Origin: Phytophthora quininea
Taxonomy: Eukaryota > Oomycota > Peronosporomycetes > Peronosporales > Peronosporaceae
DNA: 64,000 nt
Direction of reading: 5' to 3'
Assembly (NCBI GenBank): GCA_011947345.1
Contig: JAAVTG010000323.1
Coordinates: forward strand, 124,001-188,000
Below the pieces are notes generated by a model, which made no database searches, was not told the origin of the DNA, and worked only from the letters and a program-made list of their open reading frames with translations. The translations under genes and the position numbers were made by a program. Shown piece by piece: positions 1-64,000 of the stretch (positions are counted from its first letter, which is position 1; every line of letters starts with the position of its first letter).

Positions 1-502
1 ATCGAGGTAGCGGCACAACATTTGCTTGTATTACTAGGAGTACTTCTCCTTTTAAAAATGATATCAGCAATTTAAAAAGGTGCAAGAAGTCACCTGCAAT
101 GTCATCATTGCTACCAACAAGAGAAGTATCCATAATATCGATGCTACTTTTTCTTATCCAGAATTGTGAACAACATGACAGCGAAGGTTGTCTCAAGATT
201 CCGGCTTCATGCAGTTGGTTCGTTATCGTCGATGGTTGAGCACTCAGTGCGATCGCGATTACGATCTTAGAAGCCATGCAATCAGCCATTCTCGATGCAC
301 TAGAAACCAAACCAGTTCTCTCTATCCACTAACAAGGGATAGCAGAAACGATTGGCATTCTCCGGATGGAAACGTTAGCCGCAAAATGGACCGCAGATGT
401 AGGCTATCGCAGTTTTGTTCCTTAGCGAGGCTGACAGCATTGTTAAATTTGCCCTACACTACACCAACTCCCCGATTCCCAAGTTGATCCTGCTCGTCTG
501 CA
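1..502. other. No gene recognised upstream of GH3 copy 1
   Basis: No reading frame here resembles a known family. The last 25 or so bases before position 503 resemble the sequence upstream of the second GH3 gene (just beyond 48580), so the duplication of that locus reaches a little into this region. Confidence 0.5.
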
Positions 503-2767
503 ATGCGTGTGGTGTCCCTTTGCTTCCTCTGGGCAAGTTTTGTCGCTGCTCCAGCCAGCTCTGAAATACCAAGGGCTTGTGTTGGTGAGTACGCCAATTT
601 TCCGTTCTGCAATACGACACTTTCAACTGCCGATCGTGTCGACGACTTGCTGTCTCGAATTCCACTGGAGATGAAGCCAACTCTACTCACGGCTCGTGCC
701 AGTCCCCGTGGAAATATCAGCAGCATCGGTCTGCCCGAATACAATTGGGGCGCCAACTGCGTCCACGGCGTGCAGTCCACTTGCGGCACCAACTGCCCCA
801 CGTCCTTCCCGAACCCAGTCAACCTCGGCGCCATCTTCGACCCTCAAGTGGTGACCGACATGGCCCAAGTGGTCGGGTGGGAGCTGCGTGCCTTGTGGCT
901 GGAAGGCGCTCGCGAGAACTACGCCACGGGACCGCACCTCGGTCTCGACTGTTGGTCGCCGAATATCAACATCAACCGAGACCCTCGCTGGGGACGAAAC
1001 ATGGAGACGCCGTCCGAAGACCCGCTCGTGAACAGCAAGTACGGGATCGCGTACACCAAGGGACTGCAAGAAGGAAAGGACAAGCGGTATCTCCAGGCTG
1101 TGGTGACGCTCAAGCACTACGTCGCGTACTCGTTCGATCGATACCAGGAGTCGACCGCATGCAGTTCGACGCCAAGGTGTCGCCGTACGACTTCGCAGAC
1201 ACATACTTCCCAGCATTCCGAGCCTCGATCGTCGACGGCAAGGCCAAAGGCGTCATGTGCTCCTATAACAGTGTCAACGGCGTTCCGATGTGCTCCAACA
1301 ACAAACTTGAGGTGGAGCTTCTGCGAGACTCGCTCGGCTTTGACGGCTACATCACGAGCGACTCAGGCGCCATTTGGGGGAACTATGCGCGGCACAAATA
1401 CACGGCAACAGAATGTGAGGCAGCTCGGTTGGCCATTCTCGCGGGGACTGATATCAATAGCGGTGCGTCTTACGGGAAGTGTCTTCTATCGTTAGTGGAA
1501 ACCAATCAGCTCAATGAGAGTGCACTCGACACTGCACTGCGGAACACCCTCAAGCTCCGCTTTGAGCTGGGTCTGTTCGACCCTATTACCGACCAACCGT
1601 ACTGGAATGTACCTCCAAGCGAAGTCGGCACGGCCTCGGCGAAGCAGTTGAGTTTAGACGCCACTCGCAAGTCGATGGTGCTGCTGCAAAACAACGAATC
1701 GGTGCTGCCGCTGACTAAAGGAATCAAGTTAGCGGTGGTGGGCCCGCATGCAAAATCTCAACGCGGACTGTTGGGCAACTACCTCGGCCAGATGTGCCAT
1801 GGCAACTACAACGAGACGGGATGCATCCAGACTCCATTGGAAGCAATCAACAACGCCAGTGGAATTTCCACTACTTTCTTCGCTGCAGGTTGTGATATCA
1901 AGGGAAACTCTACTGCCGGTTTCGATGAGGCGGTTGCCGCTACTCAAGCTGCTGATGCTGTGGTTCTGTTCCTCGGAATCGACATCACCGTTGAGGAAGA
2001 AGTCGATGACCGCAACGACATCAAATTGCCGGGTGTTCAGATGCAGCTCCTGGAGCGTGTACGAGCCGTGGGCAAGCCCACCGTCGTGGTACTGATCAAC
2101 GGTGGCATTATAGCTGCCGAGGACATCGTTCTCAAGACCGATGCGCTCGTGGAAGCCTTTACCCTGGATTCTTCGGCGCGCAGGCGATGGCCGACGTCCT
2201 CTTTGGAGAGTACAACCCCGGCGGCAAGCTCCCGGTCACGATGTACCGCTCCGACTACATCCACAGCGTCGACATGTCGAGTATGGACATGACCGTGCAT
2301 CCTGGTCGTTCGTATCGGTACTTCAAGGGAGAGCCCGTGTTCCCGTTCGGGTGGGGTCTCAGCTACACGAATTTCACTCTTGCAGGGGAGACGCAGAGCA
2401 AGATAACGCTGGACGCGAACGAGGCGACTATCTCGGTGACGGTATCCAACAAAGGCAAACTTGCGGGCGACGAAGTGGTGTTCGCGTACTTCAAGCCTGT
2501 GAGCACCAACGTCAAAGGACCAGCGACGTTGCTGAACAAGCAGCTCTTCGACTATCGCCGAGTGAGTCTGAAAGCCTCTGAGTCTATGCAGGTGACTTTC
2601 TCAGTCCAGTGCAGCACATTGGCGTTGGTCGACGAAGAAGGCAACCTGGTGAGCTACCCCGGGTCTTACGAAATCGAGGTGACCAACGGCGTGCACGAGC
2701 GTCTGCAGTTTTCTGTGGATGTTGTCAACGATCAAAACTGATTCGAGAACGAGTGCAGCCATTCTAG
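503..2767 (+). CDS. Secreted GH3 beta-glucosidase/beta-xylosidase, copy 1, frameshifted
   Basis: This is a glycoside hydrolase family 3 enzyme expected to release terminal sugars from plant cell-wall polysaccharides outside the cell. It starts at ATG 503 with a hydrophobic signal peptide (MRVVSLCFLW..., about 20 residues). The N-terminal barrel carries RDPRWGRNMETPSEDP and LKHY, and the catalytic nucleophile Asp lies in TSDSGA (codon near 1360). The C-terminal sandwich and fibronectin-like domains follow (FPFGWGLSYTNF, near 2340). Full length is about 750 residues, normal for the plant BXL-like subgroup. Against copy 2 at 46314-48580 there are three one-base losses: GGG to GG near 1148, TTTT to TTT near 2158, and one A near 2736. 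The last moves the stop from TAG 2765-2767 to TGA 2739-2741. The frame is otherwise open, so these may be sequencing errors. The substrate (xyloside or glucoside) cannot be settled from sequence. Confidence 0.9.
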
Positions 2768-2910
2768 ATGCGACAACCAACTCTATTTGCTCGACCATGC
2801 GCAACGAGAGTTACAACTGACCGATTCTCTCAATCGAATGAAGATCTGACTAGCAAAAATGTCTGCGACGTGTGCAACTTTAACTATTCCAGTCTTTCCA
2901 TTGTGCTGCT

Positions 2911-2957
2911 ACTGCCTGCCCGGGCTGCCGTCCCGGGGAAAATCGCAGTTCTTAAAG
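2911..2957 (-). other. 3' terminus of outer Helitron-like element
   Basis: This segment aligns with 20228-20277 over about 48 bases with one indel. It begins ACTGC, then has two CCCGGG arms separated by a seven-base loop (a hairpin), then TCGCAGTTCTT. Similarity to the inner copy stops outside ACTGC, which sets the boundary. The TCGCAGTTCTT is inverted at 42107-42117. A hairpin near the 3' end is the family hallmark. Confidence 0.65.
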
Positions 2958-2966
2958 TTTAGTTTT

Positions 2967-2991
2967 GCTTAGCTTAGCTTAGCTTAGCTTA
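2967..2991. repeat. Pentanucleotide repeat (GCTTA)x5
   Basis: Five exact tandem GCTTA units lie just inside the 3' end of the outer element. A shorter CTTAGCTTA lies at the equivalent place in the inner element (about 20279). Confidence 0.9.
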
Positions 2992-3139
2992 GTTAGCAAA
3001 TATTTCTGTCATAAGCCGTTGCTTTGGCGCCGAGGCCTGTAAGTCTTGAAAACCTGCACGGTGCTGCAGAAGGAACTACTAGATGCCCATGAAAGAAATG
3101 AATGCGTTACTGTTTTTTATTGCATTTATTGACGCATTC

Positions 3140-3574
3140 TTAACTCTCTTCTTCGCTACTGGACGATCTGGCCGGGACGGGGATGTCTTCAGGTGTTTCA
3201 CTGCCGACAATTTCTTCCAATTCGCGAAAGATGTTTTCTGGGTCCTCATTTGGTATGTTTTCACCCTCGGTAACACCCACGGATAGCAGTTGGAGACGCT
3301 GCTGCTGTTCTTGACGGCGTCAGTGATATTTCTGAGCGATGTAGGCTCTGAATTGTTCTAGATAGTCTCGATCGGCCTCGTCGGCAGCATTAACAGCTCG
3401 TTGAAAACGCCGCTGAGCACACAGTAGTTTGCTTTCGGCTATATGCAGCTGGTAGTTGTGCGGTTGGTAGGCCCTCCGTAGCATGGTGATCCGTGCATGA
3501 ACTTCTACTAGCACTTGAGATGCTGCTTGTTCGGCGGCAATTGCCTCACATCGATTGGCTTCCGCTGCATCCAC
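3140..3574 (-). pseudogene. Coiled-coil acidic-tail protein, family member A (in-frame stop)
   Basis: This belongs to a small protein family with five members inside the two transposons. The N-terminal two thirds are a helical, Ala/Gln/Arg-rich coiled coil (EAIAAEQAASQVLVEV, then CAQRRFQRAVNAADEADRDY). The C-terminus is acidic, ending in SSSSEEES before the TAA at 3140-3142. An in-frame TGA at about 3318-3320 interrupts it (...AQKYH, stop, RRQEQQQRL), and coding character continues in the same frame, so this is a nonsense change and not a frameshift. Start ATG is at 3574. Similarity to member B at 6453 is clear in the coiled-coil part. No function is known. The layout suggests a nuclear or histone-binding accessory protein, by inference only. 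Confidence 0.55.
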
Positions 3575-3751
3575 TCCCGACTGAAAATGAGGCGTTGAGA
3601 GCCGTCGTCACATTTCCTATCGAATTCCTTAGCTTATCGTAGTCAACTTCGGTCACTCGACATTCATCGCCAATCCATCTTATAATCATAACTAGCCGAG
3701 CGCCGCCGCTACGCGGTGGTGGGATATGGTTGGATGCAGCTGTGTGGACCG

Positions 3752-3776
3752 CCCGCCTCCGCTACGCTCCGGCGGG
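3752..3776. repeat. GC-rich hairpin
   Basis: CCCGCC and GGCGGG form a 6-bp stem around a 13-base loop. A second GC-rich near-palindrome sits about 50 bases to the left. Both lie between coiled-coil gene A and the end of the helicase relic. No function is assigned. Confidence 0.5.
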
Positions 3777-3885
3777 ATGATTTAACTTTTCGCACGAATC
3801 AGCAAGTAGTTTAATCTAAAACATACAGGCTTAAAAATATTTTATAAAACATGGAAAGTGCCAAGTGCCATTTGTCCAACATAAA

Positions 3886-3930
3886 GCTAGGTTGTAGTTC
3901 GTAGTGGCAAGCTACTACATCTAGCCTAGC
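3886..3930 (-). other. Candidate 3' end of the Helitron helicase relic
   Basis: This sits about 16 bases downstream of the helicase stop codon (minus strand). GCTAGG/CCTAGC and TGTAGT/ACTACA arms form a nested palindrome. Read on the minus strand, a GTAGT/ACTAC hairpin is followed by ten bases and then CTAG, the layout of a canonical Helitron 3' end (hairpin plus CTRR). The base after CTAG is C, not the usual T, so the call is tentative. Confidence 0.35.
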
Positions 3931-3945
3931 AATGCACCTCGACTC

Positions 3946-6190
3946 CTAATTAAAAATCTGCGTGTACACGATGTTTCTCGTGTACACTCCTCCGTCCGGA
4001 TCTACGAACTCTGGATACTCAATCAATGCCTTGAACTTGCTTCGGGAGGTCACGCGAGACAACGCCACATACAATTGGCCATGCGAAAAGCACGGGGAGC
4101 CAAGTACAGCCTCAAGTTTAACACCGTCTGACCTTAGGCCGTGTTAATCGTCATGGCGAATGCTAGTTGCACGGGGAACTGCTTCCGTCGAAGCCGGAAG
4201 GGGAAATCGGAGTTGTCGTCGTCGCTCACGAACATAATTCTCGGGATGAGTACTTCTTGGCCTGTTCGTTCTCCAGTCATAATTGTTGCTCGAATGACGT
4301 GGTCCTTCAAGCCGACGATTCGTAGACGCGTCCCGTTGCACAGTCCAAGATCCGGGTTCAGATTTCTCATTACCATGACGGGGATGCCCTTCTTGAGCAG
4401 TAGTCTGTGAGGTGGAATCCCGTTCATGTTCACCGAGTGGAGGAACTCCTGCTTGAACAACGTTCCGTCATCATCCTCCACCGAGCCCACCGACAAATAC
4501 CCCCGCGCTGTCTCCGGAAGTCGAGCTGCGACTGCCTCGTTGATTCTCCGTACCGTCTCATTTGTAGTCGTCAAAACCGTCCGGCTGGCAAAATATCCAT
4601 TCGTCGCAACCTTCGGATTCGCAACGTCGGCATACATTGCGTCAGTGATGCGGGTCATACCCCTTGATATTGCCCCTGGAGCTATTTCCTTGTCCTCGTC
4701 GTCTTCTACAGGAGGATTCGGGATCAGCATATCAGCAGGAATCTTGATGTAGTCATTGCCAAGATCAGCACGTTTTTCGTGCCGACCCTCCCGACGGCAA
4801 GCAAAAATTCAGAGAAAGACAGGATATCCTCGTCGCTTTCTCCTGTCCCCTCGCTCCCAATGCGCATGTTCTGTGTTAACCGAACCTGCAAAAGTGTCTC
4901 CACAGAGGCGATTCCTTTATACATGCGTTGATCGTTTCTGCAGGCGTGCCTCTCTTCACAACAGGAAGGATCTGGCGGGAATCTCCTGAGAGGACAAAAA
5001 CCTTTCCGCCGAAAGGCTCCCTGGGGTTATCCATAATGTCCCGTAGCATTCGGTCGACAGCCTCAAACGCGTGGCGATGCGTCATCGGAGCTTCATCCCA
5101 AATGACCAAACTGGTCTGCTGGATAAGCTTGCGCAGGTGCGATTGTTGGAAAATCGAACACGTAGAATCCTTGTCCAGTTTCAGTGGAATTTTGAAAGTA
5201 GAATGCGCCGTACGCCCGCCCATGGAAAGTGGAGATCTAATTCCACTGGACGCAACAGCAAGTGCAATCTTTCCATCCAGACGCACCCTGGCCAAAATGT
5301 ATTGAAGTAGCGTAGACTTCCCCGTTCCACCAGGCCCATCAACAAAGAAAAGCTTTTGTGAAACTTCCCGCGTGGATGACCTGCCCCCGTCGTTACGCGA
5401 AGCGCTGGCCGTCGATACCTCATGTCCTGACTCGGCTTCGACGGCTTGTATGATCTGGTCGAATACGGCTATCTGCCCTTCGTTGAGTTTGGCCTCGTCG
5501 CGAACAATAGCCTCCAATGTCCTTCCGCTGTAGCTTTTCTCGCGGCGTATGAGATTGTTGTCGAGAAGGGACTCTCGAACCAAACTCGGGAAATCACTCA
5601 ACTGCGGAAGGTCAAAATCGGTCACAGCATACCCACTCACCTTTAGCAAATCGTTCACGCTTTTTAGCGTCTCAAACGACACCACAGTCTCCCGTGTAGA
5701 CTCGGGGAGGTTCCGGTGCTTATGCGCTATATCCCGATTCAATTCCTCATAGAATTGGTCCCACAACCCACGGACATCTCTTGGCATCGGGTACACTAAC
5801 AGTGTACTGAAGAGCTGTCGAAGTTGGTATGGGATCTGAAAACTTGCAGCCTCTGTCATGCATGCAGCCCACTCTTGATCGTTGTCAAGATATCCCAATT
5901 GTAACGCTGCGTCCCAAAACGTGGGACATACGACGCCGTTAACTGTCCGTAAACTCTCGAACGATGTAGGTCCTCTTCGATTACAGAGCAATATTCGGAG
6001 GAAAAACTTCTCGGCGTCCGGGGAGGTTACATGGATTATTCTTTCTAGTACCTCTCTCTACTGCTTGCGCCAAACCCACTACTTCTCTTTCCAAACGAAC
6101 TCCTTGGGGATGTCCTTGTATAGCATCGTCTTCGCAAGCGAGCGCAGGTAACGTTCCCACGCTCCATCGCGTTTGGGTTTGGTTGTGTGT
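3946..6190 (-). pseudogene. Relic of a canonical Helitron PIF1-type helicase (5' truncated)
   Basis: This is the C-terminal helicase part of a RepHel protein from a Helitron lineage different from the two large elements. In coding order it has KTMLYKDIPKEFVW and FFLRILLCNRRGPTSF near 6000-6130 and Walker A GPGGTGKSTL near 5310. Next come Walker B VIWDEAPM near 5095 and FVLSGDSRQILPVV near 4990. The last parts are HRLLLKKGIPVMVMRNL near 4395 and HGQLYVALSRVTS near 4050. The stop is TAG at 3946-3948. Decay: stops near 6060-6085, one-base frameshifts near 4890 and 4770, and a TAA plus a frameshift near 4135. The Rep nuclease half is absent. Similarity fades near 6190, the 5' truncation point. 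Not functional as read. Confidence 0.85.
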
Positions 6191-6304
6191 GGACTATGTG
6201 TGTGGGGGACTACTGTCGACCTCTTCATTAAGTACGTTTGGTGTGTACCACCCTACTATTGGTGTGGTCCACGTCTCGGGCCGCCTTCGCTCCGCTCGGC
6301 AGCG

Positions 6305-6363
6305 ATTGGCTAAAACTCTTTTTGGCGAATGGGCGCCGCCGTCGCTGGCGCTCGGCAGCCAAT
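6305..6363. promoter_or_regulatory. Inverted CCAAT-box pair upstream of coiled-coil gene B
   Basis: ATTGGCT (6305-6311) and AGCCAAT (6357-6363) form an inverted pair inside a GC-rich stretch about 90 bases before the ATG of gene B. A promoter role is an inference from position and motif only. Confidence 0.25.
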
Positions 6364-6452
6364 GGCAGCGCCGGATCTTGTCCATCGAAACTCGGCGACA
6401 GACCGACCTACGGACAAACGGACAGACAGCAAGTCTCTAGTAGTAGTCTAAG

Positions 6453-7221
6453 ATGAATGAAGAGTTCAGCAGCGACGACGAGAACGTTAATCACCGTGGT
6501 CGAGCGCTAAATGCCGAAGTAGTCACGTTTAACGCGCTCAAGAGACAGCATCGTCGACTTCGCAGCCTCCGAGATGAGCTTGGTGAGAATGACATCGTGG
6601 TTCGCATTGCAGCACAGCACCTGCAAACACTGCGACGGCAATTTGAACGAGCACGCGCAACAACCGACGACGCCTTCAGTGACTGGGCGCGAAATTTGGG
6701 CGGCTACGTGCTAACGCAGCGCGAGCGCCAGCACCAAGAACAAGACGAGGAACTGGCAGCGTACGAGCAGGTTGCGGGGGCGTCGGTGATGTGCAAACTG
6801 ACACGGCAGGCCCGACAACAGCCGCCACATGTGCCTAAGCCACGTCGATGCCGTCCATTGAGTCGCTGAAGCGGGTGGCTGCTGACGACGCGGGAGGGAG
6901 GTCTATGAAACGAGTAAATCGGCTGATGAATATTGCAGGGGGCAAATTGGCTATAATCAGTGAAGCGGACCGTGAAGCGTCGCGCAAGATTGAGCAAGAA
7001 GCAGAGGGCAGCGATGCTGAAGGTGCGGTGGGCAGCGAGGAGGAGAGTGCAGAAGAAGAAAAAGAAGTTGATACGCGCGACGACAGGGATGAGGAGTGTG
7101 GTGCCGAAGAAAACAAGGCGATACCCGCAGCACCAAGGCGAAGACACGGCAGTCAAGACGAGCTGAAGATAATGATAGTGATTACACTCCGACTAGCGAT
7201 GACGTAGCTGGTTACGGTTGA
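6453..7221 (+). CDS. Coiled-coil acidic-tail protein, family member B (frameshifted)
   Basis: Start ATG is at 6453. An acidic first segment (EEFSSDDENV) leads into a coiled coil rich in Arg, Leu and Gln (residues about 25-110). A Lys/Arg stretch resembling a nuclear localisation signal and an Asp/Glu/Ser-rich tail follow (EQEAEGSDAEGAVGSEEESA, then DNDSDYTPTSDD), ending at TGA 7219-7221. The coding character changes frame near 6850 and again near 7140. Member D shows the same domain order, which tells which frames belong together. The convergent neighbour 115 bases away is a histone H4 gene on the other strand, the same pairing as member E with the second H4. Function is unknown. An acidic tail next to a histone gene would suit a histone chaperone, as inference. 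Confidence 0.55.
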
Positions 7222-7335
7222 GTCACAGGCAAGGACGCAACTCAGCTAATGACAATGAATGAAGAGGTTTTTGTTTTTGCTCTGCTCGTATGATATCGCT
7301 TTATACTGTGTAGTGTCCGTCGCGCAGTGTGAGTG

Positions 7336-7658
7336 TTACCAATTGTTTCCGTCACTAAACCCATACAGCGTCCGCCCTTGTCGTTCCAAGGCGTAGATGA
7401 CGTCGTCGCTTTGATAGTTTTTCGATTAGCATGCTCTGCATACACTATAGCATCTTGTACAAGATTACTGATAAAAACTCTCAGCACTGCACGTGTTTCC
7501 TGATAGACGAGTCTGGATAATCTGATGACACCTGCACGATGAGCAAGAAGTTGGATAGCTGGTCTTGTGATGCCTTGAATATTGTCCCGCAGAATATAGC
7601 GGTGACGCTTTGAGCCTCCCTTGCCAAGAGCTTTGCCGCCTTTATCGCGACCACCCAT
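7336..7658 (-). CDS. Divergent histone H4, outer-element copy
   Basis: This is a nucleosome core histone. Start ATG is at 7658. The tail reads [20 protein letters not shown], so Lys5, 8, 12 and 16 are kept, Gly4 is Asp, and Lys20 is replaced by Tyr. The fold is complete: [38 protein letters not shown], then [18 protein letters not shown] one-base loss near 7405 (GG to G on the coding strand) shifts the frame. In the next frame the canonical end follows ([18 protein letters not shown]) with a short extension to TAA 7336-7338. The loss could be real or a sequencing error. It lies in transposon cargo, convergent with a coiled-coil gene, and its counterpart is at 30294-30600. The sequence is far more divergent than an ordinary eukaryotic H4, which points to a specialised variant. 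Confidence 0.88.
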
Positions 7659-8169
7659 CGTCTTGCATGATGCACTGTTAGTACCAATTAATCCGTGAAG
7701 ACCCGGTGATGGTCGGTTTACCTTGTCTGTTGCGCGTGTGATTCCACGCTATTGGTTTTGGGGTTCGCTGGCAAAATTAGAAGTGAGCGCAACGGAGATC
7801 GACAACAATTTATCGATCTTCTATGCTGTCCTAATCTCGCAGAAGGTAGGACAGTAGATTCAACTTCTTGGAGCTATGAATATGTGTTTGAACCGGAGAT
7901 GGGAAGGAGATGATGCGATAAATTTTGATGCAATAAGGTACGGGGCGGCTCAAGCTGCGGGGAGACCAAGCTGTCGACGTTGACATGAAGATGCCAAGGA
8001 CAAAGAGAAGTGAATGGGGCAGTTTGCAATGTCATGGCTTTCAGCATTTTTGTTTGCTTTTTTTTCTAACACGTGTTTTTTACGGAGGTTAATAGTCTCT
8101 CCGAAGTGTCTTGAACTCTCATCGCTTGCGTCTTCTGCTTAAACCTTTGAAGGCAAAAATACCTGCAAT
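7659..8169. other. Intergenic, no gene recognised
   Basis: About 510 bases lie between the H4 start and the SANT-like gene's stop. Nothing coding was recognised. It would hold the H4 promoter and the 3' region of the SANT-like gene. Confidence 0.5.
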
Positions 8170-8850
8170 CTAGGACCGCGGTATTGCGATGGATGATTGT
8201 AGCTGCTTTTGATAATGTCTGTCCGCGCGCAGGTCCAAGTTTCGCTGGTGTCTTCTTTCATCCCGCTCTAATATATACATTGCTTTAAGCTCGCGCACAA
8301 CCGTTGCTTGGAACCGTTCTAGTTGTTGGGCTAATAGGCGATGCTCGATCCGGCACGAACAGTTTGGATGGTCTGTACCTCGTTCCAACTCCCTGGTACC
8401 GTCTCCTGTTCCAAAAGCGTTGCCCCTCGTCTTATCAGCGGTCCCAAAATTCCGAAGACAGTCGCGTCCGTCTGCGTATTCATCCCTGCTAGTTTTCGGG
8501 TGCGCATGGCTGTCTCCTTCGCTCCGATCCTCCGCCCCAACCTCTTCCCGCTCGTCGCACATGGGGCCCTCGACTCGTTGCGGTCACAATACGAGCGCTG
8601 GTTAAGCTGCTGCTTCGCACTGCGTGACAACATTTGGGCATCGGATAGTTTGCTGGCGTGGCGATGCGTCCGACAGAGATTGGTGAACTTCCGCTTCAAG
8701 CTGCCAATTCCACGAAACCTGTTGTCGGGTTCCAGCGCGTTGTAAGCGGCTGCAACAGCCTCCCAGTCAGCTGGTTTCGCCGGCTAAACTCGTCACAAGA
8801 TGAAGTTGCTCGCGCGTGCTGTAGTTGCGCGATCCCTGGGTTTTTGGCAT
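8170..8850 (-). CDS. SANT/Myb-like DNA-binding protein, outer-element copy (frameshifted)
   Basis: This is the homologue of the better preserved gene at 30856-31562. Start ATG 8850 gives MPKTQGSRNYSTREQLHLV, matching the first SANT-like helix of the other copy. The conserved ADWEAVAAAYNALEPD and SLKRKFTNLCRTHRH follow in other frames, so two or more one-base shifts are present (near 8790 and 8560). The C-terminus is a charged helix (ELKAMYILERDERRHQRNL) ending at TAG 8170-8172 and also conserved in the other copy. The architecture resembles oomycete DUF6818-type Myb/SANT-like proteins. The predicted role is sequence or chromatin binding in the nucleus. It is encoded on the same strand as H4 and the OB-like gene, as in the inner element. 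Confidence 0.55.
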
Positions 8851-9001
8851 TGAGTCACAACAGTCACAATCGCGTTCTATGTTCGGCAGTCCACAGCAAA
8901 TTGTAAAATGTCACGTTGGCTACCGAAAACTATGAATAATTGTTCCATTTTTTGGTCACCATCACATCCCCTACTTCAACAGCGGCGTAGTGATCTCTGG
9001 A

Positions 9002-9670
9002 TTAGGTCCAGGACAGGCGGATTGTAGCTTGGCACTGAACGTCGCGGAACAAGCCGAGGTTAGAGTATGAGAGGATCGGTACGATGGCTCCTGCTGATGG
9101 CAGATGTTCATCGCCTGAGTCAATATCCACGCGGTTGCCGTGAACAACAAGGTGTCGACGTCACGGGTGTTCTCAGCGTACGTCTCGCGAAATGCCTGTG
9201 TGCAGCGGCAGCATCAAGTCGAGGGAAGCTACAAAGCACTTAAACCACAGCACGCACCTTCAGTAGCTGACCAAGCGGTTCCGGCAAATCAGCGTCGACA
9301 AAGTGGAGTCGCACAAACTTCAATTGCTTATGCTAGTGGTCGGAAATCCACAGCAATTTCATGCGGAGGATGACCTTCTCGCCATTTGAGTTCTTCTTCA
9401 GGAACGCCTGAAGATCTGCGACAGCATAATTGACAGCGTTACAATATGCAAAGGGGAATAGAAAACACTAATACATTGCCCACCTTCAACAGTCGATACA
9501 ATGCGTGTTTGGCCGTTTCCTTCACCAGCCGGGATCTGACGCATACGTTGGTAGGGTGTCAAACGCGATGGCGCTTCGTCCGCGTTTGCCTTGCTCTTGG
9601 AGTCAGGTTGGTCTTCTCCGCCAGTAACTTGCGCTTGCGCGATTCTTCCTTGTCATCCCTTCCCGGCCAT
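9002..9670 (-). CDS. Three-exon small protein, possible OB-fold ssDNA-binding protein (outer copy)
   Basis: Predicted exons are 9484-9670, 9258-9415 and 9002-9195, with GT..AG introns of 68 and 62 bases. The same structure, with an exon 2 of exactly 158 bases, is found in the inner copy at 31791-32492. Exon 1 ends LTPYQRMR...STVE. Exon 2 reads LRMKLLWISDH then LKFVRLHFVDADLPEPL. Exon 3 reads RDVDTLLFTATAW and SNLGLFRDVQCQATIRL before TAA 9002-9004. A beta-rich pattern and the VDAD...GA.V..I spacing recall POT1/RPA-type OB folds, but no diagnostic motif proves this. An in-frame TAG in exon 2 (WISDH, stop, HKQL) and a frameshift near the start indicate damage or errors. RPA-like partners are known from plant and other Helitrons. 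Confidence 0.45.
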
Positions 9671-10521
9671 CTTTCAATTTGCGCTATGGGTGGACGAAGT
9701 CGCGGGTATGCAAGCCACGAGGATGCGCTCATATCTTACCTATTCTTATGCCCACGCACACATTTCGATATATATTGTGCTTTTGGTTTGCAAGAACATG
9801 ACGCACAGTGATGCGTCTCCAGTCATGTCACGTGATCCGTGTCCTTGATCTTTGCCAGGCAGACCAGTGGCGTCCTTAAACTTTATTCCGTAGGCCACAT
9901 GAACTTCGATCTGTCCCTGGTTTCTATCTGAAAGGCCAAGACGCAGCCAAAGCGGAGATGTGCAACGAAGTAAACATCGCAATATGCTTTATTTTATGCC
10001 GCTGTCGTACATTTTGATCTATCCCAACGTATCAGCTACCAGACCTCTGCCGTATCCAAAACGAACTTCGTTTCCATCCTGTCCCTATTTTCTTCCCGCT
10101 AGGCCAGCTTGGTAACACTCCAAGAGGATGAGAGACTCCTCTTCGCTCGATATGTTCCTGCCGTTTTCACTGACACAGGATGCACCCATCGGGTACATGA
10201 GCAAGGAGCACGTTAATGTTCAATCGGGATGTTGATGCGTTTTGTTCGATATGGTCCAGAGGCCCGACGAGAAGCGATGTGAGCAAATACAACTGATCTG
10301 GCAAAACTAGTCGAATGCTGCTCGAAGTTTGCCATCCTCAACTTCAACACGCGGAAAAACACCAGCCTTCACAACAATAGTTTGTCTTTTTAGGCAGATA
10401 TTGCTGTGCGGTGACGTGTAGTCTTAACGGTGGATTCAGCGAGGCGCACATATCCTGCAGATATGCGCTCATTTGCAATTCTGCGCCATCCTACCGAAGT
10501 CCTTCAACAGCCATGACCGCA
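9671..10521. other. Divergent intergenic region, no gene recognised
   Basis: This separates the OB-like gene (leftward) from the 2OG-like/C2H2 gene (rightward), as 32493-33043 does in the inner element. It is probably a shared promoter region. No conserved coding frame was found. Confidence 0.45.
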
Positions 10522-11268
10522 ATGAACACCCGTCAACATTTGACCGAGAAAGGGTACATCGTTTTCTACAAGGCTGTCACCGACGAGACGACCAACAAGT
10601 TCCTCGACTTTGCTCGCCACGAAGAGTTAAATTGGAGCAATGACACTAGGAACGGAGAAGCCCTCGACATCTACCGACCACGTGGTCTGCTACCAGATTA
10701 TGTTAGCCGCGCGCTGACAGCGGCCTTCCGCCGCCACTACAGAACGTTTTTTCCGAGCTCGACGGCAACAGAATGGAGTTTGCTCACGACGCAAGCGGGA
10801 GCTCCGGACCAACCGGTTCGCCGAGATTTCCCACCACCACTGCCTGACATGAATGCTGCGAACGTGCAAGGGGTACCAAGGGCGCTACTGTTGGCCACCA
10901 AGGACAACACTGTGATTTACAGATACGGGTGGAACAAGCTGGTTGCGCTTCGCTCGAACGTGGAAACCATTCGGTTGAACAAGGGCGACATGCTTCTCTT
11001 TCGGGGTGACTTTATCTATTCACCCGCCGGGTATCTGACGAACAACCTGTTCGTCCACGGATTTCTGAACTCACCATTCTACCCTCGCGATATTGGCATC
11101 AATGAGCCACTCCTCGTTGCTGTGATTGACGACCTGTCCATCGTCGACGACCTGTTCTGTTTTGTCCACAACTGCGACTTTGTTGCCACCGGAACAATGT
11201 CGCTGCGCCGACACCTGAACCGCTTTCACTCTTTCTTCTTCGGGAGGCCACGAAGCCCAAGTACATGA
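10522..11268 (+). CDS. 2OG-oxygenase-like protein with C-terminal C2H2 finger, outer copy
   Basis: This is an intact frame of 248 residues from ATG 10522 (another in-frame ATG lies at 10513). The start is chosen because the inner homologue begins at the same place (MNTRQ/MNARQ). Residues about 1-205 resemble a 2-oxoglutarate/Fe(II) oxygenase or phytanoyl-dioxygenase-like fold, notably LNKGDMLLFRGDFIYSPAGY followed by NNLFVHGFL. The usual metal ligands look lost: the HxD site reads RRD (DQPVRRDF) and the distal His in the RGDxxH motif is Tyr. Both changes occur in both copies. The C-terminus is one classical finger, CFVHNC then 12 residues to H-x4-H (RRHLNRFH). The likely role is a DNA-binding pseudo-enzyme. 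It is cargo of the transposon, divergent from the OB-like gene. Confidence 0.7.
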   Translation: MNTRQHLTEKGYIVFYKAVTDETTNKFLDFARHEELNWSNDTRNGEALDIYRPRGLLPDYVSRALTAAFRRHYRTFFPSSTATEWSLLTTQAGAPDQPVRRDFPPPLPDMNAANVQGVPRALLLATKDNTVIYRYGWNKLVALRSNVETIRLNKGDMLLFRGDFIYSPAGYLTNNLFVHGFLNSPFYPRDIGINEPLLVAVIDDLSIVDDLFCFVHNCDFVATGTMSLRRHLNRFHSFFFGRPRSPST

Positions 11269-12135
11269 GACGGCAAGACGTTGGTGGCCGAAGATTGCTG
11301 TTCGCAGCGCCATTTCACTTTTTTTTCTTTGTCTTTTCAGCTTCCATGTAGTCAAAACAATCCAATATCATTTTGCACGCTTCGCCAGAATGAAGAAAAA
11401 AATAATCGCTCAAAAGTCTGGTTGCAAATATCGTCCACGACACTGCTGCTGAAGTTCTTATCGACGAGATCCTCAAGTTCATCAACAATAGACGCAGGTT
11501 GGTCATCGCTCCTGAGTCTGTGAGCAAATTCAGCGCATTTTTCCAAGTGGAGACGACCGTTTCTCCATTCGTGATAGCTTGATTGGCGATATCTTCGATA
11601 GCTTAGACCACGGTATCAGCAAAATCGGTTCCTTATCGACTGGAGGGTTATAGCTACACACGCACAGCTCTTAGTGATAGATAGCACCACATCGGCCTGA
11701 CAGGCCGCAGAGAGCAGCTTCTCGACGACTCTCTGCAAATAGTAGACGAGGGACCGGACAGCGGAGTAGATCAGCACCGCGCATGCGAAGGCCCACTGCG
11801 AATACTTGAACGCTGCCAGAACTTCCCCTGCGACTCTACCAGTGAGAATATTAGGCGCCACATACGCCGCGGAACCGACAACAAATGAACTGAGAGAATG
11901 CAGGGCGATCGCCGTTATACGGGATGTAATCAAGCTTGCACAAAACGAGGCATAACCATGAGCACTGAGCGATCCCGTTGACGCCATCCCCTGTCGTGCA
12001 ATCGTTGTTGCTCGCTATCGAGTGCATGGAACTTGCAGGTTCGGTGTCAACATGTTTACAGTCAAAGGGTGACGTCCACGGAGCGTACGGACGGTGATTG
12101 AGCATGAACGACGTGATAATGTACAAACCGCTGGA
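11269..12135 (-). other. Variable cargo slot with a possible membrane-protein ORF (11616-11987)
   Basis: Between the C2H2 gene and RepHel, a 123-residue frame starts at ATG 11987. It is rich in Ala, Val and Leu, with two or three hydrophobic stretches (FVVGSAAYVA, WAFACAVLIYSAVRSLVYYL). I do not recognise it. A helical acidic frame (VDELEDLVDKNFSSSVVDDI) lies at about 11410-11510. In the inner element the same slot holds a decayed ZIP transporter instead, so this position seems to carry different acquired DNA in each copy. Confidence 0.3.
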
Positions 12136-15100
12136 TCATTTACAGCAGTAGTATTTTGTGTTTCCACCACTGGTAATCGACATCACGGCATTAAGTGCCT
12201 GAAGTGTGGCAGTGCTCAGTTGTTGTAGGCGGTCCTCCTCATCAAGAGCCTCCTTGGAGAGCCTGGCCCATCTTGTGATCTCGTCGGTCAGTGGGCATAG
12301 TGTCCGAAAGCCTAGTCTTGATGTTACTCTAGAGACCAGCAAGTACGGCTGCTCACGCTTGTTAGACATTCGATTCTCAGACCGCCACTCGGTAACAACC
12401 ATTTTGTCAAGAGTTCCTCCTTGCACTTTATACACAATTGATGATACTGCGCACACCATGGGGAATTACTCGACACGAACGGACAAAGTGCGTGGATTTC
12501 GTTCTGAAGTCAGCGCTAGTGAGATGTGGCTTTCGCCATACGGTCGGGCGTCGGGAAAGAGAGGAAATAAGTCGGAATCCAAACAACCTTGCATGGCAGT
12601 CGCCATCGAAGCTCGTCGGAAGAGTACAATCAACGCTAGGGCGCGACACTTGGGATTTTTACAATGACGTCTTCAACACTGTCGCGCACGTAGCAAAGTT
12701 CAGTATCCTCCCTGTAGATGATCTGCTCCAGTGTGCCCAGCGTCCCGCTCGCAACCATTTTTGCGGCGCGAATGTTCTGAGTAATTTGCACCGGCATGCC
12801 GACTATCAAATCGAGATAAGGCGCCATTCTGCCGAACTTGGTGTCCAGGAAACCCATTACATTTCGGATTTCCGATGAACCAATTTTATCTAGTTTACCA
12901 CCAAAATTAGCAACAATCCGTTCAGGACACTCCCTTTCGGCAACAGCCTGGCCGCTGTTGCAACGAATAAATTGTTTATCGCCAGCCGCGTCGTATTATC
13001 TGGGGTTATAAAACAAGGCACCGAATCGCTAGACTTCCATGTTTCAGAGACGTTGGCGTTGCTAGAAACTCTCAAATTGATCAGGTCGACAAATTCGGGG
13101 AGCCACACACCTTGCGAGCGAGTTGACACCCGCGACCCTATTCCGGATCCGCCCTAAATCGAATACACTCGTCCAGCACAATCACACGGTCGAAGAGCCT
13201 CCACAACTTATACCCGGCGAAGTCGTCCACCGCTGAGTTCTGGCTCTCGGAAGGGTTCTTGTAGAGTGGGGCCCCTCCCACCGGTGGTAGCTGAAGAAAA
13301 TCTCCCACAAGAACCACATGAAATCCACCAAACGGTAGGCGTGAGATTTTCTTAGCTATTCTCAGGTATTCGTCGAGCTTCGCTAGCTCATGTTTCTTCA
13401 TCATTGAGATTTCGTCGATGACCAGGATGTCCAGGTAAATTGCCGCTTTTCGGCGCTTCTTTTCAGCTGGGGCAGCAAACTCGCCAATGTCCCCCTCCTA
13501 TTATCGTTGCAGCCTTTCCGGTAAGTGCTGCTTTGATAAGACAATCAGAGTGGTTCCAGGTTTCACACAACTTCTGGACGGCATCGAGCACCCGGCTTTT
13601 GCCAGTACCACCCTCACCCCCAAAAAAAAAAAAGCAGCTGGTCCTGCCCAAGATCATCGTTAAGGTCGCCATCTGTGTAGCTCATATCCTCCACCTTTCT
13701 CCACCTCGTAAGCAAAGCAATTCCGATGAGTCTAAATGTGTTGTGCTGCTTCTCGTTGAGCGTGAAGTGCTGCGATACTGCTGTGATGGTGGCAAAATTT
13801 CCGTCCGCGCTGCCAAGGGGAACATATAGAGTGTGTAGCGAGTTCCGCCATGACGTTCGTTCATCCAGCAGCGCATCATTCCACAGTTCAATCACCTCGG
13901 CGTCCCTAGTGGCAATTTGAGGCTGGACACTCTGGTGGAGTTGGCAGTCGGTTGCTGTATTCTGGACCCAGGAGCACATGTTAGGAACGCTAGGAAACTC
14001 GGCCGGTGCGATTGCCTGCCTGCGAGAAACCGCGCTGAACGCGTTGCCTTCCAGCATCCGATGGGCATTGAATACTCGAAGAATTTTGGTCACACGCGAA
14101 TCCGGTGTTGCGGAAGTTGGGATTGTGACTGGGTCGAGGCTTGTGCTATCGGGTAGAGCGCTAGGGTCGAAGTTCTGTAATTCCCAAGGATCAGCAAGCT
14201 TGTCTTTTTTGGGGGAGGTTATTGGCCTATTCTTCTCCATCCATGGCATCACAATCGTTGAAAAGAAAATCACCACCATCACTTGTGCTATCCGCGTCGC
14301 TGTCGGATAGCGCGCTTGGTGAAGAAGCTCTATCACTGTCGCTGCGCACATCTTCTGCATTAGCTATCGCTCTATCCGTTCCGCAGTAATAGTCGTTGAT
14401 GTGACTCATTATCTTCGCCACGAAGTCGCTGCGAGTGCATTCCCACTGTTCGTACGCATCGAGCCATAGGTGTTCGGAATCTGTCGCCGAACCTATTAGA
14501 TCGGCCAGGCTACGGAGGGGTTTGAACAGCACCAGCGACAGCACAGCATGCTTGTATCGAACGCTTTCTGGAGAGTGACTCGCAACATACGGAAGTCCCT
14601 GAATGACAGGAACAACTTCACGGTAACGCCTGCCGAGGCTGTGGGTGCGATGCAGTGAGTGCCCTGTGTGAAATGCTAATCTCTCCTTCCGCGTCGACTT
14701 ACCCTTCTTCCTGAAGTAGCTCATCGCGAATTCGTAGATGCTGACAGCCGCAAGCTGGTTGGGGTGGAAGACGTAATCGTCCAAAAAGGAGACGGCCTGG
14801 AAGCGTGATGTTTCAGAGTCGCCGCTTTCATCGACAAGATAGCATGAATGCTCCTCCTCCGTGCAGAGTTGCGGCAGGATGTCGTGAAGGGAATGTATGA
14901 GCACCTCGAAATTTCATAGCAACACGAGCCGCGGTACATATACAGAGCCGCCAGCGGCCCAGCCACCTCCTGTCGGTTAGTCATGTCGTAGACCATTGAT
15001 GCCACACGTTTCTTCGCCTTGGCAACTCGGTCGACGACCTGCGCTTGGAGGCACTTTGCCGTGGGCTTCTCGCTCCTGCTGTCGCTGAAACGAGGCCAGG

Positions 15101-18100
15101 GCCATCACTACTACCGAGTACAGACGTTTCTGCTGCTTCGTCACGTACTTTGTGCAGTAGTGTATCCGATCCGCAATATCTCTTCCGCCAAACAGAACCT
15201 GTATATCGTGGTTGCACTTGAACGTGGCCATCATCTCGTAGTTAAACCCATTAACAAACTCGTGCACCAGCTTTCGCTCAAGCGTAACACCAGCTAAATC
15301 AAACGACGTCTCCGGCGTACGGATGCGAGGAATAGATATCTGCAATAGGAGTCATTCACCGCAGATTTTAACGTTTTGAAGCAGCTACTCGTGTGGGTCC
15401 ACCAGTGCTGGTTTAGCAAAACCACCAATGCGGAAACCATATAATCCATGCCTTCGCGCCCCTTTCGACGGTCAGCCGGCATTGGCGGCAACGCTTCCAT
15501 GAGGCGCGTCAGACCGTCGTTTTGGAAAGGATCATCGTACCTGGAGCATGTTACCATCTGATACGCGTTCGCGTTCTCTAAGACCTCTCTCTATTGCGGC
15601 CGAGAAGCACTGCTGCTCATTGGACCGCTCCTCAGCCCTGCTGAACGCTTTCACGCTCATAGACAATGGCAGCAGCCTGGCCCTTTGTATCACGACAGAT
15701 TGATTCCTGACGCGCTTCGTCGTCCATCTCCGCCGGAGTGAGCTCGTTTCGCCATGGCGGCCAGTGAGCGGGTCGGTTCTGGAGTAGAACTCTTCGCAAT
15801 ATGTGCTGCGAGCTAAACTTTGTGTTACAAGCGCTGCACTGCAGGAGAGCGGGCTCTTTCACTGAGCGGTGCGCCTTGGAATGATACAGCCCGCACCGTG
15901 GGTTCTGGCGAGCGCGCGCGGGTATGTCCAGCCCAACAAGATGGGCGTACGGGACGTCGCAGTGTGAGCACGAGAGTCGTTCAACAGAAAGCGGCAGGCT
16001 GTTAGAAACAATGCTCCGCACGTAGGACTCTACGGTTTCCTTGAATTGCTCTCCGCCAGGTCCGCGCAGTAGGGATTGCAACTCGACTGTGCTCAACGGA
16101 GCGCCGCCTAGCCAAATCAACATGTGTATGTGCAACGTTCCCCTTCCCTGTGTCTCGACCATGCCAAAGTACGCCCTTACATCCCCAATCAAACCCGAGA
16201 AGGAGTTTTCTGCTTTGTTGTCGGGTCGATCCCGAGCACATGCCTTACGAGCACGTCCACACTTCGCATGAATAGACGCGCCGACGCACAGTCATTCCCG
16301 AGACTGGCCTCGCGTAGTTGGGCTTTCGATGGCATACTGGCGTCCAAGATGTCGAAGAGCGAAGCAATGGATGTGATTCCGGCGTAGTGGGCCATGACGA
16401 GAGAATTGTCGGTATTGGGCGTGAGGGTGATAAAAAGAGATGGCTGTCCGAACCGTGTTTGGTAGGCGAATGCTTTTGTCTACACTTGGCACGCTCTGCG
16501 TTGCTATCCCAAACGGCGGCAGACGCGATCTCCACCGTTTTCAAGAATTTGTGCGCCGCAGAGTCTTGTTCCGTGCGACCTGACCGCCTTCCTTGCTGGT
16601 GCTGCTCGAGAACGAGCAGCGCCTTCCCAGTTCGGCGGGCCCTATGGACTCAAACCCGCTGAAAACACCAGGGAACCGCAGGCAGCGTATGGAAGTTTGT
16701 GTGTACATGTTTTTCATCGATATGCGGTCGAACGAAACCAGTGTAAAGAACTCGTCTTCAGCGAACCGCCGCGTCGATAGCGTCGTGTGATGTTTCACGC
16801 ACTCTTGAAGCGAGACCGTAACTTGCCGCGGCTCTCCTGGGTGGCCGCGCCCAAACGGAAACAGGTGGGGGATCATTCTCGCCAACAAGTCGCCAGAGGC
16901 ATCTCCAGATATTTTGTTCGAGCACTTGACCAGAAATTCTCGGGTGTCGTTTTGGCGTGACGCTAGCGAGTGCTCGCGCGAAAGCAGCTCCTTTGCAGCA
17001 TCCGATAACCCGATACGGCGCTCCACAACGCTTACCTCATCACAAGAATTCTCCACCTGCCAAACGTCCGAATGGCCCCGGATGTCTTCGAGATCTTCGC
17101 GCACGCTGTCGTCGATGGCTCGGCCTTCATCTTGTATGCGCTCCAAAATAAGATGTTCAAACTGCTCCGTATCGATCCCGTCGACCCAGACACCGTCGTT
17201 CCGAACAACGTCGCTGTAGAGACAATTGTTGCGCTTGTAAAAGTTGAATACGTCTTGCAGCTTCCGCGTTCGAATCTGGTGCATTTTCTTAACCTTCTCA
17301 GCCTGTCCGTCTGAGTAATCGCCGACCATCGCAACTCAAAATGCATCGGTACTTGAAATCGACCTCGGTAGCAGCAACACGGGAGGTGAGGGTGTGCAAT
17401 CAAACGCTATACAATGCGACCGAATACAGCGATGCCGCCCGCCTCTCATCACACGAGTCATTGCAGCGACCGTGACCAGCCGCGTCGTCATTCTCTCCGG
17501 CAACGTCAGGAACTGCAGGTCATCCGGCAAGCCCCCAACGAAAAACCCGCTCGCAATAGCAAACTTCGGGATGCGCCCGCACTCTATTTCTTTCAAGCAG
17601 GTTTTGCACACAGTAAACCAGGCCGTCAAGTGCCCTCCTTCACCGGTGTAACAGCGGAAGCTTTTCGGCGCAACCATAACATCGCGCAGGAAGGTCACAC
17701 ATGCTGGAGCTCTGTACTAATCCAGAAGAGCGCGAGGTAGAGTCCTGTCCAATTCTCCCAAACTACGCCTTATCTTGTTCATGAACATCCAGTCGGAGGC
17801 TTCTTCCCGTTCCGCCTCGCATCGAAGCACCAGTGCGTCGCACGCGACGCAGACACACTCATCAAGACACTCTGGCCCCAGCGCCTTTTGTAGCCTTTCG
17901 ACAGCCTTCGCTCGGTCGGAGTCGCTGACAGGCTGCAGGTCGTAATTCCCGCGTTAGGTTGCGTTTGCAGGCGCTCCCGATAGCAGCGTTGGCGAGTCCG
18001 GTGCGTTTTCGGGTGGTGAATCGGATTGCCGGTGTCTCTAATGCGGGCTGCACGGGCAAGTCTTCGGGCTGCGCGCGTATGCCGACATCTCACCATTTTC

Positions 18101-18659
18101 ATGTCCAAAGCAGCAGTTGCACGAATGTCAATGTCATCGCTCACTTGTCTGCCACCGTGGGAATCGTTGTCGATAATAGCAGCCTCAGCGCCGGTAGATT
18201 GTGCACCACGTGATCCGATGACATTCTCTCTTTTATAGGCAGCGTCGAGGCGCCGAAGAAGACCTTCACTGTCGGACTCGTCATCTACGTCAGGGTTCGC
18301 TCGGGCGGATGCTGCTTCATGGCGCATGGTGCTGCTGCGTTGCGCGGCCGCCATCGCTGAGGCTGCGATAGCACGAACATCCAACTCGTCGTCATTATCG
18401 AACCTCCTCGAAGAACCACTCTCTGGGAACGAGTTGCCATGAAGCGCTCTCTCCAGCTATCAAGATGCCGCAACAAGTCCTCGCTACCCAAGGCGTCGTT
18501 AGCACTATCATCTGTAGCCTCGTTGTGAGCTTGTTCAACAGCGCCACGGTGGCTACGTGCCATCGTTGACGAGGCGGCAGTACGGCGACCTTGGCCACGC
18601 CCACTCGATATGTTTTTCGGACGCTTTGCGTTCCTATGGCCAGCAGTCTCCCCACCCAT
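12136..18659 (-). CDS. RepHel replication initiator-helicase, outer element (frameshifted)
   Basis: This is the Helitron transposase: HUH nuclease plus PIF1-family helicase. In coding order it has an acidic N-terminal region with repeated LLRRLD.AY..EN modules (18600-17800), then a DUF6570-like block (PERMTTRLVTVAAMTRVMRGG, near 17480). A Helitron_like_N region follows (NAERAKCRQK near 16490), then the HUH motif GRGTLHIHMLIWL near 16120. Next are WWTHTSSCFKT near 15390 and the catalytic Tyr region HYCTKYVTKQQKR near 15150. The helicase has Walker A GGEGGTGKS near 13610, VLVGDFLQLPPV near 13290 and a terminal YLLVSRVTS near 12340. The stop lies at 12136. Ten or more frame changes break it, several being one-base homopolymer losses (for example AAAA to AAA near 16210). 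ATG 18659 is the best start seen. All key motifs are present, unlike the inner copy. Confidence 0.85.
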
Positions 18660-18719
18660 GTTCGCTTCTTACGCCCGCGCCCGCCTTGGCAACGGTCACT
18701 TGCCTTGTCGTCACAAGGA

Positions 18720-18880
18720 GATCCAGATCCACAGGAAACGCCGACCCCGTGAGAGACTCCAGCTCCACAAGCAGCTCCAGCGCCGCGAGAAATGCCAGTT
18801 TCACAAGAAACGCCAGCTCCATAAGAAACACCAGCCGCTGCACAAGAAACTCTATTTCCACGAGAAACATTACCTCCCCG
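18720..18880. repeat. Degenerate 18-bp tandem repeat
   Basis: On the minus strand it reads as six-residue units of the GVSCGA/GVSYGA kind (Gly-Val-Ser-Cys/His/Tyr-Gly). It lies just upstream of the RepHel N-terminal frame and may be coding or simply a minisatellite. Confidence 0.6.
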
Positions 18881-18913
18881 ACCATTCCTGTCCGCGGGTG
18901 TCGTCAAAGTCAC

Positions 18914-20227
18914 AAATGAGGCAGTGGTCTATGGAAACTCAGTTGAGCTTGATGGCCCAATGTCCCTAGAACAGGGACATGAGGACACTTCAACATGATA
19001 CAGCGTACCGTGCCGGGGAAGCGCGTTGGCACCTGCCTCGCAGTAATGGCGGCCGTGGTGGTGGTGGTGGTGGAAGCGGTGACGGCGTAGCAGTAGCAGC
19101 AGCAGGCGTAGAAGTTACTAGGAAGCACCATCGTTTTCGTAGCACTTTATGTTTTAACAAGGATTGTCTGACTCAACCAGATCGAAAAACGGCATTTTTC
19201 GGGGCAGTCTGAAAACTAAAATCTCTAGTTTTGTAAAATAGCCCACAATATTTTTATGCCATTAAATTGACGTTTTTCTAAGAGAAGTGGGGGTAGTGGC
19301 ATGATCGGATCTGTTTTGGTTATTGAATTATCGTAGGTCAAACATGGCATTCCGAGTAAAATGGTTTCGACTTTTCTATAGGCAAAATAAAAATTTCGTT
19401 CGATTGGAATTATTTTCACATGGCGTCTTTGTTCTTGGGCTACCTATGTCATATCTAGTTGTGTAAGTAAAATAATAATAGTTCCTGAAGATATAACATG
19501 TCTAAAACGATAGCATAGTTGGTCATTTTGAGTTTTTCTTCAAGGAGCTGTTTTTATCGGGGCATCTAGGGCGCTGCACGTGAATACGCACCTTAACGCA
19601 AACGTTTAGGCAATATTGAAAGCCCTGTGATTGGATGTGTATAACTAGTTTTGGCTAAGGTGCCATCATTTTAACGAAACACTTAGAGACATACCGCCAA
19701 TTTTTCAAAACTCTGAACTTGCCATCTCCTACATATCATGTAATAGAAGGTGAATGGACGCTATTTCCAAGGTACAACCTAGCCCACTATATTTTTATAC
19801 CATGACATGCTGTATTGACACAGCTTAACGATGCCTCATATCTTTTTGGTAAAATTAGTTTTCGACCTACTACGAAGAATGGTCTGGTTGAGCCAGGCAA
19901 TCATTGTTAAAAATTAAAAAAAAGTTTGCAATGTATAGCTGTATGGACGTACCGCATCAGTGTATGGTGGCTAGCGCACATGCATGTGCAGGCGGATCGA
20001 TCGGTCGCAGGGGTCGAGCAGGGGCACGAGCAGCAGGGGTGCGAGCGGGAGCGGGAGGGCGCTCCGGTGACGCCTCTGATTATTGTCGAAACAGCACATT
20101 TTTTCTTCTTAAATATTCGCCCTGTGACGCGTGTAGAATGGCACCATCGTTTGAGGCCGCTTAGTAAAAAGATACCGATGGAAATTCGGTATTTTGGCCC
20201 TGTGCTGTATCCATGCTCTTGCCAAGG
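18914..20227. other. 5' non-coding region of the outer element
   Basis: No gene was recognised. A GGT/GCA microsatellite sits at about 19050-19106. AT-rich DNA follows (19200-19980). ACCGAT and TCGGTATT motifs near 20173-20196 recur in the 41976-42094 fragment as ACCGAT, which fits that fragment being the continuation of this region across the inner insertion. Confidence 0.5.
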
Positions 20228-20277
20228 ACTGCTTACCCGGGCTATCGTCCCGTGGGGAGGTCGCAGTTCGTAAGAAC
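20228..20277 (-). other. 3' terminus of inner Helitron-like element
   Basis: It begins ACTGC. A hairpin of CCCGGG and CCCGTGGG arms with a seven-base spacer, and the 17-base inverted-repeat arm TCGCAGTTCGTAAGAAC, follow. In element orientation the inverted-repeat arm lies inside the terminal hairpin, the asymmetric arrangement described for the Helitron2/Helentron lineage. Confidence 0.65.
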
Positions 20278-20297
20278 ACTTAGCTTAACTATGGTTT

Positions 20298-20323
20298 ACT
20301 AGTCGTTTGCAAAAACAACTAGT
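20298..20323. repeat. Hairpin with 11-bp arms
   Basis: ACTAGTCGTTT and AAACAACTAGT (one mismatch) flank a four-base loop. It lies 70 bases inside the inner element's 3' end. A terminal or subterminal structural role is possible. Confidence 0.55.
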
Positions 20324-20576
20324 GGATTCTATATGCATGTAATTTGAAAAAATACTATTTTGATTTATTCTGTTTTATTTATGTTTACTAAAATACTAAT
20401 GCTAAACTAAAAAAGTGTCAATTTCGATTGGCTAAAATGATGTAGTATAATGACACCATTCGGGTCATTTTAAGTCGGCTGACAGCTCTTGACGCCAAGC
20501 AAGGCGATGAAGTCTCTCATGCACTCTCATTTTTTCTGGTGCACGCGGCGGGCGGCGGGCGAGGTTGAGGTGAAGG

Positions 20577-21029
20577 ATGGAGCAGTCACCTGGATACGTT
20601 AGGCAGCAGCAGGCGGTCGATGCAGAACGCGCAGCGTTTGATCGCATGGTGTGGGCCTTTGAGGCTGTCAACGAGGCTCGCAAAGACCATATACTGGCCA
20701 CACGCACCGTACGCACTAAAGTGGAGGAGCTAGACAAGGCACGAGCAGAAGTTGATCAGGCTGAAGAGATCCTTGGGCAATCGTTGCCCTCATCGGATAC
20801 AGAAGCAATTGCAGCAAAAAGAATCCAACGCAGGCAACGACAGGAAAAGGAGCTCCGGGTGTTGCGTAGTGGTCCAACCGGATGGCAGCGACCACAAGTA
20901 CTGCCGCGGAGACCAGGAGAACAGAGCTGCACAGAAGGCGACGACGCAGCCCCAGCAGCAAAGCGAGCCCACGCGCGTGAGGATATCGAGGTCATCGAGA
21001 TCGAAGACTCTGACAACGATGCCAGCTAG
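20577..21029 (+). CDS. Coiled-coil acidic-tail protein, family member C
   Basis: This is an intact 150-residue frame from ATG 20577. A coiled-coil N-terminal half (QQQAVDAERAAFDRMVWAFE, then TKVEELDKARAEVDQAEEIL) leads to an Arg/Gln-rich stretch (AAKRIQRRQRQEKELRVLR) and a short acidic tail (EVIEIEDSDNDAS). Beyond the TAG the same frame goes on with GGDEEEGSKLRHHHRKKEK, which aligns with the tail of member E (EEEKNMPNLRHK), so the ancestral protein was longer. The 5' flank GCGAGGTTGAGGTG is shared with member E, making C and E the closest pair. Function is unknown. It lies near the inner element's 3' end. Confidence 0.6.
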   Translation: MEQSPGYVRQQQAVDAERAAFDRMVWAFEAVNEARKDHILATRTVRTKVEELDKARAEVDQAEEILGQSLPSSDTEAIAAKRIQRRQRQEKELRVLRSGPTGWQRPQVLPRRPGEQSCTEGDDAAPAAKRAHAREDIEVIEIEDSDNDAS

Positions 21030-21575
21030 GAATTTGGAGGTGATGAGGAAGAGGGAAGCAAGCTCCGCCACCACCATCGCAAGAAGGAGAAGATAGCAGC
21101 AGCTAGAAAGGTAGCAACAGCAGAACCAACAAACAAGCTACTCTACGACGTTCGCTGGAAATACTTTTTTAAAGCTTACTGTGTTTGGTATTGCTGCAAG
21201 TTGCTCTGGCTGCGCTCTATTTGCACTACTGACCGATGTTGTCACAGGCCATCCTTACAGCGCTGATAGCGGCTCTCGCAGTTGGTCGGTTTTATCGCTG
21301 TAGCTGCTTAAAGCTACTGCTGGCCGAGCTGCTATACGCTCTTGCTGTCCTACTGGCGGCTTGTGATGGTAGCTGATGCTGTTGCTGGCTGCTTTGCACA
21401 CGTGGTTGAAGCTGCCGGTGACCGCCATGGCAGCGGAGCTCGCTGCTTTCGTTGCTGGGGATCTTATCACAACGACCCCACCGTTGGAGAAATCACCCCA
21501 CCGTTGAAAATGAGGAGTATTAGGATTGCGAATCGAGGTCATAACACTTGTTGACGTGCAGCAAAGAGGTGATAC

Positions 21576-22411
21576 ATGAGCTCCATGAGCAAGGCATATG
21601 AGGCGTCAGCATCACGTCGTCAGCAGACAATCGACGCTGAGGCCGACGCCATTCAACGTCTCCTCGCTGCGCGTCATCAGCTATCTAATCTACGCCAGCG
21701 CGACGGTGAGGATAGCGTGGCGGTTCGCCTACAAGAGGTTCGCGTTCGATTGCTGCATCAAGAACTGGCACAAGCACGTGCAGCATCGAAGACCGCGGAC
21801 AACGCTTGGTTGTGTGTGTTGCATGACACTATTCGCAACGATCGTCAAGAACGATGGGATCAGCAAGACCGGCAGATTGGTCAAGTGGTGCCGAACGAGC
21901 AAAATGCTCATGCCCAAGCGGTGCCAGACGAGCAAATTGGAGCGGTGCAAGATGCTCAAGAGGCACGAGACGAGCAGATTGGAGCGGTGCAAGATGAGCA
22001 GATTAATCCCGTGCAAGTTGGCGAGACATGCGTCAGTCTAACTGGCGACGAGCCCGCTGCGAGTGATTCGTGTCTGCCAAGAAAGCGAGCCCATGATGGA
22101 GATGATGGTGCCCTCCAAAGGGCTGTGAAGCGCATTAATAAATTGCACCTCCCAATGGTCGGGCTGCCGGTGAACTTCGGTGACGATTCAAGCCCCAGTG
22201 AACATGAGGAGAAACGTGAAGAAGAAAGTCCTTGGTTGCCCCCGGCGGCGATGAAAAGCTGGAAGAAGACAGCAGTGAAAGCACCAGCGGTGGAGTAGCG
22301 CAAGCAAGCGCTGCAGACACCAGCAAGAGCAGCTCCAGCAGGAGCAGTACCACCACTGATGTCGTTGATGACAGCTCATTCGTTCCTTCCGACACTGGGG
22401 TCGACGATTAA
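21576..22411 (+). CDS. Coiled-coil acidic-tail protein, family member D (one frameshift)
   Basis: From ATG 21576 the protein has a helical N-terminus (RRQQTIDAEADAIQRLLAAR, then RLLHQELAQARAASKTADNA), closest to member B. Next come three imperfect repeats of about 12 residues (VPNEQNAHAQA, VPDEQIGAVQDAQEA, DEQIGAVQDEQINPVQ) and a basic patch (LPRKRAHDGDDG...AVKRINKL). A Ser/Asp-rich tail completes it. The frame from ATG closes at 22298. A one-base shift near 22245 would continue into DEKLEEDSSESTSGG and STTTDVVDDSSFVPSD, ending at TAA 22409-22411, which matches the end of member B. The gene is therefore probably longer than the uninterrupted frame. Confidence 0.55.
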
Positions 22412-23418
22412 ACAGCTTAATATACTGCAATGTTGCACACGACCTTTAAGCAGTTATCCAGCTATTGATGTTATATGGTTGTCCGTCACGACAGTCACAA
22501 AAGCTAGTGTAAAATGTGAACTAGCACACTTTAATCTCTCAACTTGCTTCAGCACATGAAAGTTCGATAGAAGCGAGACACCTCCGAATCTTGGCTCATG
22601 ACAGCATAATGTCTCTGTACACTAATTTTAAACAGCAAAAGGGGTCAAGACAGGCAAAAACGCCACGAGACCGGACTGGAAGTACATATTTACCTTGTCA
22701 TAGACGAGTGCCTTACACAGCTGGTCCAGCGTCGAGTGAGCCTGTATCCGATGTTATGGGCGTAGGTGTTCACAAACTACGAAATAGTCAGCAGCAACAG
22801 CGTTTAGAATTGTAAGACACAGCCCTTGCCATTGTAGATAGCGTAGCAGCTTCGATATACTGCAGGATCTTGAGGGAATTTAGGTGTTCCTGTAAGCGTG
22901 ACAAGTCCAGGAAGTAGACTCCGCATCGCTGCGTCAGGCGTGTCCTCCACGTTCCTGGAGCACAACTTGTTGTCCGCGAGCTCCTTGCGCTCGTTCTCCA
23001 GCTCCGGTGCCCCAATGCCTCGGCCAGGCGCGACGTGGTCGTGGAGAGTGTGCGGCTGCCCTTCGCCATCGTCAATAAGGACAATCGGTGATCATCCAGA
23101 TATTCAAGGGCCGACGTCATCACCTGATCACATACAGCATTAGTCGCTGCCATTGTGGAGATCAATTGCAATGCTACTTACGACAGAGTACATGAGTTTA
23201 GCGGTCTTCAACACTTCGCTTGTACTGGGGTCATGTAGATAGGCAAACCGTGTCTAGCATGCCACATAAAAATATTTTTCTTCGTACATCGCAATCCGTC
23301 AACCAATCGATCTAGTTCGAGCCATCTCACCCTGACTGAGGGGTCTTGACGCCCGGCAGCTACACTCACAATCAAATTTCTCGTGTTTGGGGTGGGTGGT
23401 GGTCGAGGTTGAGGTGGG
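22412..23418. other. Intergenic; possible short coding remnant at 22812-23171 (minus)
   Basis: A minus-strand remnant is hinted at by helical MAKGSRTLSTTTSRLAEALG in one frame and ELENERKELADNKLCSRNVE in another, ending CYAIYNGKGCVLQF at TAA about 22814. I do not recognise it. The rest shows no coding signal. Confidence 0.3.
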
Positions 23419-23867
23419 ATGGAGAGCTCGCCCGAGTACATTATGCGGCAGTAGGCAATTGATGCAGAAGTCAGAGCATTCGATCGCTTGGTAGCAGCCT
23501 TAAGAGGTCTTCACGAGGCCCGTGAACTTCACGACGCAAATACTCCTGTCGTCCAGAGAGCTGTGCACAATATTCAGGCCAGAATGGTGGCGCACGTTCA
23601 GTTGCTGATGATGCTGATGAGACGTACGTTGAAGCTATCCCCAGATTGGTTAGTGAAGAACTTGCAGCGACACGAAATCAACGTCGGGAGGAACAAGAAC
23701 GTCGCCTCCGTGTGCTGCGAGCACCACCACCTGGTGGTCAAACGGCTCCATCACCACGCAGGACCGCCCAGGAACGAAGCCATGACAACGATGAAGCCCC
23801 AAACCCGAAGCGAGCCAAGGAGCGTGAGAGAGTTGCGATTATCGTGATAGATGGATCCGAAGATGAC

Positions 23868-23993
23868 GAAATGGGAATTTTCGAGCAAGAGCGCGAAAAT
23901 AGCTTTTCAAGGAAGGCAGCGCAAGATGAAACCAACGCACGAAGCCGTAGGTAGTTCCTGCTCGTTAGTTTCAGATTTCTCTCTCGCGTCTAA
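23868..23993 (+). repeat. Ngaro split repeat A1
   Basis: 126 bp, matching 29910-30035. It begins GAAATGGGAATTTTC and ends GCGTCTAA. The first GAAA also ends repeats B1 and B2. Confidence 0.93.
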
Positions 23994-24053
23994 GGCCCTC
24001 GCTCTCTCGCTTCAGCGTCTCTACCCGCTTTCAGCTCCCTTTGCTCCGGAATT

Positions 24054-26083
24054 ATGGTTCGCTTAACTAAGCGCTCGTTCCTCCATTTAGTGCCGGAGTT
24101 AGTCGAGGGTGAATTTGAGCAGCCATTCTACGCCAAGGTCGTTGGAATGACGTCCGACCAAGTGGCGTTCCGCAGCTTAGAAGGCGGAGAAGGGATGGTG
24201 CATCGAAATATCGCTGAAGACCACGTGGTGACGGCGAGTGAAGTGAGAGCAGCAGGAGAGCTTTCGTGTCTACGACGTGCGGTATCTTTCCATCTCCCAG
24301 AGAAGCTTTCATTTGGACAAGTTGTTCAAGTAGACAGTGAACGTGCAAGGGTCAGATCAAGCGGTGAAATGCTGGAGACAGAAGTGAGCTGTGTGTCCTT
24401 AGTGCCGCCCATAGTGGCTCTATTGCTTGAGCATGTTGAGTTCAATCTCGACGAATGGAGTGTCACGGAGATAGATGAAGTTAAAGACACCATTCTGGAT
24501 CGGGTCCTGGGGAGAAACGGTGCGCTGGGATCTAATGTGTTGTCGGTGGTCCTCGACGGTCTAATGTCAGAGAGCTGCCGCCCTCTGCCGACCCAATTGT
24601 GTCAATGGACTGACCCAACTACGGGGCAAGCGTGCGAATTTACGCTTCAGCATGCATTGGACTTTGCCCATTTCGTCGACGGGGAGTTTGAACCGGTACC
24701 CAGCTCTGTTGGGACAACGTTCTATCGCCCTGCAAGTGGCCGTACTCAACGTATCAGCAGAAGTGATAGAATGCGGTCTCCGCGTTTGGCCGACGCATTG
24801 TTCGATCCTTTTGTAGATGATGATGAAGAAATTTCAGCTCAAGCTGACGACGGAGCTGAACTTGGGGCATCAGAACAAGCGCGAGGCTCTAAACGGTCCA
24901 GCACACCTATTGTGGTTGATAACGAAGAAGTTAGCGCTCCACCAAAACGACGGCGCACGGCCCTCGACCAAGACGCTCTGATCGTGGAGAAGCTAAGTGA
25001 TGATCCTGACCTGTTAAATCGTTTCCTTGAAGTTCGTCAAGCCTCGAATCGAACACAGAACACTCCCATCCGAGAAGCGGATAATGTCCTTCACAGTCTT
25101 CTACCTGCAAGACGGGTTACAGACACGAAAATCGGAAAGCCGTCAAAATACGCTTTTGCCCTCGTGAAGATCAGCAGCGTGTGCATGAATGTATCACATC
25201 TGCGAAGCACAAAGGTAAGCATGCAACCCTATTTTGCAAAAGTTTGGTTCGGTCTGAGTTCGTCAAGTTCAAACCGTTGCCGGGTGTGTGTACGCGACTG
25301 TATGACATTCAGTTTGGTTCCTGTGGACTTTCCATTTGTCACTTTGCACGCTTTTCACCTGATGAGAGAATGGCATGGCTTCAAGCTGGTGGCTCTAATT
25401 TCGATAACTTGTCTGCGTCGGCTGAATTTACAGCTGCTCGGCCTCCGTCAAGCATTGAAGAAGTTGTCGACAATGCCAAAGTGCTGCTTACATTCACCCG
25501 CGAGTACTGCTGTGTCGAGTTGGTTGAGCTGGTGGAATGCATTATCGCATTTATCGAGGAAACACTGATGCGCGTGTCGTGGAGTTTGGCCGAGCTTCCG
25601 TCTCTAGTGTACTGGGTCAATGACGTGCTCGAAGATTTTCGTGGGGCGGTGGAGACCGACGAGGACATGACCAATGTTAAATCGCGCTGCACAACGGAAG
25701 ATCGATTACTAAGGGATATCATGTTCGTTAAGGTTCATCGTCAAGTAGATACCATTCGCAACGGTATGTCGTCTGCAACTGCCCTATCAGCAGCCGAATC
25801 GACCAACGCGGTTCCTCGAGATCAAACCAATCGCAGTAGCAAGAAAAAGACAGGATTTATTCCTCGACATGTATTGAAGCGGCTGCCAGCTCAAACGGAT
25901 CCAGGAACTCATGAAACGCGACAGCTCTGCATGCGATTCCTGTCCAATGACGGCTGCGCTGGAGAAGGTGATGAATGCCCTCATGATCGAGCCCACTTCA
26001 TCCCTAAGAAACTTCCAGATATTGTCAAGGCAGAAATCAAAAAGCGCTTTGGCGGTCTGAAGAACGAACATAAGCGCCTGTGA
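24054..26083 (+). CDS. Ngaro Gag-like protein with CCCH finger (one frameshift)
   Basis: Starts at ATG 24054, 60 bases after repeat A1. The first frame runs about 365 residues (polar, a nuclear-signal-like PPKRRRTALDQ near 24940). Coding character passes to another frame near 25145, beside AAAA and TTTT runs (a one-base change), and continues from PREDQQRVHECITSAKHKGK to the TGA at 26083. The C-terminus has a CCCH-type finger, C-x8-C-x6-C-x5-H (LCMRFLSNDGCAGEGDECPH...H), consistent with RNA binding by Gag. Its place before RT fits ORF1 of Ngaro/DIRS elements. N-terminal similarity was not recognised, so the role rests on position and the finger. Confidence 0.6.
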
Positions 26084-26104
26084 CTCGCCGAGGGTAGATC
26101 GGTT

Positions 26105-26899
26105 GTGCGTCCACCTCAGAGTCCAGTATCAGCGCAACCATGCACGTACACACCCGAGCAACACGCGGTGATGAGCTTAAAACGATGTACTGGTAAAGAA
26201 ATTCGATGCGCACAGCGTAAGAGCCTTACATATCTTCAACACCAAACTTCCTCTCCGTCTCTATCCGAGACGGAAGGCAAGGACACTGGACCGGAGATCT
26301 TGGGCTCGAGACCATGCAAGCCGCGCCACATTCAAACACAGAGTAAGATGAACGCTAAGACCCGCTCACATTCAAAGTCAGTACGAGGCGACTCGTCGAA
26401 CTCACAAACTGAGGCGAATGCTGGATGCGAGAGTGGGCGTTCGTTGAGACCGTGTACAATTGGCCATTCTGAACAAGCACAGAGTAAGGTGGACGCTAAG
26501 ACCCGCGCCGGATCAAAGTCAGTGCGATTCGATTTATCGCAATCGCAAGCTGAAGAGATCGCTGGACGCGAGAGTGGGCGTTTACTGAGACCGTGCCATG
26601 GTCATTGCAAGTCAACAAAGAGTAAGTCAAACACTAGCACGTGCACCAAAGTCGGGGCTGATGGGCCGGTCACACGTATTAGCGCGTGTACTGGTCGTGC
26701 AACGGACTGTTTGACGAGACCTTGTTTACTTATAAAGCACCAGACACATGACGATATCGTCGAGGGTCAGCTCGCAACCAAGGGGCCTTCACAGTCCCGC
26801 AACCGAGTTCTTAACCAGAACCACGAGATTCCCGCCTTTGTCGATGAAGTCAGCAAAATTCATCCAAGAACAATTGGAAGAGGAGCTTCTTCGGGCTGA
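26105..26899 (+). CDS. Ngaro linker reading frame with 141-bp tandem repeats
   Basis: This 264-residue frame between Gag and RT contains a 47-residue unit repeated about two and a half times (QSKMNAKTRSHSKSVRG, QSKVDAKTRAGSKSVRF, then a degenerate third). The DNA period is 141 bp, starting at 26337, 26478 and about 26617. It may be the N-terminal part of the RT polyprotein or a separate small protein. It overlaps the RT frame by about 150 bases in another frame. Confidence 0.4.
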   Translation: MRPPQSPVSAQPCTYTPEQHAVMSLKRCTGKEIRCAQRKSLTYLQHQTSSPSLSETEGKDTGPEILGSRPCKPRHIQTQSKMNAKTRSHSKSVRGDSSNSQTEANAGCESGRSLRPCTIGHSEQAQSKVDAKTRAGSKSVRFDLSQSQAEEIAGRESGRLLRPCHGHCKSTKSKSNTSTCTKVGADGPVTRISACTGRATDCLTRPCLLIKHQTHDDIVEGQLATKGPSQSRNRVLNQNHEIPAFVDEVSKIHPRTIGRGASSG

Positions 26900-28740
26900 A
26901 TGCAGAATCTCAGTCTCGCAGAGGCGATTCGGCTACGTGCGCACTCGTAGGACTGATGAGATTCTATACGATGTCGATCAGAAAGCAAGTCAGTCACTAT
27001 CAGAGATTATCCGCTCCAGAGGCTGGTGTCTAGAAGAAGCCACTAGATTCTTTCGTGGTGAAAATCACGTTGACAACAGACCAAGCAAAGGGTTGGACTC
27101 AAAAAGGCTACAAATAGTCCTTCACGGATATCCTCATCTTGACCATCTCATCCAGATTGCAGAATTTGGAATCGATGTCGAGTGGAAAATAGGTCCAAAG
27201 CCATGCCGTCCTCCTCACAAAAATCATGGCTCCTGTCTGCGATACCTACGTGCAGTCACACGGAGTATTAGGGAGGGCCAAGACTCAGGCCAGTACATGG
27301 TTGTCGAACTTGACATCCTGGACCGCTGGCCAGAAGTAATATGTAGTCCTCTCGGTGCTGTCGAAAAGAAAGGTGCAGATCCGAATGAGGAAGTCCGCGT
27401 GATTCATGACTTGTCGTTCCCGAAAAACGCATCAGTTAATTCTGCATTCGTCGCCGAGTCCGTTCCAAAAGTGCGATATGCCTCCGTGGCTGTCATAGCT
27501 CAGCGCATAGAGTATCTCGCAACTCATGGCTATGCAGGTCGTATTCGCATTCTCAAAGGTGATGTTAAAGGTGCTTTTCGACACCTCCGAACTCGTGCCA
27601 ATCAGGTTTTTAGGATGGCAGCGAGTGTCAAGGAATTAGGAGTTGCTATCATCGATATGGCAGCGCCATTTGGATGGGCAGGCTCACCACCGTGCTACGC
27701 TTTATTTGGGCGAGCGATATCTTGGCTGATGGGCACAAACTCCCCGCTTCGGTCTCAGATTCGGATGATGATGACCCATTTTTCCCTTACGAATGGGTCG
27801 ACGACCATGTACTAGTCGAACCCGATATCGAGGATAGACTACACCTGGCCGAAGCAACGTTGCGCCATGCTATGCTAGCCGTCTTGGGCCCAAGGTCAAT
27901 AAATGAAGCCAAGTTCTCCGAATGGTGTACCGAAATTGTAGCTCTGGGTCTGCTCTGGAACACAGTTCGTCGAACAGTGTCAATACCAAATGATAAAATA
28001 GCCAAGGCTCGACTTCGCGTTGAAGGACTACTTAAGCTTGGCACCGCGTCAAAGACAGAACTTAACAAAGCTCTTGGGTCGCTTAGGCATGTTGCAATCT
28101 GCTTAAGGACGGCGAAACCATTCTACCAGCGCCTACAAGGGCTGTGCACAAATGCGCCGCGGTTCGGTAGAATTCGATTGTCACAAGGCGCGACACCAGA
28201 TTTACTCTGGTTCCAACAAATTCTGCACCACGGCTGTCTTGCGGAACTTCCGCTAGCAATGTTCGGGACCTTGCCAAATCCTGACGTCGTACTACTGATG
28301 GATGCATCGGATATTGGCTTGGCAGTCCTCGATCCGGCTTCAAACGAATTTATACAGTTGGAATTTGACCACGATGAAGAGAAACTGGTAAAGGAAGCGG
28401 TAACCACGGCAGCAAAATTCTCAATCAACGTAAGAGAGCATTTATGCATCGCGCTGGCACTGTGGACTTGGGGGTCCAAGTGGAATCAACTGGCTGAAGG
28501 AAAGACAATCCACATCAAATGCTGGAGTGACAACACGTCAGCCGTGTCTTGGTGCAACAAACTGCACTCTAAGAATTCGTTCAGTCAAGAAATCAATCGG
28601 TGCATCGGCCTGGCTGAAGCCTATTTTAACCTAAGGGTATCGGTGGATCATATACCTGGAGCTAGAAACTCCATGGCCGATGCAGCATCTCGGGCTTGGA
28701 CCGAACCTCATAAATCCTCATGGTCTAACTTCTCCTATTG
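26748..28740 (+). CDS. Ngaro reverse transcriptase-RNase H (one frameshift)
   Basis: This copies element RNA into DNA. The RT palm motifs are VRVIHDLSFPKN near 27400, RILKGDVKGAFRHL (first catalytic Asp) near 27560, DMAAPFGWAGSP near 27665, and EWVDDHVLVE near 27795, where WVDD replaces the usual YVDD/FADD box. Between the last two the frame changes once (near 27730). RNase H follows with catalytic Asp in LLMDASDIG (28300), Glu in REHLCIALALW (28440), Asp in CWSDNTSAVSW (28525) and Asp in ARNSMADAASRAW (28680). This RT-RH fusion without integrase and the motif style are those of the DIRS/Ngaro order. The ATG at 26748 is the first in this frame; the real start may lie in the linker. Confidence 0.88.
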
Positions 28741-29996
28741 CTGGAAGCAGGTACCGATTCCACCGAACTGCAGAAAACTCTACACCAACTTCTCGAGAAG
28801 CTTCAAACCCAATCGCTGGCCGCGTCGTCCGCAACAAAGTACAACAGTACATGGGTCCAGTGGTCTAAGTGGTGCCAGCAGCTTAATTTCTCCGAATGGT
28901 TACCTGAAAACCCGAGAAAACATTCATACCAGCTCGCACTATTCGCCGTTTACTCATGGAGATACGGGTGGAACAACTCGGGAACTGGGAATTCTGCCAA
29001 TACCATCCTCTCCAAAATCTCTCATATCTCGTGGCATCATCGCAGAATGCTCGGATACGGAGTCGGGTTACTCCCTGGGCACCAGCTCGCAGTCACCGGT
29101 ATGCGGCGGACGGAACCGCCCAGCAACCCCAAACAACCGGTCACAGTTAATATCCTTAAGCGACTGCACCAATCTCTCGACTTCGCAAAAAACCAGCACC
29201 GAGTCATTTGGGGGCTTCGGCGCTGGGTTTCTTCTTTCTTTTAAGAAGATCGGAGTATCTGGCGGTCGGCTCAACCACTAAACATTACGCACTGCAGCGA
29301 GAAGATGTGAAATTTGTTGGGTCCGACGAGCGCGAAATCAATGAGCTTGAAAAGGTTGTGGCTGTCATTATTCGATTTAGAGGTAGCAAGAATGACCAAT
29401 TCGGCCAAGGTGCCCTGCGCAGACTAGAACGATCGGGTCAGAACTGGTGTTGTCCAGTGCTAGCAGCTTGGTTCCTGGTGCAGCATCACAAGTCTCTAGG
29501 AGTTGCAGCCAGCACACTGTTGTGCAAAATCGACGCGTCCACCAACTTGCAAGTGCGTGATATGGTTCAGGCTATCAAACTTGCGGCTGAACAAGCAGGG
29601 CAGTCTCCAGTGAGATATGGTTCACATTCACTTCGTAGCGGTGGTGCTACAGCACTCTTCAATGCTGGATTCGACGGCCTAGCGGTGAAATTATTCGGGA
29701 GGTGGAAGTCTGATGCGGTAGAACGATACACTCGCATTGGGAGTCGGTTATCGTCCAGAATGGCCCAGCAAATGATTGTCAAGCCGGCACCACAGCAACG
29801 TATTGGGGTATCCCCGCGCCACGCCACACCCTGGCAGCGGGGGCGCTGTAATACCAACTTTCATTTGTGCCGTTCTCGGCACGCCCCCGAAGAGAAAGCA
29901 ACGACAATTGAAATGGGAATTTTCGAGCAAGAGCGCGAAAATAGCTTTTCAAGGAAGGCAGCGCAAGATGAAACCAACGCACGAAGCCGTAGGTAG
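28738..29996 (+). CDS. Ngaro tyrosine recombinase (one frameshift)
   Basis: This integrates the circular DNA copy by site-specific recombination. The N-terminal SAM-like DNA-binding domain lies in one frame (ATKYNSTWVQWSKWCQQLNF, 28830). The catalytic domain continues in the next frame after a shift near 29215. Catalytic residues: Arg in LLRRSEYLAVG (29240), H-x-x-R in SHSLRSGGAT (29630), Trp in FGRWKSDAVERYT with the nucleophile Tyr (29720). The frame runs through repeat B1 into A2, so the true C-terminus lies near 29820. The domain order SAM-like then Arg...HxxR...W...Y matches tyrosine recombinases of Ngaro and DIRS elements. Confidence 0.88.
29817..29913 (+). repeat. Ngaro split repeat B1
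   Basis: 97 bp, matching 30038-30134. It contains the inverted pair GGGGGCG and CGCCCCC, and its last GAAA is shared with the start of A2. Confidence 0.92.
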
Positions 29997-30035
29997 TTCC
30001 TGCTCGTTAGTTTCAGATTTCTCTCTCGCGTCTAA
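29910..30035 (+). repeat. Ngaro split repeat A2
   Basis: 126 bp, matching A1 at 23868-23993. It overlaps B1 by four bases. Confidence 0.92.
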
Positions 30036-30037
30036 CC

Positions 30038-30134
30038 CGCCACGCCACACCCTGGCAGCGGGGGCGCTGTAATACCAACTTTCATTTGTGCCGTTCTCGG
30101 CACGCCCCCGAAGAGAAAGCAACGACAATTGAAA
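30038..30134 (+). repeat. Ngaro split repeat B2
   Basis: 97 bp, matching B1. It ends at the downstream host junction GAAA|GTGATG, where coiled-coil gene E resumes in frame. Confidence 0.92.
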
Positions 30135-30293
30135 GTGATGATTCCGATGAAGAGGAGAAAAACATGCCGAACCTCCGCCACAAGACTCAGATAGCAGTGA
30201 CTGAACAGAAAGAGAAAAAAATTAACAATTTGTTTTGGATCGTTCTTTGTGTTGTGATTCTTGCCTGGTTGTAGTTAATCTCCTTCATGTTTT

Positions 30294-30600
30294 TCAGCTA
30301 AAGCCGTAGATAGTACGTCCTTGGCGCTTGAGTGCGTACAGCACGTCCATCTTCGTCACGGTTTTGCGAATCGCATGCTCTGTGTATACGATAGTGTCTC
30401 GTAGCAGGTTTTGAAGGAAGACTTTTAGCACAGCACGAGTCTCACCATAGACAGCGGCAGACATACGGATGACTCCTGCGCGTCGTGCCAACTTTCGAAT
30501 CGACGCGCGAGAGATTCCGGCGGCACTATCCCCAGAAAGTAGAGATGGCGCCTCGCGCCCGCTTTGCGCACCCCTTCAAACCTTTGCCCCTACCAGGCAT
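30294..30600 (-). CDS. Divergent histone H4, inner-element copy (tail frameshifted)
   Basis: Start ATG 30600 gives MPGRGKG, an H4-like tail. After one shift near 30580 the tail continues [13 protein letters not shown] and after another near 30537 [20 protein letters not shown]. The rest is open to [43 protein letters not shown], then [12 protein letters not shown]. Two restored bases would give 102 residues, the length of H4. Lys5 and Lys12 positions are kept, Lys8 reads Glu, Lys16 reads Arg and Lys20 reads Tyr. Lys20 is also Tyr in the outer copy. The histone fold is conserved while the tail is not. Without correction only residues from [10 protein letters not shown] (30491) form a clean frame. 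It is convergent with coiled-coil gene E. Confidence 0.85.
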
Positions 30601-30855
30601 TTCCGCTGTGGGTCGTTTACTCCTGTCGTTAGCATGAACACTAAGATGGCGCACGCTTTAGATATCCATGTGATCTTACCAGGTCAATTTCAGCAATGAC
30701 AAGCAGCACCATTCCACAGGCCGCATCGCATCCCAGGCCCCGTGGCCATTTTCGAGAGGGATTGTCCCCGAAATTTAACATGATGCGCTACGCATCTGCG
30801 GAAGGTACACAAAGGTAATTAGCCACTACGTCTAAGCGAGGTGTATTTAGATAGG

Positions 30856-31562
30856 TCACGCTGGACTGGAAAGCGACAGCACGCACTCCTGCATCTGTTT
30901 ATGATAGCGCTGGACAGAGCGCAAATCTAGCTTTCGCTCGTCTCGCTCGATCTGGTGAATGCGTTGCAGCTCATGAACTATCTCCGTTTTCATCGCCGTG
31001 ATGCTCCGCTTTAACCAACCGCTTCCTCCGTCACGGGCACAGTTCTCTCTCCCTCCGTGTAAGCGATGCAGTCTGACTCGTGTTCAGAGCGTTCTTCACT
31101 CGTTGCGTGACTAGCAGCCGGCGCCACATCAGCAGCATGCTCACGAGCAAGTTCGCAAGTAAGCTGTATACCTTGGGTATTTAACTCGTGTTCGTCTGCT
31201 CCACACACCGTCTGCATCGCCCTTGAACCAGCTACTTTTGGTGAAGATGGCAGACAAAGCGTACGACCGTGGCGGCGACGATACACCCGCTCATCGACTT
31301 CCTGCTTGACCTGACGCGCCCATTGTTGCACTTTCGTCATCCTCAGCTCTTCAGAGCGCTCACACGCGCGCCAAAGGCCATTGAATTTTCTCTTCAAGCT
31401 CTCAGTGGTGCGAGCATGGGTTGGCAAACCTATTTTCGCGTTGAATGCAGCTTGAACAGCTTTCCAGTCTGCTTGATCAACGGGAATCACTCGGCCAATC
31501 TCCTTGAGAAGCAGAATCTGCTCACGGTAGGTATAATTACGAGACCCCAGCTTCTTAGGCAT
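30856..31562 (-). CDS. SANT/Myb-like DNA-binding protein, inner-element copy
   Basis: Start ATG 31562 (MPKKLGSRNYTYREQI). Residues about 8-75 form a SANT/Myb-like three-helix domain: TYREQILLLKEIGRVIPV, QADWKAVQAAFNAKIGLP, then TTESLKRKFNGLWRACE. This matches the layout of oomycete DUF6818-type proteins. A basic linker (RVYRRRHGRTLCLPSSPK) and an acidic stretch follow. The uninterrupted frame stops at 31011, but a one-base shift there continues into WLKRSITAMKTEIVHELQRI and IERDERKLDLRSVQRYHKQM, ending at TGA 30856-30858. That segment is conserved in the outer copy. Predicted nuclear DNA- or chromatin-binding protein, on the same strand as H4 and the OB-like gene. Confidence 0.65.
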
Positions 31563-31790
31563 CTGCACAGTGATCGCCAGTTAAGTAAACGATGTGTAGC
31601 TAGCGTACGGAAGTGACTTACTGTAGCTGATGTCTTCCGCCGCCCGAGCAAATTGCGCACTGAGGGAGTTCTGCCGGAAGGACGCAAACTGCAAGCGTTT
31701 TGTTTTGCCAATCAGAATTAGGTTTTATGCAAGCACTCGACATTTTATGCAACCTCTTCTTCGTGAGCCAGCATGGTCGCTGCCGTGCCG

Positions 31791-32492
31791 CTACGACCAT
31801 TCCAGGTTTGCCAGTCGGATGGTTGCCTGGCACTGAACCTCGCGAAACAGGCCCAAATTGGAGAAGCTGGTAATGCACACGACTGCACCTGGTGGTGGTA
31901 GCTGGGGGTCATCCGCGTTGACGTTCCAGGCCGTGGCGGTGAAAAGGAGCGTGTCGACATCCCGAGCAGTGTCAGCATCGTCGTAGTTGTCGCGGAACGT
32001 CTGTGGCAGAAGAGATCAGGCTGTAAAAGTAAGCTCCAGCTTTCTGTTCGCCTTGTTCACACGCACCTTCAGCAATTCTTCAAGCGGCTCGGGTGCATCT
32101 GCATCGATGAAATGGAGCCGGGCGAAGGTCAATTGCTTGTACTGATGGTTAGAAACCCATATAAGCTTCATGCGAAGGCGAATCCGATCAGGACGCGGAT
32201 TCTCCTTGAGCAAGGCTTGGGGATCTAGGCAATGCACAGAATAGTAATGGTAAGGTTAGCGAAGATGCTAAAGTAACCGACACACAAGAAGGCGTACTGT
32301 CCACCGTAGAGATTTCTTGACTCCCATTTCCGTCCGCACGAGATGCTAGCAGCTCTCGCATGCGTTGGTACGGTGTAAGCTGTGTCGTTTGCAGATCAGT
32401 ACCTTCTTCAACGGGAGTGGGCTGGTCTTCATTGGAGGCATTGGGGGAGGAGGTGAGCTTGTGCGCCTGGTGTGACGGCCTCTTCCAACCAT
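31791..32492 (-). CDS. Three-exon small protein, possible OB-fold ssDNA-binding protein (inner copy)
   Basis: Predicted exons are 32298-32492, 32067-32224 and 31791-32000, with GT..AG introns of 73 and 66 bases at the same positions as in the outer copy. Start ATG 32492 (MVGRGRHTRRTSS); exon 1 needs one frame shift to reach LTPYQRMRELLASRADGN. Exon 2 reads RIRLRMKLIWVSNHQYKQLT then LHFIDADAPEPLEELLK. Exon 3 reads TFRDNYDDADTARDVDTLLF, then GAVVCITSFSNLGLFREVQC, ending at TAG 31791-31793. The alternating hydrophobic pattern and the D-A-D loop suggest a beta-barrel such as an OB fold, but this is an inference. A ssDNA-binding helper would suit a rolling-circle transposon. Conserved introns show that the cargo is a real spliced gene. 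Confidence 0.5.
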
Positions 32493-33043
32493 GGTTCGGA
32501 TTGGATTATGATCGAGCGGGACGCATATCCAGCGGGACGTCAGCTAAAATGGTGTGGCGAGCGAATATGAAGTTTTTTCATATACATGCCCATCAGGCGT
32601 GAACGGCAGTATCAGGTGATATAAGTGTACCTCATCGAAGTCCGGGTAGCAAACAAACTGTGTTATTTATCCCATCACGGGGCTGTTCCCGCTAGGTATC
32701 GGCCAAAGGTGTACTTGCACATCCATGAAGTTTGTGGTGTCATCGACACACTCACTTGAATCTGCCGATGGCATAGGCTGTGGATATGTCGTGACATCAG
32801 GAGCATTGCACTCCCTCCAATGTGATCTTGCCAGGGCGCAAATATCAGCAAAATTTTGTTTTGTCTTGAAGTTGTAATGTAAACAATAAACTTCAACATG
32901 TTCCCTTGACACACGCACATGCATGTAGGTAGCTAAGGGCTGGATCTCGTTGCTGTGGATATGCAATGGATATGCCAATGTACAGACGGATATGTGTTCA
33001 CTTCTCAATTTACCTGCTTCTACAGACTGCCTTCTCCACACTG
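32493..33043. other. Divergent intergenic region
   Basis: This is a probable shared promoter between the leftward OB-like gene and the rightward 2OG-like/C2H2 gene. No conserved coding frame was seen. The layout is the same as 9671-10521. Confidence 0.45.
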
Positions 33044-33781
33044 ATGAACGCCCGTCAAGATCTACTCGAGCAAGGATATATTATCCTCTACAACGCTGTT
33101 TCGGATGAGATGGTGGACAATCTGCTCTCGATTGCTCGCCACGACAACTTGGCGTGGAGCAACAGAACGTGGAACGCAGAGGCATTTGATACGAATCGGC
33201 GCCGCGCGGCACTTCCTGACGCCATCAGTCGTGTCTTAATGGTGGCCCTTCGACCGCTATACTCGACATTTTTTCCACATGCGTCGGCGACGGAGTGGAG
33301 CGTGTGGCGCACATTTGCTGGGGCTAAGGATCAGCCTGCCCGTCGTGATTTCCAACCGCCTATTCCGGGCCCCAACGCGGCGGATCTGAGTGGTCTGCCT
33401 GCCTCGCTCTTCATGTCAACCCAGGACGACACTGTGGTGTACGGGTTCGGATGGAACCGCTTCGTGGCGATTCGCTCGAATGCCAACATGCTGCACTTGA
33501 ACAAGGGCGATGTGATCATGTTCCGAGGTGATTTTATCTACGCACCGGCAGGGTACGAGACCAACAACTTCGTCGTGCAAGGATATCTAGACACTCCGCG
33601 ATACCAGCGCAATGTGGAGGATGATCTACCGCAGACTGTTACTCTCATTGACGACGTCTCGGCAGTGGATGACCTATTCTGTTATGTCCATAACTGCCCA
33701 TACGTGGCGAACGGAAACACCTCGCTACGCCGGCACCTGAACAGATTTCATCACCTCATCTTTCACAGGCTGAGGGCTTAA
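33044..33781 (+). CDS. 2OG-oxygenase-like protein with C-terminal C2H2 finger, inner copy
   Basis: This is an intact 245-residue frame from ATG 33044. An upstream in-frame ATG (32966) exists, but the outer homologue supports the later start. Shared blocks with the outer protein are RQ.L...GYI..Y.AV, ATEWS, DQPARRDFQPPIP, LNKGDVIMFRGDFIYAPAGY and the C2H2 finger (CYVHNC, then H-x4-H in RRHLNRFH). The HxD iron site reads RRD and the distal His position reads Tyr, as in the outer copy, so oxygenase chemistry is unlikely. This is the best preserved cargo gene in the damaged inner element, which hints at continued use or recent decay of the rest. It likely acts in the nucleus as a DNA-binding factor. 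Confidence 0.7.
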   Translation: MNARQDLLEQGYIILYNAVSDEMVDNLLSIARHDNLAWSNRTWNAEAFDTNRRRAALPDAISRVLMVALRPLYSTFFPHASATEWSVWRTFAGAKDQPARRDFQPPIPGPNAADLSGLPASLFMSTQDDTVVYGFGWNRFVAIRSNANMLHLNKGDVIMFRGDFIYAPAGYETNNFVVQGYLDTPRYQRNVEDDLPQTVTLIDDVSAVDDLFCYVHNCPYVANGNTSLRRHLNRFHHLIFHRLRA

Positions 33782-34199
33782 TCTCCGTGGTTTAGCATCC
33801 GTCCCGAAGGCAATGATGATTGCATAGTGATGGTGGTGCTAAACATCCTCGGTTCAATGGGCGATGCGTCTAGTGCTCCCTCCCTTTTAGTTTTTTTTTC
33901 TCAGTCTTTGCTGTAAGAATGATAATGCATTCATCGCTCTCACGTGTTTCATTGTTCACTTGACCATTCAAACTTGCTGCTACGCACAACCCCGAACTAT
34001 TGCTTCGTTGCGATGCCGCTGTTGCCTGGCCGGAAGAAGCGATTGCATCTGGCCTGGACACAGCATTAAGGCAGACGTTAGAACTTGCAAAATGCACACA
34101 AAGTAATATGAACTCGAGTGGAGACGCTTTGCAGAAGGCTGCTGCCAGAAGCACAGCAAAAGTTTTCATTCAACATGGACACACCTAGCTAATGGACTA
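33782..34199. other. No gene recognised
   Basis: A 99-residue frame on the minus strand (33870-34169) has a signal-peptide-like start (KTFAVLLAAAFCKASPLEF) but no recognisable family. It is probably chance or a remnant. Confidence 0.3.
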
Positions 34200-34870
34200 A
34201 CTAAAACACGCCCTTCCATGACGAGCTTACACGCAAATGTACTTGAAGAAGATGAGACCGACCAACATAAGGAAGAAGCTTCCCAACGATCCAGTGGACA
34301 CGAAGTGCATTCGACCGTCGGCATATGTGTACGCACTCGCCGGCACCGTGGCCATGCCATTGACAAAGAGCGCTGTGCGCCCACCGCTACTCCACCACTA
34401 GTTGTCGTTCGTCGTGATGATTTCCTGCACGGCGATGCCCACAGCATTCAAGCCGAGACGCCGTAGAGCACGGCCCGCGTCTTATTGTCAGTGTTCATGC
34501 CCAGAGAGGCGCCAATGTGCTGAGCTACGGCAGATAAAAAGCATCACAGTAGCCCCGACACGTACAGCCAGCCGGAAAGTAGATCGGAACCCCCTGCTAC
34601 GTTGTGCAGGCCGACACCAACAGCTAGTGACAGCCCGATCTACGCGTGCTCAGAAGACGCCACAAACGTGGCGATTCCCTCGGGGATGTTGTGGAGACAC
34701 TCCATGATGACACTGATAATGCCCATGCGCTGCAGCTTCTCCGTGGTGGCCTCGTCCATCTTGCTTCGCCACCTTGAGTTTGCACCAGCTCCACAGGTGG
34801 CTTTACTGCATACGGCACGGTCAAGAATCTTGGCCACGTTGACGATGGCGTCCTACTTGACGCCACGATT
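34200..34870 (-). pseudogene. ZIP-family metal transporter remnant
   Basis: This is a remnant of a zinc/iron permease. The signature of transmembrane segment 4 is clear: MECLHNIPEGIATFVASSEH (about 34730-34670), followed after a TAG by GLSLAVGVGLHNVAGG. Further remnants are AQHIGASLGMNTDNKTRAVL near 34500 and a hydrophobic end FFLMLVGLIFFKYICV near 34240. Several in-frame stops and frame changes rule out function as read. The first transmembrane segments are missing. It lies in the inner element between the C2H2 gene and RepHel, a slot that holds something different in the outer element, so it looks like a captured and decayed host gene. It lies antisense to the C2H2 gene, on the strand of RepHel. 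Confidence 0.7.
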
Positions 34871-35216
34871 AGTACTGACTGCGTAGGGAAATGTATCTGG
34901 GATTTTTGTCCACCTTCGCCATCTGAGACTCACTATGGGATTTATTCACACGCAGTAGCGTCTAAGTAAGACTGTGGTGCGGCAGTGTTCTTCACCAGAT
35001 CGTTGCTTTGGCTCGGATTTCAACGTCCCATGATCTGCTCACTGGCATCAAATGCAAAGTATTGTGTTAGTTCATAACGCTCCTGCATCTTCCAAATCCC
35101 CACGTACACTATATCAAGATACAAGCAAAGACAAGTTATCTGTTCGAATCACATCCAAGGTGAGATTATACCTTCTTACTCATCTAGCTCAAATACCAAC
35201 AGCACTCTTTAGCATG
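34871..35216. other. No gene recognised
   Basis: This is spacer between the ZIP remnant and the RepHel stop codon. No coding signal was seen. Confidence 0.4.
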
Positions 35217-37658
35217 TTACATCTTCATTTTCACCAAAGTCCTCTCCGACAACCTTTGCAGTCGCTTCTCTTCTGCAAGAGCGTCATCTGGCGGCTTTGC
35301 CCAAGCAATTATATCCTTTGTAAGAGGGGCAAGCGTACGAAAAGCCTTGCGCGAAGTTACACGCGATACAAGCAAGTATGGCTGCTGCCGTTTGTTAGTT
35401 AGGCGGTTTTCTGATCTCCATTCGGTCACGACCATGTCACTCAATGTCTCGCCTTGCACTTTATACACCGTCGACGCCACGGATCATACCATGGGAAACT
35501 GCTCAATTCGAAGAGATAGCGATCGTGGATTTCCTAAGCTGCTCGGGGCCAATTTGATGTCACAATCTGCAAACGGACGTGCATCGGAAAACAGGGGGAA
35601 TAAATCTGAATCAATAGAGCCCAGCATTGATTTAGCCGACTGTCCTCGAGGAATCCTCACAATGACCGCAGGAGGTGGGATGCTCGGGATTTTGACGGTC
35701 ACATTTGCTGCACTATCGTGAACAATGCAAAAAGTGGTGCCCGGGCTGAAGATAATCGTTTCTAAAGTCCCATGTGTCCCGTTCGCTGCCATTTTTTCCG
35801 CTCTAACGTTTTGCGTAAGTTGCACTGGCATGCCCACAATTAGGTCTAGATATGGCGCCATTCTGCCAAACTTTGAGTCGGGTAGCGCCATCACTGTCCT
35901 GACCTCTGATGCTCCTAACTTTGCCAGTTTTCCTTGGAAGTTTGCGACTACTCGGACAGGGTACTCTCCTTCTGGTTGCAATTTTGCGGCTGTATGAATG
36001 AACAAATTGTTGATCGAGAGGCGCGTTACATTGTCGGGCGTGATGAAGGATGGTACCGTGTTACCAGGTCTCCAGTCATTAAACACCGTCTGGGTGTTGC
36101 CAACAACGCGAGAGTTGATAATTTCGACAAATTCAGGCAGCCACGCTCCCTGTCGAGCATTCCTGCACCCTCGACCCCACTCTGGGTCCCCTCGAAAACG
36201 AACAACTCCTCCAGAACAATAACATCGGTAAAAGATAGCCACAACTGGTAGCCCGCAAGATCGTTAGGTGTGGGTCGACGCCTACCCGTCCAGGGTTCTT
36301 TGTACAGAGGTTCTCCTCCTACTGGAGGCAGCTGCAGGAAGTCACCGACTAATATCACATGAATACCTCCAAACGCAACACCAGGTACTCGTTTCGCTAC
36401 CCGTAGCAGTTTGTCTAACTGAGCAAGCTGGGACTTCCTCATCATTGACACTTCGTCGATCACTAAGATGTCCACGCAGGCCACAGCAGTTGCATTCTGT
36501 TTTCTGCGAAGCTGAACCATGAGACTGGCTAGCGTTCGGCCACTAATGACGGTGGCGGCCTTCCCCGTGAGGGCAGTCTTCACTATGCAATCGGGGCGCT
36601 GCCAACTAGAGCAAAGCGCCTGAACGGCATCGAGTACTCTACTCTTACCAGTGCCTCCTTCACCGCCCAAAAACATTCTGAGTTGGTCTCTCTCTAGGGA
36701 CTCGTTTACATTGCCGTCCAGGTATGATGCGCCCTCGATGTGCCTCCATCTATTCAGCAATGCTCGTCCAATGAGCTTGAAAGCGTAGTGCTGCTTTTCG
36801 TTGAGTGTGAAATCTCGTGATATGTCTGCTATCGTAGCGTAGCTCTTTGTCTGCTGAGGAGCTGTTAGAACACGAGGTGAATCCCACACCATCGTCGATT
36901 CATCTAATGCATCCGCCAACACTTCAATAACTCGAGTTTCACAGAGTCGAGCTTCATCAGGGGATGGAGCTTCACGAAGGTTGCAATCTGTAGCCGTGCT
37001 CTTGACCCATTTGCGCATATCAGCGATGTCGGGAAGCTGTCTGGTGTTGCTGCCTGGAGCTGATGCGCTACTGTACTTTGACCGCTGCCTTCTAGCATGC
37101 AATGAGCTTTAAAGACGCTTAGGATTTTAGCTACGCGGCTTTCGGGAATAGCTGCAGTAGGGAACACAGCTGGGTGAAGTGCTTGGCTGTCTAGTACTAC
37201 GTCATCTCTGCTGGCATCTTCTAACCACGGGTTAGCGAAGGCACCCACGTCATCACCAGGTTCGAGTTCATCATCGCTGCCGTCAAAGTCCACAGCGCCA
37301 TACAATGAATCATAATCGCTATCGCTGCCATCCTCATCACCGTCATCAGTTCCCGGGCTCGTGTTATCGTTAGACGCGTTATCCACGTGTGAGCTTTCTT
37401 TTTCTGCCCCACCGTGATAATCGTGGATATGATCCATGATTGCCTTTACGAAATCAGAACGCGTTGGCATCCATTCATCGTATGCATGAAGCCACTGCTC
37501 ACCGGCGTTATCAGTCGAGCCAGTTAGGTCTGATAACTCTAGAAATGGCTTGAACAAAATAAGTGATAGTATTGCATGTTTGTAGCGAATCTCATTGGGC
37601 GAGTGCTCATTGACGAAAGGTAGTCGAAACCCTGGATAACTGGGACAACTTCTTGATA

Positions 37659-38043
37659 CAGATTTCCCGGCAGATCTGGAAAGGTGGGACCCATAAAGAC
37701 TGCAAATCTACAAAGCCTTGGGGATTTTCGACATGACGGCAATGTAATGAGGTCTTGTTAATAGCATCAGCACCTGGCCGATTGTGAGCCGGACGTACTT
37801 CTCTTGCAGAGATGTTGATGGCATGGGGAGTTCGTAAATGGTGTCGCCGCCGTCGTGCACGTGTATCACCGCAATGACTAACCTCCATCTTCAGCCCTCC
37901 ATCTTCCACCGCCAACTTGCAACTACCAATGCTAATCTAAAACAATACGTTAGTGATTCGTGATCAGCAAATCGCACTGCTGAACTCGACAACTTTATAA
38001 GGTTTATGTGCAGGTCCAGGTCCAGATCTGCCGGGGAAATCTG
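37659..38043. mobile_element. 385-bp MITE with 22-23 bp inverted ends and TA target duplication
   Basis: The left end CAGATTTCCCGGCAGATCTG is mirrored at the right end (one extra C in the run). TA flanks both sides (37657-37658 and 38044-38045). In the outer RepHel the flanking residues are continuous (GRRY-REVVPVIQG), whereas here the insert separates GKRY from EVVPVIQG. The excised sequence with one TA restores that frame. A TA duplication points to a Tc1/mariner-type transposase acting in trans. No transposase is encoded. Confidence 0.88.
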
Positions 38044-40210
38044 TACCGCTTTCCCAAAGTATGTGTACGGTGCAACGGGTGGTCGGCCTTGAACGGATAT
38101 TTTGATGGCCTTGCAAAAGTGTTTTTCTTCCGGAAATACATCATTGCAAATTCATAGAGATTGACACCGCTCAAGCTATCTGGTCGATAGAGATAGTCGT
38201 CTAAGAACGACACAGGATGATACCGTGGGAGCTCCCATCGGGACTTTCACTCACAAGTTGGCACGAATAGTTGTCAGTCGAGCACAGCTGGTGAACAATG
38301 TCTCGGAGCGGCAAAAGACACAGCCTGAGCTTTCATAGCAACACGAACCGCGATGGAGGTGCTTTCACGTCACCAAGCACCCTTTGAACGGCATGTGTTT
38401 ATTGGCATTAGGATCCATTCCCAGCACGTGCTTAATAAACATATCAACTTTATACATGAACAGGCGAGCAGAAGCACTGTCGTTGCCTAGGTTGGCTTCC
38501 CATAATTCTGCTTTGCTAGGAAGCGAGGCTTCTAACATGTCAAAAGGGATTCAACTGACGTCTTCCCCGCGTAGTAGGCTGTGCCGAATGAATTAGCCGT
38601 GTTCGGAGTTAGCGTAAGAAATAATGTCGGCTGACCGAAGCGCATTTGGTACGCGATTGCCTTCTGCCTGCATTTTGCCCGCTCTGCGTTGCTACCCCAA
38701 ACGGCAGCAAACGCCACTTCGACCGTCTTCAAAACTTTGTGCGCGATGGACTTCGTATTGCTGTCTGGTCGCCGCCCTTGCTGGCGCTGCTCGTTTTCGA
38801 TTAGCGCACGCTTCAATTCACTAGCATTTAATGCCTCGTATCGATCATACATCTGCGGGAATCGCTGGCAGCGAAATGCGTTCTGAGTGTACATGTTTTT
38901 CATGGAGATACGATCGAACGCAACCACTGTAAAGAGTTCATCTTCAGCGAACGTGCGGCTGGAGAGCATCGTGTAGTGCTTCACGCACTCTCGTTACGAC
39001 ACCGTAATGCGTCTTGCCTCTCCAGGATACCCGCGGCCAAAGGGAAACAAATGAGGGAACATTTTGGCGAGCAGATTGCCAGAAACGTCCATTGATAACT
39101 TATTCGATCGCTTCACCAAAACCTGTCTATCGAGGCCGCGATCTCCAGCTCCATTGCTATCTGCATTTAGTTCCTCTGATAGCAGCACCCGTGACGCATC
39201 GGACAATCCGATTCTCCTTTCAACAACGTTCAGTTCATCGTTTTGGTTGTCTACCTGCCAGTCGCCAGCGTGGCCTCGAACATTTTCTTGATCCGCATTC
39301 ATAGCATTCTGTATCGCACCTCCTTCGTCTTCGATATGTTCAATCTCAAGCTGGCCGGCAAGCCCAGCCTCAATTAGTTCGTTCAGCGCACTGTTGTTCG
39401 GTGTCACAGATGCATATAGACAATTGTTGAGTCTATAGAAGTCCAAAACATCCCGTACGCGCTGGCCCCGAATCACATGCATTTTCTTGATCTTACTAGT
39501 CTGCTCCTCCGTAAAATCGCCAACCATGGCGACACGAAACGTAGAGACTTCTGAAATTGACTGAGGTAAAAGTGATAGTGGCAGGCCTGGCGTACAGTCA
39601 AATACGATGCTGTGGGAGCGAATGCAGCGGTGTCTACCACCACGCATGACACGTGTCATGGCGGCAATGCTCACCAGTTGCGTCATGAAGCGCTCTGGTA
39701 ATGTAAAATCTTGTGCATAACGATCTGGAAGAGCTCCAATAAAAATCCATTTGAAATGGCGAACTTAGGAAGACGCCCACGTTCAATGGAAGTATTGCAG
39801 GCGCTGCACACGGTAAACCACGCCGTTTAATGTCCACTGCGGTTGGTGTAACAGTGAAAACTGCGAGGAGAGACCACTGTATCTGCCAAATATACCACAC
39901 ACGGCGGTGTTGTGTATTGATTTCTTAGCGCAATCGGGATTGTTGTGTCTGCCTCGGCCAAACTGCGTCGCATCTTAGCTATGTAGTTCCAGTCAGACGC
40001 CTCTTTCCGTACAGCTTCCTCTCGACGTACTAGCCGATCGCATGAAACGCAAACGCATTCCTCCAATCCTTCCGGGCCCAGAGCTTGGTGAAGTCTTCTC
40101 AAGGCTTTACCACGGTCATTGTCACTGAGTGGTGTCAGCAGTCTTTTTCACTTGGTTCAGCATAGGTGTCGGCAGCTGCAGTACTGCTACCAACGTTATC
40201 GTCTAAAGCC

Positions 40211-40369
40211 TTGGTGGTACCGAGTTTCTTAAGTGCAGCGTTGCTATCTTCAGCTGTCTTAGTGATACCGAGTTTCCTGAGCGCAGCGCTGCTATCGCCA
40301 GCAGTCTTGGTGGTAACGAGTTTATTGACTGCAGCATAGCTATTGCAAGCGGTCTTGGTGATACCTGAC
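40211..40369. repeat. 48-bp tandem repeat, 3.3 copies
   Basis: Units start at 40211, 40259, 40307 and 40355 (partial). On the minus strand in one frame they encode a 16-residue unit (LGITKTAEDSNAALKK-like). This is the end of the RepHel N-terminal region and is not seen in the outer copy. Confidence 0.85.
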
Positions 40370-41240
40370 TTTTTACTACAGTCCTGTCGTTCACCTTTGC
40401 TTTCTTAGCACCCGCTACGCGCTGGCGGTGTTTACGTTGATACAGCCGGTTCCTCGCTCGAACGTCACGGGCTCGGTGCTGAGACTTCACAATAGCTCGT
40501 GCAAACGAAGCCAGCGCTGGAATGTCCACTTCGCCATCTTTATCAAACGGTGTGAGATGGTCAAGTGGGTGGACACTTCCATGGCTCACGTCACCACCGA
40601 GAACTTCACTGGACTTGTCCCTGCCGGGTTCACTTTCCGTGTGAACAACGGCATTCTCCAGCTTGAAGGCATAGTCCAGATGCATTAGCAGGTCATCTTC
40701 GTCCGGTGGCACGCTATCGGGATCACCACCAGCTGTCTCTGGTGCCCTAACAACAGGCGATGTTGTACCGCCCCGTACCCGCAATTCTTCGTCCAACGCA
40801 TGCTTCCTCTTCACACAATCCATTGCAAACAAAGCCACAGATCCAACATCCAATTCACCATCTCGCTCAAACGCAGCAAGATCATCATCACTGTTTGCAC
40901 GGTTTACATTATCACCGATAGCACTGCCAGCGCCAATTCCACTATCTTTCCCACCACCATACTCGGTAGCATTTTCCAGGTCGTAAGCAGCGTCCAAATG
41001 CGTCAACAGATCGTCTTCGTCCAAACTAGTACTCCATAGCCATTCAGAACCAGAGCTGTCGTTAACAAGCCTGCGACGAGCGTTATCACCACTGCGAGCT
41101 CCACGAGCGCCAGCAGCACCATCACATCCGCGAGCACCGTCCCCATCGAGCACGGGACGAGCGCCATCACCACCACGAGCCCAATCACCGCGAACTCTGT
41201 ATGTAGTGTATTCAACACGTGTTAGCTTGAATATTGGCAC

Positions 41241-41949
41241 TTTCGAAGCACGCTTACCTAGGTCGCTTTATCGCTACTGCAGCTCCTGTGATTGCGCCCG
41301 GATCCGCAGCCAACGCTGGACCTTCAGGAGACGTCTCATTGACCTGATCCCCGCCGCGCCGCCTACGCTTTCCACACGCCACCGCGTCCTCCCTTGCGAG
41401 CATGCCGACCGCTCCTCTGCCCCGCAAAATCCAGAATGACACCAGTCAGCGGGCGAAGGGCGGAGGGCTCCGACGTGAAGCGCAGAGGCAGCCTGGGCCA
41501 TGCCTGCATTTCCAGGAGTCAGCAGCTGCTTCGAGGACATTCCCTCCAGGTTTTGACCAATTCGAACCTGTCGTGCGTGGACGCGACCAGCGGCGTCCTA
41601 GCTTCCTGCAGGTGAGCCACGCGCTCCATCATGAAGCCTGCTTGTGGGGCCTGCTCGCTAGGAAGCGCGCGCTGCTTTAGCGGGCGCCTGCGGCGCCTGA
41701 TCTGTTCCGTAGAGTCATGTTTTGTGCTTCAATTGAAATTCACTGAGAAAAGCGAATTATCCTCATACAATTGCCTAGATAGATAAAACTACTCTTCTCC
41801 GTTTCTTATGTAATTCACACCAAATACCGGTCAGACAGGTAAAAGCCTTTCGCCGAGTGCTTTTCACTATGTAGTCCACATACTCTTGTGTGTAGTTGTG
41901 TAAAAATACCGGTATCTGACAAATCCCTGTGTGTTATAAAAATAGTAGT
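41241..41949. other. 5' non-coding region of the inner element
   Basis: The first 450 bases are GC-rich with open but unrecognised frames. A splice-donor-like AG|GTAAGC on the minus strand near 41258 could join an upstream RepHel exon. From 41700 the DNA is AT-rich with ACCGGT motifs near 41826 and 41910. No gene is called. Confidence 0.4.
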
Positions 41950-41975
41950 AACGACAGTTCTTACGAACTGCGAAC
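41950..41975 (-). other. 5' terminus of inner Helitron-like element
   Basis: This 26-base block matches 42095-42120 at 24 of 26 positions. It contains GTTCTTACGAACTGCGA (41957-41973), the exact inverse of 20261-20277. Similarity to the outer end stops at ...GCGAAC, which sets the boundary. Confidence 0.68.
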
Positions 41976-42094
41976 AACCGTGTCGCGTTTGTATTGTTTA
42001 GTTTGTTCAAGTGTCGTACACCGAAAAACTGTGATTCCTCATGGAATACCGATCAATACCGATGAAAATCGCTGGCGTCACGAAAAATGCCCGC
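41976..42094. other. Detached 5' segment of the outer element
   Basis: This stretch lies between the two 5' termini, so it is outer-element DNA cut off from the rest by the inner insertion. It contains two ACCGAT motifs and no gene. Confidence 0.5.
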
Positions 42095-42120
42095 AACGAC
42101 AGTTCTAAAGAACTGCGAAC
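42095..42120 (-). other. 5' terminus of outer Helitron-like element
   Basis: AACGACAGTTCTAAAGAACT begins the block and GCGAAC ends it. CAGTTCT-AA-AGAACTG is a 7-bp-arm palindrome. The stop codon of the neighbouring gene (TAG, 42105-42107 on the minus strand) falls inside it. Confidence 0.68.
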
Positions 42121-43272
42121 TCACCAACGTCCTCAAGATTATCGTGCAGCATCTTGCGCTTGTCCTCTGGCAGTTCAGCGCTTAGTACTTCAAGGAAATA
42201 CTTTGGAATCCCTCCCAGCGTCTTCACCACGTAATAGTCGTTTTGAACAAGGCCTTTGTTTCTGAGGATCACGTTCGCGACCAAGCGATACCCCAGCACT
42301 TTCATCTTGTAGTCGTCGGTTGGTACATCAGTCGCTAGCAATTCCGTGAGCAACCTCACGGCAGTCTGGTATAGCTCACAGAAAAATGCCTCCAAGGCTC
42401 TTTCCATGAGAGGTGGTTCGGCTGCAGAGATTACCCACGTGCGACTCTCGTCCCATGAACAGTTGAAGGGACGAAACTTGCTTGTCCTCACATCGCGGCG
42501 GAACCGGCCAACGCCACGACTCGGTGACACCAAATAGGCGTTCTGGGTCTGATTGTAAAAGTGGAACTCGTCCTCTTCAAGACTCACCAACTTCCACGCA
42601 GCTACCAAACCAGTCAAATCTTTTTCGCGCCGGGTGAAGACGTAGTTCGTCGTGAAATCCTGGCTATTGTCTTTGACGTCGGAAGTGACCAGGTGCTCCT
42701 CTGCGAACTGGCTAATGATGGAGAAGGTCGCGCCTTGACGCACAAATCGCCACACTTCCTTTCTTTGATCGGCTTCCCACTCTCCGTTCCAGCAGAACAC
42801 CGATCGGTTTGTCGAGTTGTAGTCGAATCCATCTCCTGCAGCATACAGTAAGTTGTCGTTCACGACCGAAGTTATCGTCACAGGAGCGCCACTGACAAGA
42901 GCTCTCTGTCCGACTTAGACTCTTGATCCAGCAAATCTCCGCCAGCATCAGCGTTTTCCCCTTCGCGAAGGCCAGGAAGTCAAACAGCAGAGGCGCCGAG
43001 CCGAACGTCAGCCAGTGCTGAGGGTACCGGAAGATGATCTCACAAATGCTTCTGAACAGCACGAGGTTTGTCGACGCGGTCGTGAACAGACTTGGACAGG
43101 TCTGAGGATCCATTGCTTCCAGAGATAGAAGACGCTGCAGGTCGTCCTCCAAGCTGTCGGAGGTTTTCCAAAACACGTCGAAAGCGATGCCGTCTTCCAT
43201 GGACAACTCTGCGTCCCGGAGAGCACTTATCTGATGCAGCCAATTGGGTGCGGTGGCTGTACTCGACTCCAT
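42105..43272 (-). CDS. W-rich family protein A of unknown function, 3' end altered by transposon
   Basis: Start ATG 43272. About 388 residues once one base is restored near 42905 (KSLSRTE / RALVSGAPVTITSVV). The N-terminal part is helical (FDFLAFAKGKTLMLAEICWI). The second half has repeated short strands with spaced aromatic residues (SVFCWNGEWEADQRKEVWRF, HLVTSDVKDN, AWKLVSLEEDEFHFYNQTQN, YLVSP), which recalls a beta-trefoil-like fold, by inference. The C-terminal helical part ends LGGIPKYFLEVLSAELPEDK. Gene B (44868-46047) and a fragment at 63715 are paralogues. The last residues (FAVL, stop) come from the transposon end inserted at 42120, so the native C-terminus is lost or replaced. It is divergent from the XRCC4-like gene. 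Confidence 0.6.
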
Positions 43273-43283
43273 CTCTCGCCTAC

Positions 43284-43302
43284 GAAGGGAATCGTGAAAT
43301 GA
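43284..43302 (-). promoter_or_regulatory. Candidate oomycete Inr promoter for gene A
   Basis: Read on the minus strand, TTCATTTCACGATTCCC lies 12-30 bases before ATG 43272. TCATTTC fits the oomycete initiator YCAYTYY, and a weak flanking promoter region follows. Confidence 0.4.
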
Positions 43303-43421
43303 ATTTCTGCTTCGTAGTGTCGGTAATCACAACCTGTCATGTCAAAAAGTGAAAGAAAGCAGCTTTCATCGACGTAGCCATCTTCAACTTGTACCCATCA
43401 GTCATTTTGCAGCGTACCCTG

Positions 43422-44675
43422 ATGCTGGCAGAGGTTACAGCCGTCGATGTGGACGCCGGCAGCTCTGCGTCGCTGCCGCTGTTCGTTCGCTGCCATCGAC
43501 AGGCTTCCGCAACTTCTGCATCGTCTCGCGCTGCCGCAGACACCTTGCGAGCGGCGCTACTGGACGCGCAGACGCTGTGCGAAGCTGCCGTGTCGGGGGT
43601 ACACAAACCACGAGCGCTGGATTGCACGGGGGTACAATACGTAACCTCGGTGGAGAAGGCCCTGAGTCCGCTGTCACAGAGCCAACAACCTCGATTCCAG
43701 TTTAGATGGGATCGTGTCAAGATGACGTTGACACTCATGGAGACTGCCGAGTTCGCCATGAAGTACACGGCCATCAAATTCAAAAGAGTGGAAGAGGAAA
43801 CCAAATGGAGAGAAATGCTGCATTCTGTAGCGACTGAGGAGCTGGGAAGCCAAGAGAAATTACTGAGACAGCAGGAGAAGACTGCACAGTTAGAAAACTT
43901 GGTGCAGAAGAAAGATGAGCTGCTAGAGAGGGCTCTGAAGGCCAAACAGAGTGCAGAAGATACATTATTTGCAGGGTTCTGCGCTGTGCTGAACGCCAAG
44001 AAGGACGAGATCCAGAGGCTGAAGAATGCATTGGCAGTGGCGGAAGCTAGAGCAGACCAGGCTATGGAAGGAAAAAGTGTGGAGACTGCTGTGAAGAGGA
44101 AGAGGCCACCAGTGCAGAGGGCGAGAAAGGCGACAGGTGCCAAGCTGAAGAAGAAGAAAGTGGGGGAGGGCGAGGACGAAGATATGAGTGACGACGCATC
44201 AGACAAGCAACAGAGTGCTGGAGAGAGCTCGAGTGACGAGATGGAGAATATGAATACGGATGAAGGAAGAGAGCGGAAGCGCAAGCGAGACGCCGTCAAG
44301 GCCTACAGTCAACTGCCAGCTGATTTACGACGCGGCTCGCAGAAAATCTGCTCAGCCGAGGAGATGTTGTCGAATTTGGACGATGTTATGAACGACGAGG
44401 TGGAGGCGGACGAGGCCCAGCTGCAAGTGAATGAGAAGGCCGAGGTCAAGAAGGAGCCAAAGGCGTCACCGCGACCAACGCGTGTGTCTCGGTTAAGATC
44501 ACGGTCGGCAACGCCATCCCAATCGCAGACTGAGGCAACTGCAATGGAAATCGAACCAACTAAGCCAGAAGCAACCTCTCCACCGAATTTAAAGCCATCC
44601 AGGAAGACTCTGCCAGCGTCGCCAGCGAAGAGCATGGACTCGGAAGAAGAGGATATCCTCGACATGCTTTCTTAA
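43422..44675 (+). CDS. XRCC4: XRCC4-like non-homologous end-joining protein
   Basis: The protein has 417 residues from ATG 43422 with an intact frame. XRCC4 scaffolds DNA ligase IV in non-homologous end joining in the nucleus. The N-terminal head (residues about 1-115) has the expected strand/helix pattern (LRAALLDAQTLCEAAV, then MTLTLMETAEFAMKYTAIKF). A long coiled coil follows (EKTAQLENLVQKKDELLERA) with the hallmark LFAGFCAVLNAKKDEIQRLK, matching the F.LVLN.KK..IR.L segment where animal XRCC4 binds ligase IV. The tail is basic then acidic (KRKRPPVQRARKATGAKLKK, EDEDMSDDAS) and ends EEDILDMLS. It is longer than animal XRCC4 because of this tail. It lies between the W-rich genes A (divergent) and B. 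Confidence 0.78.
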   Translation: MLAEVTAVDVDAGSSASLPLFVRCHRQASATSASSRAAADTLRAALLDAQTLCEAAVSGVHKPRALDCTGVQYVTSVEKALSPLSQSQQPRFQFRWDRVKMTLTLMETAEFAMKYTAIKFKRVEEETKWREMLHSVATEELGSQEKLLRQQEKTAQLENLVQKKDELLERALKAKQSAEDTLFAGFCAVLNAKKDEIQRLKNALAVAEARADQAMEGKSVETAVKRKRPPVQRARKATGAKLKKKKVGEGEDEDMSDDASDKQQSAGESSSDEMENMNTDEGRERKRKRDAVKAYSQLPADLRRGSQKICSAEEMLSNLDDVMNDEVEADEAQLQVNEKAEVKKEPKASPRPTRVSRLRSRSATPSQSQTEATAMEIEPTKPEATSPPNLKPSRKTLPASPAKSMDSEEEDILDMLS

Positions 44676-44867
44676 TCTCTTTGCGTCGACTTTTCTTCTA
44701 GGACGTTAGGGTACCCAACCAACAAGCTAGTCACTCCGCTCGACAATCAATGGACGCATCTCCACGGTTTGCCTTCTCTCACGGGCGTGTATGAGAGAGG
44801 TATTGCTCAAGACGAGTTGATCAGTGCAGTGTCGAATTTACCGTCGAAAACGCAGTGCCAAGAAGTC

Positions 44868-46047
44868 ATGGAACCCGACGACAGCAACGCCATCCGCTGG
44901 ATTGGTACCCAGCTAGGAGTACGTGGCCGTGACCGCTGCGACGAAGCTCTCACTTGCTTTCTTGGGATGCGCGACGTCGAGTATCGGGGCGACACGCTCC
45001 TGAAGACAGTACTTTCGACGAAGCGAGTGCAGCTTTTAGCTTTCCAAGACGCCGTCCTGCACTTCTTGTCTCTCCTGCCGCACAGCGAGTGGACGCTTGT
45101 CGGCTGTCGCTTTCTGCTTGGCGTCGGCGGTCGGTGGAGTGCTGTCGCGGTGGCCTCGCTGCTGCATCGAGTGATGTCCCAAGCTCGTGGGCGGACGTTG
45201 CTGCTCGCTGAAATCTGCTGGATCCGCAACGTGCCTCCTTCTGTACGAGCTCTAGCCAGCAACGCCCCCGTCACAATCTCGTCGACAGTCAACAACAACA
45301 TGTTATTCGCAGCGGAAGACTACTTCCTGTTCGACGAGACTCGCCGTTGCGTCTTCTGCTGGGTGGATGAGTGGGAGGCGGACAAGAACAAGGAGATCTG
45401 GCGGTTCGTGCCGTCGAGTCCGAGCTGCTCGGAGTTTTTCATCCTGAGCGTGTACTCGCACGAATATCTCTACGCTTCGGAGATCACCGCCGAAGAAGAC
45501 ACGTCTGGGTACGGAGAGAAGCGCGTTTTCACGTGGCACAGTGGCGAGCTCCCTGATGGGCGAGGTTTGTGGCGCCTGATCCCCGCCGACAACGCGTTTG
45601 CCATTTTCTGCCCAGACCAAGACGTCTATTTGATCTCACCGATGGGGCCTGGCTCCGCTTTCCGTCGAGCTGTTTTGACAAGCAGCTACCGGCCACTCGA
45701 CCAGGCGTGGAGCGAATGCCACAAGTGGAACATCAAGCCGGCGTCGCCGTCGTTGATGGAGCGAGGCATGGACGCGTTTTTAGTCAGGCCTTTCAGACGG
45801 CGGTGGAGTTGTTCACTGCTCTTTTGAGACGGAGAAGCCGTCGCTGGCGGCGAGTGTCCAGGTGTATTGGTACCGCATGATAGCCCACTTGCGACTGCAA
45901 AACAAAGAACTGCTCCGCACGGATGCCGACAAAATCGGCCAGTTGGGTGGCTGTCCGAAGTACTTTTTGGACGAGACGGCTGCGGCACTGGGAGGGCTCA
46001 ATGTAGCTGAGGTCAGCGACCTCGCGCATTGCTTGCAGTTCCACTGA
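44868..46047 (+). CDS. W-rich family protein B of unknown function (two one-base losses)
   Basis: Start ATG 44868; the frame is open further upstream, so a longer product is possible. It is a paralogue of gene A with the same landmarks: RTLLLAEICWIRNVPP, NNNMLFAAEDYFLFDE, RCVFCWVDEWEADKNKEIWR, YLYASE, GLWRLIPADNAFAIFCPDQD, YLISPMGPGSAFRRAV, SLMERGMDAF. T losses near 45782 (TTTTT) and 45824 (TTTT) break the frame. After them it continues SQAFQTAVELFTALL, QVYWYRMIAHLRLQNKELL and LGGCPKYFLDETAAALGG to TGA 46045-46047. Function is unknown; a beta-trefoil-like middle domain is an inference. It faces the second GH3 gene, mirroring gene A and GH3 copy 1. Confidence 0.6.
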
Positions 46048-46313
46048 GTTATCGTCAAAGCTATAATGGGATGTATGAAGAATAGTGGAGCATACGAAGC
46101 TAGGACGCATGGACTGTTTGGATAAGCATTACTCCCGGAATGGAAAAAATGTTGTCACTGTCGACGTTGTGCCGTCAACTCATCCCTTTACGACTTGCTT
46201 TACACTACTACAATTTCTTCCAGAGCAAACTTTGATGGGGAAGTACGATTGCAGGAAGAAAGGATTTTTGACATATAAGCTTTATTTTCTCTGCTACGCG
46301 CGAAATACGACCT

Positions 46314-48580
46314 CTAGAATGACTGTACACGCTCTCGAATCAGTTTCTGCTTGTTGACAACATCCACAGAAAACTGCAGACGCTCGTGCACGCCGTTGGT
46401 CACCTCGATTTCGTAAGACCCGGGGTAGCTCACCAGGTTGCCTTCTTCGTCGACCAACGCCAATGTGCTGCACTGGACTGAGAAAGTCACCTGCATAGAC
46501 TCAGAGGCTTTCAGACTCACTCGGCGGTAGTCGAAGAGCTGCTTGTTCAGCAACGTCGCTGGTCCTTTGACGTTGGTGCTCACAGGCTTGAAGTACGCGA
46601 ACACCACTTCGTCGCCCGCAAGTTTGCCTTTGTTGGATACCGTCACCGAGATAGTCGCCTCGTTCGCGTCCAGCGTTATCTTACTCTGCGTCTCCCCTGC
46701 AAGAGTGAAATTCGTGTAGCTGAGACCCCACCCGAACGGGAACACGGGCTCTCCCTTGAAGTACCGATACGAACGACCAGGATGCACGGTCATGTCCATA
46801 CTCGACATATCGACGCTGTGGATGTAGTCGGAGCGGTACATCGTGACCGGGAGCTTGCCGCCGGGGTTGTACTCTCCAAAGAGGACGTCGGCCATCGCCT
46901 GCGCGCCGAAGAATCCAGGGTAAAAGGCTTCCACGAGCGCATCGGTCTTGAGAACGATGTCCTCTGCAGCTATAATGCCACCATTGATCAGCACCACGAC
47001 GGTGGGCTTGCCCACGGCTCGTACACGCTCCAGGAGCTGCATCTGAATGCTCGGCAGGTTGATGTCGTTGCGGTCATCGACTTCTTCCTCAACAGTGTTG
47101 TCGATTCCAAGAAAGAGGATTACAGCGTCGGCCTTACTACTAGCGGCGACCGCTTCGTCGAAACCAGCGGTGGAGGCTCCTTGATATCACATCCTTTAGC
47201 GTATAGCGTGCTGGAATCGCCATTAAACTTTGTGATAGCCTCCAGTGGAGTCTCGACACACCCGGCTTCGGTATAATTACCATGACATATCTGGCCGAGG
47301 TAGTTGCCCAACAGTCCGCGTTGAGATTTTGCATGCGGGCCCACCACCGCTAACTTGATTCCTTTAGTCAGCGGCAGCACCGATCCGTTGTTTTGCAGCA
47401 GCACCATCGACTTGCGAGTGGCGTCTAAACTCAACTGCTTCGCCGAGGCCGTGCCGACTTCGCTTGGAGGCACATTCCAGTACGGTTGGTCGGTAATAGG
47501 GTCGAACAGACCCAGCTCAAAGCGGAGCTTGAGGGTGTTCCGCAGTGCAATGTCGAGTGCACTCTCATTGAGTTGTTTGCTCTTCACCAAAGCCAGTAGA
47601 CACTTCTCGTAAGACGCACCGCTGTTGATGTCGGTGCCTGCGAGGATAGATAGTCGAGCTACCTCACATTCCGTTGCCGTGTATTTGTGCCGCGCATAGT
47701 TCCCCCAAATGGCGCCTGAGTCGCTCGTGATGTAGCCGTCAAAGCCGAGCGAGTCTCGCAGAAGCTCCACCTCAAGTTTGTTGTTGGAGCACATCGGAAC
47801 GCCTTTGACACTGTTATAGGAGCACATGACGCCTTTGGCCTTGCCGTCGACGATCGAGGCTCGGAATGCTGGGAAGTATGTGTCTGCGAAGTCGTACGGC
47901 GACACCTTGGCGTCGAACTGCATGCGGTCGACTCCCTGGTATCGATCGAACGAGTACGCGACGTAGTGCTTGAGCGTCACCACAGCCTGGAGATACCGCT
48001 TGTCCTTTCCTTCTTGCAGTCCCTTGGTGTACGCGATCCCGTACTTGCTGTTCACGAGCGGGTCTTCGGACGGCGTCTCCATGTTTCGTCCCCAGCGAGG
48101 GTCTCGGTTGATGTTGACGTTCGGCGACCAACAGTCGAGACCGAGGTGCGGTCCCGTGGCGTAGTTCTCGCGAGCGCCTTCCAGCCACAAGGCACGCAGC
48201 TCCCACCCGACCACTTGGGCCATGTCGGTCACCACTTGAGGGTCGAAGATGGCGCCGAGGTTGACTGGGTTCGGGAAGGACGTGGGGCAGTTGGTGCCGC
48301 AAGTGGACTGCACGCCGTGGACGCAGTTGGCGCCCCAATTGTATTCGGGCAGACCGATGCTGCTGATATTTCCACGGGGACTGGCACGAGCCGTGAGTAG
48401 AGTTGGCTTCATCTCCAGTGGAATTCGAGACAGCAAGTCGTCGACACGATCGGCAGTTGAAAGTGTCGTATTGCAGAACGGAAGTTTTCCATGTTCACCG
48501 ACGCAGGCTCGAGGTATTTCAGAGCTGACTGGAGCAGCGACCAAACTTCCCCAAAGGAAGCACAGCGACACCACACGCAT
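46314..48580 (-). CDS. Secreted GH3 beta-glucosidase/beta-xylosidase, copy 2 (one frameshift)
   Basis: This is the inverted duplicate of 503-2767. Start ATG 48580, signal peptide MRVVSLCFLWGSLVAAP. It is nearly identical to copy 1 over most of its length, including RDPRWGRNMETPSEDP, nucleophile Asp in TSDSGA and FPFGWGLSYTNF, but a stretch at about 47040-47280 is clearly more divergent. A single G is missing near 47180 (GDIKG/AST region), splitting it into frames 48580-47120 and 47042-46314. The C-terminus reads VVNKQKLIRERVQSF, the native end that copy 1 loses through a missing A. Predicted to act on plant cell-wall oligosaccharides outside the cell. It is probably functional if the missing base is an error. 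Confidence 0.9.
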
Positions 48581-49291
48581 TGCCGACGAGAAGAGTCAAC
48601 TTGAGGACCACCTGGTTAGTTTGAGAATGCCTTCAATCTCGGTAGGAGTCGGGATCAGGAACGACAGAGGTATTGCGGTCAACGTCTGCTGTCTTTCTAG
48701 CCACCACCGCCTCCATGCGGAGAAATGCCAATCATTTCCGCTGCTCCTTGTGATCCTGGTCCGTTTTCGGATACTTTTGAAGCGGACCCGTCTCACCGCA
48801 CAGATAAACTGACCTTACCAGCACACAGAATGTTACTGCCCGTCCAAGTCTAATTAGACTGTCTAACGCAGGAAGGTCTGGAAGCACTGGTCTCAATAGT
48901 CGTCGCGTGTACTGGTAGATATTTGCTGTGTTGGCTCGCGAGTAGAAAAATTCCCACTACCAGCTACTAGAACGAGGCACACTTGACTACTGTGCACCTC
49001 TTCAGTCCCGCTGTCCGAATGAATGGCTCATGACGTTAGGTGGCGACCGCCTCGACAGATACAGTACATGTTCTTGAATCCATTGCACGACTTCGCTTGG
49101 TGCATGTCGAAGAGTCTCGCGAATAATACTCATGGAAGTTGACTGAATTGCGGCATACTGAATGTCCACCGTAAAACACTTTTCTAGGCTGGAAGCTTCC
49201 TGTGCAGTGCATCACAAAGTCTCTACGCGTTGTTTGTCAAGTTGCTTGAACTCGAGCTCGTCACTACTGTTAACATATTGCTGAACCACAC
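48581..49291. other. No gene recognised
   Basis: This is the upstream region of GH3 copy 2. The first 25 or so bases resemble the flank of copy 1. No other coding signal or repeat was identified. Confidence 0.45.
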
Positions 49292-49861
49292 TTAGATGCA
49301 GAGCGGCAACGTGATCTGCGCAAGCTCGTGTTTGTGCAAGTAGCGAACGCTACAGTGGCTTCCGTCGACAGCTATTACCATAGCAGCACTTGCGCATTTT
49401 CTTGACGATTTCCGTTCAGCCACCGAATGATCTCCAAGTTGCCGTTCTCTGCTGCTCAATTCATTGCCGGCGTCGTGGACCCTTCCTGCCTGTTTTGGTG
49501 GAGCCATTTCACAACGTGAATATGCCCATTCGAGGCAGCTTTGTTCGTAGCCTAGGTCGAACACCCCTCAGTACGAATGTTTTGCAGCCACAATACAATT
49601 TCGAGATGACCTACTGCAGCAGCATAATCCATGACATTCGGAGTGAACTGGTCGCTGAAATGCCTGTGTAGCCACTGTCTCCGCCAACCACTTAACACAC
49701 TGGTCCAACAGATTGATGAGGCAGCGGTCAATGATATAACCCACATGAGGCAGCAAGTGCCTAGGAAACCATTCTCTACCGACAAACCGAGTGATACTGC
49801 GAACCGGAGACGGCCTGCACTTTACTTTGTCAATTGGGCTGTCACCTACTTGCACAGCCAT
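49292..49861 (-). pseudogene. Ankyrin-repeat protein remnant
   Basis: ATG 49861 begins a frame with LLPHVGYIIDRCLINLLDQC. Ankyrin-like units follow in other frames ([60 protein letters not shown]). At least three in-frame stops and a frameshift make it a pseudogene. It resembles the N-terminal part of the plus-strand ankyrin remnant at 55125 (AFQIDRYLINF) and the neighbouring intact gene. Confidence 0.7.
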
Positions 49862-49888
49862 CGCTTTGACACTTTTTCAACTAGCAGA

Positions 49889-52015
49889 TCAGCCTTGAGT
49901 GACAGACTGGGAATTCCATTTCCAGCACACCAGCGAATCATTCTGACTAACGAAGCGAAACCCTTTCCGCCGCAGCCAGTCGTTAAGATACCAATTGGAG
50001 CGGTCAGCAAGAAACTCGCAGCCTTCAAGCAGTGGGAGGTGGTGATCGATCAACCATTGCATGATTTCAAGCCGAGACGCCAATAAAACACACCCAGATG
50101 GGAAGCTAAACTCAAGAGGTCGTTCCTCATGAAGAAACCTGATAACTTCGAAGTTCCCTCTTGACACAGCATCTTTAATCGCAGCGGAGCTACATCCTTC
50201 TGTTCGGTTTCGATGGAGCCACCGTACAACGTCAAAATGTCCAGCACTACACGCACTATCCATAGCTCGTGTTGTGCATCCTTCCGAGCGATTTCTATGC
50301 AAGAACTCCACAACATTGAGGCAGCCTCTTCCAGCAGCCGAGTCCATAGCTTCAGTACTGCAACCCTCGGTTCGGTTCAAATGCAAGTACTTCACAATTT
50401 CCAAGTGACCTCGAGAGGCCGCCATATCCAACGTAGCCACGGTGCATCCCTCGTGTCGCTTTTCATGGAGATATTTCACCACTTTCAAATTGCCGCCAAC
50501 AGCAGCTCGGTGCATTGCAGCATTTGTGCACCCCTCTTCTCTGTTTTCATGAAGAAATTGCACTACTTCGAAGTGTCCATTTGCTGCTGCTCGATCCATT
50601 GCTGCAACTGAGCAGCCTTCACGTCGGTTGTTGTGGAGCCACCGTACCATTTCAAGGTTCCCTCGAGCTGCTGAGTTATCCATAGCAGCTGTCGTGCACC
50701 CTTCGCATCGATTCTCATGTAACCACACGACGACATCTAAATGACCATTCTCAGCTGCACCATCCATAGCATAAGGCGTACAGCCTTCGCTTCGGTTTAA
50801 ATGCAACCACTGTACAACTTCTAAAAACCCAAACACTGCAGCCTTATCCATAGCATGGGTAGTACAGCCTTCCGAGCGCTGTTCGTGCAGCCACTTTACG
50901 ATAGTTAAATGACCATTCTGAGCCGCTCTATCCATCGCAGCTACCGTGCAACCTTCGCTACGATTATCCTGCAGCCATTCCACGACTTCCGAAAACCCTT
51001 TTCTAGCAGCGCCATCCATCGCAGCTGTTGTACAGCCCTCACAATGATTCTCATGAAGATATTTCAACATTTTTAAGTCCCCATTTTGGGCAGCTTTCTC
51101 GAACGCAGTACCCATCTGTTTCTCACCTAAATCGTCATGCAACCACTGGATAATCTCCAACCGGCCGTGATCCGCTGCAACCGCGACCGTCCTATCTCCA
51201 GGACCTGCAATATCTTCACTCAATGTCCACTTCAAAAACCACAAACAACCATCAGCGACAGCTCGGTCGAAATTTACACTACGGTCTTCCAGTTCGCAGT
51301 TTAGGAAAAGCCACTGCACCAATTCCCAATAATGTTTGTCTTGAGCCGTCCGCTTGGCGCCGTCCGCGCCCATGCCGTAAATTTGGTAAAACCATAATAC
51401 TAACTCTCGGTCCCCTTGAGCTGCAGCAATTAACATCAATTTCGCCGTGCATTCTCGATGGGGGACTGCACGTATCTTTAGCCAATGGAGTACTTCAACG
51501 TGTTGCTTCCAGATGGCGCCGCTCATCTCCATGCCGCCGAAATACCCCACATTTGGATACATTTCATAAATCCAAATAAGAATATCTAAGTGTCCATTTG
51601 CTGCTGCCGCAGTCACCACTTTCGTGAGGAATTTCCCCGGTAAATAATTCTTGACCAGCCATTGAATCGTTTCCAAATCTCCAGTCGAAGCGGCTAACGC
51701 TGCAGCGTCATTTAAATGAGCCCAGCGGTAATTTACGTCCAGCTTGTTTTTCACCTCTCGAAAACTTATAAATTGAAGTAATCGTAGACTTGTAGTCGCC
51801 TTGTACGCGCTGGAGATGGTCCATTTGACGGAAATGACGTCCAGGAACTCGTCGATGCTGCTCGCCACGTGCGGAAGGCCCCACAGACACTCGCGACACA
51901 CCACAGACACCGCCGTCAGCAGCGGAACAGTCATTAGTAAAAGTCTGCAAAAATAGGGGTATAGAAAAGTGGTGTGGACCACTTTATAAACATTTTCCAA
52001 AGTGTTCCAGCGCAT
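49889..52015 (-). CDS. Ankyrin-repeat protein (intact, about 708 residues)
   Basis: A single long frame. The first ATG is at 52015 (MRWNTLENVYKVV); the frame is open a little further upstream without another ATG. The N-terminal 100 residues are hydrophobic and helical. From about residue 110 to 640 there are some sixteen ankyrin units of about 33 residues with the consensus AM--AA--GHL-VV-WLH-NRSEGCT. Examples are MDRAAQNGHLTIVKWLHEQR and MDGAAENGHLDVVVWLHENR. The C-terminus is non-repeat (QNDSLVCWKWNSQS). Ankyrin repeats mediate protein-protein binding; the partner and location are unknown. This is a large oomycete family. Tandem near-identical units are prone to unequal exchange, and related remnants lie on both sides. 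Confidence 0.88.
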   Translation of the reverse strand: MRWNTLENVYKVVHTTFLYPYFCRLLLMTVPLLTAVSVVCRECLWGLPHVASSIDEFLDVISVKWTISSAYKATTSLRLLQFISFREVKNKLDVNYRWAHLNDAAALAASTGDLETIQWLVKNYLPGKFLTKVVTAAAANGHLDILIWIYEMYPNVGYFGGMEMSGAIWKQHVEVLHWLKIRAVPHRECTAKLMLIAAAQGDRELVLWFYQIYGMGADGAKRTAQDKHYWELVQWLFLNCELEDRSVNFDRAVADGCLWFLKWTLSEDIAGPGDRTVAVAADHGRLEIIQWLHDDLGEKQMGTAFEKAAQNGDLKMLKYLHENHCEGCTTAAMDGAARKGFSEVVEWLQDNRSEGCTVAAMDRAAQNGHLTIVKWLHEQRSEGCTTHAMDKAAVFGFLEVVQWLHLNRSEGCTPYAMDGAAENGHLDVVVWLHENRCEGCTTAAMDNSAARGNLEMVRWLHNNRREGCSVAAMDRAAANGHFEVVQFLHENREEGCTNAAMHRAAVGGNLKVVKYLHEKRHEGCTVATLDMAASRGHLEIVKYLHLNRTEGCSTEAMDSAAGRGCLNVVEFLHRNRSEGCTTRAMDSACSAGHFDVVRWLHRNRTEGCSSAAIKDAVSRGNFEVIRFLHEERPLEFSFPSGCVLLASRLEIMQWLIDHHLPLLEGCEFLADRSNWYLNDWLRRKGFRFVSQNDSLVCWKWNSQSVTQG

Positions 52016-52220
52016 TCGCCGTTTCGACACCACGAACAGCAGCGCTGCATCGAGCGAGCGGCTACTTATCCTGGAGGGGATACCTTGTACTGGTGAGGCT
52101 TGCTATCATACGTAAGGATAAAGATCTGCTGCTAAATGCTTTGTGTCCACCCATTTTTAGAACATCTCGCTGGTCGACACGCCATAACTTTTCCAAACGA
52201 CTAGCAAGTTGCTTTTATTG

Positions 52221-54131
52221 ATGGCACACCGCCGAGGTGACGAACATTTGCCTTATTTGGCCGTCTCCACGCCACGAGGATCCACTGCAAGAGACGCAGA
52301 CTACGCCGTGGAAGCTCCGAGACTGACGCTCGAGTGGAAGGCTCTGCAACTGCAAGTGGAGGTGCAGAATGCGCAGACCAAAGAGACGGAGAAGAAGGTC
52401 ATTCTAGAGAGTATGAATGGTGTGGCCAGGCCCGGAGAGCTGCTGGTGGTCATGGGACCGTCAGGTGCGGGCAAGAGCTCGCTATTAGACTGCATTTCAG
52501 GCAGGAACACGGCCATCAAGGCCGAGTGACGGTCAACGGAGAGCCGTGGAGTAAACACTTGAAGCGCTTCGCAGCGTACGTGATGCAGGAGGATCTATTC
52601 CATGCCACTCTGACAGTGAGGGAGCACTTGACGCTACAGGCCAGACTCAGGATGAGTGGGTCCTTCACGAAGGACAAATTCATGGGGCGAGTGGACATGC
52701 TGCTGGAGGAGTTTGGGCTCGTCAAAAGCAAAGACACGCTCATTGGAGGCTGGATGCATCGCGGAATCTCTGGGGGCGAGCGCAAGCGACTCGCACTGGC
52801 GACGGAGCTGCTGACGAACCCGTCCGTCTTGTTTGCGGACGAACCGACGAGCGGCCTGGATAGTTTTATGGCCAAGTCGGTGGTGCAGCAGCTCCAGAGA
52901 CTTGCCGTGCGAGAGGGACGTACAGTGGTGGCAACAATTCACCAGCCTTCGTCCGAAGTGTTTGCGCTGTTTGATCGACTGGAATTACTTGCAGATGGCG
53001 CGACCATTTACCAGGGAAGGCAGCGGATGCGATGCAGTACTTTGCCAGTTGTGGCTTTGAGTGCCCGACATTTATGAACCCTGCGGATTATTTCATGGAG
53101 AAGATTGTTGTAGTTGATGCCGACACGGACGAGAGTGGAGTCGAGAGAGTTCGGACCCTAAAGAGGCTTGGAAAGCGCAAGCTACTCGATCGATTGACGT
53201 TGTAAACCCACAGGATGTCAACAGCAGTGGGAACTCGGCACGGACATCTCAGACTGGAACGTTGCAATACGAAGATCCTCGATCGTCAGTGTGGGGTCAA
53301 ATCCGCGTGCTGGCTTTGCGAAATGCCTTACGACTGCTACGTGACAAAACGGCGCTGCGTTTACAGAGCGTACAGACGTTGGTGACGACTCTGTTGGTGG
53401 GGATTATCTTTTTCCAGCTTTCGTTGGACCAGCAGGGCGTGTCGAACTTCTCAGGCGCATTCTTCTACATCGTGACGGAGCAAGTGTATGGAGCCTCAAT
53501 GCCGGCCATCATGTCGGTGCCTATGGAGCTCCCCATCGTCTACCGAGAATACGATATCGGACTGTATTCCGTAGCGGCCTGGTACACTGCTAAGAACCTC
53601 TGTGAGCTGCCACAACAAGTTATTCTGCCGATCATCAGCCTCTTACCGCTGTACTTTATGGTTGGAATTGGCCACGACTTCAGCATGTACATCCAGATGC
53701 AACTTGTGATGGTTTTGCTGCACAGTTCGTGTGTGGCCTTTGGCTACTGCATTTCGTGCTTGTGTCGACGGATCGACATCGCGCCGCTGGCTGGCAACAT
53801 CATCCTCATGCCGTTCTTGCTGCTCGGTGGCTTGTTCATTTCTCCTAGTGATGTGCCTGCAGTGTTTCGTTGGATTCAGTACATCACGCCGTTCCGATAC
53901 GGCTACTACGGCCTCATGCGGGTCTTCTGGAGACGAGTGGAGTCCATTTCGTGCGATGACGTGGCGTCTGGGGACTCGTGCTCAGCCACCACCGGTCTCG
54001 AAGTGTTGGCGAACAAAGGGATTTCTAATAGGTCTGTAGCTTCCGACTTGTGGATGCTGCTTGTACTAAGCATCGGATTTCGACTGATTGGGTACCTCGC
54101 ACTAGCGATCAATGTCGGGAAGAGGAGGTAG
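52221..54131 (+). CDS. ABCG-type (white/WBC) half-transporter, frameshifted
   Basis: This is an ATP-driven plasma-membrane exporter half-molecule of about 637 residues. Start ATG 52221. The nucleotide-binding domain comes first (ABCG order): Walker A GPSGAGKSS at residues 79-87, QEDLFHATLTVREHL, signature ISGGERKRLALA, Walker B VLFADEPTSGLDS, and H-loop ATIHQPSSEVF. The membrane domain from about 53260 has six predicted helices (LVTTLLVGIIFFQL, VILPIISLLPLYFMVG, IILMPFLLLGGLFISPSDVP) and a C-terminal Cys-containing loop. Three one-base losses split it: in GG near 52520, in the GGGAA run near 53017 and in GG near 53155. All are mild homopolymer shortenings, so the gene may be intact in reality. 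Two half-molecules would dimerise. The substrate is unknown. Confidence 0.9.
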
Positions 54132-54258
54132 ACAAGTGGTTTCAGTGCTGACGATATGCCTAACGGTTAAGACCATGTAACGCACAGCATCGCAGACGCT
54201 GGTCTGACCGGGGTAGTTACCTTGTCAATGGGCAACTACCCACCACATTACCTCTCGT

Positions 54259-54275
54259 TCATTCCCACTTTTGAC
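54259..54275 (+). promoter_or_regulatory. Oomycete Inr+FPR core promoter of the temptin-like gene
   Basis: TCATTCCCACTTTTGAC matches the oomycete initiator (YCAYTYY) fused to the flanking promoter region (near CAWTTTNYY). It lies 32-48 bases before ATG 54307, a typical distance. Confidence 0.65.
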
Positions 54276-54306
54276 TTTACACTTCAAGCTCTAGTCAACT
54301 CAAGCG

Positions 54307-54858
54307 ATGGTGTGCTCCACGAACGCTGTTGTCACTGTCTCGCTGGTGTCGTCGCTGTTGCTCGTCGACCCGGTTGCAAGCTACGGCCGATACCGAGGTA
54401 TGATGCCGAACGCCTACAACGTCACGAGAGTTGATGCCATCGGTCACGTCAATACGAGCGGCACAGGCCCGCGAAATGCGTTTGGCCTCGCTTTTGGGGG
54501 TGCAGGGAAAGCTTGGACCGTCGCCTTGTGTACTGCCGATTCGGATGGCGATGGTCAGACGAATGGCCAGGAACTTGGAGACCCGTGCTGCGAGTGGAAC
54601 GTAACAAGCAACAAGGTGACTCACTAGGATACCGGACTCTCTCACCCAGGCGACGCCACGAAGACATCGAACGCGTCGCGTTGGAAAAACATCAAGTGCT
54701 CCAACCCCAACATTGCGATGGGCAGTGACCCCAACGATGACAACGTAGGAGCGACACCAACTCCGATACCGGTAGCGACAACTTCGGGATCGTCGACGAC
54801 GACAACAGTCGTTGCCGTGACTACAGTCGTTGCAGTGCTGCTGGGTTTGGTGATTTAG
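54307..54858 (+). pseudogene. Temptin-like secreted, GPI-anchor-like protein with premature stop
   Basis: ATG 54307 begins a signal peptide (VVTVSLVSSLLLVDPVAS) and then the temptin-type Cys domain: YGRYRGMMPNAYNV, FGLAFGGAGKAWTVALC, and the metal-loop-like ADSDGDGQTNGQELGDPCCE. An in-frame TAG at 54625-54627 follows VTH. The same frame continues with LSHPGDATKTSNASRWKNIK, a Thr/Ser-rich linker and a hydrophobic end (VVAVTTVVAVLLGLVI) to TAG 54856-54858, which looks like a GPI-anchor signal. Because the frame is the same on both sides, this is a nonsense change and not an indel. Truncated product: 106 residues. Related oomycete proteins are secreted or surface-bound; the role is unknown. Confidence 0.75.
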
Positions 54859-55124
54859 AGTAGCGATAAAATCCTCTAAAGGCACTCCGAACACTCCGTT
54901 GATTGAGATGAGAAGATGGAGCTTTTGGACACGCAGTCGGCTATCGAAATGAACATGACTGTCTCGTGCGTCGTGCGAACTAACGATTTTGCTTTCACCG
55001 ACAGGTGCGAGACAGTAAACTGTTCAAGATAAAACGCAATCAACGATTGAACAGGTCTGACGCCTGGATTGCTGGACATTTTCCCACAAGTTTGCATTCC
55101 AAGAAAGCAACACATTTGAACAAA

Positions 55125-56282
55125 ATGCAGATTTCGGAAGGCTTGCCGATCCGCGCTATCACCGACTGTGTGTGTCGCGCGTGCTTCTCCGACGGATCGT
55201 TGCTGCCACACGCTGCTTTCCAAATCGACAGATACCTCATCAACTTCATGCACTACAATGTATTCGTCATGGCATGTGAACGAGGAGAAGCGATCGCAAC
55301 CCTCGATGTTTTACTCAAGCTGACTGTACCTCTATGGACGAAGGCGATCAATGCCGCTGCTCGAGGAGGCCACATCCACGTGCTCGAGTGGATTTTGGAG
55401 GAGCTGCCAGACAAGCGAAGCCCGTGGAAATGGAACATTGAAGCTGGCTTTCTGGCACAGTTTGACGAATTGTATTGCGAGGCTGTGGAGTTTAACCGCG
55501 TCGAGGTTGCCAAGTGGCTGCATGAGTGTAGTCGGACCACAGGTCTCCGTTGGTTCTGCACTTTGAATCATGCACCTAGGAATGGCTGGTCAAATTTCTA
55601 CTGGCGAATCGTCCTGAAAGTTATTCCGTATCCGCAATGGCCAGTGCAGCTGAAGCAGGCCACTTGGAAGTTGTGCAATGGCTCAGTGTGAATATGCCAG
55701 CATCATGTTCACACTATGCGATGAAGTTTACGGCAAGAAATGGGCATCTTCGGGTTATGCAGTGGCTATATCAAAACTACCTCTGCGTTGATACAAGGGA
55801 TCTCATTCCTGAGGCCGCTTTGGGAGGCCACTTACACGTTGTTCAGTGGCTTTTTGACTACGACAGCAAGTGCACCACCATCTTTTCAGGTCCCGAGAAT
55901 GTAGCACATAGTGGCAATATGGAATTGCTGCAATGGTTCCATACGCATTTCAGCGAGCAATTTACTTTCAAGGTGATAGATAACGCTACAGGTATAGGTC
56001 ACCTTGATATGGTCCAGTGGCTACATGAAAATCGCACGGAGGAATGCACTGTTAGTGCTATGAATCGGGCAGCTTCGAATGGCCACCTCCCACCTCAAGA
56101 CAGTTCAGTGGCTGAACGAAAATCGCTCGGAAGGATGCACGGTTTTGGCAATGAATCGGGCAGCGGAGAAAGGTGATCTGACGATGGTTCGCTGGTTGAA
56201 TGAAAATCGCTCTGAGGGATGCACCGACACGGCTATGCAGGATGCAATGAGAAGATGCCATTTCGACGTGGTTCGCTACTGA
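55125..56282 (+). pseudogene. Ankyrin-repeat protein, frameshifted
   Basis: ATG 55125 (MQISEGLPIRAITDC). The N-terminus (AFQIDRYLINFMHYN) and first units (AAARGGHIHVLEWILEELPD) lie in one frame. Further units (AAEAGHLEVVQWLSVNMPAS, EAALGGHLHVVQWLFDYDSK) lie in a second frame from about 55650. A third segment (HLKTVQWLNENRSEGCT, LTMVRWLNENRSEGCT) lies in a third frame after a small duplication (CACCTCCCACCTC) near 56085. It ends at TGA 56280-56282. It is the same family as 49889-52015 but on the other strand. Confidence 0.75.
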
Positions 56283-58480
56283 CACAGCCACACACTCGCG
56301 AAAGTCAAGACAAGCGAAACGATCGCGGCACTCATCGACAGGCGTTTTGAAATGTTTCGCTTTCTTTACGACAATGGGGTAAATTCATCAGATCTGTCGA
56401 CACTGCGGAGGCTGTCGATCGTAGTGCGTTTGAAGTTCTTAAAAAGCTGGCTCAGCAAGGCCACGGACTTGATGGCCAAACTCCGAGCATGTTCGAGACA
56501 TGGACCGACCAAATGCTGACCCGTGCCAACCAGTGCCGAAGTCTTCGACCTTCCGAGTACACTGAAACAGTTCGAAATGTTGAGGCAGCGTTGGAGTGGA
56601 TTTACTCCCGCGATTGGGCCGAATATACGGTGGGAACTATTTCGATGGTGTTGCTGCGGGACATCTCCGTATCACCCAGAAATTCTTCCACGACAAAACC
56701 CGCGAGGATTACTACAAACTCATTGAAGGGTTGCAAAACAGCGAGCGCAGAGTTTTACTAAGGTAGCTGCTGGATAATGGTCCACCACTCGACATCGAGA
56801 CAGCTCGGCGTCATGTAAAATGGGGTGGCTATATTGAAATAATGGCGTGGCAGGCTGAGGGTGATCGCGTCGCGATCGTGTGTGACGCACTGCGCATCCA
56901 ATGGGGCAACTGGCAAGAAATCCTTCAGTGGACCTTCAGTCGCCCACGGTTTGCCCTGGAATCCCACCGACTCGAAATTTGCGACGCGCTGCAACAGGTA
57001 CCAGACGCGGTAGTGCAATGGGTTTCTGAAAATGTGCATGACTGCGGGTGGTTGCTTTCAGCTTTTGCGCCATCCATGGACACAACTTGTGTATATTTTA
57101 TGCCAAACATGAAGCTTAACGATGATGTTTGACGGCAACCTTCCTCATCGACAGATATCAACTTTGCACTGCAATGTATTTATCGTGGTGTGTGAGCGGG
57201 GAAAGCTTGAGATGTGGTTCAAGATGACTGCATAACTATAAACAAGCAAGCACTTCACGAGGACTACAGATCTCCCTTGATGGACGATGCAGCCAAGAAT
57301 GGCTGTCTTGTAATGGTCTAGTTTCTGCTGGCGAATCGCCCTGAAAGTTTGCTGTCGTGATGCCGTTGGCCGTGATGCCTTCAAAATACTAAAAGAATTA
57401 CTTCTACAAGACCGCAGATTACATGGTTAATTATTGGCCGACCGAATGCTAACCTAAACCAGTCAGCGCCGAAGTATTCAACCTTCCGACTACACTGAAA
57501 TGTTAAAGCAGCATTGAAATAGGCTTACTCTCTCGATTGGTCGAGTATGCGTTGGGAATACTTTCTGTTACCTTGCAGAGAGCCAGTATTGTGCACAATT
57601 CTTGAAAGACAAACTCGCAACAAACGCGTTCAAGGGTTGCAAAATTGCGGAAGAAGAGCTCTGCCCGAGATTGCGCTGCAAGAAGCAGCCTCACCGGGCC
57701 CGACGATTCGATTCAAAATGGTCACTTGAAAGTGGGGTCTGTGATACGACATTTGTCCTCCACCTCGTCCCTCAGAAGTAGTGAAGGAACTTGTGAGGCA
57801 TGTTGACAGGACGATTTATGACTCTGAACGTGCAAATCTGATCGGGATGTGGTTCACGAAAGTGTTCATCCGTGCCGATCGACTCGACCGTCCGACGACT
57901 ATAAGCGAGCAATTCTAAGAATTGAATTCTCAAGATCTAAGAAACCTTGGAATTGTTTCACTCTCGTCTATACGACATCTGCGCATCGCGGATACATGAG
58001 CTTGCATTGGAGAAAGGCCACGTGGATATCGTTCGGTGGTCCTTCCACGACAAAAGCCCGCAGTGTACTACAAACGTTTGGACAGTTTCCTCCGTTTAAG
58101 AGAACGCTGTTGAGGTGGTTGCTTGATCATGGACCAGAACTTGACATTGATACAGCGAGAAAGCTGGTCCAAGAGCCGTATCGATATCGTGGCTGCCTAA
58201 ACGCCACTGCATAACACTTTCGTGTGATGCATTCGACATGAACATGAAAACCTGGGACACAATGTTTTCATGGCCGTTTAATGGACAACGATTCCAGCAT
58301 GCCACTTCGCGAGCTGTTCTTCGAGAGACGGTTCGGCGAGGGCCCGACTATATGGAAAACGGGCTCAACAAAATATTTTGCTAGCGTTAAATTAATGCTA
58401 GCTGGAACTTTCCTCGCTGCTAGATGCGATAAATTAAACTGGGAAGCGTATAGATCAGCCCATCAAGGATGAATTCCGCG
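56283..58480 (+). pseudogene. Heavily decayed ankyrin-family DNA
   Basis: Short plus-strand pieces continue the family without an open frame: ALIDRRFEMFRFLYDNGV near 56320, EVFDLPSTLKQFEMLRQRW near 56535, and IQWGNWQEILQWTF near 56900. A second N-terminus-like piece lies near 57150 (STDINFALQC). It is probably two merged, decayed copies. Nothing here looks functional. Confidence 0.5.
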
Positions 58481-58866
58481 GTATGGTACCAATATACTGG
58501 TACAACATCAGGGGTTTCATGGCAGCCCCTTTTACCCGCACACCCGCTTCATTAATTCGATCGTGCCTCAATGATTGCACCCCGCGGGGTGTTTTGTGTG
58601 GAGCTTCTATTCGGATCCCTTCCCGCTGAACAGAAGCTTTGCGTGGTCGCCACTGCACCAGTTCGTTGGTTCCATACCGGTTCAGTACCGACATCTATAA
58701 AGGGCATGTGGCCTACTACGAAGACACGCAGCAGGCGAGCGACTCAAGTCACGCCTGCGCACCAAGATTCGACAACTACTTATGCATCTACGACTGAGAC
58801 GGGACGGGCAACGACGATGACTGCAAGTATCTTGACGCAACCATTTCACTAACTTCCGCTACGGTC
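58481..58866. other. No gene recognised
   Basis: GGTACCAATATACTGGTAC near 58495 and repeated TACCGG/GGTACC motifs lie in front of the gypsy relic. They could be LTR remains, but no matching downstream copy was found. Confidence 0.3.
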
Positions 58867-60925
58867 ATGTCACCGCATGTTACTGACATCTCCCGTTCAA
58901 CTCTGGTAATGTGGAAAAGAGACCGTCAAGAGTATGAAGATGCAATTGAGACTTGCTGTGATGCGACTGGTGAAGATAAGTCGAAGCCACTTCGGAGCAT
59001 CAAAAACTCGTTCAATCGCAACCTGCTCAATACTTTGTGCAAGTTCGAGTGGAGTATGACCATCGTGGAGGACACGGAAGATCAACTTCGGTCTGGGCTG
59101 GTGATCCGTCACTGTGCAGGGAAACCACATTGCCGGTCTTCAGTGCCGACGATGGCTACCGCGTCACTAGCTCCCGCAACAATGCCTACGTATACAGGTT
59201 CAACTTCAAAGCCAGCAAAACGCTAAATGCATGTCAGTCTTACTTTTGCTATCTTCACGATAGCGGGTACGATAGCTCAATCGGACAATATCATTGGTAA
59301 CGTCATGAATGACGATATCTTTGCTTTGGATGCCCTTTTGACCAAGCGTTAAAGATGGAATTGCCCGAGGCTGACATATAGGCCCGCGTCGCGTGATAAA
59401 CTATTTTATGTTGTGCGATGGCATCATCCTACAGCATAGACTGAGTAGCATGTTTTCGACCCCCAATGGGATCAAGGACAAGTGTAAATTTCTCAAACAA
59501 TACATAGAGCCTGTAGCATTACGTGACGCGGAGAACACACTTACCATCGGCTCGTGGACAGCTCCAGTAAGACCGATGAGCAGGCTTTGTACCAGCTCGT
59601 CAAATACAAGGTGCTCGAACAGGAAAAGGTCTTTCGGCTGCTAGCTTAGCGAAAGCTGCATTCACGCGAAGGATCCGGAAAATCTCGCTGATAATCGAAC
59701 AAACGCCAATATTTTGGTGCCAACCAAGGCAAGACCACGAGGGTGGTCCACAACGACATTGAAGAACATCGCAAGGTGGTGTCAACCCCGAAGGCGGAAC
59801 AGAAACCGGCTGCTAACACCAAAAGCAATGCAAGAACAAGTTGCTTTCACTGACGGAAGGATCACTGGTTGAGTCAGTGCCCGGACCTGGATGAGGCTGT
59901 GAAGGAGGCTCTGTTCGCCGAACGAAAAGCAAAAATCGGATCCGAGAGCAACACGGGCAAACGCGACCGATCAAAGCGACTCAAGCAAGCATCTGCAGTC
60001 ACGAACGATGGTCAGATGACTATTGTTTTGAACGGCAAGGTGGAGTTTCCGTATTGTAATGATAGCGGGAGCGATTGAATTGTAAGCCAAAAGTGGTCGC
60101 CGAACTCAATCGATGGCTGAAAGGAAGGCAAAAATTTATTTTGGCATTCTCCCAGTGGAAAAGTGGATCGGTCGAGCGCGTGAACCACGATATTTGCAAG
60201 TTTTAGAAGCTTTTGCGCTGGAATTTCGCGTGAGCTTACTCGAATGTCCGGGATAAACCATTCGCTGGTCTCGTCTCTAGCCAAACGTGCGCCTATTGAA
60301 CGGTTCACCGGTCTACTGTGCCCAAACACCTTGGATATAGTTTTTTTCTGGAGGGAAGGGACGTGTGGCCACACTGAGCAGCTCACGGCCAAATACGGAG
60401 AAGTAGCTCGCTGCACTTCGTGAAAACACCATGACTATGCCCTAGTTGGTGGAAGCTGAGCGCAAGAAACAGAACAAGCGGTACTGAGTCATGCACCACT
60501 TCAAGCAAGACGTGAGCTTCTCAGTCGGTAATTACGATTTGTGATCCCGTGTCGATGAGAAGCACACGCGAACAAGTTATGCATCGTGTAGGTTGGTTGG
60601 TCCTTGCCGTGCTGTGGCATGCACATACTACTAGTTTACGGTGGAGCACTTAGTCAATGGCAGCACCATGGGCATGCACCCATCGCGCCTAAAGTTCTAC
60701 GTTGATGACTCGCCAAATATTTCTGAGGAACTGCTCGACCACGTCGCTTCCCGAGGGACGTTGCTGGCGGTTGAAACGATCGTGGAGCATAGATTCACCG
60801 CAAACATGAAGGGCCATAAGATAAAAGTGAAGTGGCTAGAGCCTGAAACCATAGAGGACTCCGAGGAACCCCTGAAGACAATAGGCAAAGAATGGTTTCC
60901 TACTCGCAGCAACTTCGGCTATTGA
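58867..60925 (+). pseudogene. Ty3/gypsy chromovirus relic with deleted core
   Basis: Order of pieces: Gag-like (STLVMWKRDRQEYEDAIETC, 58910), zinc knuckle with its second Cys codon changed to TGA (CFH, stop, RKDHWLSQC, 59850), and the aspartic protease start (FPYCNDSGSD, 60050). Next come the distal integrase core (SQWKSGSVERVNHDI, 60155), the GPY/F region (DVSFSVGNYDL, 60520) and a chromodomain (SRLKFYVDDSPNISEELLDH..., 60690-60880). The reverse transcriptase, RNase H and catalytic integrase residues are absent, so a large internal deletion joins protease to integrase. Stops are frequent. The chromodomain identifies a chromovirus, a group that targets chromatin for insertion. Confidence 0.8.
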
Positions 60926-61949
60926 CTCCGAGCAGCAGAAACGTTCAACTCGCAGCGAGGACTAAGTTACAGCTACATCCTGACTAACGTGATGATCGAC
61001 TTCAAGAGGTTTCGGATTTTGACGCTCGCTATCGTTGACCTACGTAATATCGCTTGTACACACAATGGACAAGATTGCTGCAAATATATTCACCAGGTTT
61101 CAGAGTGATTAGATGCATATTGACTACACGACGCAGTTAGAGATTTTCTTGCTCCCTATTGGTCAATATTCGATTTGGCGGCATTTGATTGGCTGGGTTC
61201 CATATTTTGGCGAAATGTTGCAAATCCTGGAGGATGGAACCTGTAACACTGCAACGTGTCGATCGTTGCAGTGTTCGACGATTGTTGTCCTGTCTATGCG
61301 TTGAGTCGGACGAAGTGCAGTGTATCCTGTCCGTTGCCGTTGCTCGCCTTGCTATCAAGTATATCAAATAGAGGAGGATGGCACTTTCGCTTGAAGCCAG
61401 AAATTTTGCTCAGCTGGAGCAATAATATCGCAATAAAACACCAGAAAAGACTTATTTTCATCATTAGGGTGCTTATTAGTGTCGTAGTCGCAGTGAAAGC
61501 GAGTTTTGCGGTCAAAGTTTTGTCCAGCCCAACTTCCACATGGGAATCGCTGTCTCCCATGTTTTTGCTCTAGGACCCCATACAAACTTCGATATAAACC
61601 ATCATTTTTGTGCCTCAGCGGCATCAAGTATTGGATCAGACAGCGATATAAACTTTTTGTATACTTTGACTGGGGAACCGAGTCGGCGGCCCGTGGTGAC
61701 GAGATCTTAAAAATGTGTTAAGGCTGGCTGTCAATGCTGCCCCCAAAACAAACAAAGATTATCTCCAACACGTGATATTCTCAAGGACAAGAGCGCTTTC
61801 AAGATGGTTGCTGTAGAACAGCCCGATACTTGAGGATATTGACGTGGCTCGAAAGGATGAAGTCTGTTCCATGGAAGAGAAAACAGGAACTGGCTAGCTT
61901 AACAAAGATAGAGAGCATGATATGCGAATACTGTATTGTGTTTTCACGT
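60926..61949. other. No gene recognised
   Basis: About 1 kb downstream of both the relic and the RXLR gene. A palindrome-like pair AACGTGTCGATCGTTGCAGT near 61255 was noted. There is no coding signal above chance. Confidence 0.4.
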
Positions 61950-62750
61950 TTAGTATGCGTTATTGTTCAAGTTGTTGTTAGGGATTCGCCGGTTGATCTT
62001 CGGCTTGTCCTCGGCCAACTTAGCGACCTTGGCTGCCGTCTTCTCGTAAAAGTCGTCGTAGCCCTTGAAAATGGCTTTGTATCTCGCATTCGAGAACCAC
62101 TCTCCTCTCAGTGCAGTTTTAAGATCATCCACAGTCTTGCGAGCCTCGAACCACTTGCCGTAGATGGTTCTGATCGTCATCTCGTCCTTGTCTTTCGACG
62201 CCTTGGCGAGCGCCTTGAGGTCTGACGTCTTGAGCCAACCGTCGATCGTATTGCCGTAGGTTTTCAGCGTCCGGTAGTCATTGAACGCCGTGATGGTGGC
62301 CTCATTTTTCTTGAAATCCTTGGACAAGTTCTTGACGATCGCATTGGTCAGGCCCTCGTTCTTGAACCACGCCTTGAACAGCGCGGTTTCCTCTTTGACG
62401 GTCTTTACATTGGCGAGTTTGGCGATCTGCGCAGCGGCTTGTTGGTCGAGTTTGCCGTTGTACCCTTTAAAGGCTTCGATCACCTTCTTGTTCTTGACGG
62501 GGTCTTGCGACAGCGCATTCAAGACTTTATCCGATACAGCAGAGTTCTTGGCCCACTTGGAGAACATTTTGTCTCTCGTCGGGGACAACAACATGGAGGT
62601 CTTGACCTTGAGCGGGCTGATGAGGTCGTCGATCTTCTTGGCATCGAAGGCTCGCTCTTCATCGTCGCGGAGGTACCTTGCGTTCGTAACATTGAGAGTA
62701 TTCGCGAGCAGGAGACACGCGAGCAGCAGCAGGAAGAAGCTCTTTCGCAT
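61950..62750 (-). CDS. RXLR-dEER effector with three W-Y modules
   Basis: An intact 266-residue frame from ATG 62750. It has a strong signal peptide (MRKSFFLLLLACLLLANTL), then RYLR at residues 25-28 directly followed by DDEER (29-33): the RXLR-dEER translocation motif of oomycete effectors delivered into plant cells. The C-terminal effector region holds three W...Y modules spaced by roughly 75-85 residues (MFSKWAKNSAV...FKGYNGK; LFKAWFKNEGL...FNDYRTL; IYGKWFEARKT...FKGYDDF), the alpha-helical WY fold. The tail is Asn-rich (PNNNLNNNAY). The RXLR lies close to the signal peptide, nearer than in many effectors. The gene stands alone in repeat-rich DNA, typical of such genes. The plant target is unknown. 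Confidence 0.92.
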   Translation of the reverse strand: MRKSFFLLLLACLLLANTLNVTNARYLRDDEERAFDAKKIDDLISPLKVKTSMLLSPTRDKMFSKWAKNSAVSDKVLNALSQDPVKNKKVIEAFKGYNGKLDQQAAAQIAKLANVKTVKEETALFKAWFKNEGLTNAIVKNLSKDFKKNEATITAFNDYRTLKTYGNTIDGWLKTSDLKALAKASKDKDEMTIRTIYGKWFEARKTVDDLKTALRGEWFSNARYKAIFKGYDDFYEKTAAKVAKLAEDKPKINRRIPNNNLNNNAY

Positions 62751-62765
62751 GGCTGCAATGGTGCG

Positions 62766-62782
62766 AGCAAATTGGTGAATGG
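62766..62782 (-). promoter_or_regulatory. Core promoter (Inr-like plus FPR) of the RXLR gene
   Basis: On the minus strand CCATTCA-C-CAATTTGCT lies 16-32 bases before ATG 62750. CAATTTGCT matches the oomycete FPR (CAWTTTNYY) exactly, and CCATTCA matches the initiator except for the last base. Confidence 0.6.
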
Positions 62783-62850
62783 CAGTGACTTGCTCTTCCG
62801 ATACAATTGCAGCCCTGACCGTCTTTATGCAATCATTATTACGTCAACGC

Positions 62851-62938
62851 GAGTTGATGCCGGGCTGTAATCACTATTACAGGAAGACGAGTTGATGCCG
62901 GGCTGTAATCACTATTACAGGAAGACGAGTTGATGCCG
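62851..62938. repeat. 38-bp tandem repeat, 2.3 copies, upstream of RXLR gene
   Basis: Units start with GAGTTGATGCCG at 62851, 62889 and 62927 (partial). The unit contains TGTAATCACTATTACA, a small palindrome. It begins 100 bases upstream of the effector start codon. Confidence 0.9.
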
Positions 62939-63714
62939 TACATGCTTTCATGAGAGTCACTTGACGAAGGGCCCATCAAAAAGATAAGCTTGAGATGTAC
63001 AATCGCAGCGCAAGCATTGTTTGCCGCTGTATATACTGGTCATCAGAGCCACGCAAAGGCTGAGATACAATGGTGATGGTAGCGACAACTGAGTAGTGTA
63101 ACAACTAGCGCGGGCGAGGAGCGTTGAGCGAGACGGCGGTGTTGCTGCGGGCGGAGCTGTAATCGGAGGGAGGAGGAGCCTTGGCACTTGGAGAGTAAAT
63201 TGAGAAGTGAGATTGATCTGGCGGGTTTATCTTGCTAGCGCGCGTTGGGGAAACGCAAAGGGAAATCCAGTTCCCATCCTAAAGCCTATCAATTCTCTAA
63301 GTCCATATGAATCCTAAATCTACCAATGAACAGCTCCTAACTGGAAACGTAGCTCGAATCTTGAATCTTCTTGATGCGTCCCATAATCAAAATCCATCAA
63401 TAACTGGATTCTTTCAAATCATGATGATTTTAGACCAATCAAAATCATGATTATGGGACGGAGTATTCTTGTGAATCCCAATGTTGAGCGCTAGAATCCA
63501 TGTATTTAGGATAGCCTTGAAGCCATATGCAATATAATTTTTCTGACGTGGTTGACGTCGGCGGCAATGTGCTGCCGCTGACGGCAACTCCGTCACAAGT
63601 AGGCAACGCAAATGACGTTAAATAGAGTGCCACTACAGCTTACTGTGCGCGTTTCGTCGCTAACAGTGTCGCTCAAGAACGAACCAGCTACGGACGCATG
63701 TTCAACGAACATTT
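62939..63714. other. Intergenic with inverted repeat (63377-63460)
   Basis: CGTCCCATAATC (63377-63388) is perfectly inverted at 63449-63460. GAATCC and CCTAAAT motifs recur in both orientations from 63290 to 63510, suggesting a decayed MITE-like palindrome. No gene was recognised. Confidence 0.4.
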
Positions 63715-64000
63715 TCACTCGCAACGATCTTCGTCAACAATATTGAGGTACTTCTGCAAAGCCTTGCGGTCCCCATCCGGAAGCTCGCCACAGATCACCT
63801 CAAAGAAGTAGTCAGGAACACTTCCGAGATCTCTCGCTCTGGTGGATTTCCTCCTCGCTTCGGAAGTACGCGGCTCGCCTGGAAAACGTCGTTGTTATCT
63901 ACGACGTCAGAGGAGACCAAATAATCACTTACTGACTGACGATGCGTAAGTATTCGACGCCGCGGATAAATCGCCAGTACTTCTTGTAGTCTTCACCGTT
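63715..64000 (-). pseudogene. W-rich family protein C, partial at window edge
   Basis: Reading leftwards from the window end: EDYKKYWRFIRGVEYLRIVS, then DYLVSSDVVDNNDVF and VPDYFFEVICGELPDGDRKA, ending at TGA 63715-63717. These blocks match genes A and B (EVWRFV..., HLVTSDVKDN, IPKYFLEVLSAELPEDKRKM), but about 110 residues between the second and third blocks are missing and a stop and frame change occur. It is probably an internally deleted copy; the 5' part lies beyond the window. Confidence 0.6.

Follow-up and report, generated by a model that had tools for sequence, protein, structure and literature searches.

How a Helitron chooses its target, and how composites with double ends originate, are open questions, and both are raised by a stretch of 64,000 nucleotides of the Phytophthora quininea genome (contig C290:124001-188000; hereafter the window; genome of 87.2 Mb in 993 contigs), in which one large Helitron-like element lies inside another. 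A first-pass annotation had proposed that an outer element of about 17.5 kb was hit by a relative 145 bp from its own 5' end. The nesting of the two related elements was confirmed to be real to the base. Our reading of the locus, to which we give a probability of roughly 0.8, is that two Helitron2-type elements are present, that the inner one is nested after a T at 145 bp, and that the likely cause of this position is the 5' end of a relative opened by RepHel.

The outer element occupies positions 2911..42118 (minus strand) and comprises 17,462 bp of its own sequence, split by the inner element, as determined from its joined flanks in contig C693 and from family comparison. The inner element occupies 20228..41973 (minus strand; 21,746 bp) and shares the orientation of the outer element, whose 5' end lies 145 bp from the inner junction. 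The empty site of the outer element was found on C693 (locus L016), where both flanks are adjacent: L016 1-1553 corresponds to window positions 1356-2913 (95.7% identity), and L016 1551-2781 to 42119-43347 (96.8% identity). The joined 20-mer of the outer flanks has an exact match in C693, which sets the outer limits at 2911-42118 and leaves a T in the host DNA next to the 5' end. In C693, an ORF of 403 aa closes with a stop codon that contains the insertion point, between T and AG. For the inner element, the left half of the insertion site was matched at 10 other places in the genome, all of which continue without the element. The joined 20-mer is exact in nine of the ten outer-family loci, the tenth (C790) differing by substitutions; on C420 the site is likewise uninterrupted, but the copy is interrupted 28 bp further on. 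Neither insertion made a target duplication. The empty sites break at the predicted bases at both levels, and show that the outer element inserted first and that a member of the inner family came later. The end blocks of the two elements do align, with similarity stopping at the same relative base, as the annotation had described; the 5' limits that it gave (42120 and 41975) lie within 2 bp of the exact ones taken from the joined empty sites (42118 and 41973), and its use of "5' end" was correct because RepHel is encoded on the minus strand.

In the genome of 87 Mb, a query with the outer 5' end found 12 matching places. Ten places outside the window match this query from base 1, and eight of the ten matches end at base 60, which corresponds to the border plus the host T. 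Given these 12 places, and 21 places for a relaxed 5'-end pattern against 0 for its reversed control, the end matches of the outer and inner elements are beyond chance. Other elements with similar ends, expected at 15-20 kb, proved to include several copies of both families, of ~14-26.3 kb. A clean outer-family copy (C530) is 13,984 bp long and a clean inner-family copy (C578) 15,309 bp. By end coordinates, further outer-family copies measure ~15.0 kb (C537, its body partly covered in the comparison), ~15.4 kb (C790) and ~16.5 kb (C645), the latter two containing inserts, and further inner-family copies measure ~16.6 kb (C263) and ~26.3 kb with inserts (C517). The outer element of the window is about 92-97% identical to C530, piecewise, and the inner element about 96-98% identical to C578; between the families, short stretches align at about 70-79% identity, and two pieces of 40-45 bp reach 84-88%. 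Judged from sequence comparison, the outer and inner elements are different but related families. Farther relatives, in which matches to RepHel and to the region of the accessory gene lie side by side, occur on C225, C574, C573, C173, C507, C786 and C552 and at C290:262830-268903.

The extra length of the window elements, and some of their extra genes, are due to later inserts. The outer element contains a 2.77 kb PIF1-helicase repeat (3682..6452, minus strand; 34 genome matches, some of them head to tail), to which the PIF1 gene at 4.1-6.1 kb belongs, and comparison with clean copies revealed inserts with terminal inverted repeats in both the outer element (0.75 kb; 19154..19905) and the inner one (0.38 kb; 37669..38044). 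The inner element also carries a retroelement-like insert (23868..30134, plus strand) that has split direct repeats, matches tyrosine recombinases weakly, encloses the plus-strand genes at 24-30 kb and is missing at the same point in C578, C263 and C517. The 2.77 kb PIF1 stretch was considered as a second RepHel and rejected, being a separate repeat. The initial impression of unusually long elements carrying at least six genes in addition to RepHel did not survive these comparisons: the clean lengths of 14.0 and 15.3 kb are close to that of proto-Helentron-Pi, and several of the genes counted belong to the inserts (retroelement and PIF1 repeat) and are not Helitron genes.

In RepHel orientation, the 5' end reads TCGCAGTTC..GAACTGTCGTT after a host T. 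The outer 5' terminus (42095..42118, minus strand; TCGCAG..) and the inner one (41950..41973, minus strand) are palindromic, each with asymmetric terminal inverted repeat (ATIR) and predicted hairpin, and these hairpins fold better than shuffled sequences (DNA fold z -3.2 for the C530 form of the outer end and -3.0 for the inner end). The 3' termini, read from the sequence, repeat the 5' start in inverted form, continue with a CCCGGG..CCCGGG hairpin and finish with GGCAGT in the outer element (2911..2957, minus strand; ATIR 2943-2957, hairpin 2919-2937) or AAGCAGT in the inner one (20228..20277, minus strand; ATIR 20261-20277, hairpin from 20236); the 3' end of C263 has one base fewer than the AAGCAGT form. 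Their predicted folds are weaker (z -1.5 and -1.6), with pairing partly to the ATIR. Among 15 distinct 5' flanks, T occupies position -1 in all, A/G position -2 in 14, and A/T position -3 in all. These flanks were derived from the 21 pattern places by dropping L069, which has no preceding T and looks like a chance match, and by merging shared flanks (C331 with C645, C646 with C647, and the C614 group of four). The host base after the insertion point is A at one window site and C at the other. The elements thus insert after WRT without duplication.

These ends are of the Helitron2 type, as (i) the ATIR lies 0-2 bp from the 5' end and forms a hairpin, and (ii) a subterminal ATIR is seen in the sequence upstream of the 3' hairpin. 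HUH, Y2 and PIF1 are present in the outer family, and HUH and Y2 in C263, with frames shifted or broken; neither HUH nor Y2 was found in the inner copy of the window. Canonical Helitrons (Helitron1) share the 5' TC, but the 3' end is CAGT instead of CTRR and insertion is after T instead of between A and T. No Helentron endonuclease domain was found in the ORFs scanned, a subset of all ORFs, and the target is not TT. By their ends and target, both elements match Helitron2 and not canonical Helitrons.

Both elements carry coding remnants of Rep and PIF1 helicase. In the outer element, the putative catalytic part of Rep (15136..16132, minus strand) has HUH from 16132 (GTLHIHML) and Y2 from 15159 (YCTKYVTK) in different frames, as is also the case in C530; Pfam Helitron_like_N was detected at 15635-16291, and a PIF1-like helicase part of RepHel at 13141..13497 (minus strand; Pfam PIF1, 6.9e-14). 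In the inner element, the N-terminal part of Rep (38535..39764, minus strand) matches DUF6570 and positions 5-122 of the 191 of Helitron_like_N, and the helicase part (36029..37108, minus strand) matches Pfam PIF1 at 3.6e-17; its top named homologs, among the best 120 of 238, are from P. aleatoria, P. cactorum, P. nicotianae, P. lilii, P. palmivora and P. megakarya. The HUH and Y2 motifs had no match in the inner element of the window or in C578. Relative to C263, ~1.23 kb with HUH and Y2 is missing from the inner element at 38360..38361 (minus strand), and in the extra 1.23 kb of C263 the sequences GRGTLHVH and YCTKYVTK are both present, each in its own frame. C517 also passes this point without the 1.23 kb. 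Loss of the Rep core is therefore common to three of the four inner-family copies (the window copy, C578 and C517), C263 having retained it. We rejected the alternative of an insert in C263, the 1.23 kb being the Rep core absent from the other three copies. As HUH and Y2 are missing and the loss is common to three of four copies, the inner element of the window is probably a non-autonomous derivative that was moved in trans. A search of PDB sequences with the Rep pieces gave nothing relevant.

The annotation had also suggested that nesting in the end of a relative reflects targeting of a terminal sequence; three further cases have since been added to that in the window, while the causal part of the suggestion is still argued indirectly. 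In all, there are four 5'-proximal nestings, at distances of 56 bp (C440), 117 bp (C420), ~121 bp (C263) and 145 bp (window). C420 has 117 bp of an outer-family 5' end, then an insert of ~13.5 kb, and then the remaining outer 5' region. This insert, oriented opposite to its host, is known from its ends: one starts with TCACAG.. after a T, and the other is of the 3' type and includes a CCGGCCCGGG stretch. C440 has 56 bp of an inner-family 5' end followed by a second 5' end (ATCGCAGCTC..GAACTGTCGTT) in the same direction. Because no inner-family body was matched on C440 (two comparisons, each scoring 40 candidates, out of 91 and 83), it is probably a composite that has already moved; it may be one old composite.

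When the retrieved loci were scanned for the motif, a further 5' end appeared ~121 bp from the inner-family copy of C263, in the opposite orientation. A search with the joined flanks of C263 gave 11 matches, namely two to C263 itself, four pieces on C13 and C664, and five single matches spanning the junction at 74-77% identity (C199, 1-322; C854 and C510, 6-322; C578, 8-316; C681, 8-322). The seven contigs with this site have the 5' boundary in common, and their flanks differ except between C854 and C510, where the flank is the same. The nesting in C263 is therefore confirmed by uninterrupted copies of its site. With respect to orientation, the inserts of C420 and C263 are opposite to their hosts and those of C440 and the window are the same.

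With three substitutions allowed, a setting that misses diverged ends, the motif scan gave no 5' ends beyond the four cases, the elements' own ends and L069, and in the same scan neither an outer-family copy nor the inner-family copies C517 and C578 were seen inside the 5' end of a relative. Inserts longer than 1 kb were taken from alignment gaps in the listed copies, with 38-40 candidates scored per comparison, and checked by their ends: the ends are inverted in those of C790 (3.1 kb) and C645 (2.4 kb), and one of 6.8 kb in C517 is LTR-like. No Helitron2 end (T followed by TC.CAG) was found in the checked inserts of these three copies, the kind of a 5.1 kb insert in C517 being ambiguous. Since no such end was seen in the interior inserts checked, the count of Helitron2-type inserts observed in the outer family is two, each no more than 145 bp from the 5' end. 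In this small sample, the nestings cluster near 5' ends. The basis is four cases, and C420 and C440 were found by end-sequence queries, which favour end-proximal cases.

The most likely cause of such clustering is a 5' end opened by the transposase. RepHel would bind and nick the 5' end of a relative and unwind the DNA from there. If the relative has the same 5' motif, the same enzyme could open it, leaving the first ~100-150 nt single-stranded beside the bound transposase. A circular intermediate of another element, even one of a non-autonomous family, might then join the opened 5' end; the available text of the Fusarium study records that Helitrons can occur as circles (canonical Helitrons and FoHeli1; PMC5148889). 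In the window, two tandem 5' ends now precede the inner 3' end, and the composite could be mobilised as a single unit. The two cases in opposite orientation (C420 and C263) lie outside what a simple single-strand model predicts. The broader proposition, that Helitron2 elements aim at the RepHel-opened 5' ends of relatives and so recurrently form composites with tandem 5' ends, is tentative, and we consider it possible but somewhat short of probable.

Among the alternatives, the one that survives best is a bias of selection, in which inserts land anywhere and the 5'-proximal ones survive or spread more, the double-5' composites staying mobile. C440 resembles a composite that moved, and double-5'-end elements of Fusarium occur at different places according to the available text (PMC5148889). 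On the other hand, the composite junction of the window was seen once, and C263 and C420, being opposite to their hosts, would form no such composite. We regard this explanation as rather unlikely.

Somewhat less likely again is that 5'-proximal nesting results from chance and local base preference (WRT and A+T-rich DNA), relatives being common. The first 150 bp have an A+T content of 0.56 and 0.58, as against 0.47 and 0.49 for the whole elements, which could itself draw inserts; the WRT rule at the 5' flank is loose, and other transposons insert into these elements too. Rough arithmetic speaks against this explanation. Ignoring ascertainment and composition, the rough probability that both Helitron2-type inserts of the outer family fall within 145 of 13,984 bp is 1.1e-4. 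With the same limits, the figure for all four nestings within 145 bp of a 1,500 bp search zone is a rough 8.7e-5 (5.4e-4 without the window case), and that for two of four inner-family sites no more than 150 bp from the 5' end of a relative is a rough 1.8e-5 at 1,000 assumed ends.

We consider it improbable that composite 5' ends arose without insertion, through a template switch or a recombination event at the termini of 24-36 bp that the elements share. At one junction, at least 1.4 kb of upstream DNA is common to two families (C614, C786 and C552 versus C420), and the first 24 bp can be identical across families. In the window, C420 and C263, however, the junctions lie 117-145 bp inside the host, and both halves of the host and both ends of the insert are present; template switching is hard to fit to the window because host sequence is present on the far side. 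As for the upstream DNA shared at four 5' ends, repeated insertion at one base of a repeat was considered and dropped on the gap pattern: six copies of the repeat were sampled, and compared with four of them all four ends show a gap of ~61 bp, the other two copies differing further. Finally, repeats do break this assembly and several copies lie at contig ends, but exact reconstitution of the empty sites for both insertions makes an artefactual joining of two repeats highly implausible.

The window elements can be compared with several known systems. Proto-Helentron-Pi of Phytophthora infestans, as given in the available text (PMC4067079), is likewise an oomycete element of ~14 kb with RepHel lacking an endonuclease and with further ORFs, one of them on the opposite strand, and a 266 aa protein is among its products; it also made no target duplication, and its border was confirmed by an empty site. 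It differs in its 5' TT, 3' CTAG, A-T insertion and SET domain, whereas the window elements lack these end and insertion traits and have ATIR hairpin ends, 3' CAGT and a WRT target, and the ORFs scanned gave no match to SET. Under the definition of Bao and Jurka (2013), in the available text (PMC3627910), Helitron2 has the same terminal 5' ATIR hairpin, 3' ATIR upstream of a hairpin and 5' T; the window elements stand apart from that definition by their 14-15 kb and a conserved accessory gene, and, unlike the algal non-autonomous CRe elements described there, have no target duplications.

FoHeli, a Helitron2-like element of Fusarium oxysporum, shares the ATIR ends, the 5' T, insertion after T and self-insertion, following the available part of the paper (PMC5148889). 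Its double 5' ends repeat 31-85 bp, one copy lying 2 bp from another, and its authors propose self-insertion; these repeats fit the same 5' zone as the nestings reported here. FoHeli is fungal and ~5-11 kb long, targeting of the 5' ends of relatives is not proposed in that part of the paper, and in the window pair, by comparison, the two elements come from different families and each is complete from one end to the other. In maize, nested Helitrons and Helitrons with multiple ends resemble the present case in that nesting is a source of composites, but they are canonical, with CTAG 3' ends, and the worked example in the available text has three 3' ends (PMC3288121).

Phytophthora elements of ~14 kb with extra genes, Helitron2 ends, and nesting or multiple ends in maize and Fusarium are thus known already. 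Set against the available texts of these studies, two things seem to be new: large elements of different families that form complete nested pairs in an oomycete, with empty sites at both levels, and recurrent 5'-proximal nesting of large relatives, for which we infer targeting as the cause. Nested pairs with empty sites catch a step that in Fusarium was inferred from short duplicated 5' ends. If insertion aimed at relatives is genuine, it would be both a targeting mode of Helitrons and a source of new families, and if the 5' bias holds, it makes a testable prediction on the place and time of integration in rolling-circle transposition.

Besides RepHel, one accessory gene is kept in both families on the strand opposite RepHel: an ORF of 271 aa in the inner element (32966..33781, plus strand) and its counterpart of 285 aa in the outer element (10411..11268, plus strand). 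Seven homologs were found by sequence and 22 by profile, those seven included, and the named ones are all from Phytophthora. Its identification with EEY64853 of P. infestans was unsupported, the 22 profile matches including no P. infestans protein. No Pfam or NCBIfam match passed the cut-off (the inner version was searched against NCBIfam), no useful match was found among PDB sequences, and AlphaFold2 gave no confident fold (mean pLDDT 28.8 with 9 sequences and 36.9 with 24). Pfam zf-H2C2_5 was recorded in two of nine members (best E 0.069), and a beta-sheet core with a C-terminal C2H2 finger is a possible reading of the primary structure. Short charged ORFs near the 3' ends gave no clear family match. 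In the inner family, one ORF (31011..31568, minus strand) matches DUF6818 above the Pfam cut-off, and its counterpart in the outer family (8334-8783) falls below it.

Inverted copies of a glycosyl hydrolase family 3 gene (window 477-2768 and 46313-48607), which are 94% identical to each other, flank the outer element on both sides, and a third copy adjoins the empty site of this element on contig C693 of the same genome. The paralog at the empty site (locus L016, 1552-2760) carries an ORF of 403 aa, and the insertion point of the outer element falls between the T and the AG of its stop codon. The window copy of this ORF (42105-42881) gained a few codons through the outer element, and its reading frame is also split upstream.

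On contig C440, two tandem 5' ends that belong to different families (locus L035, 1495-1595) are separated by 56 bp. No match to the inner-family body was found on C440 among the candidates scored (40 of 91 and 40 of 83). This arrangement is likely a composite that was transposed. The 5' ends at L058 (C614), L062 (C786), L065 (C420) and L066 (C552), among which two different families are represented, have at least 1.4 kb of LINE-like upstream DNA and the same junction in common. Approximately 61 bp, present in four of the six sampled copies of the LINE-like repeat, are absent at all four loci.

The outer element contains a 2.77 kb PIF1-helicase repeat (window 3682-6452) with at least 34 matches in the genome (20 of 158 candidates scored), the long copies being 93-95% identical. 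The repeat occurs three times head to tail on C610 and forms arrays on C815, C692 and C312, and no Rep domain was found in the two ORFs scanned; it appears to be an element in its own right, either mobile or amplifying in tandem.

The inner element carries a retroelement-like insert with split direct repeats (window 23868-30134), which is probably a recent DIRS/Ngaro-like insertion, because both repeat pairs (23868-23993 and 29910-30035; 29817-29913 and 30038-30134) are 100% identical and a Phage_integrase match, albeit below the Pfam cut-off, lies within it.

Both elements have similar-looking short charged ORFs close to their 3' ends (window 20577-21029, 21576-22298, 23455-23844 and 6839-7204), and these ORFs possibly constitute a small gene family.
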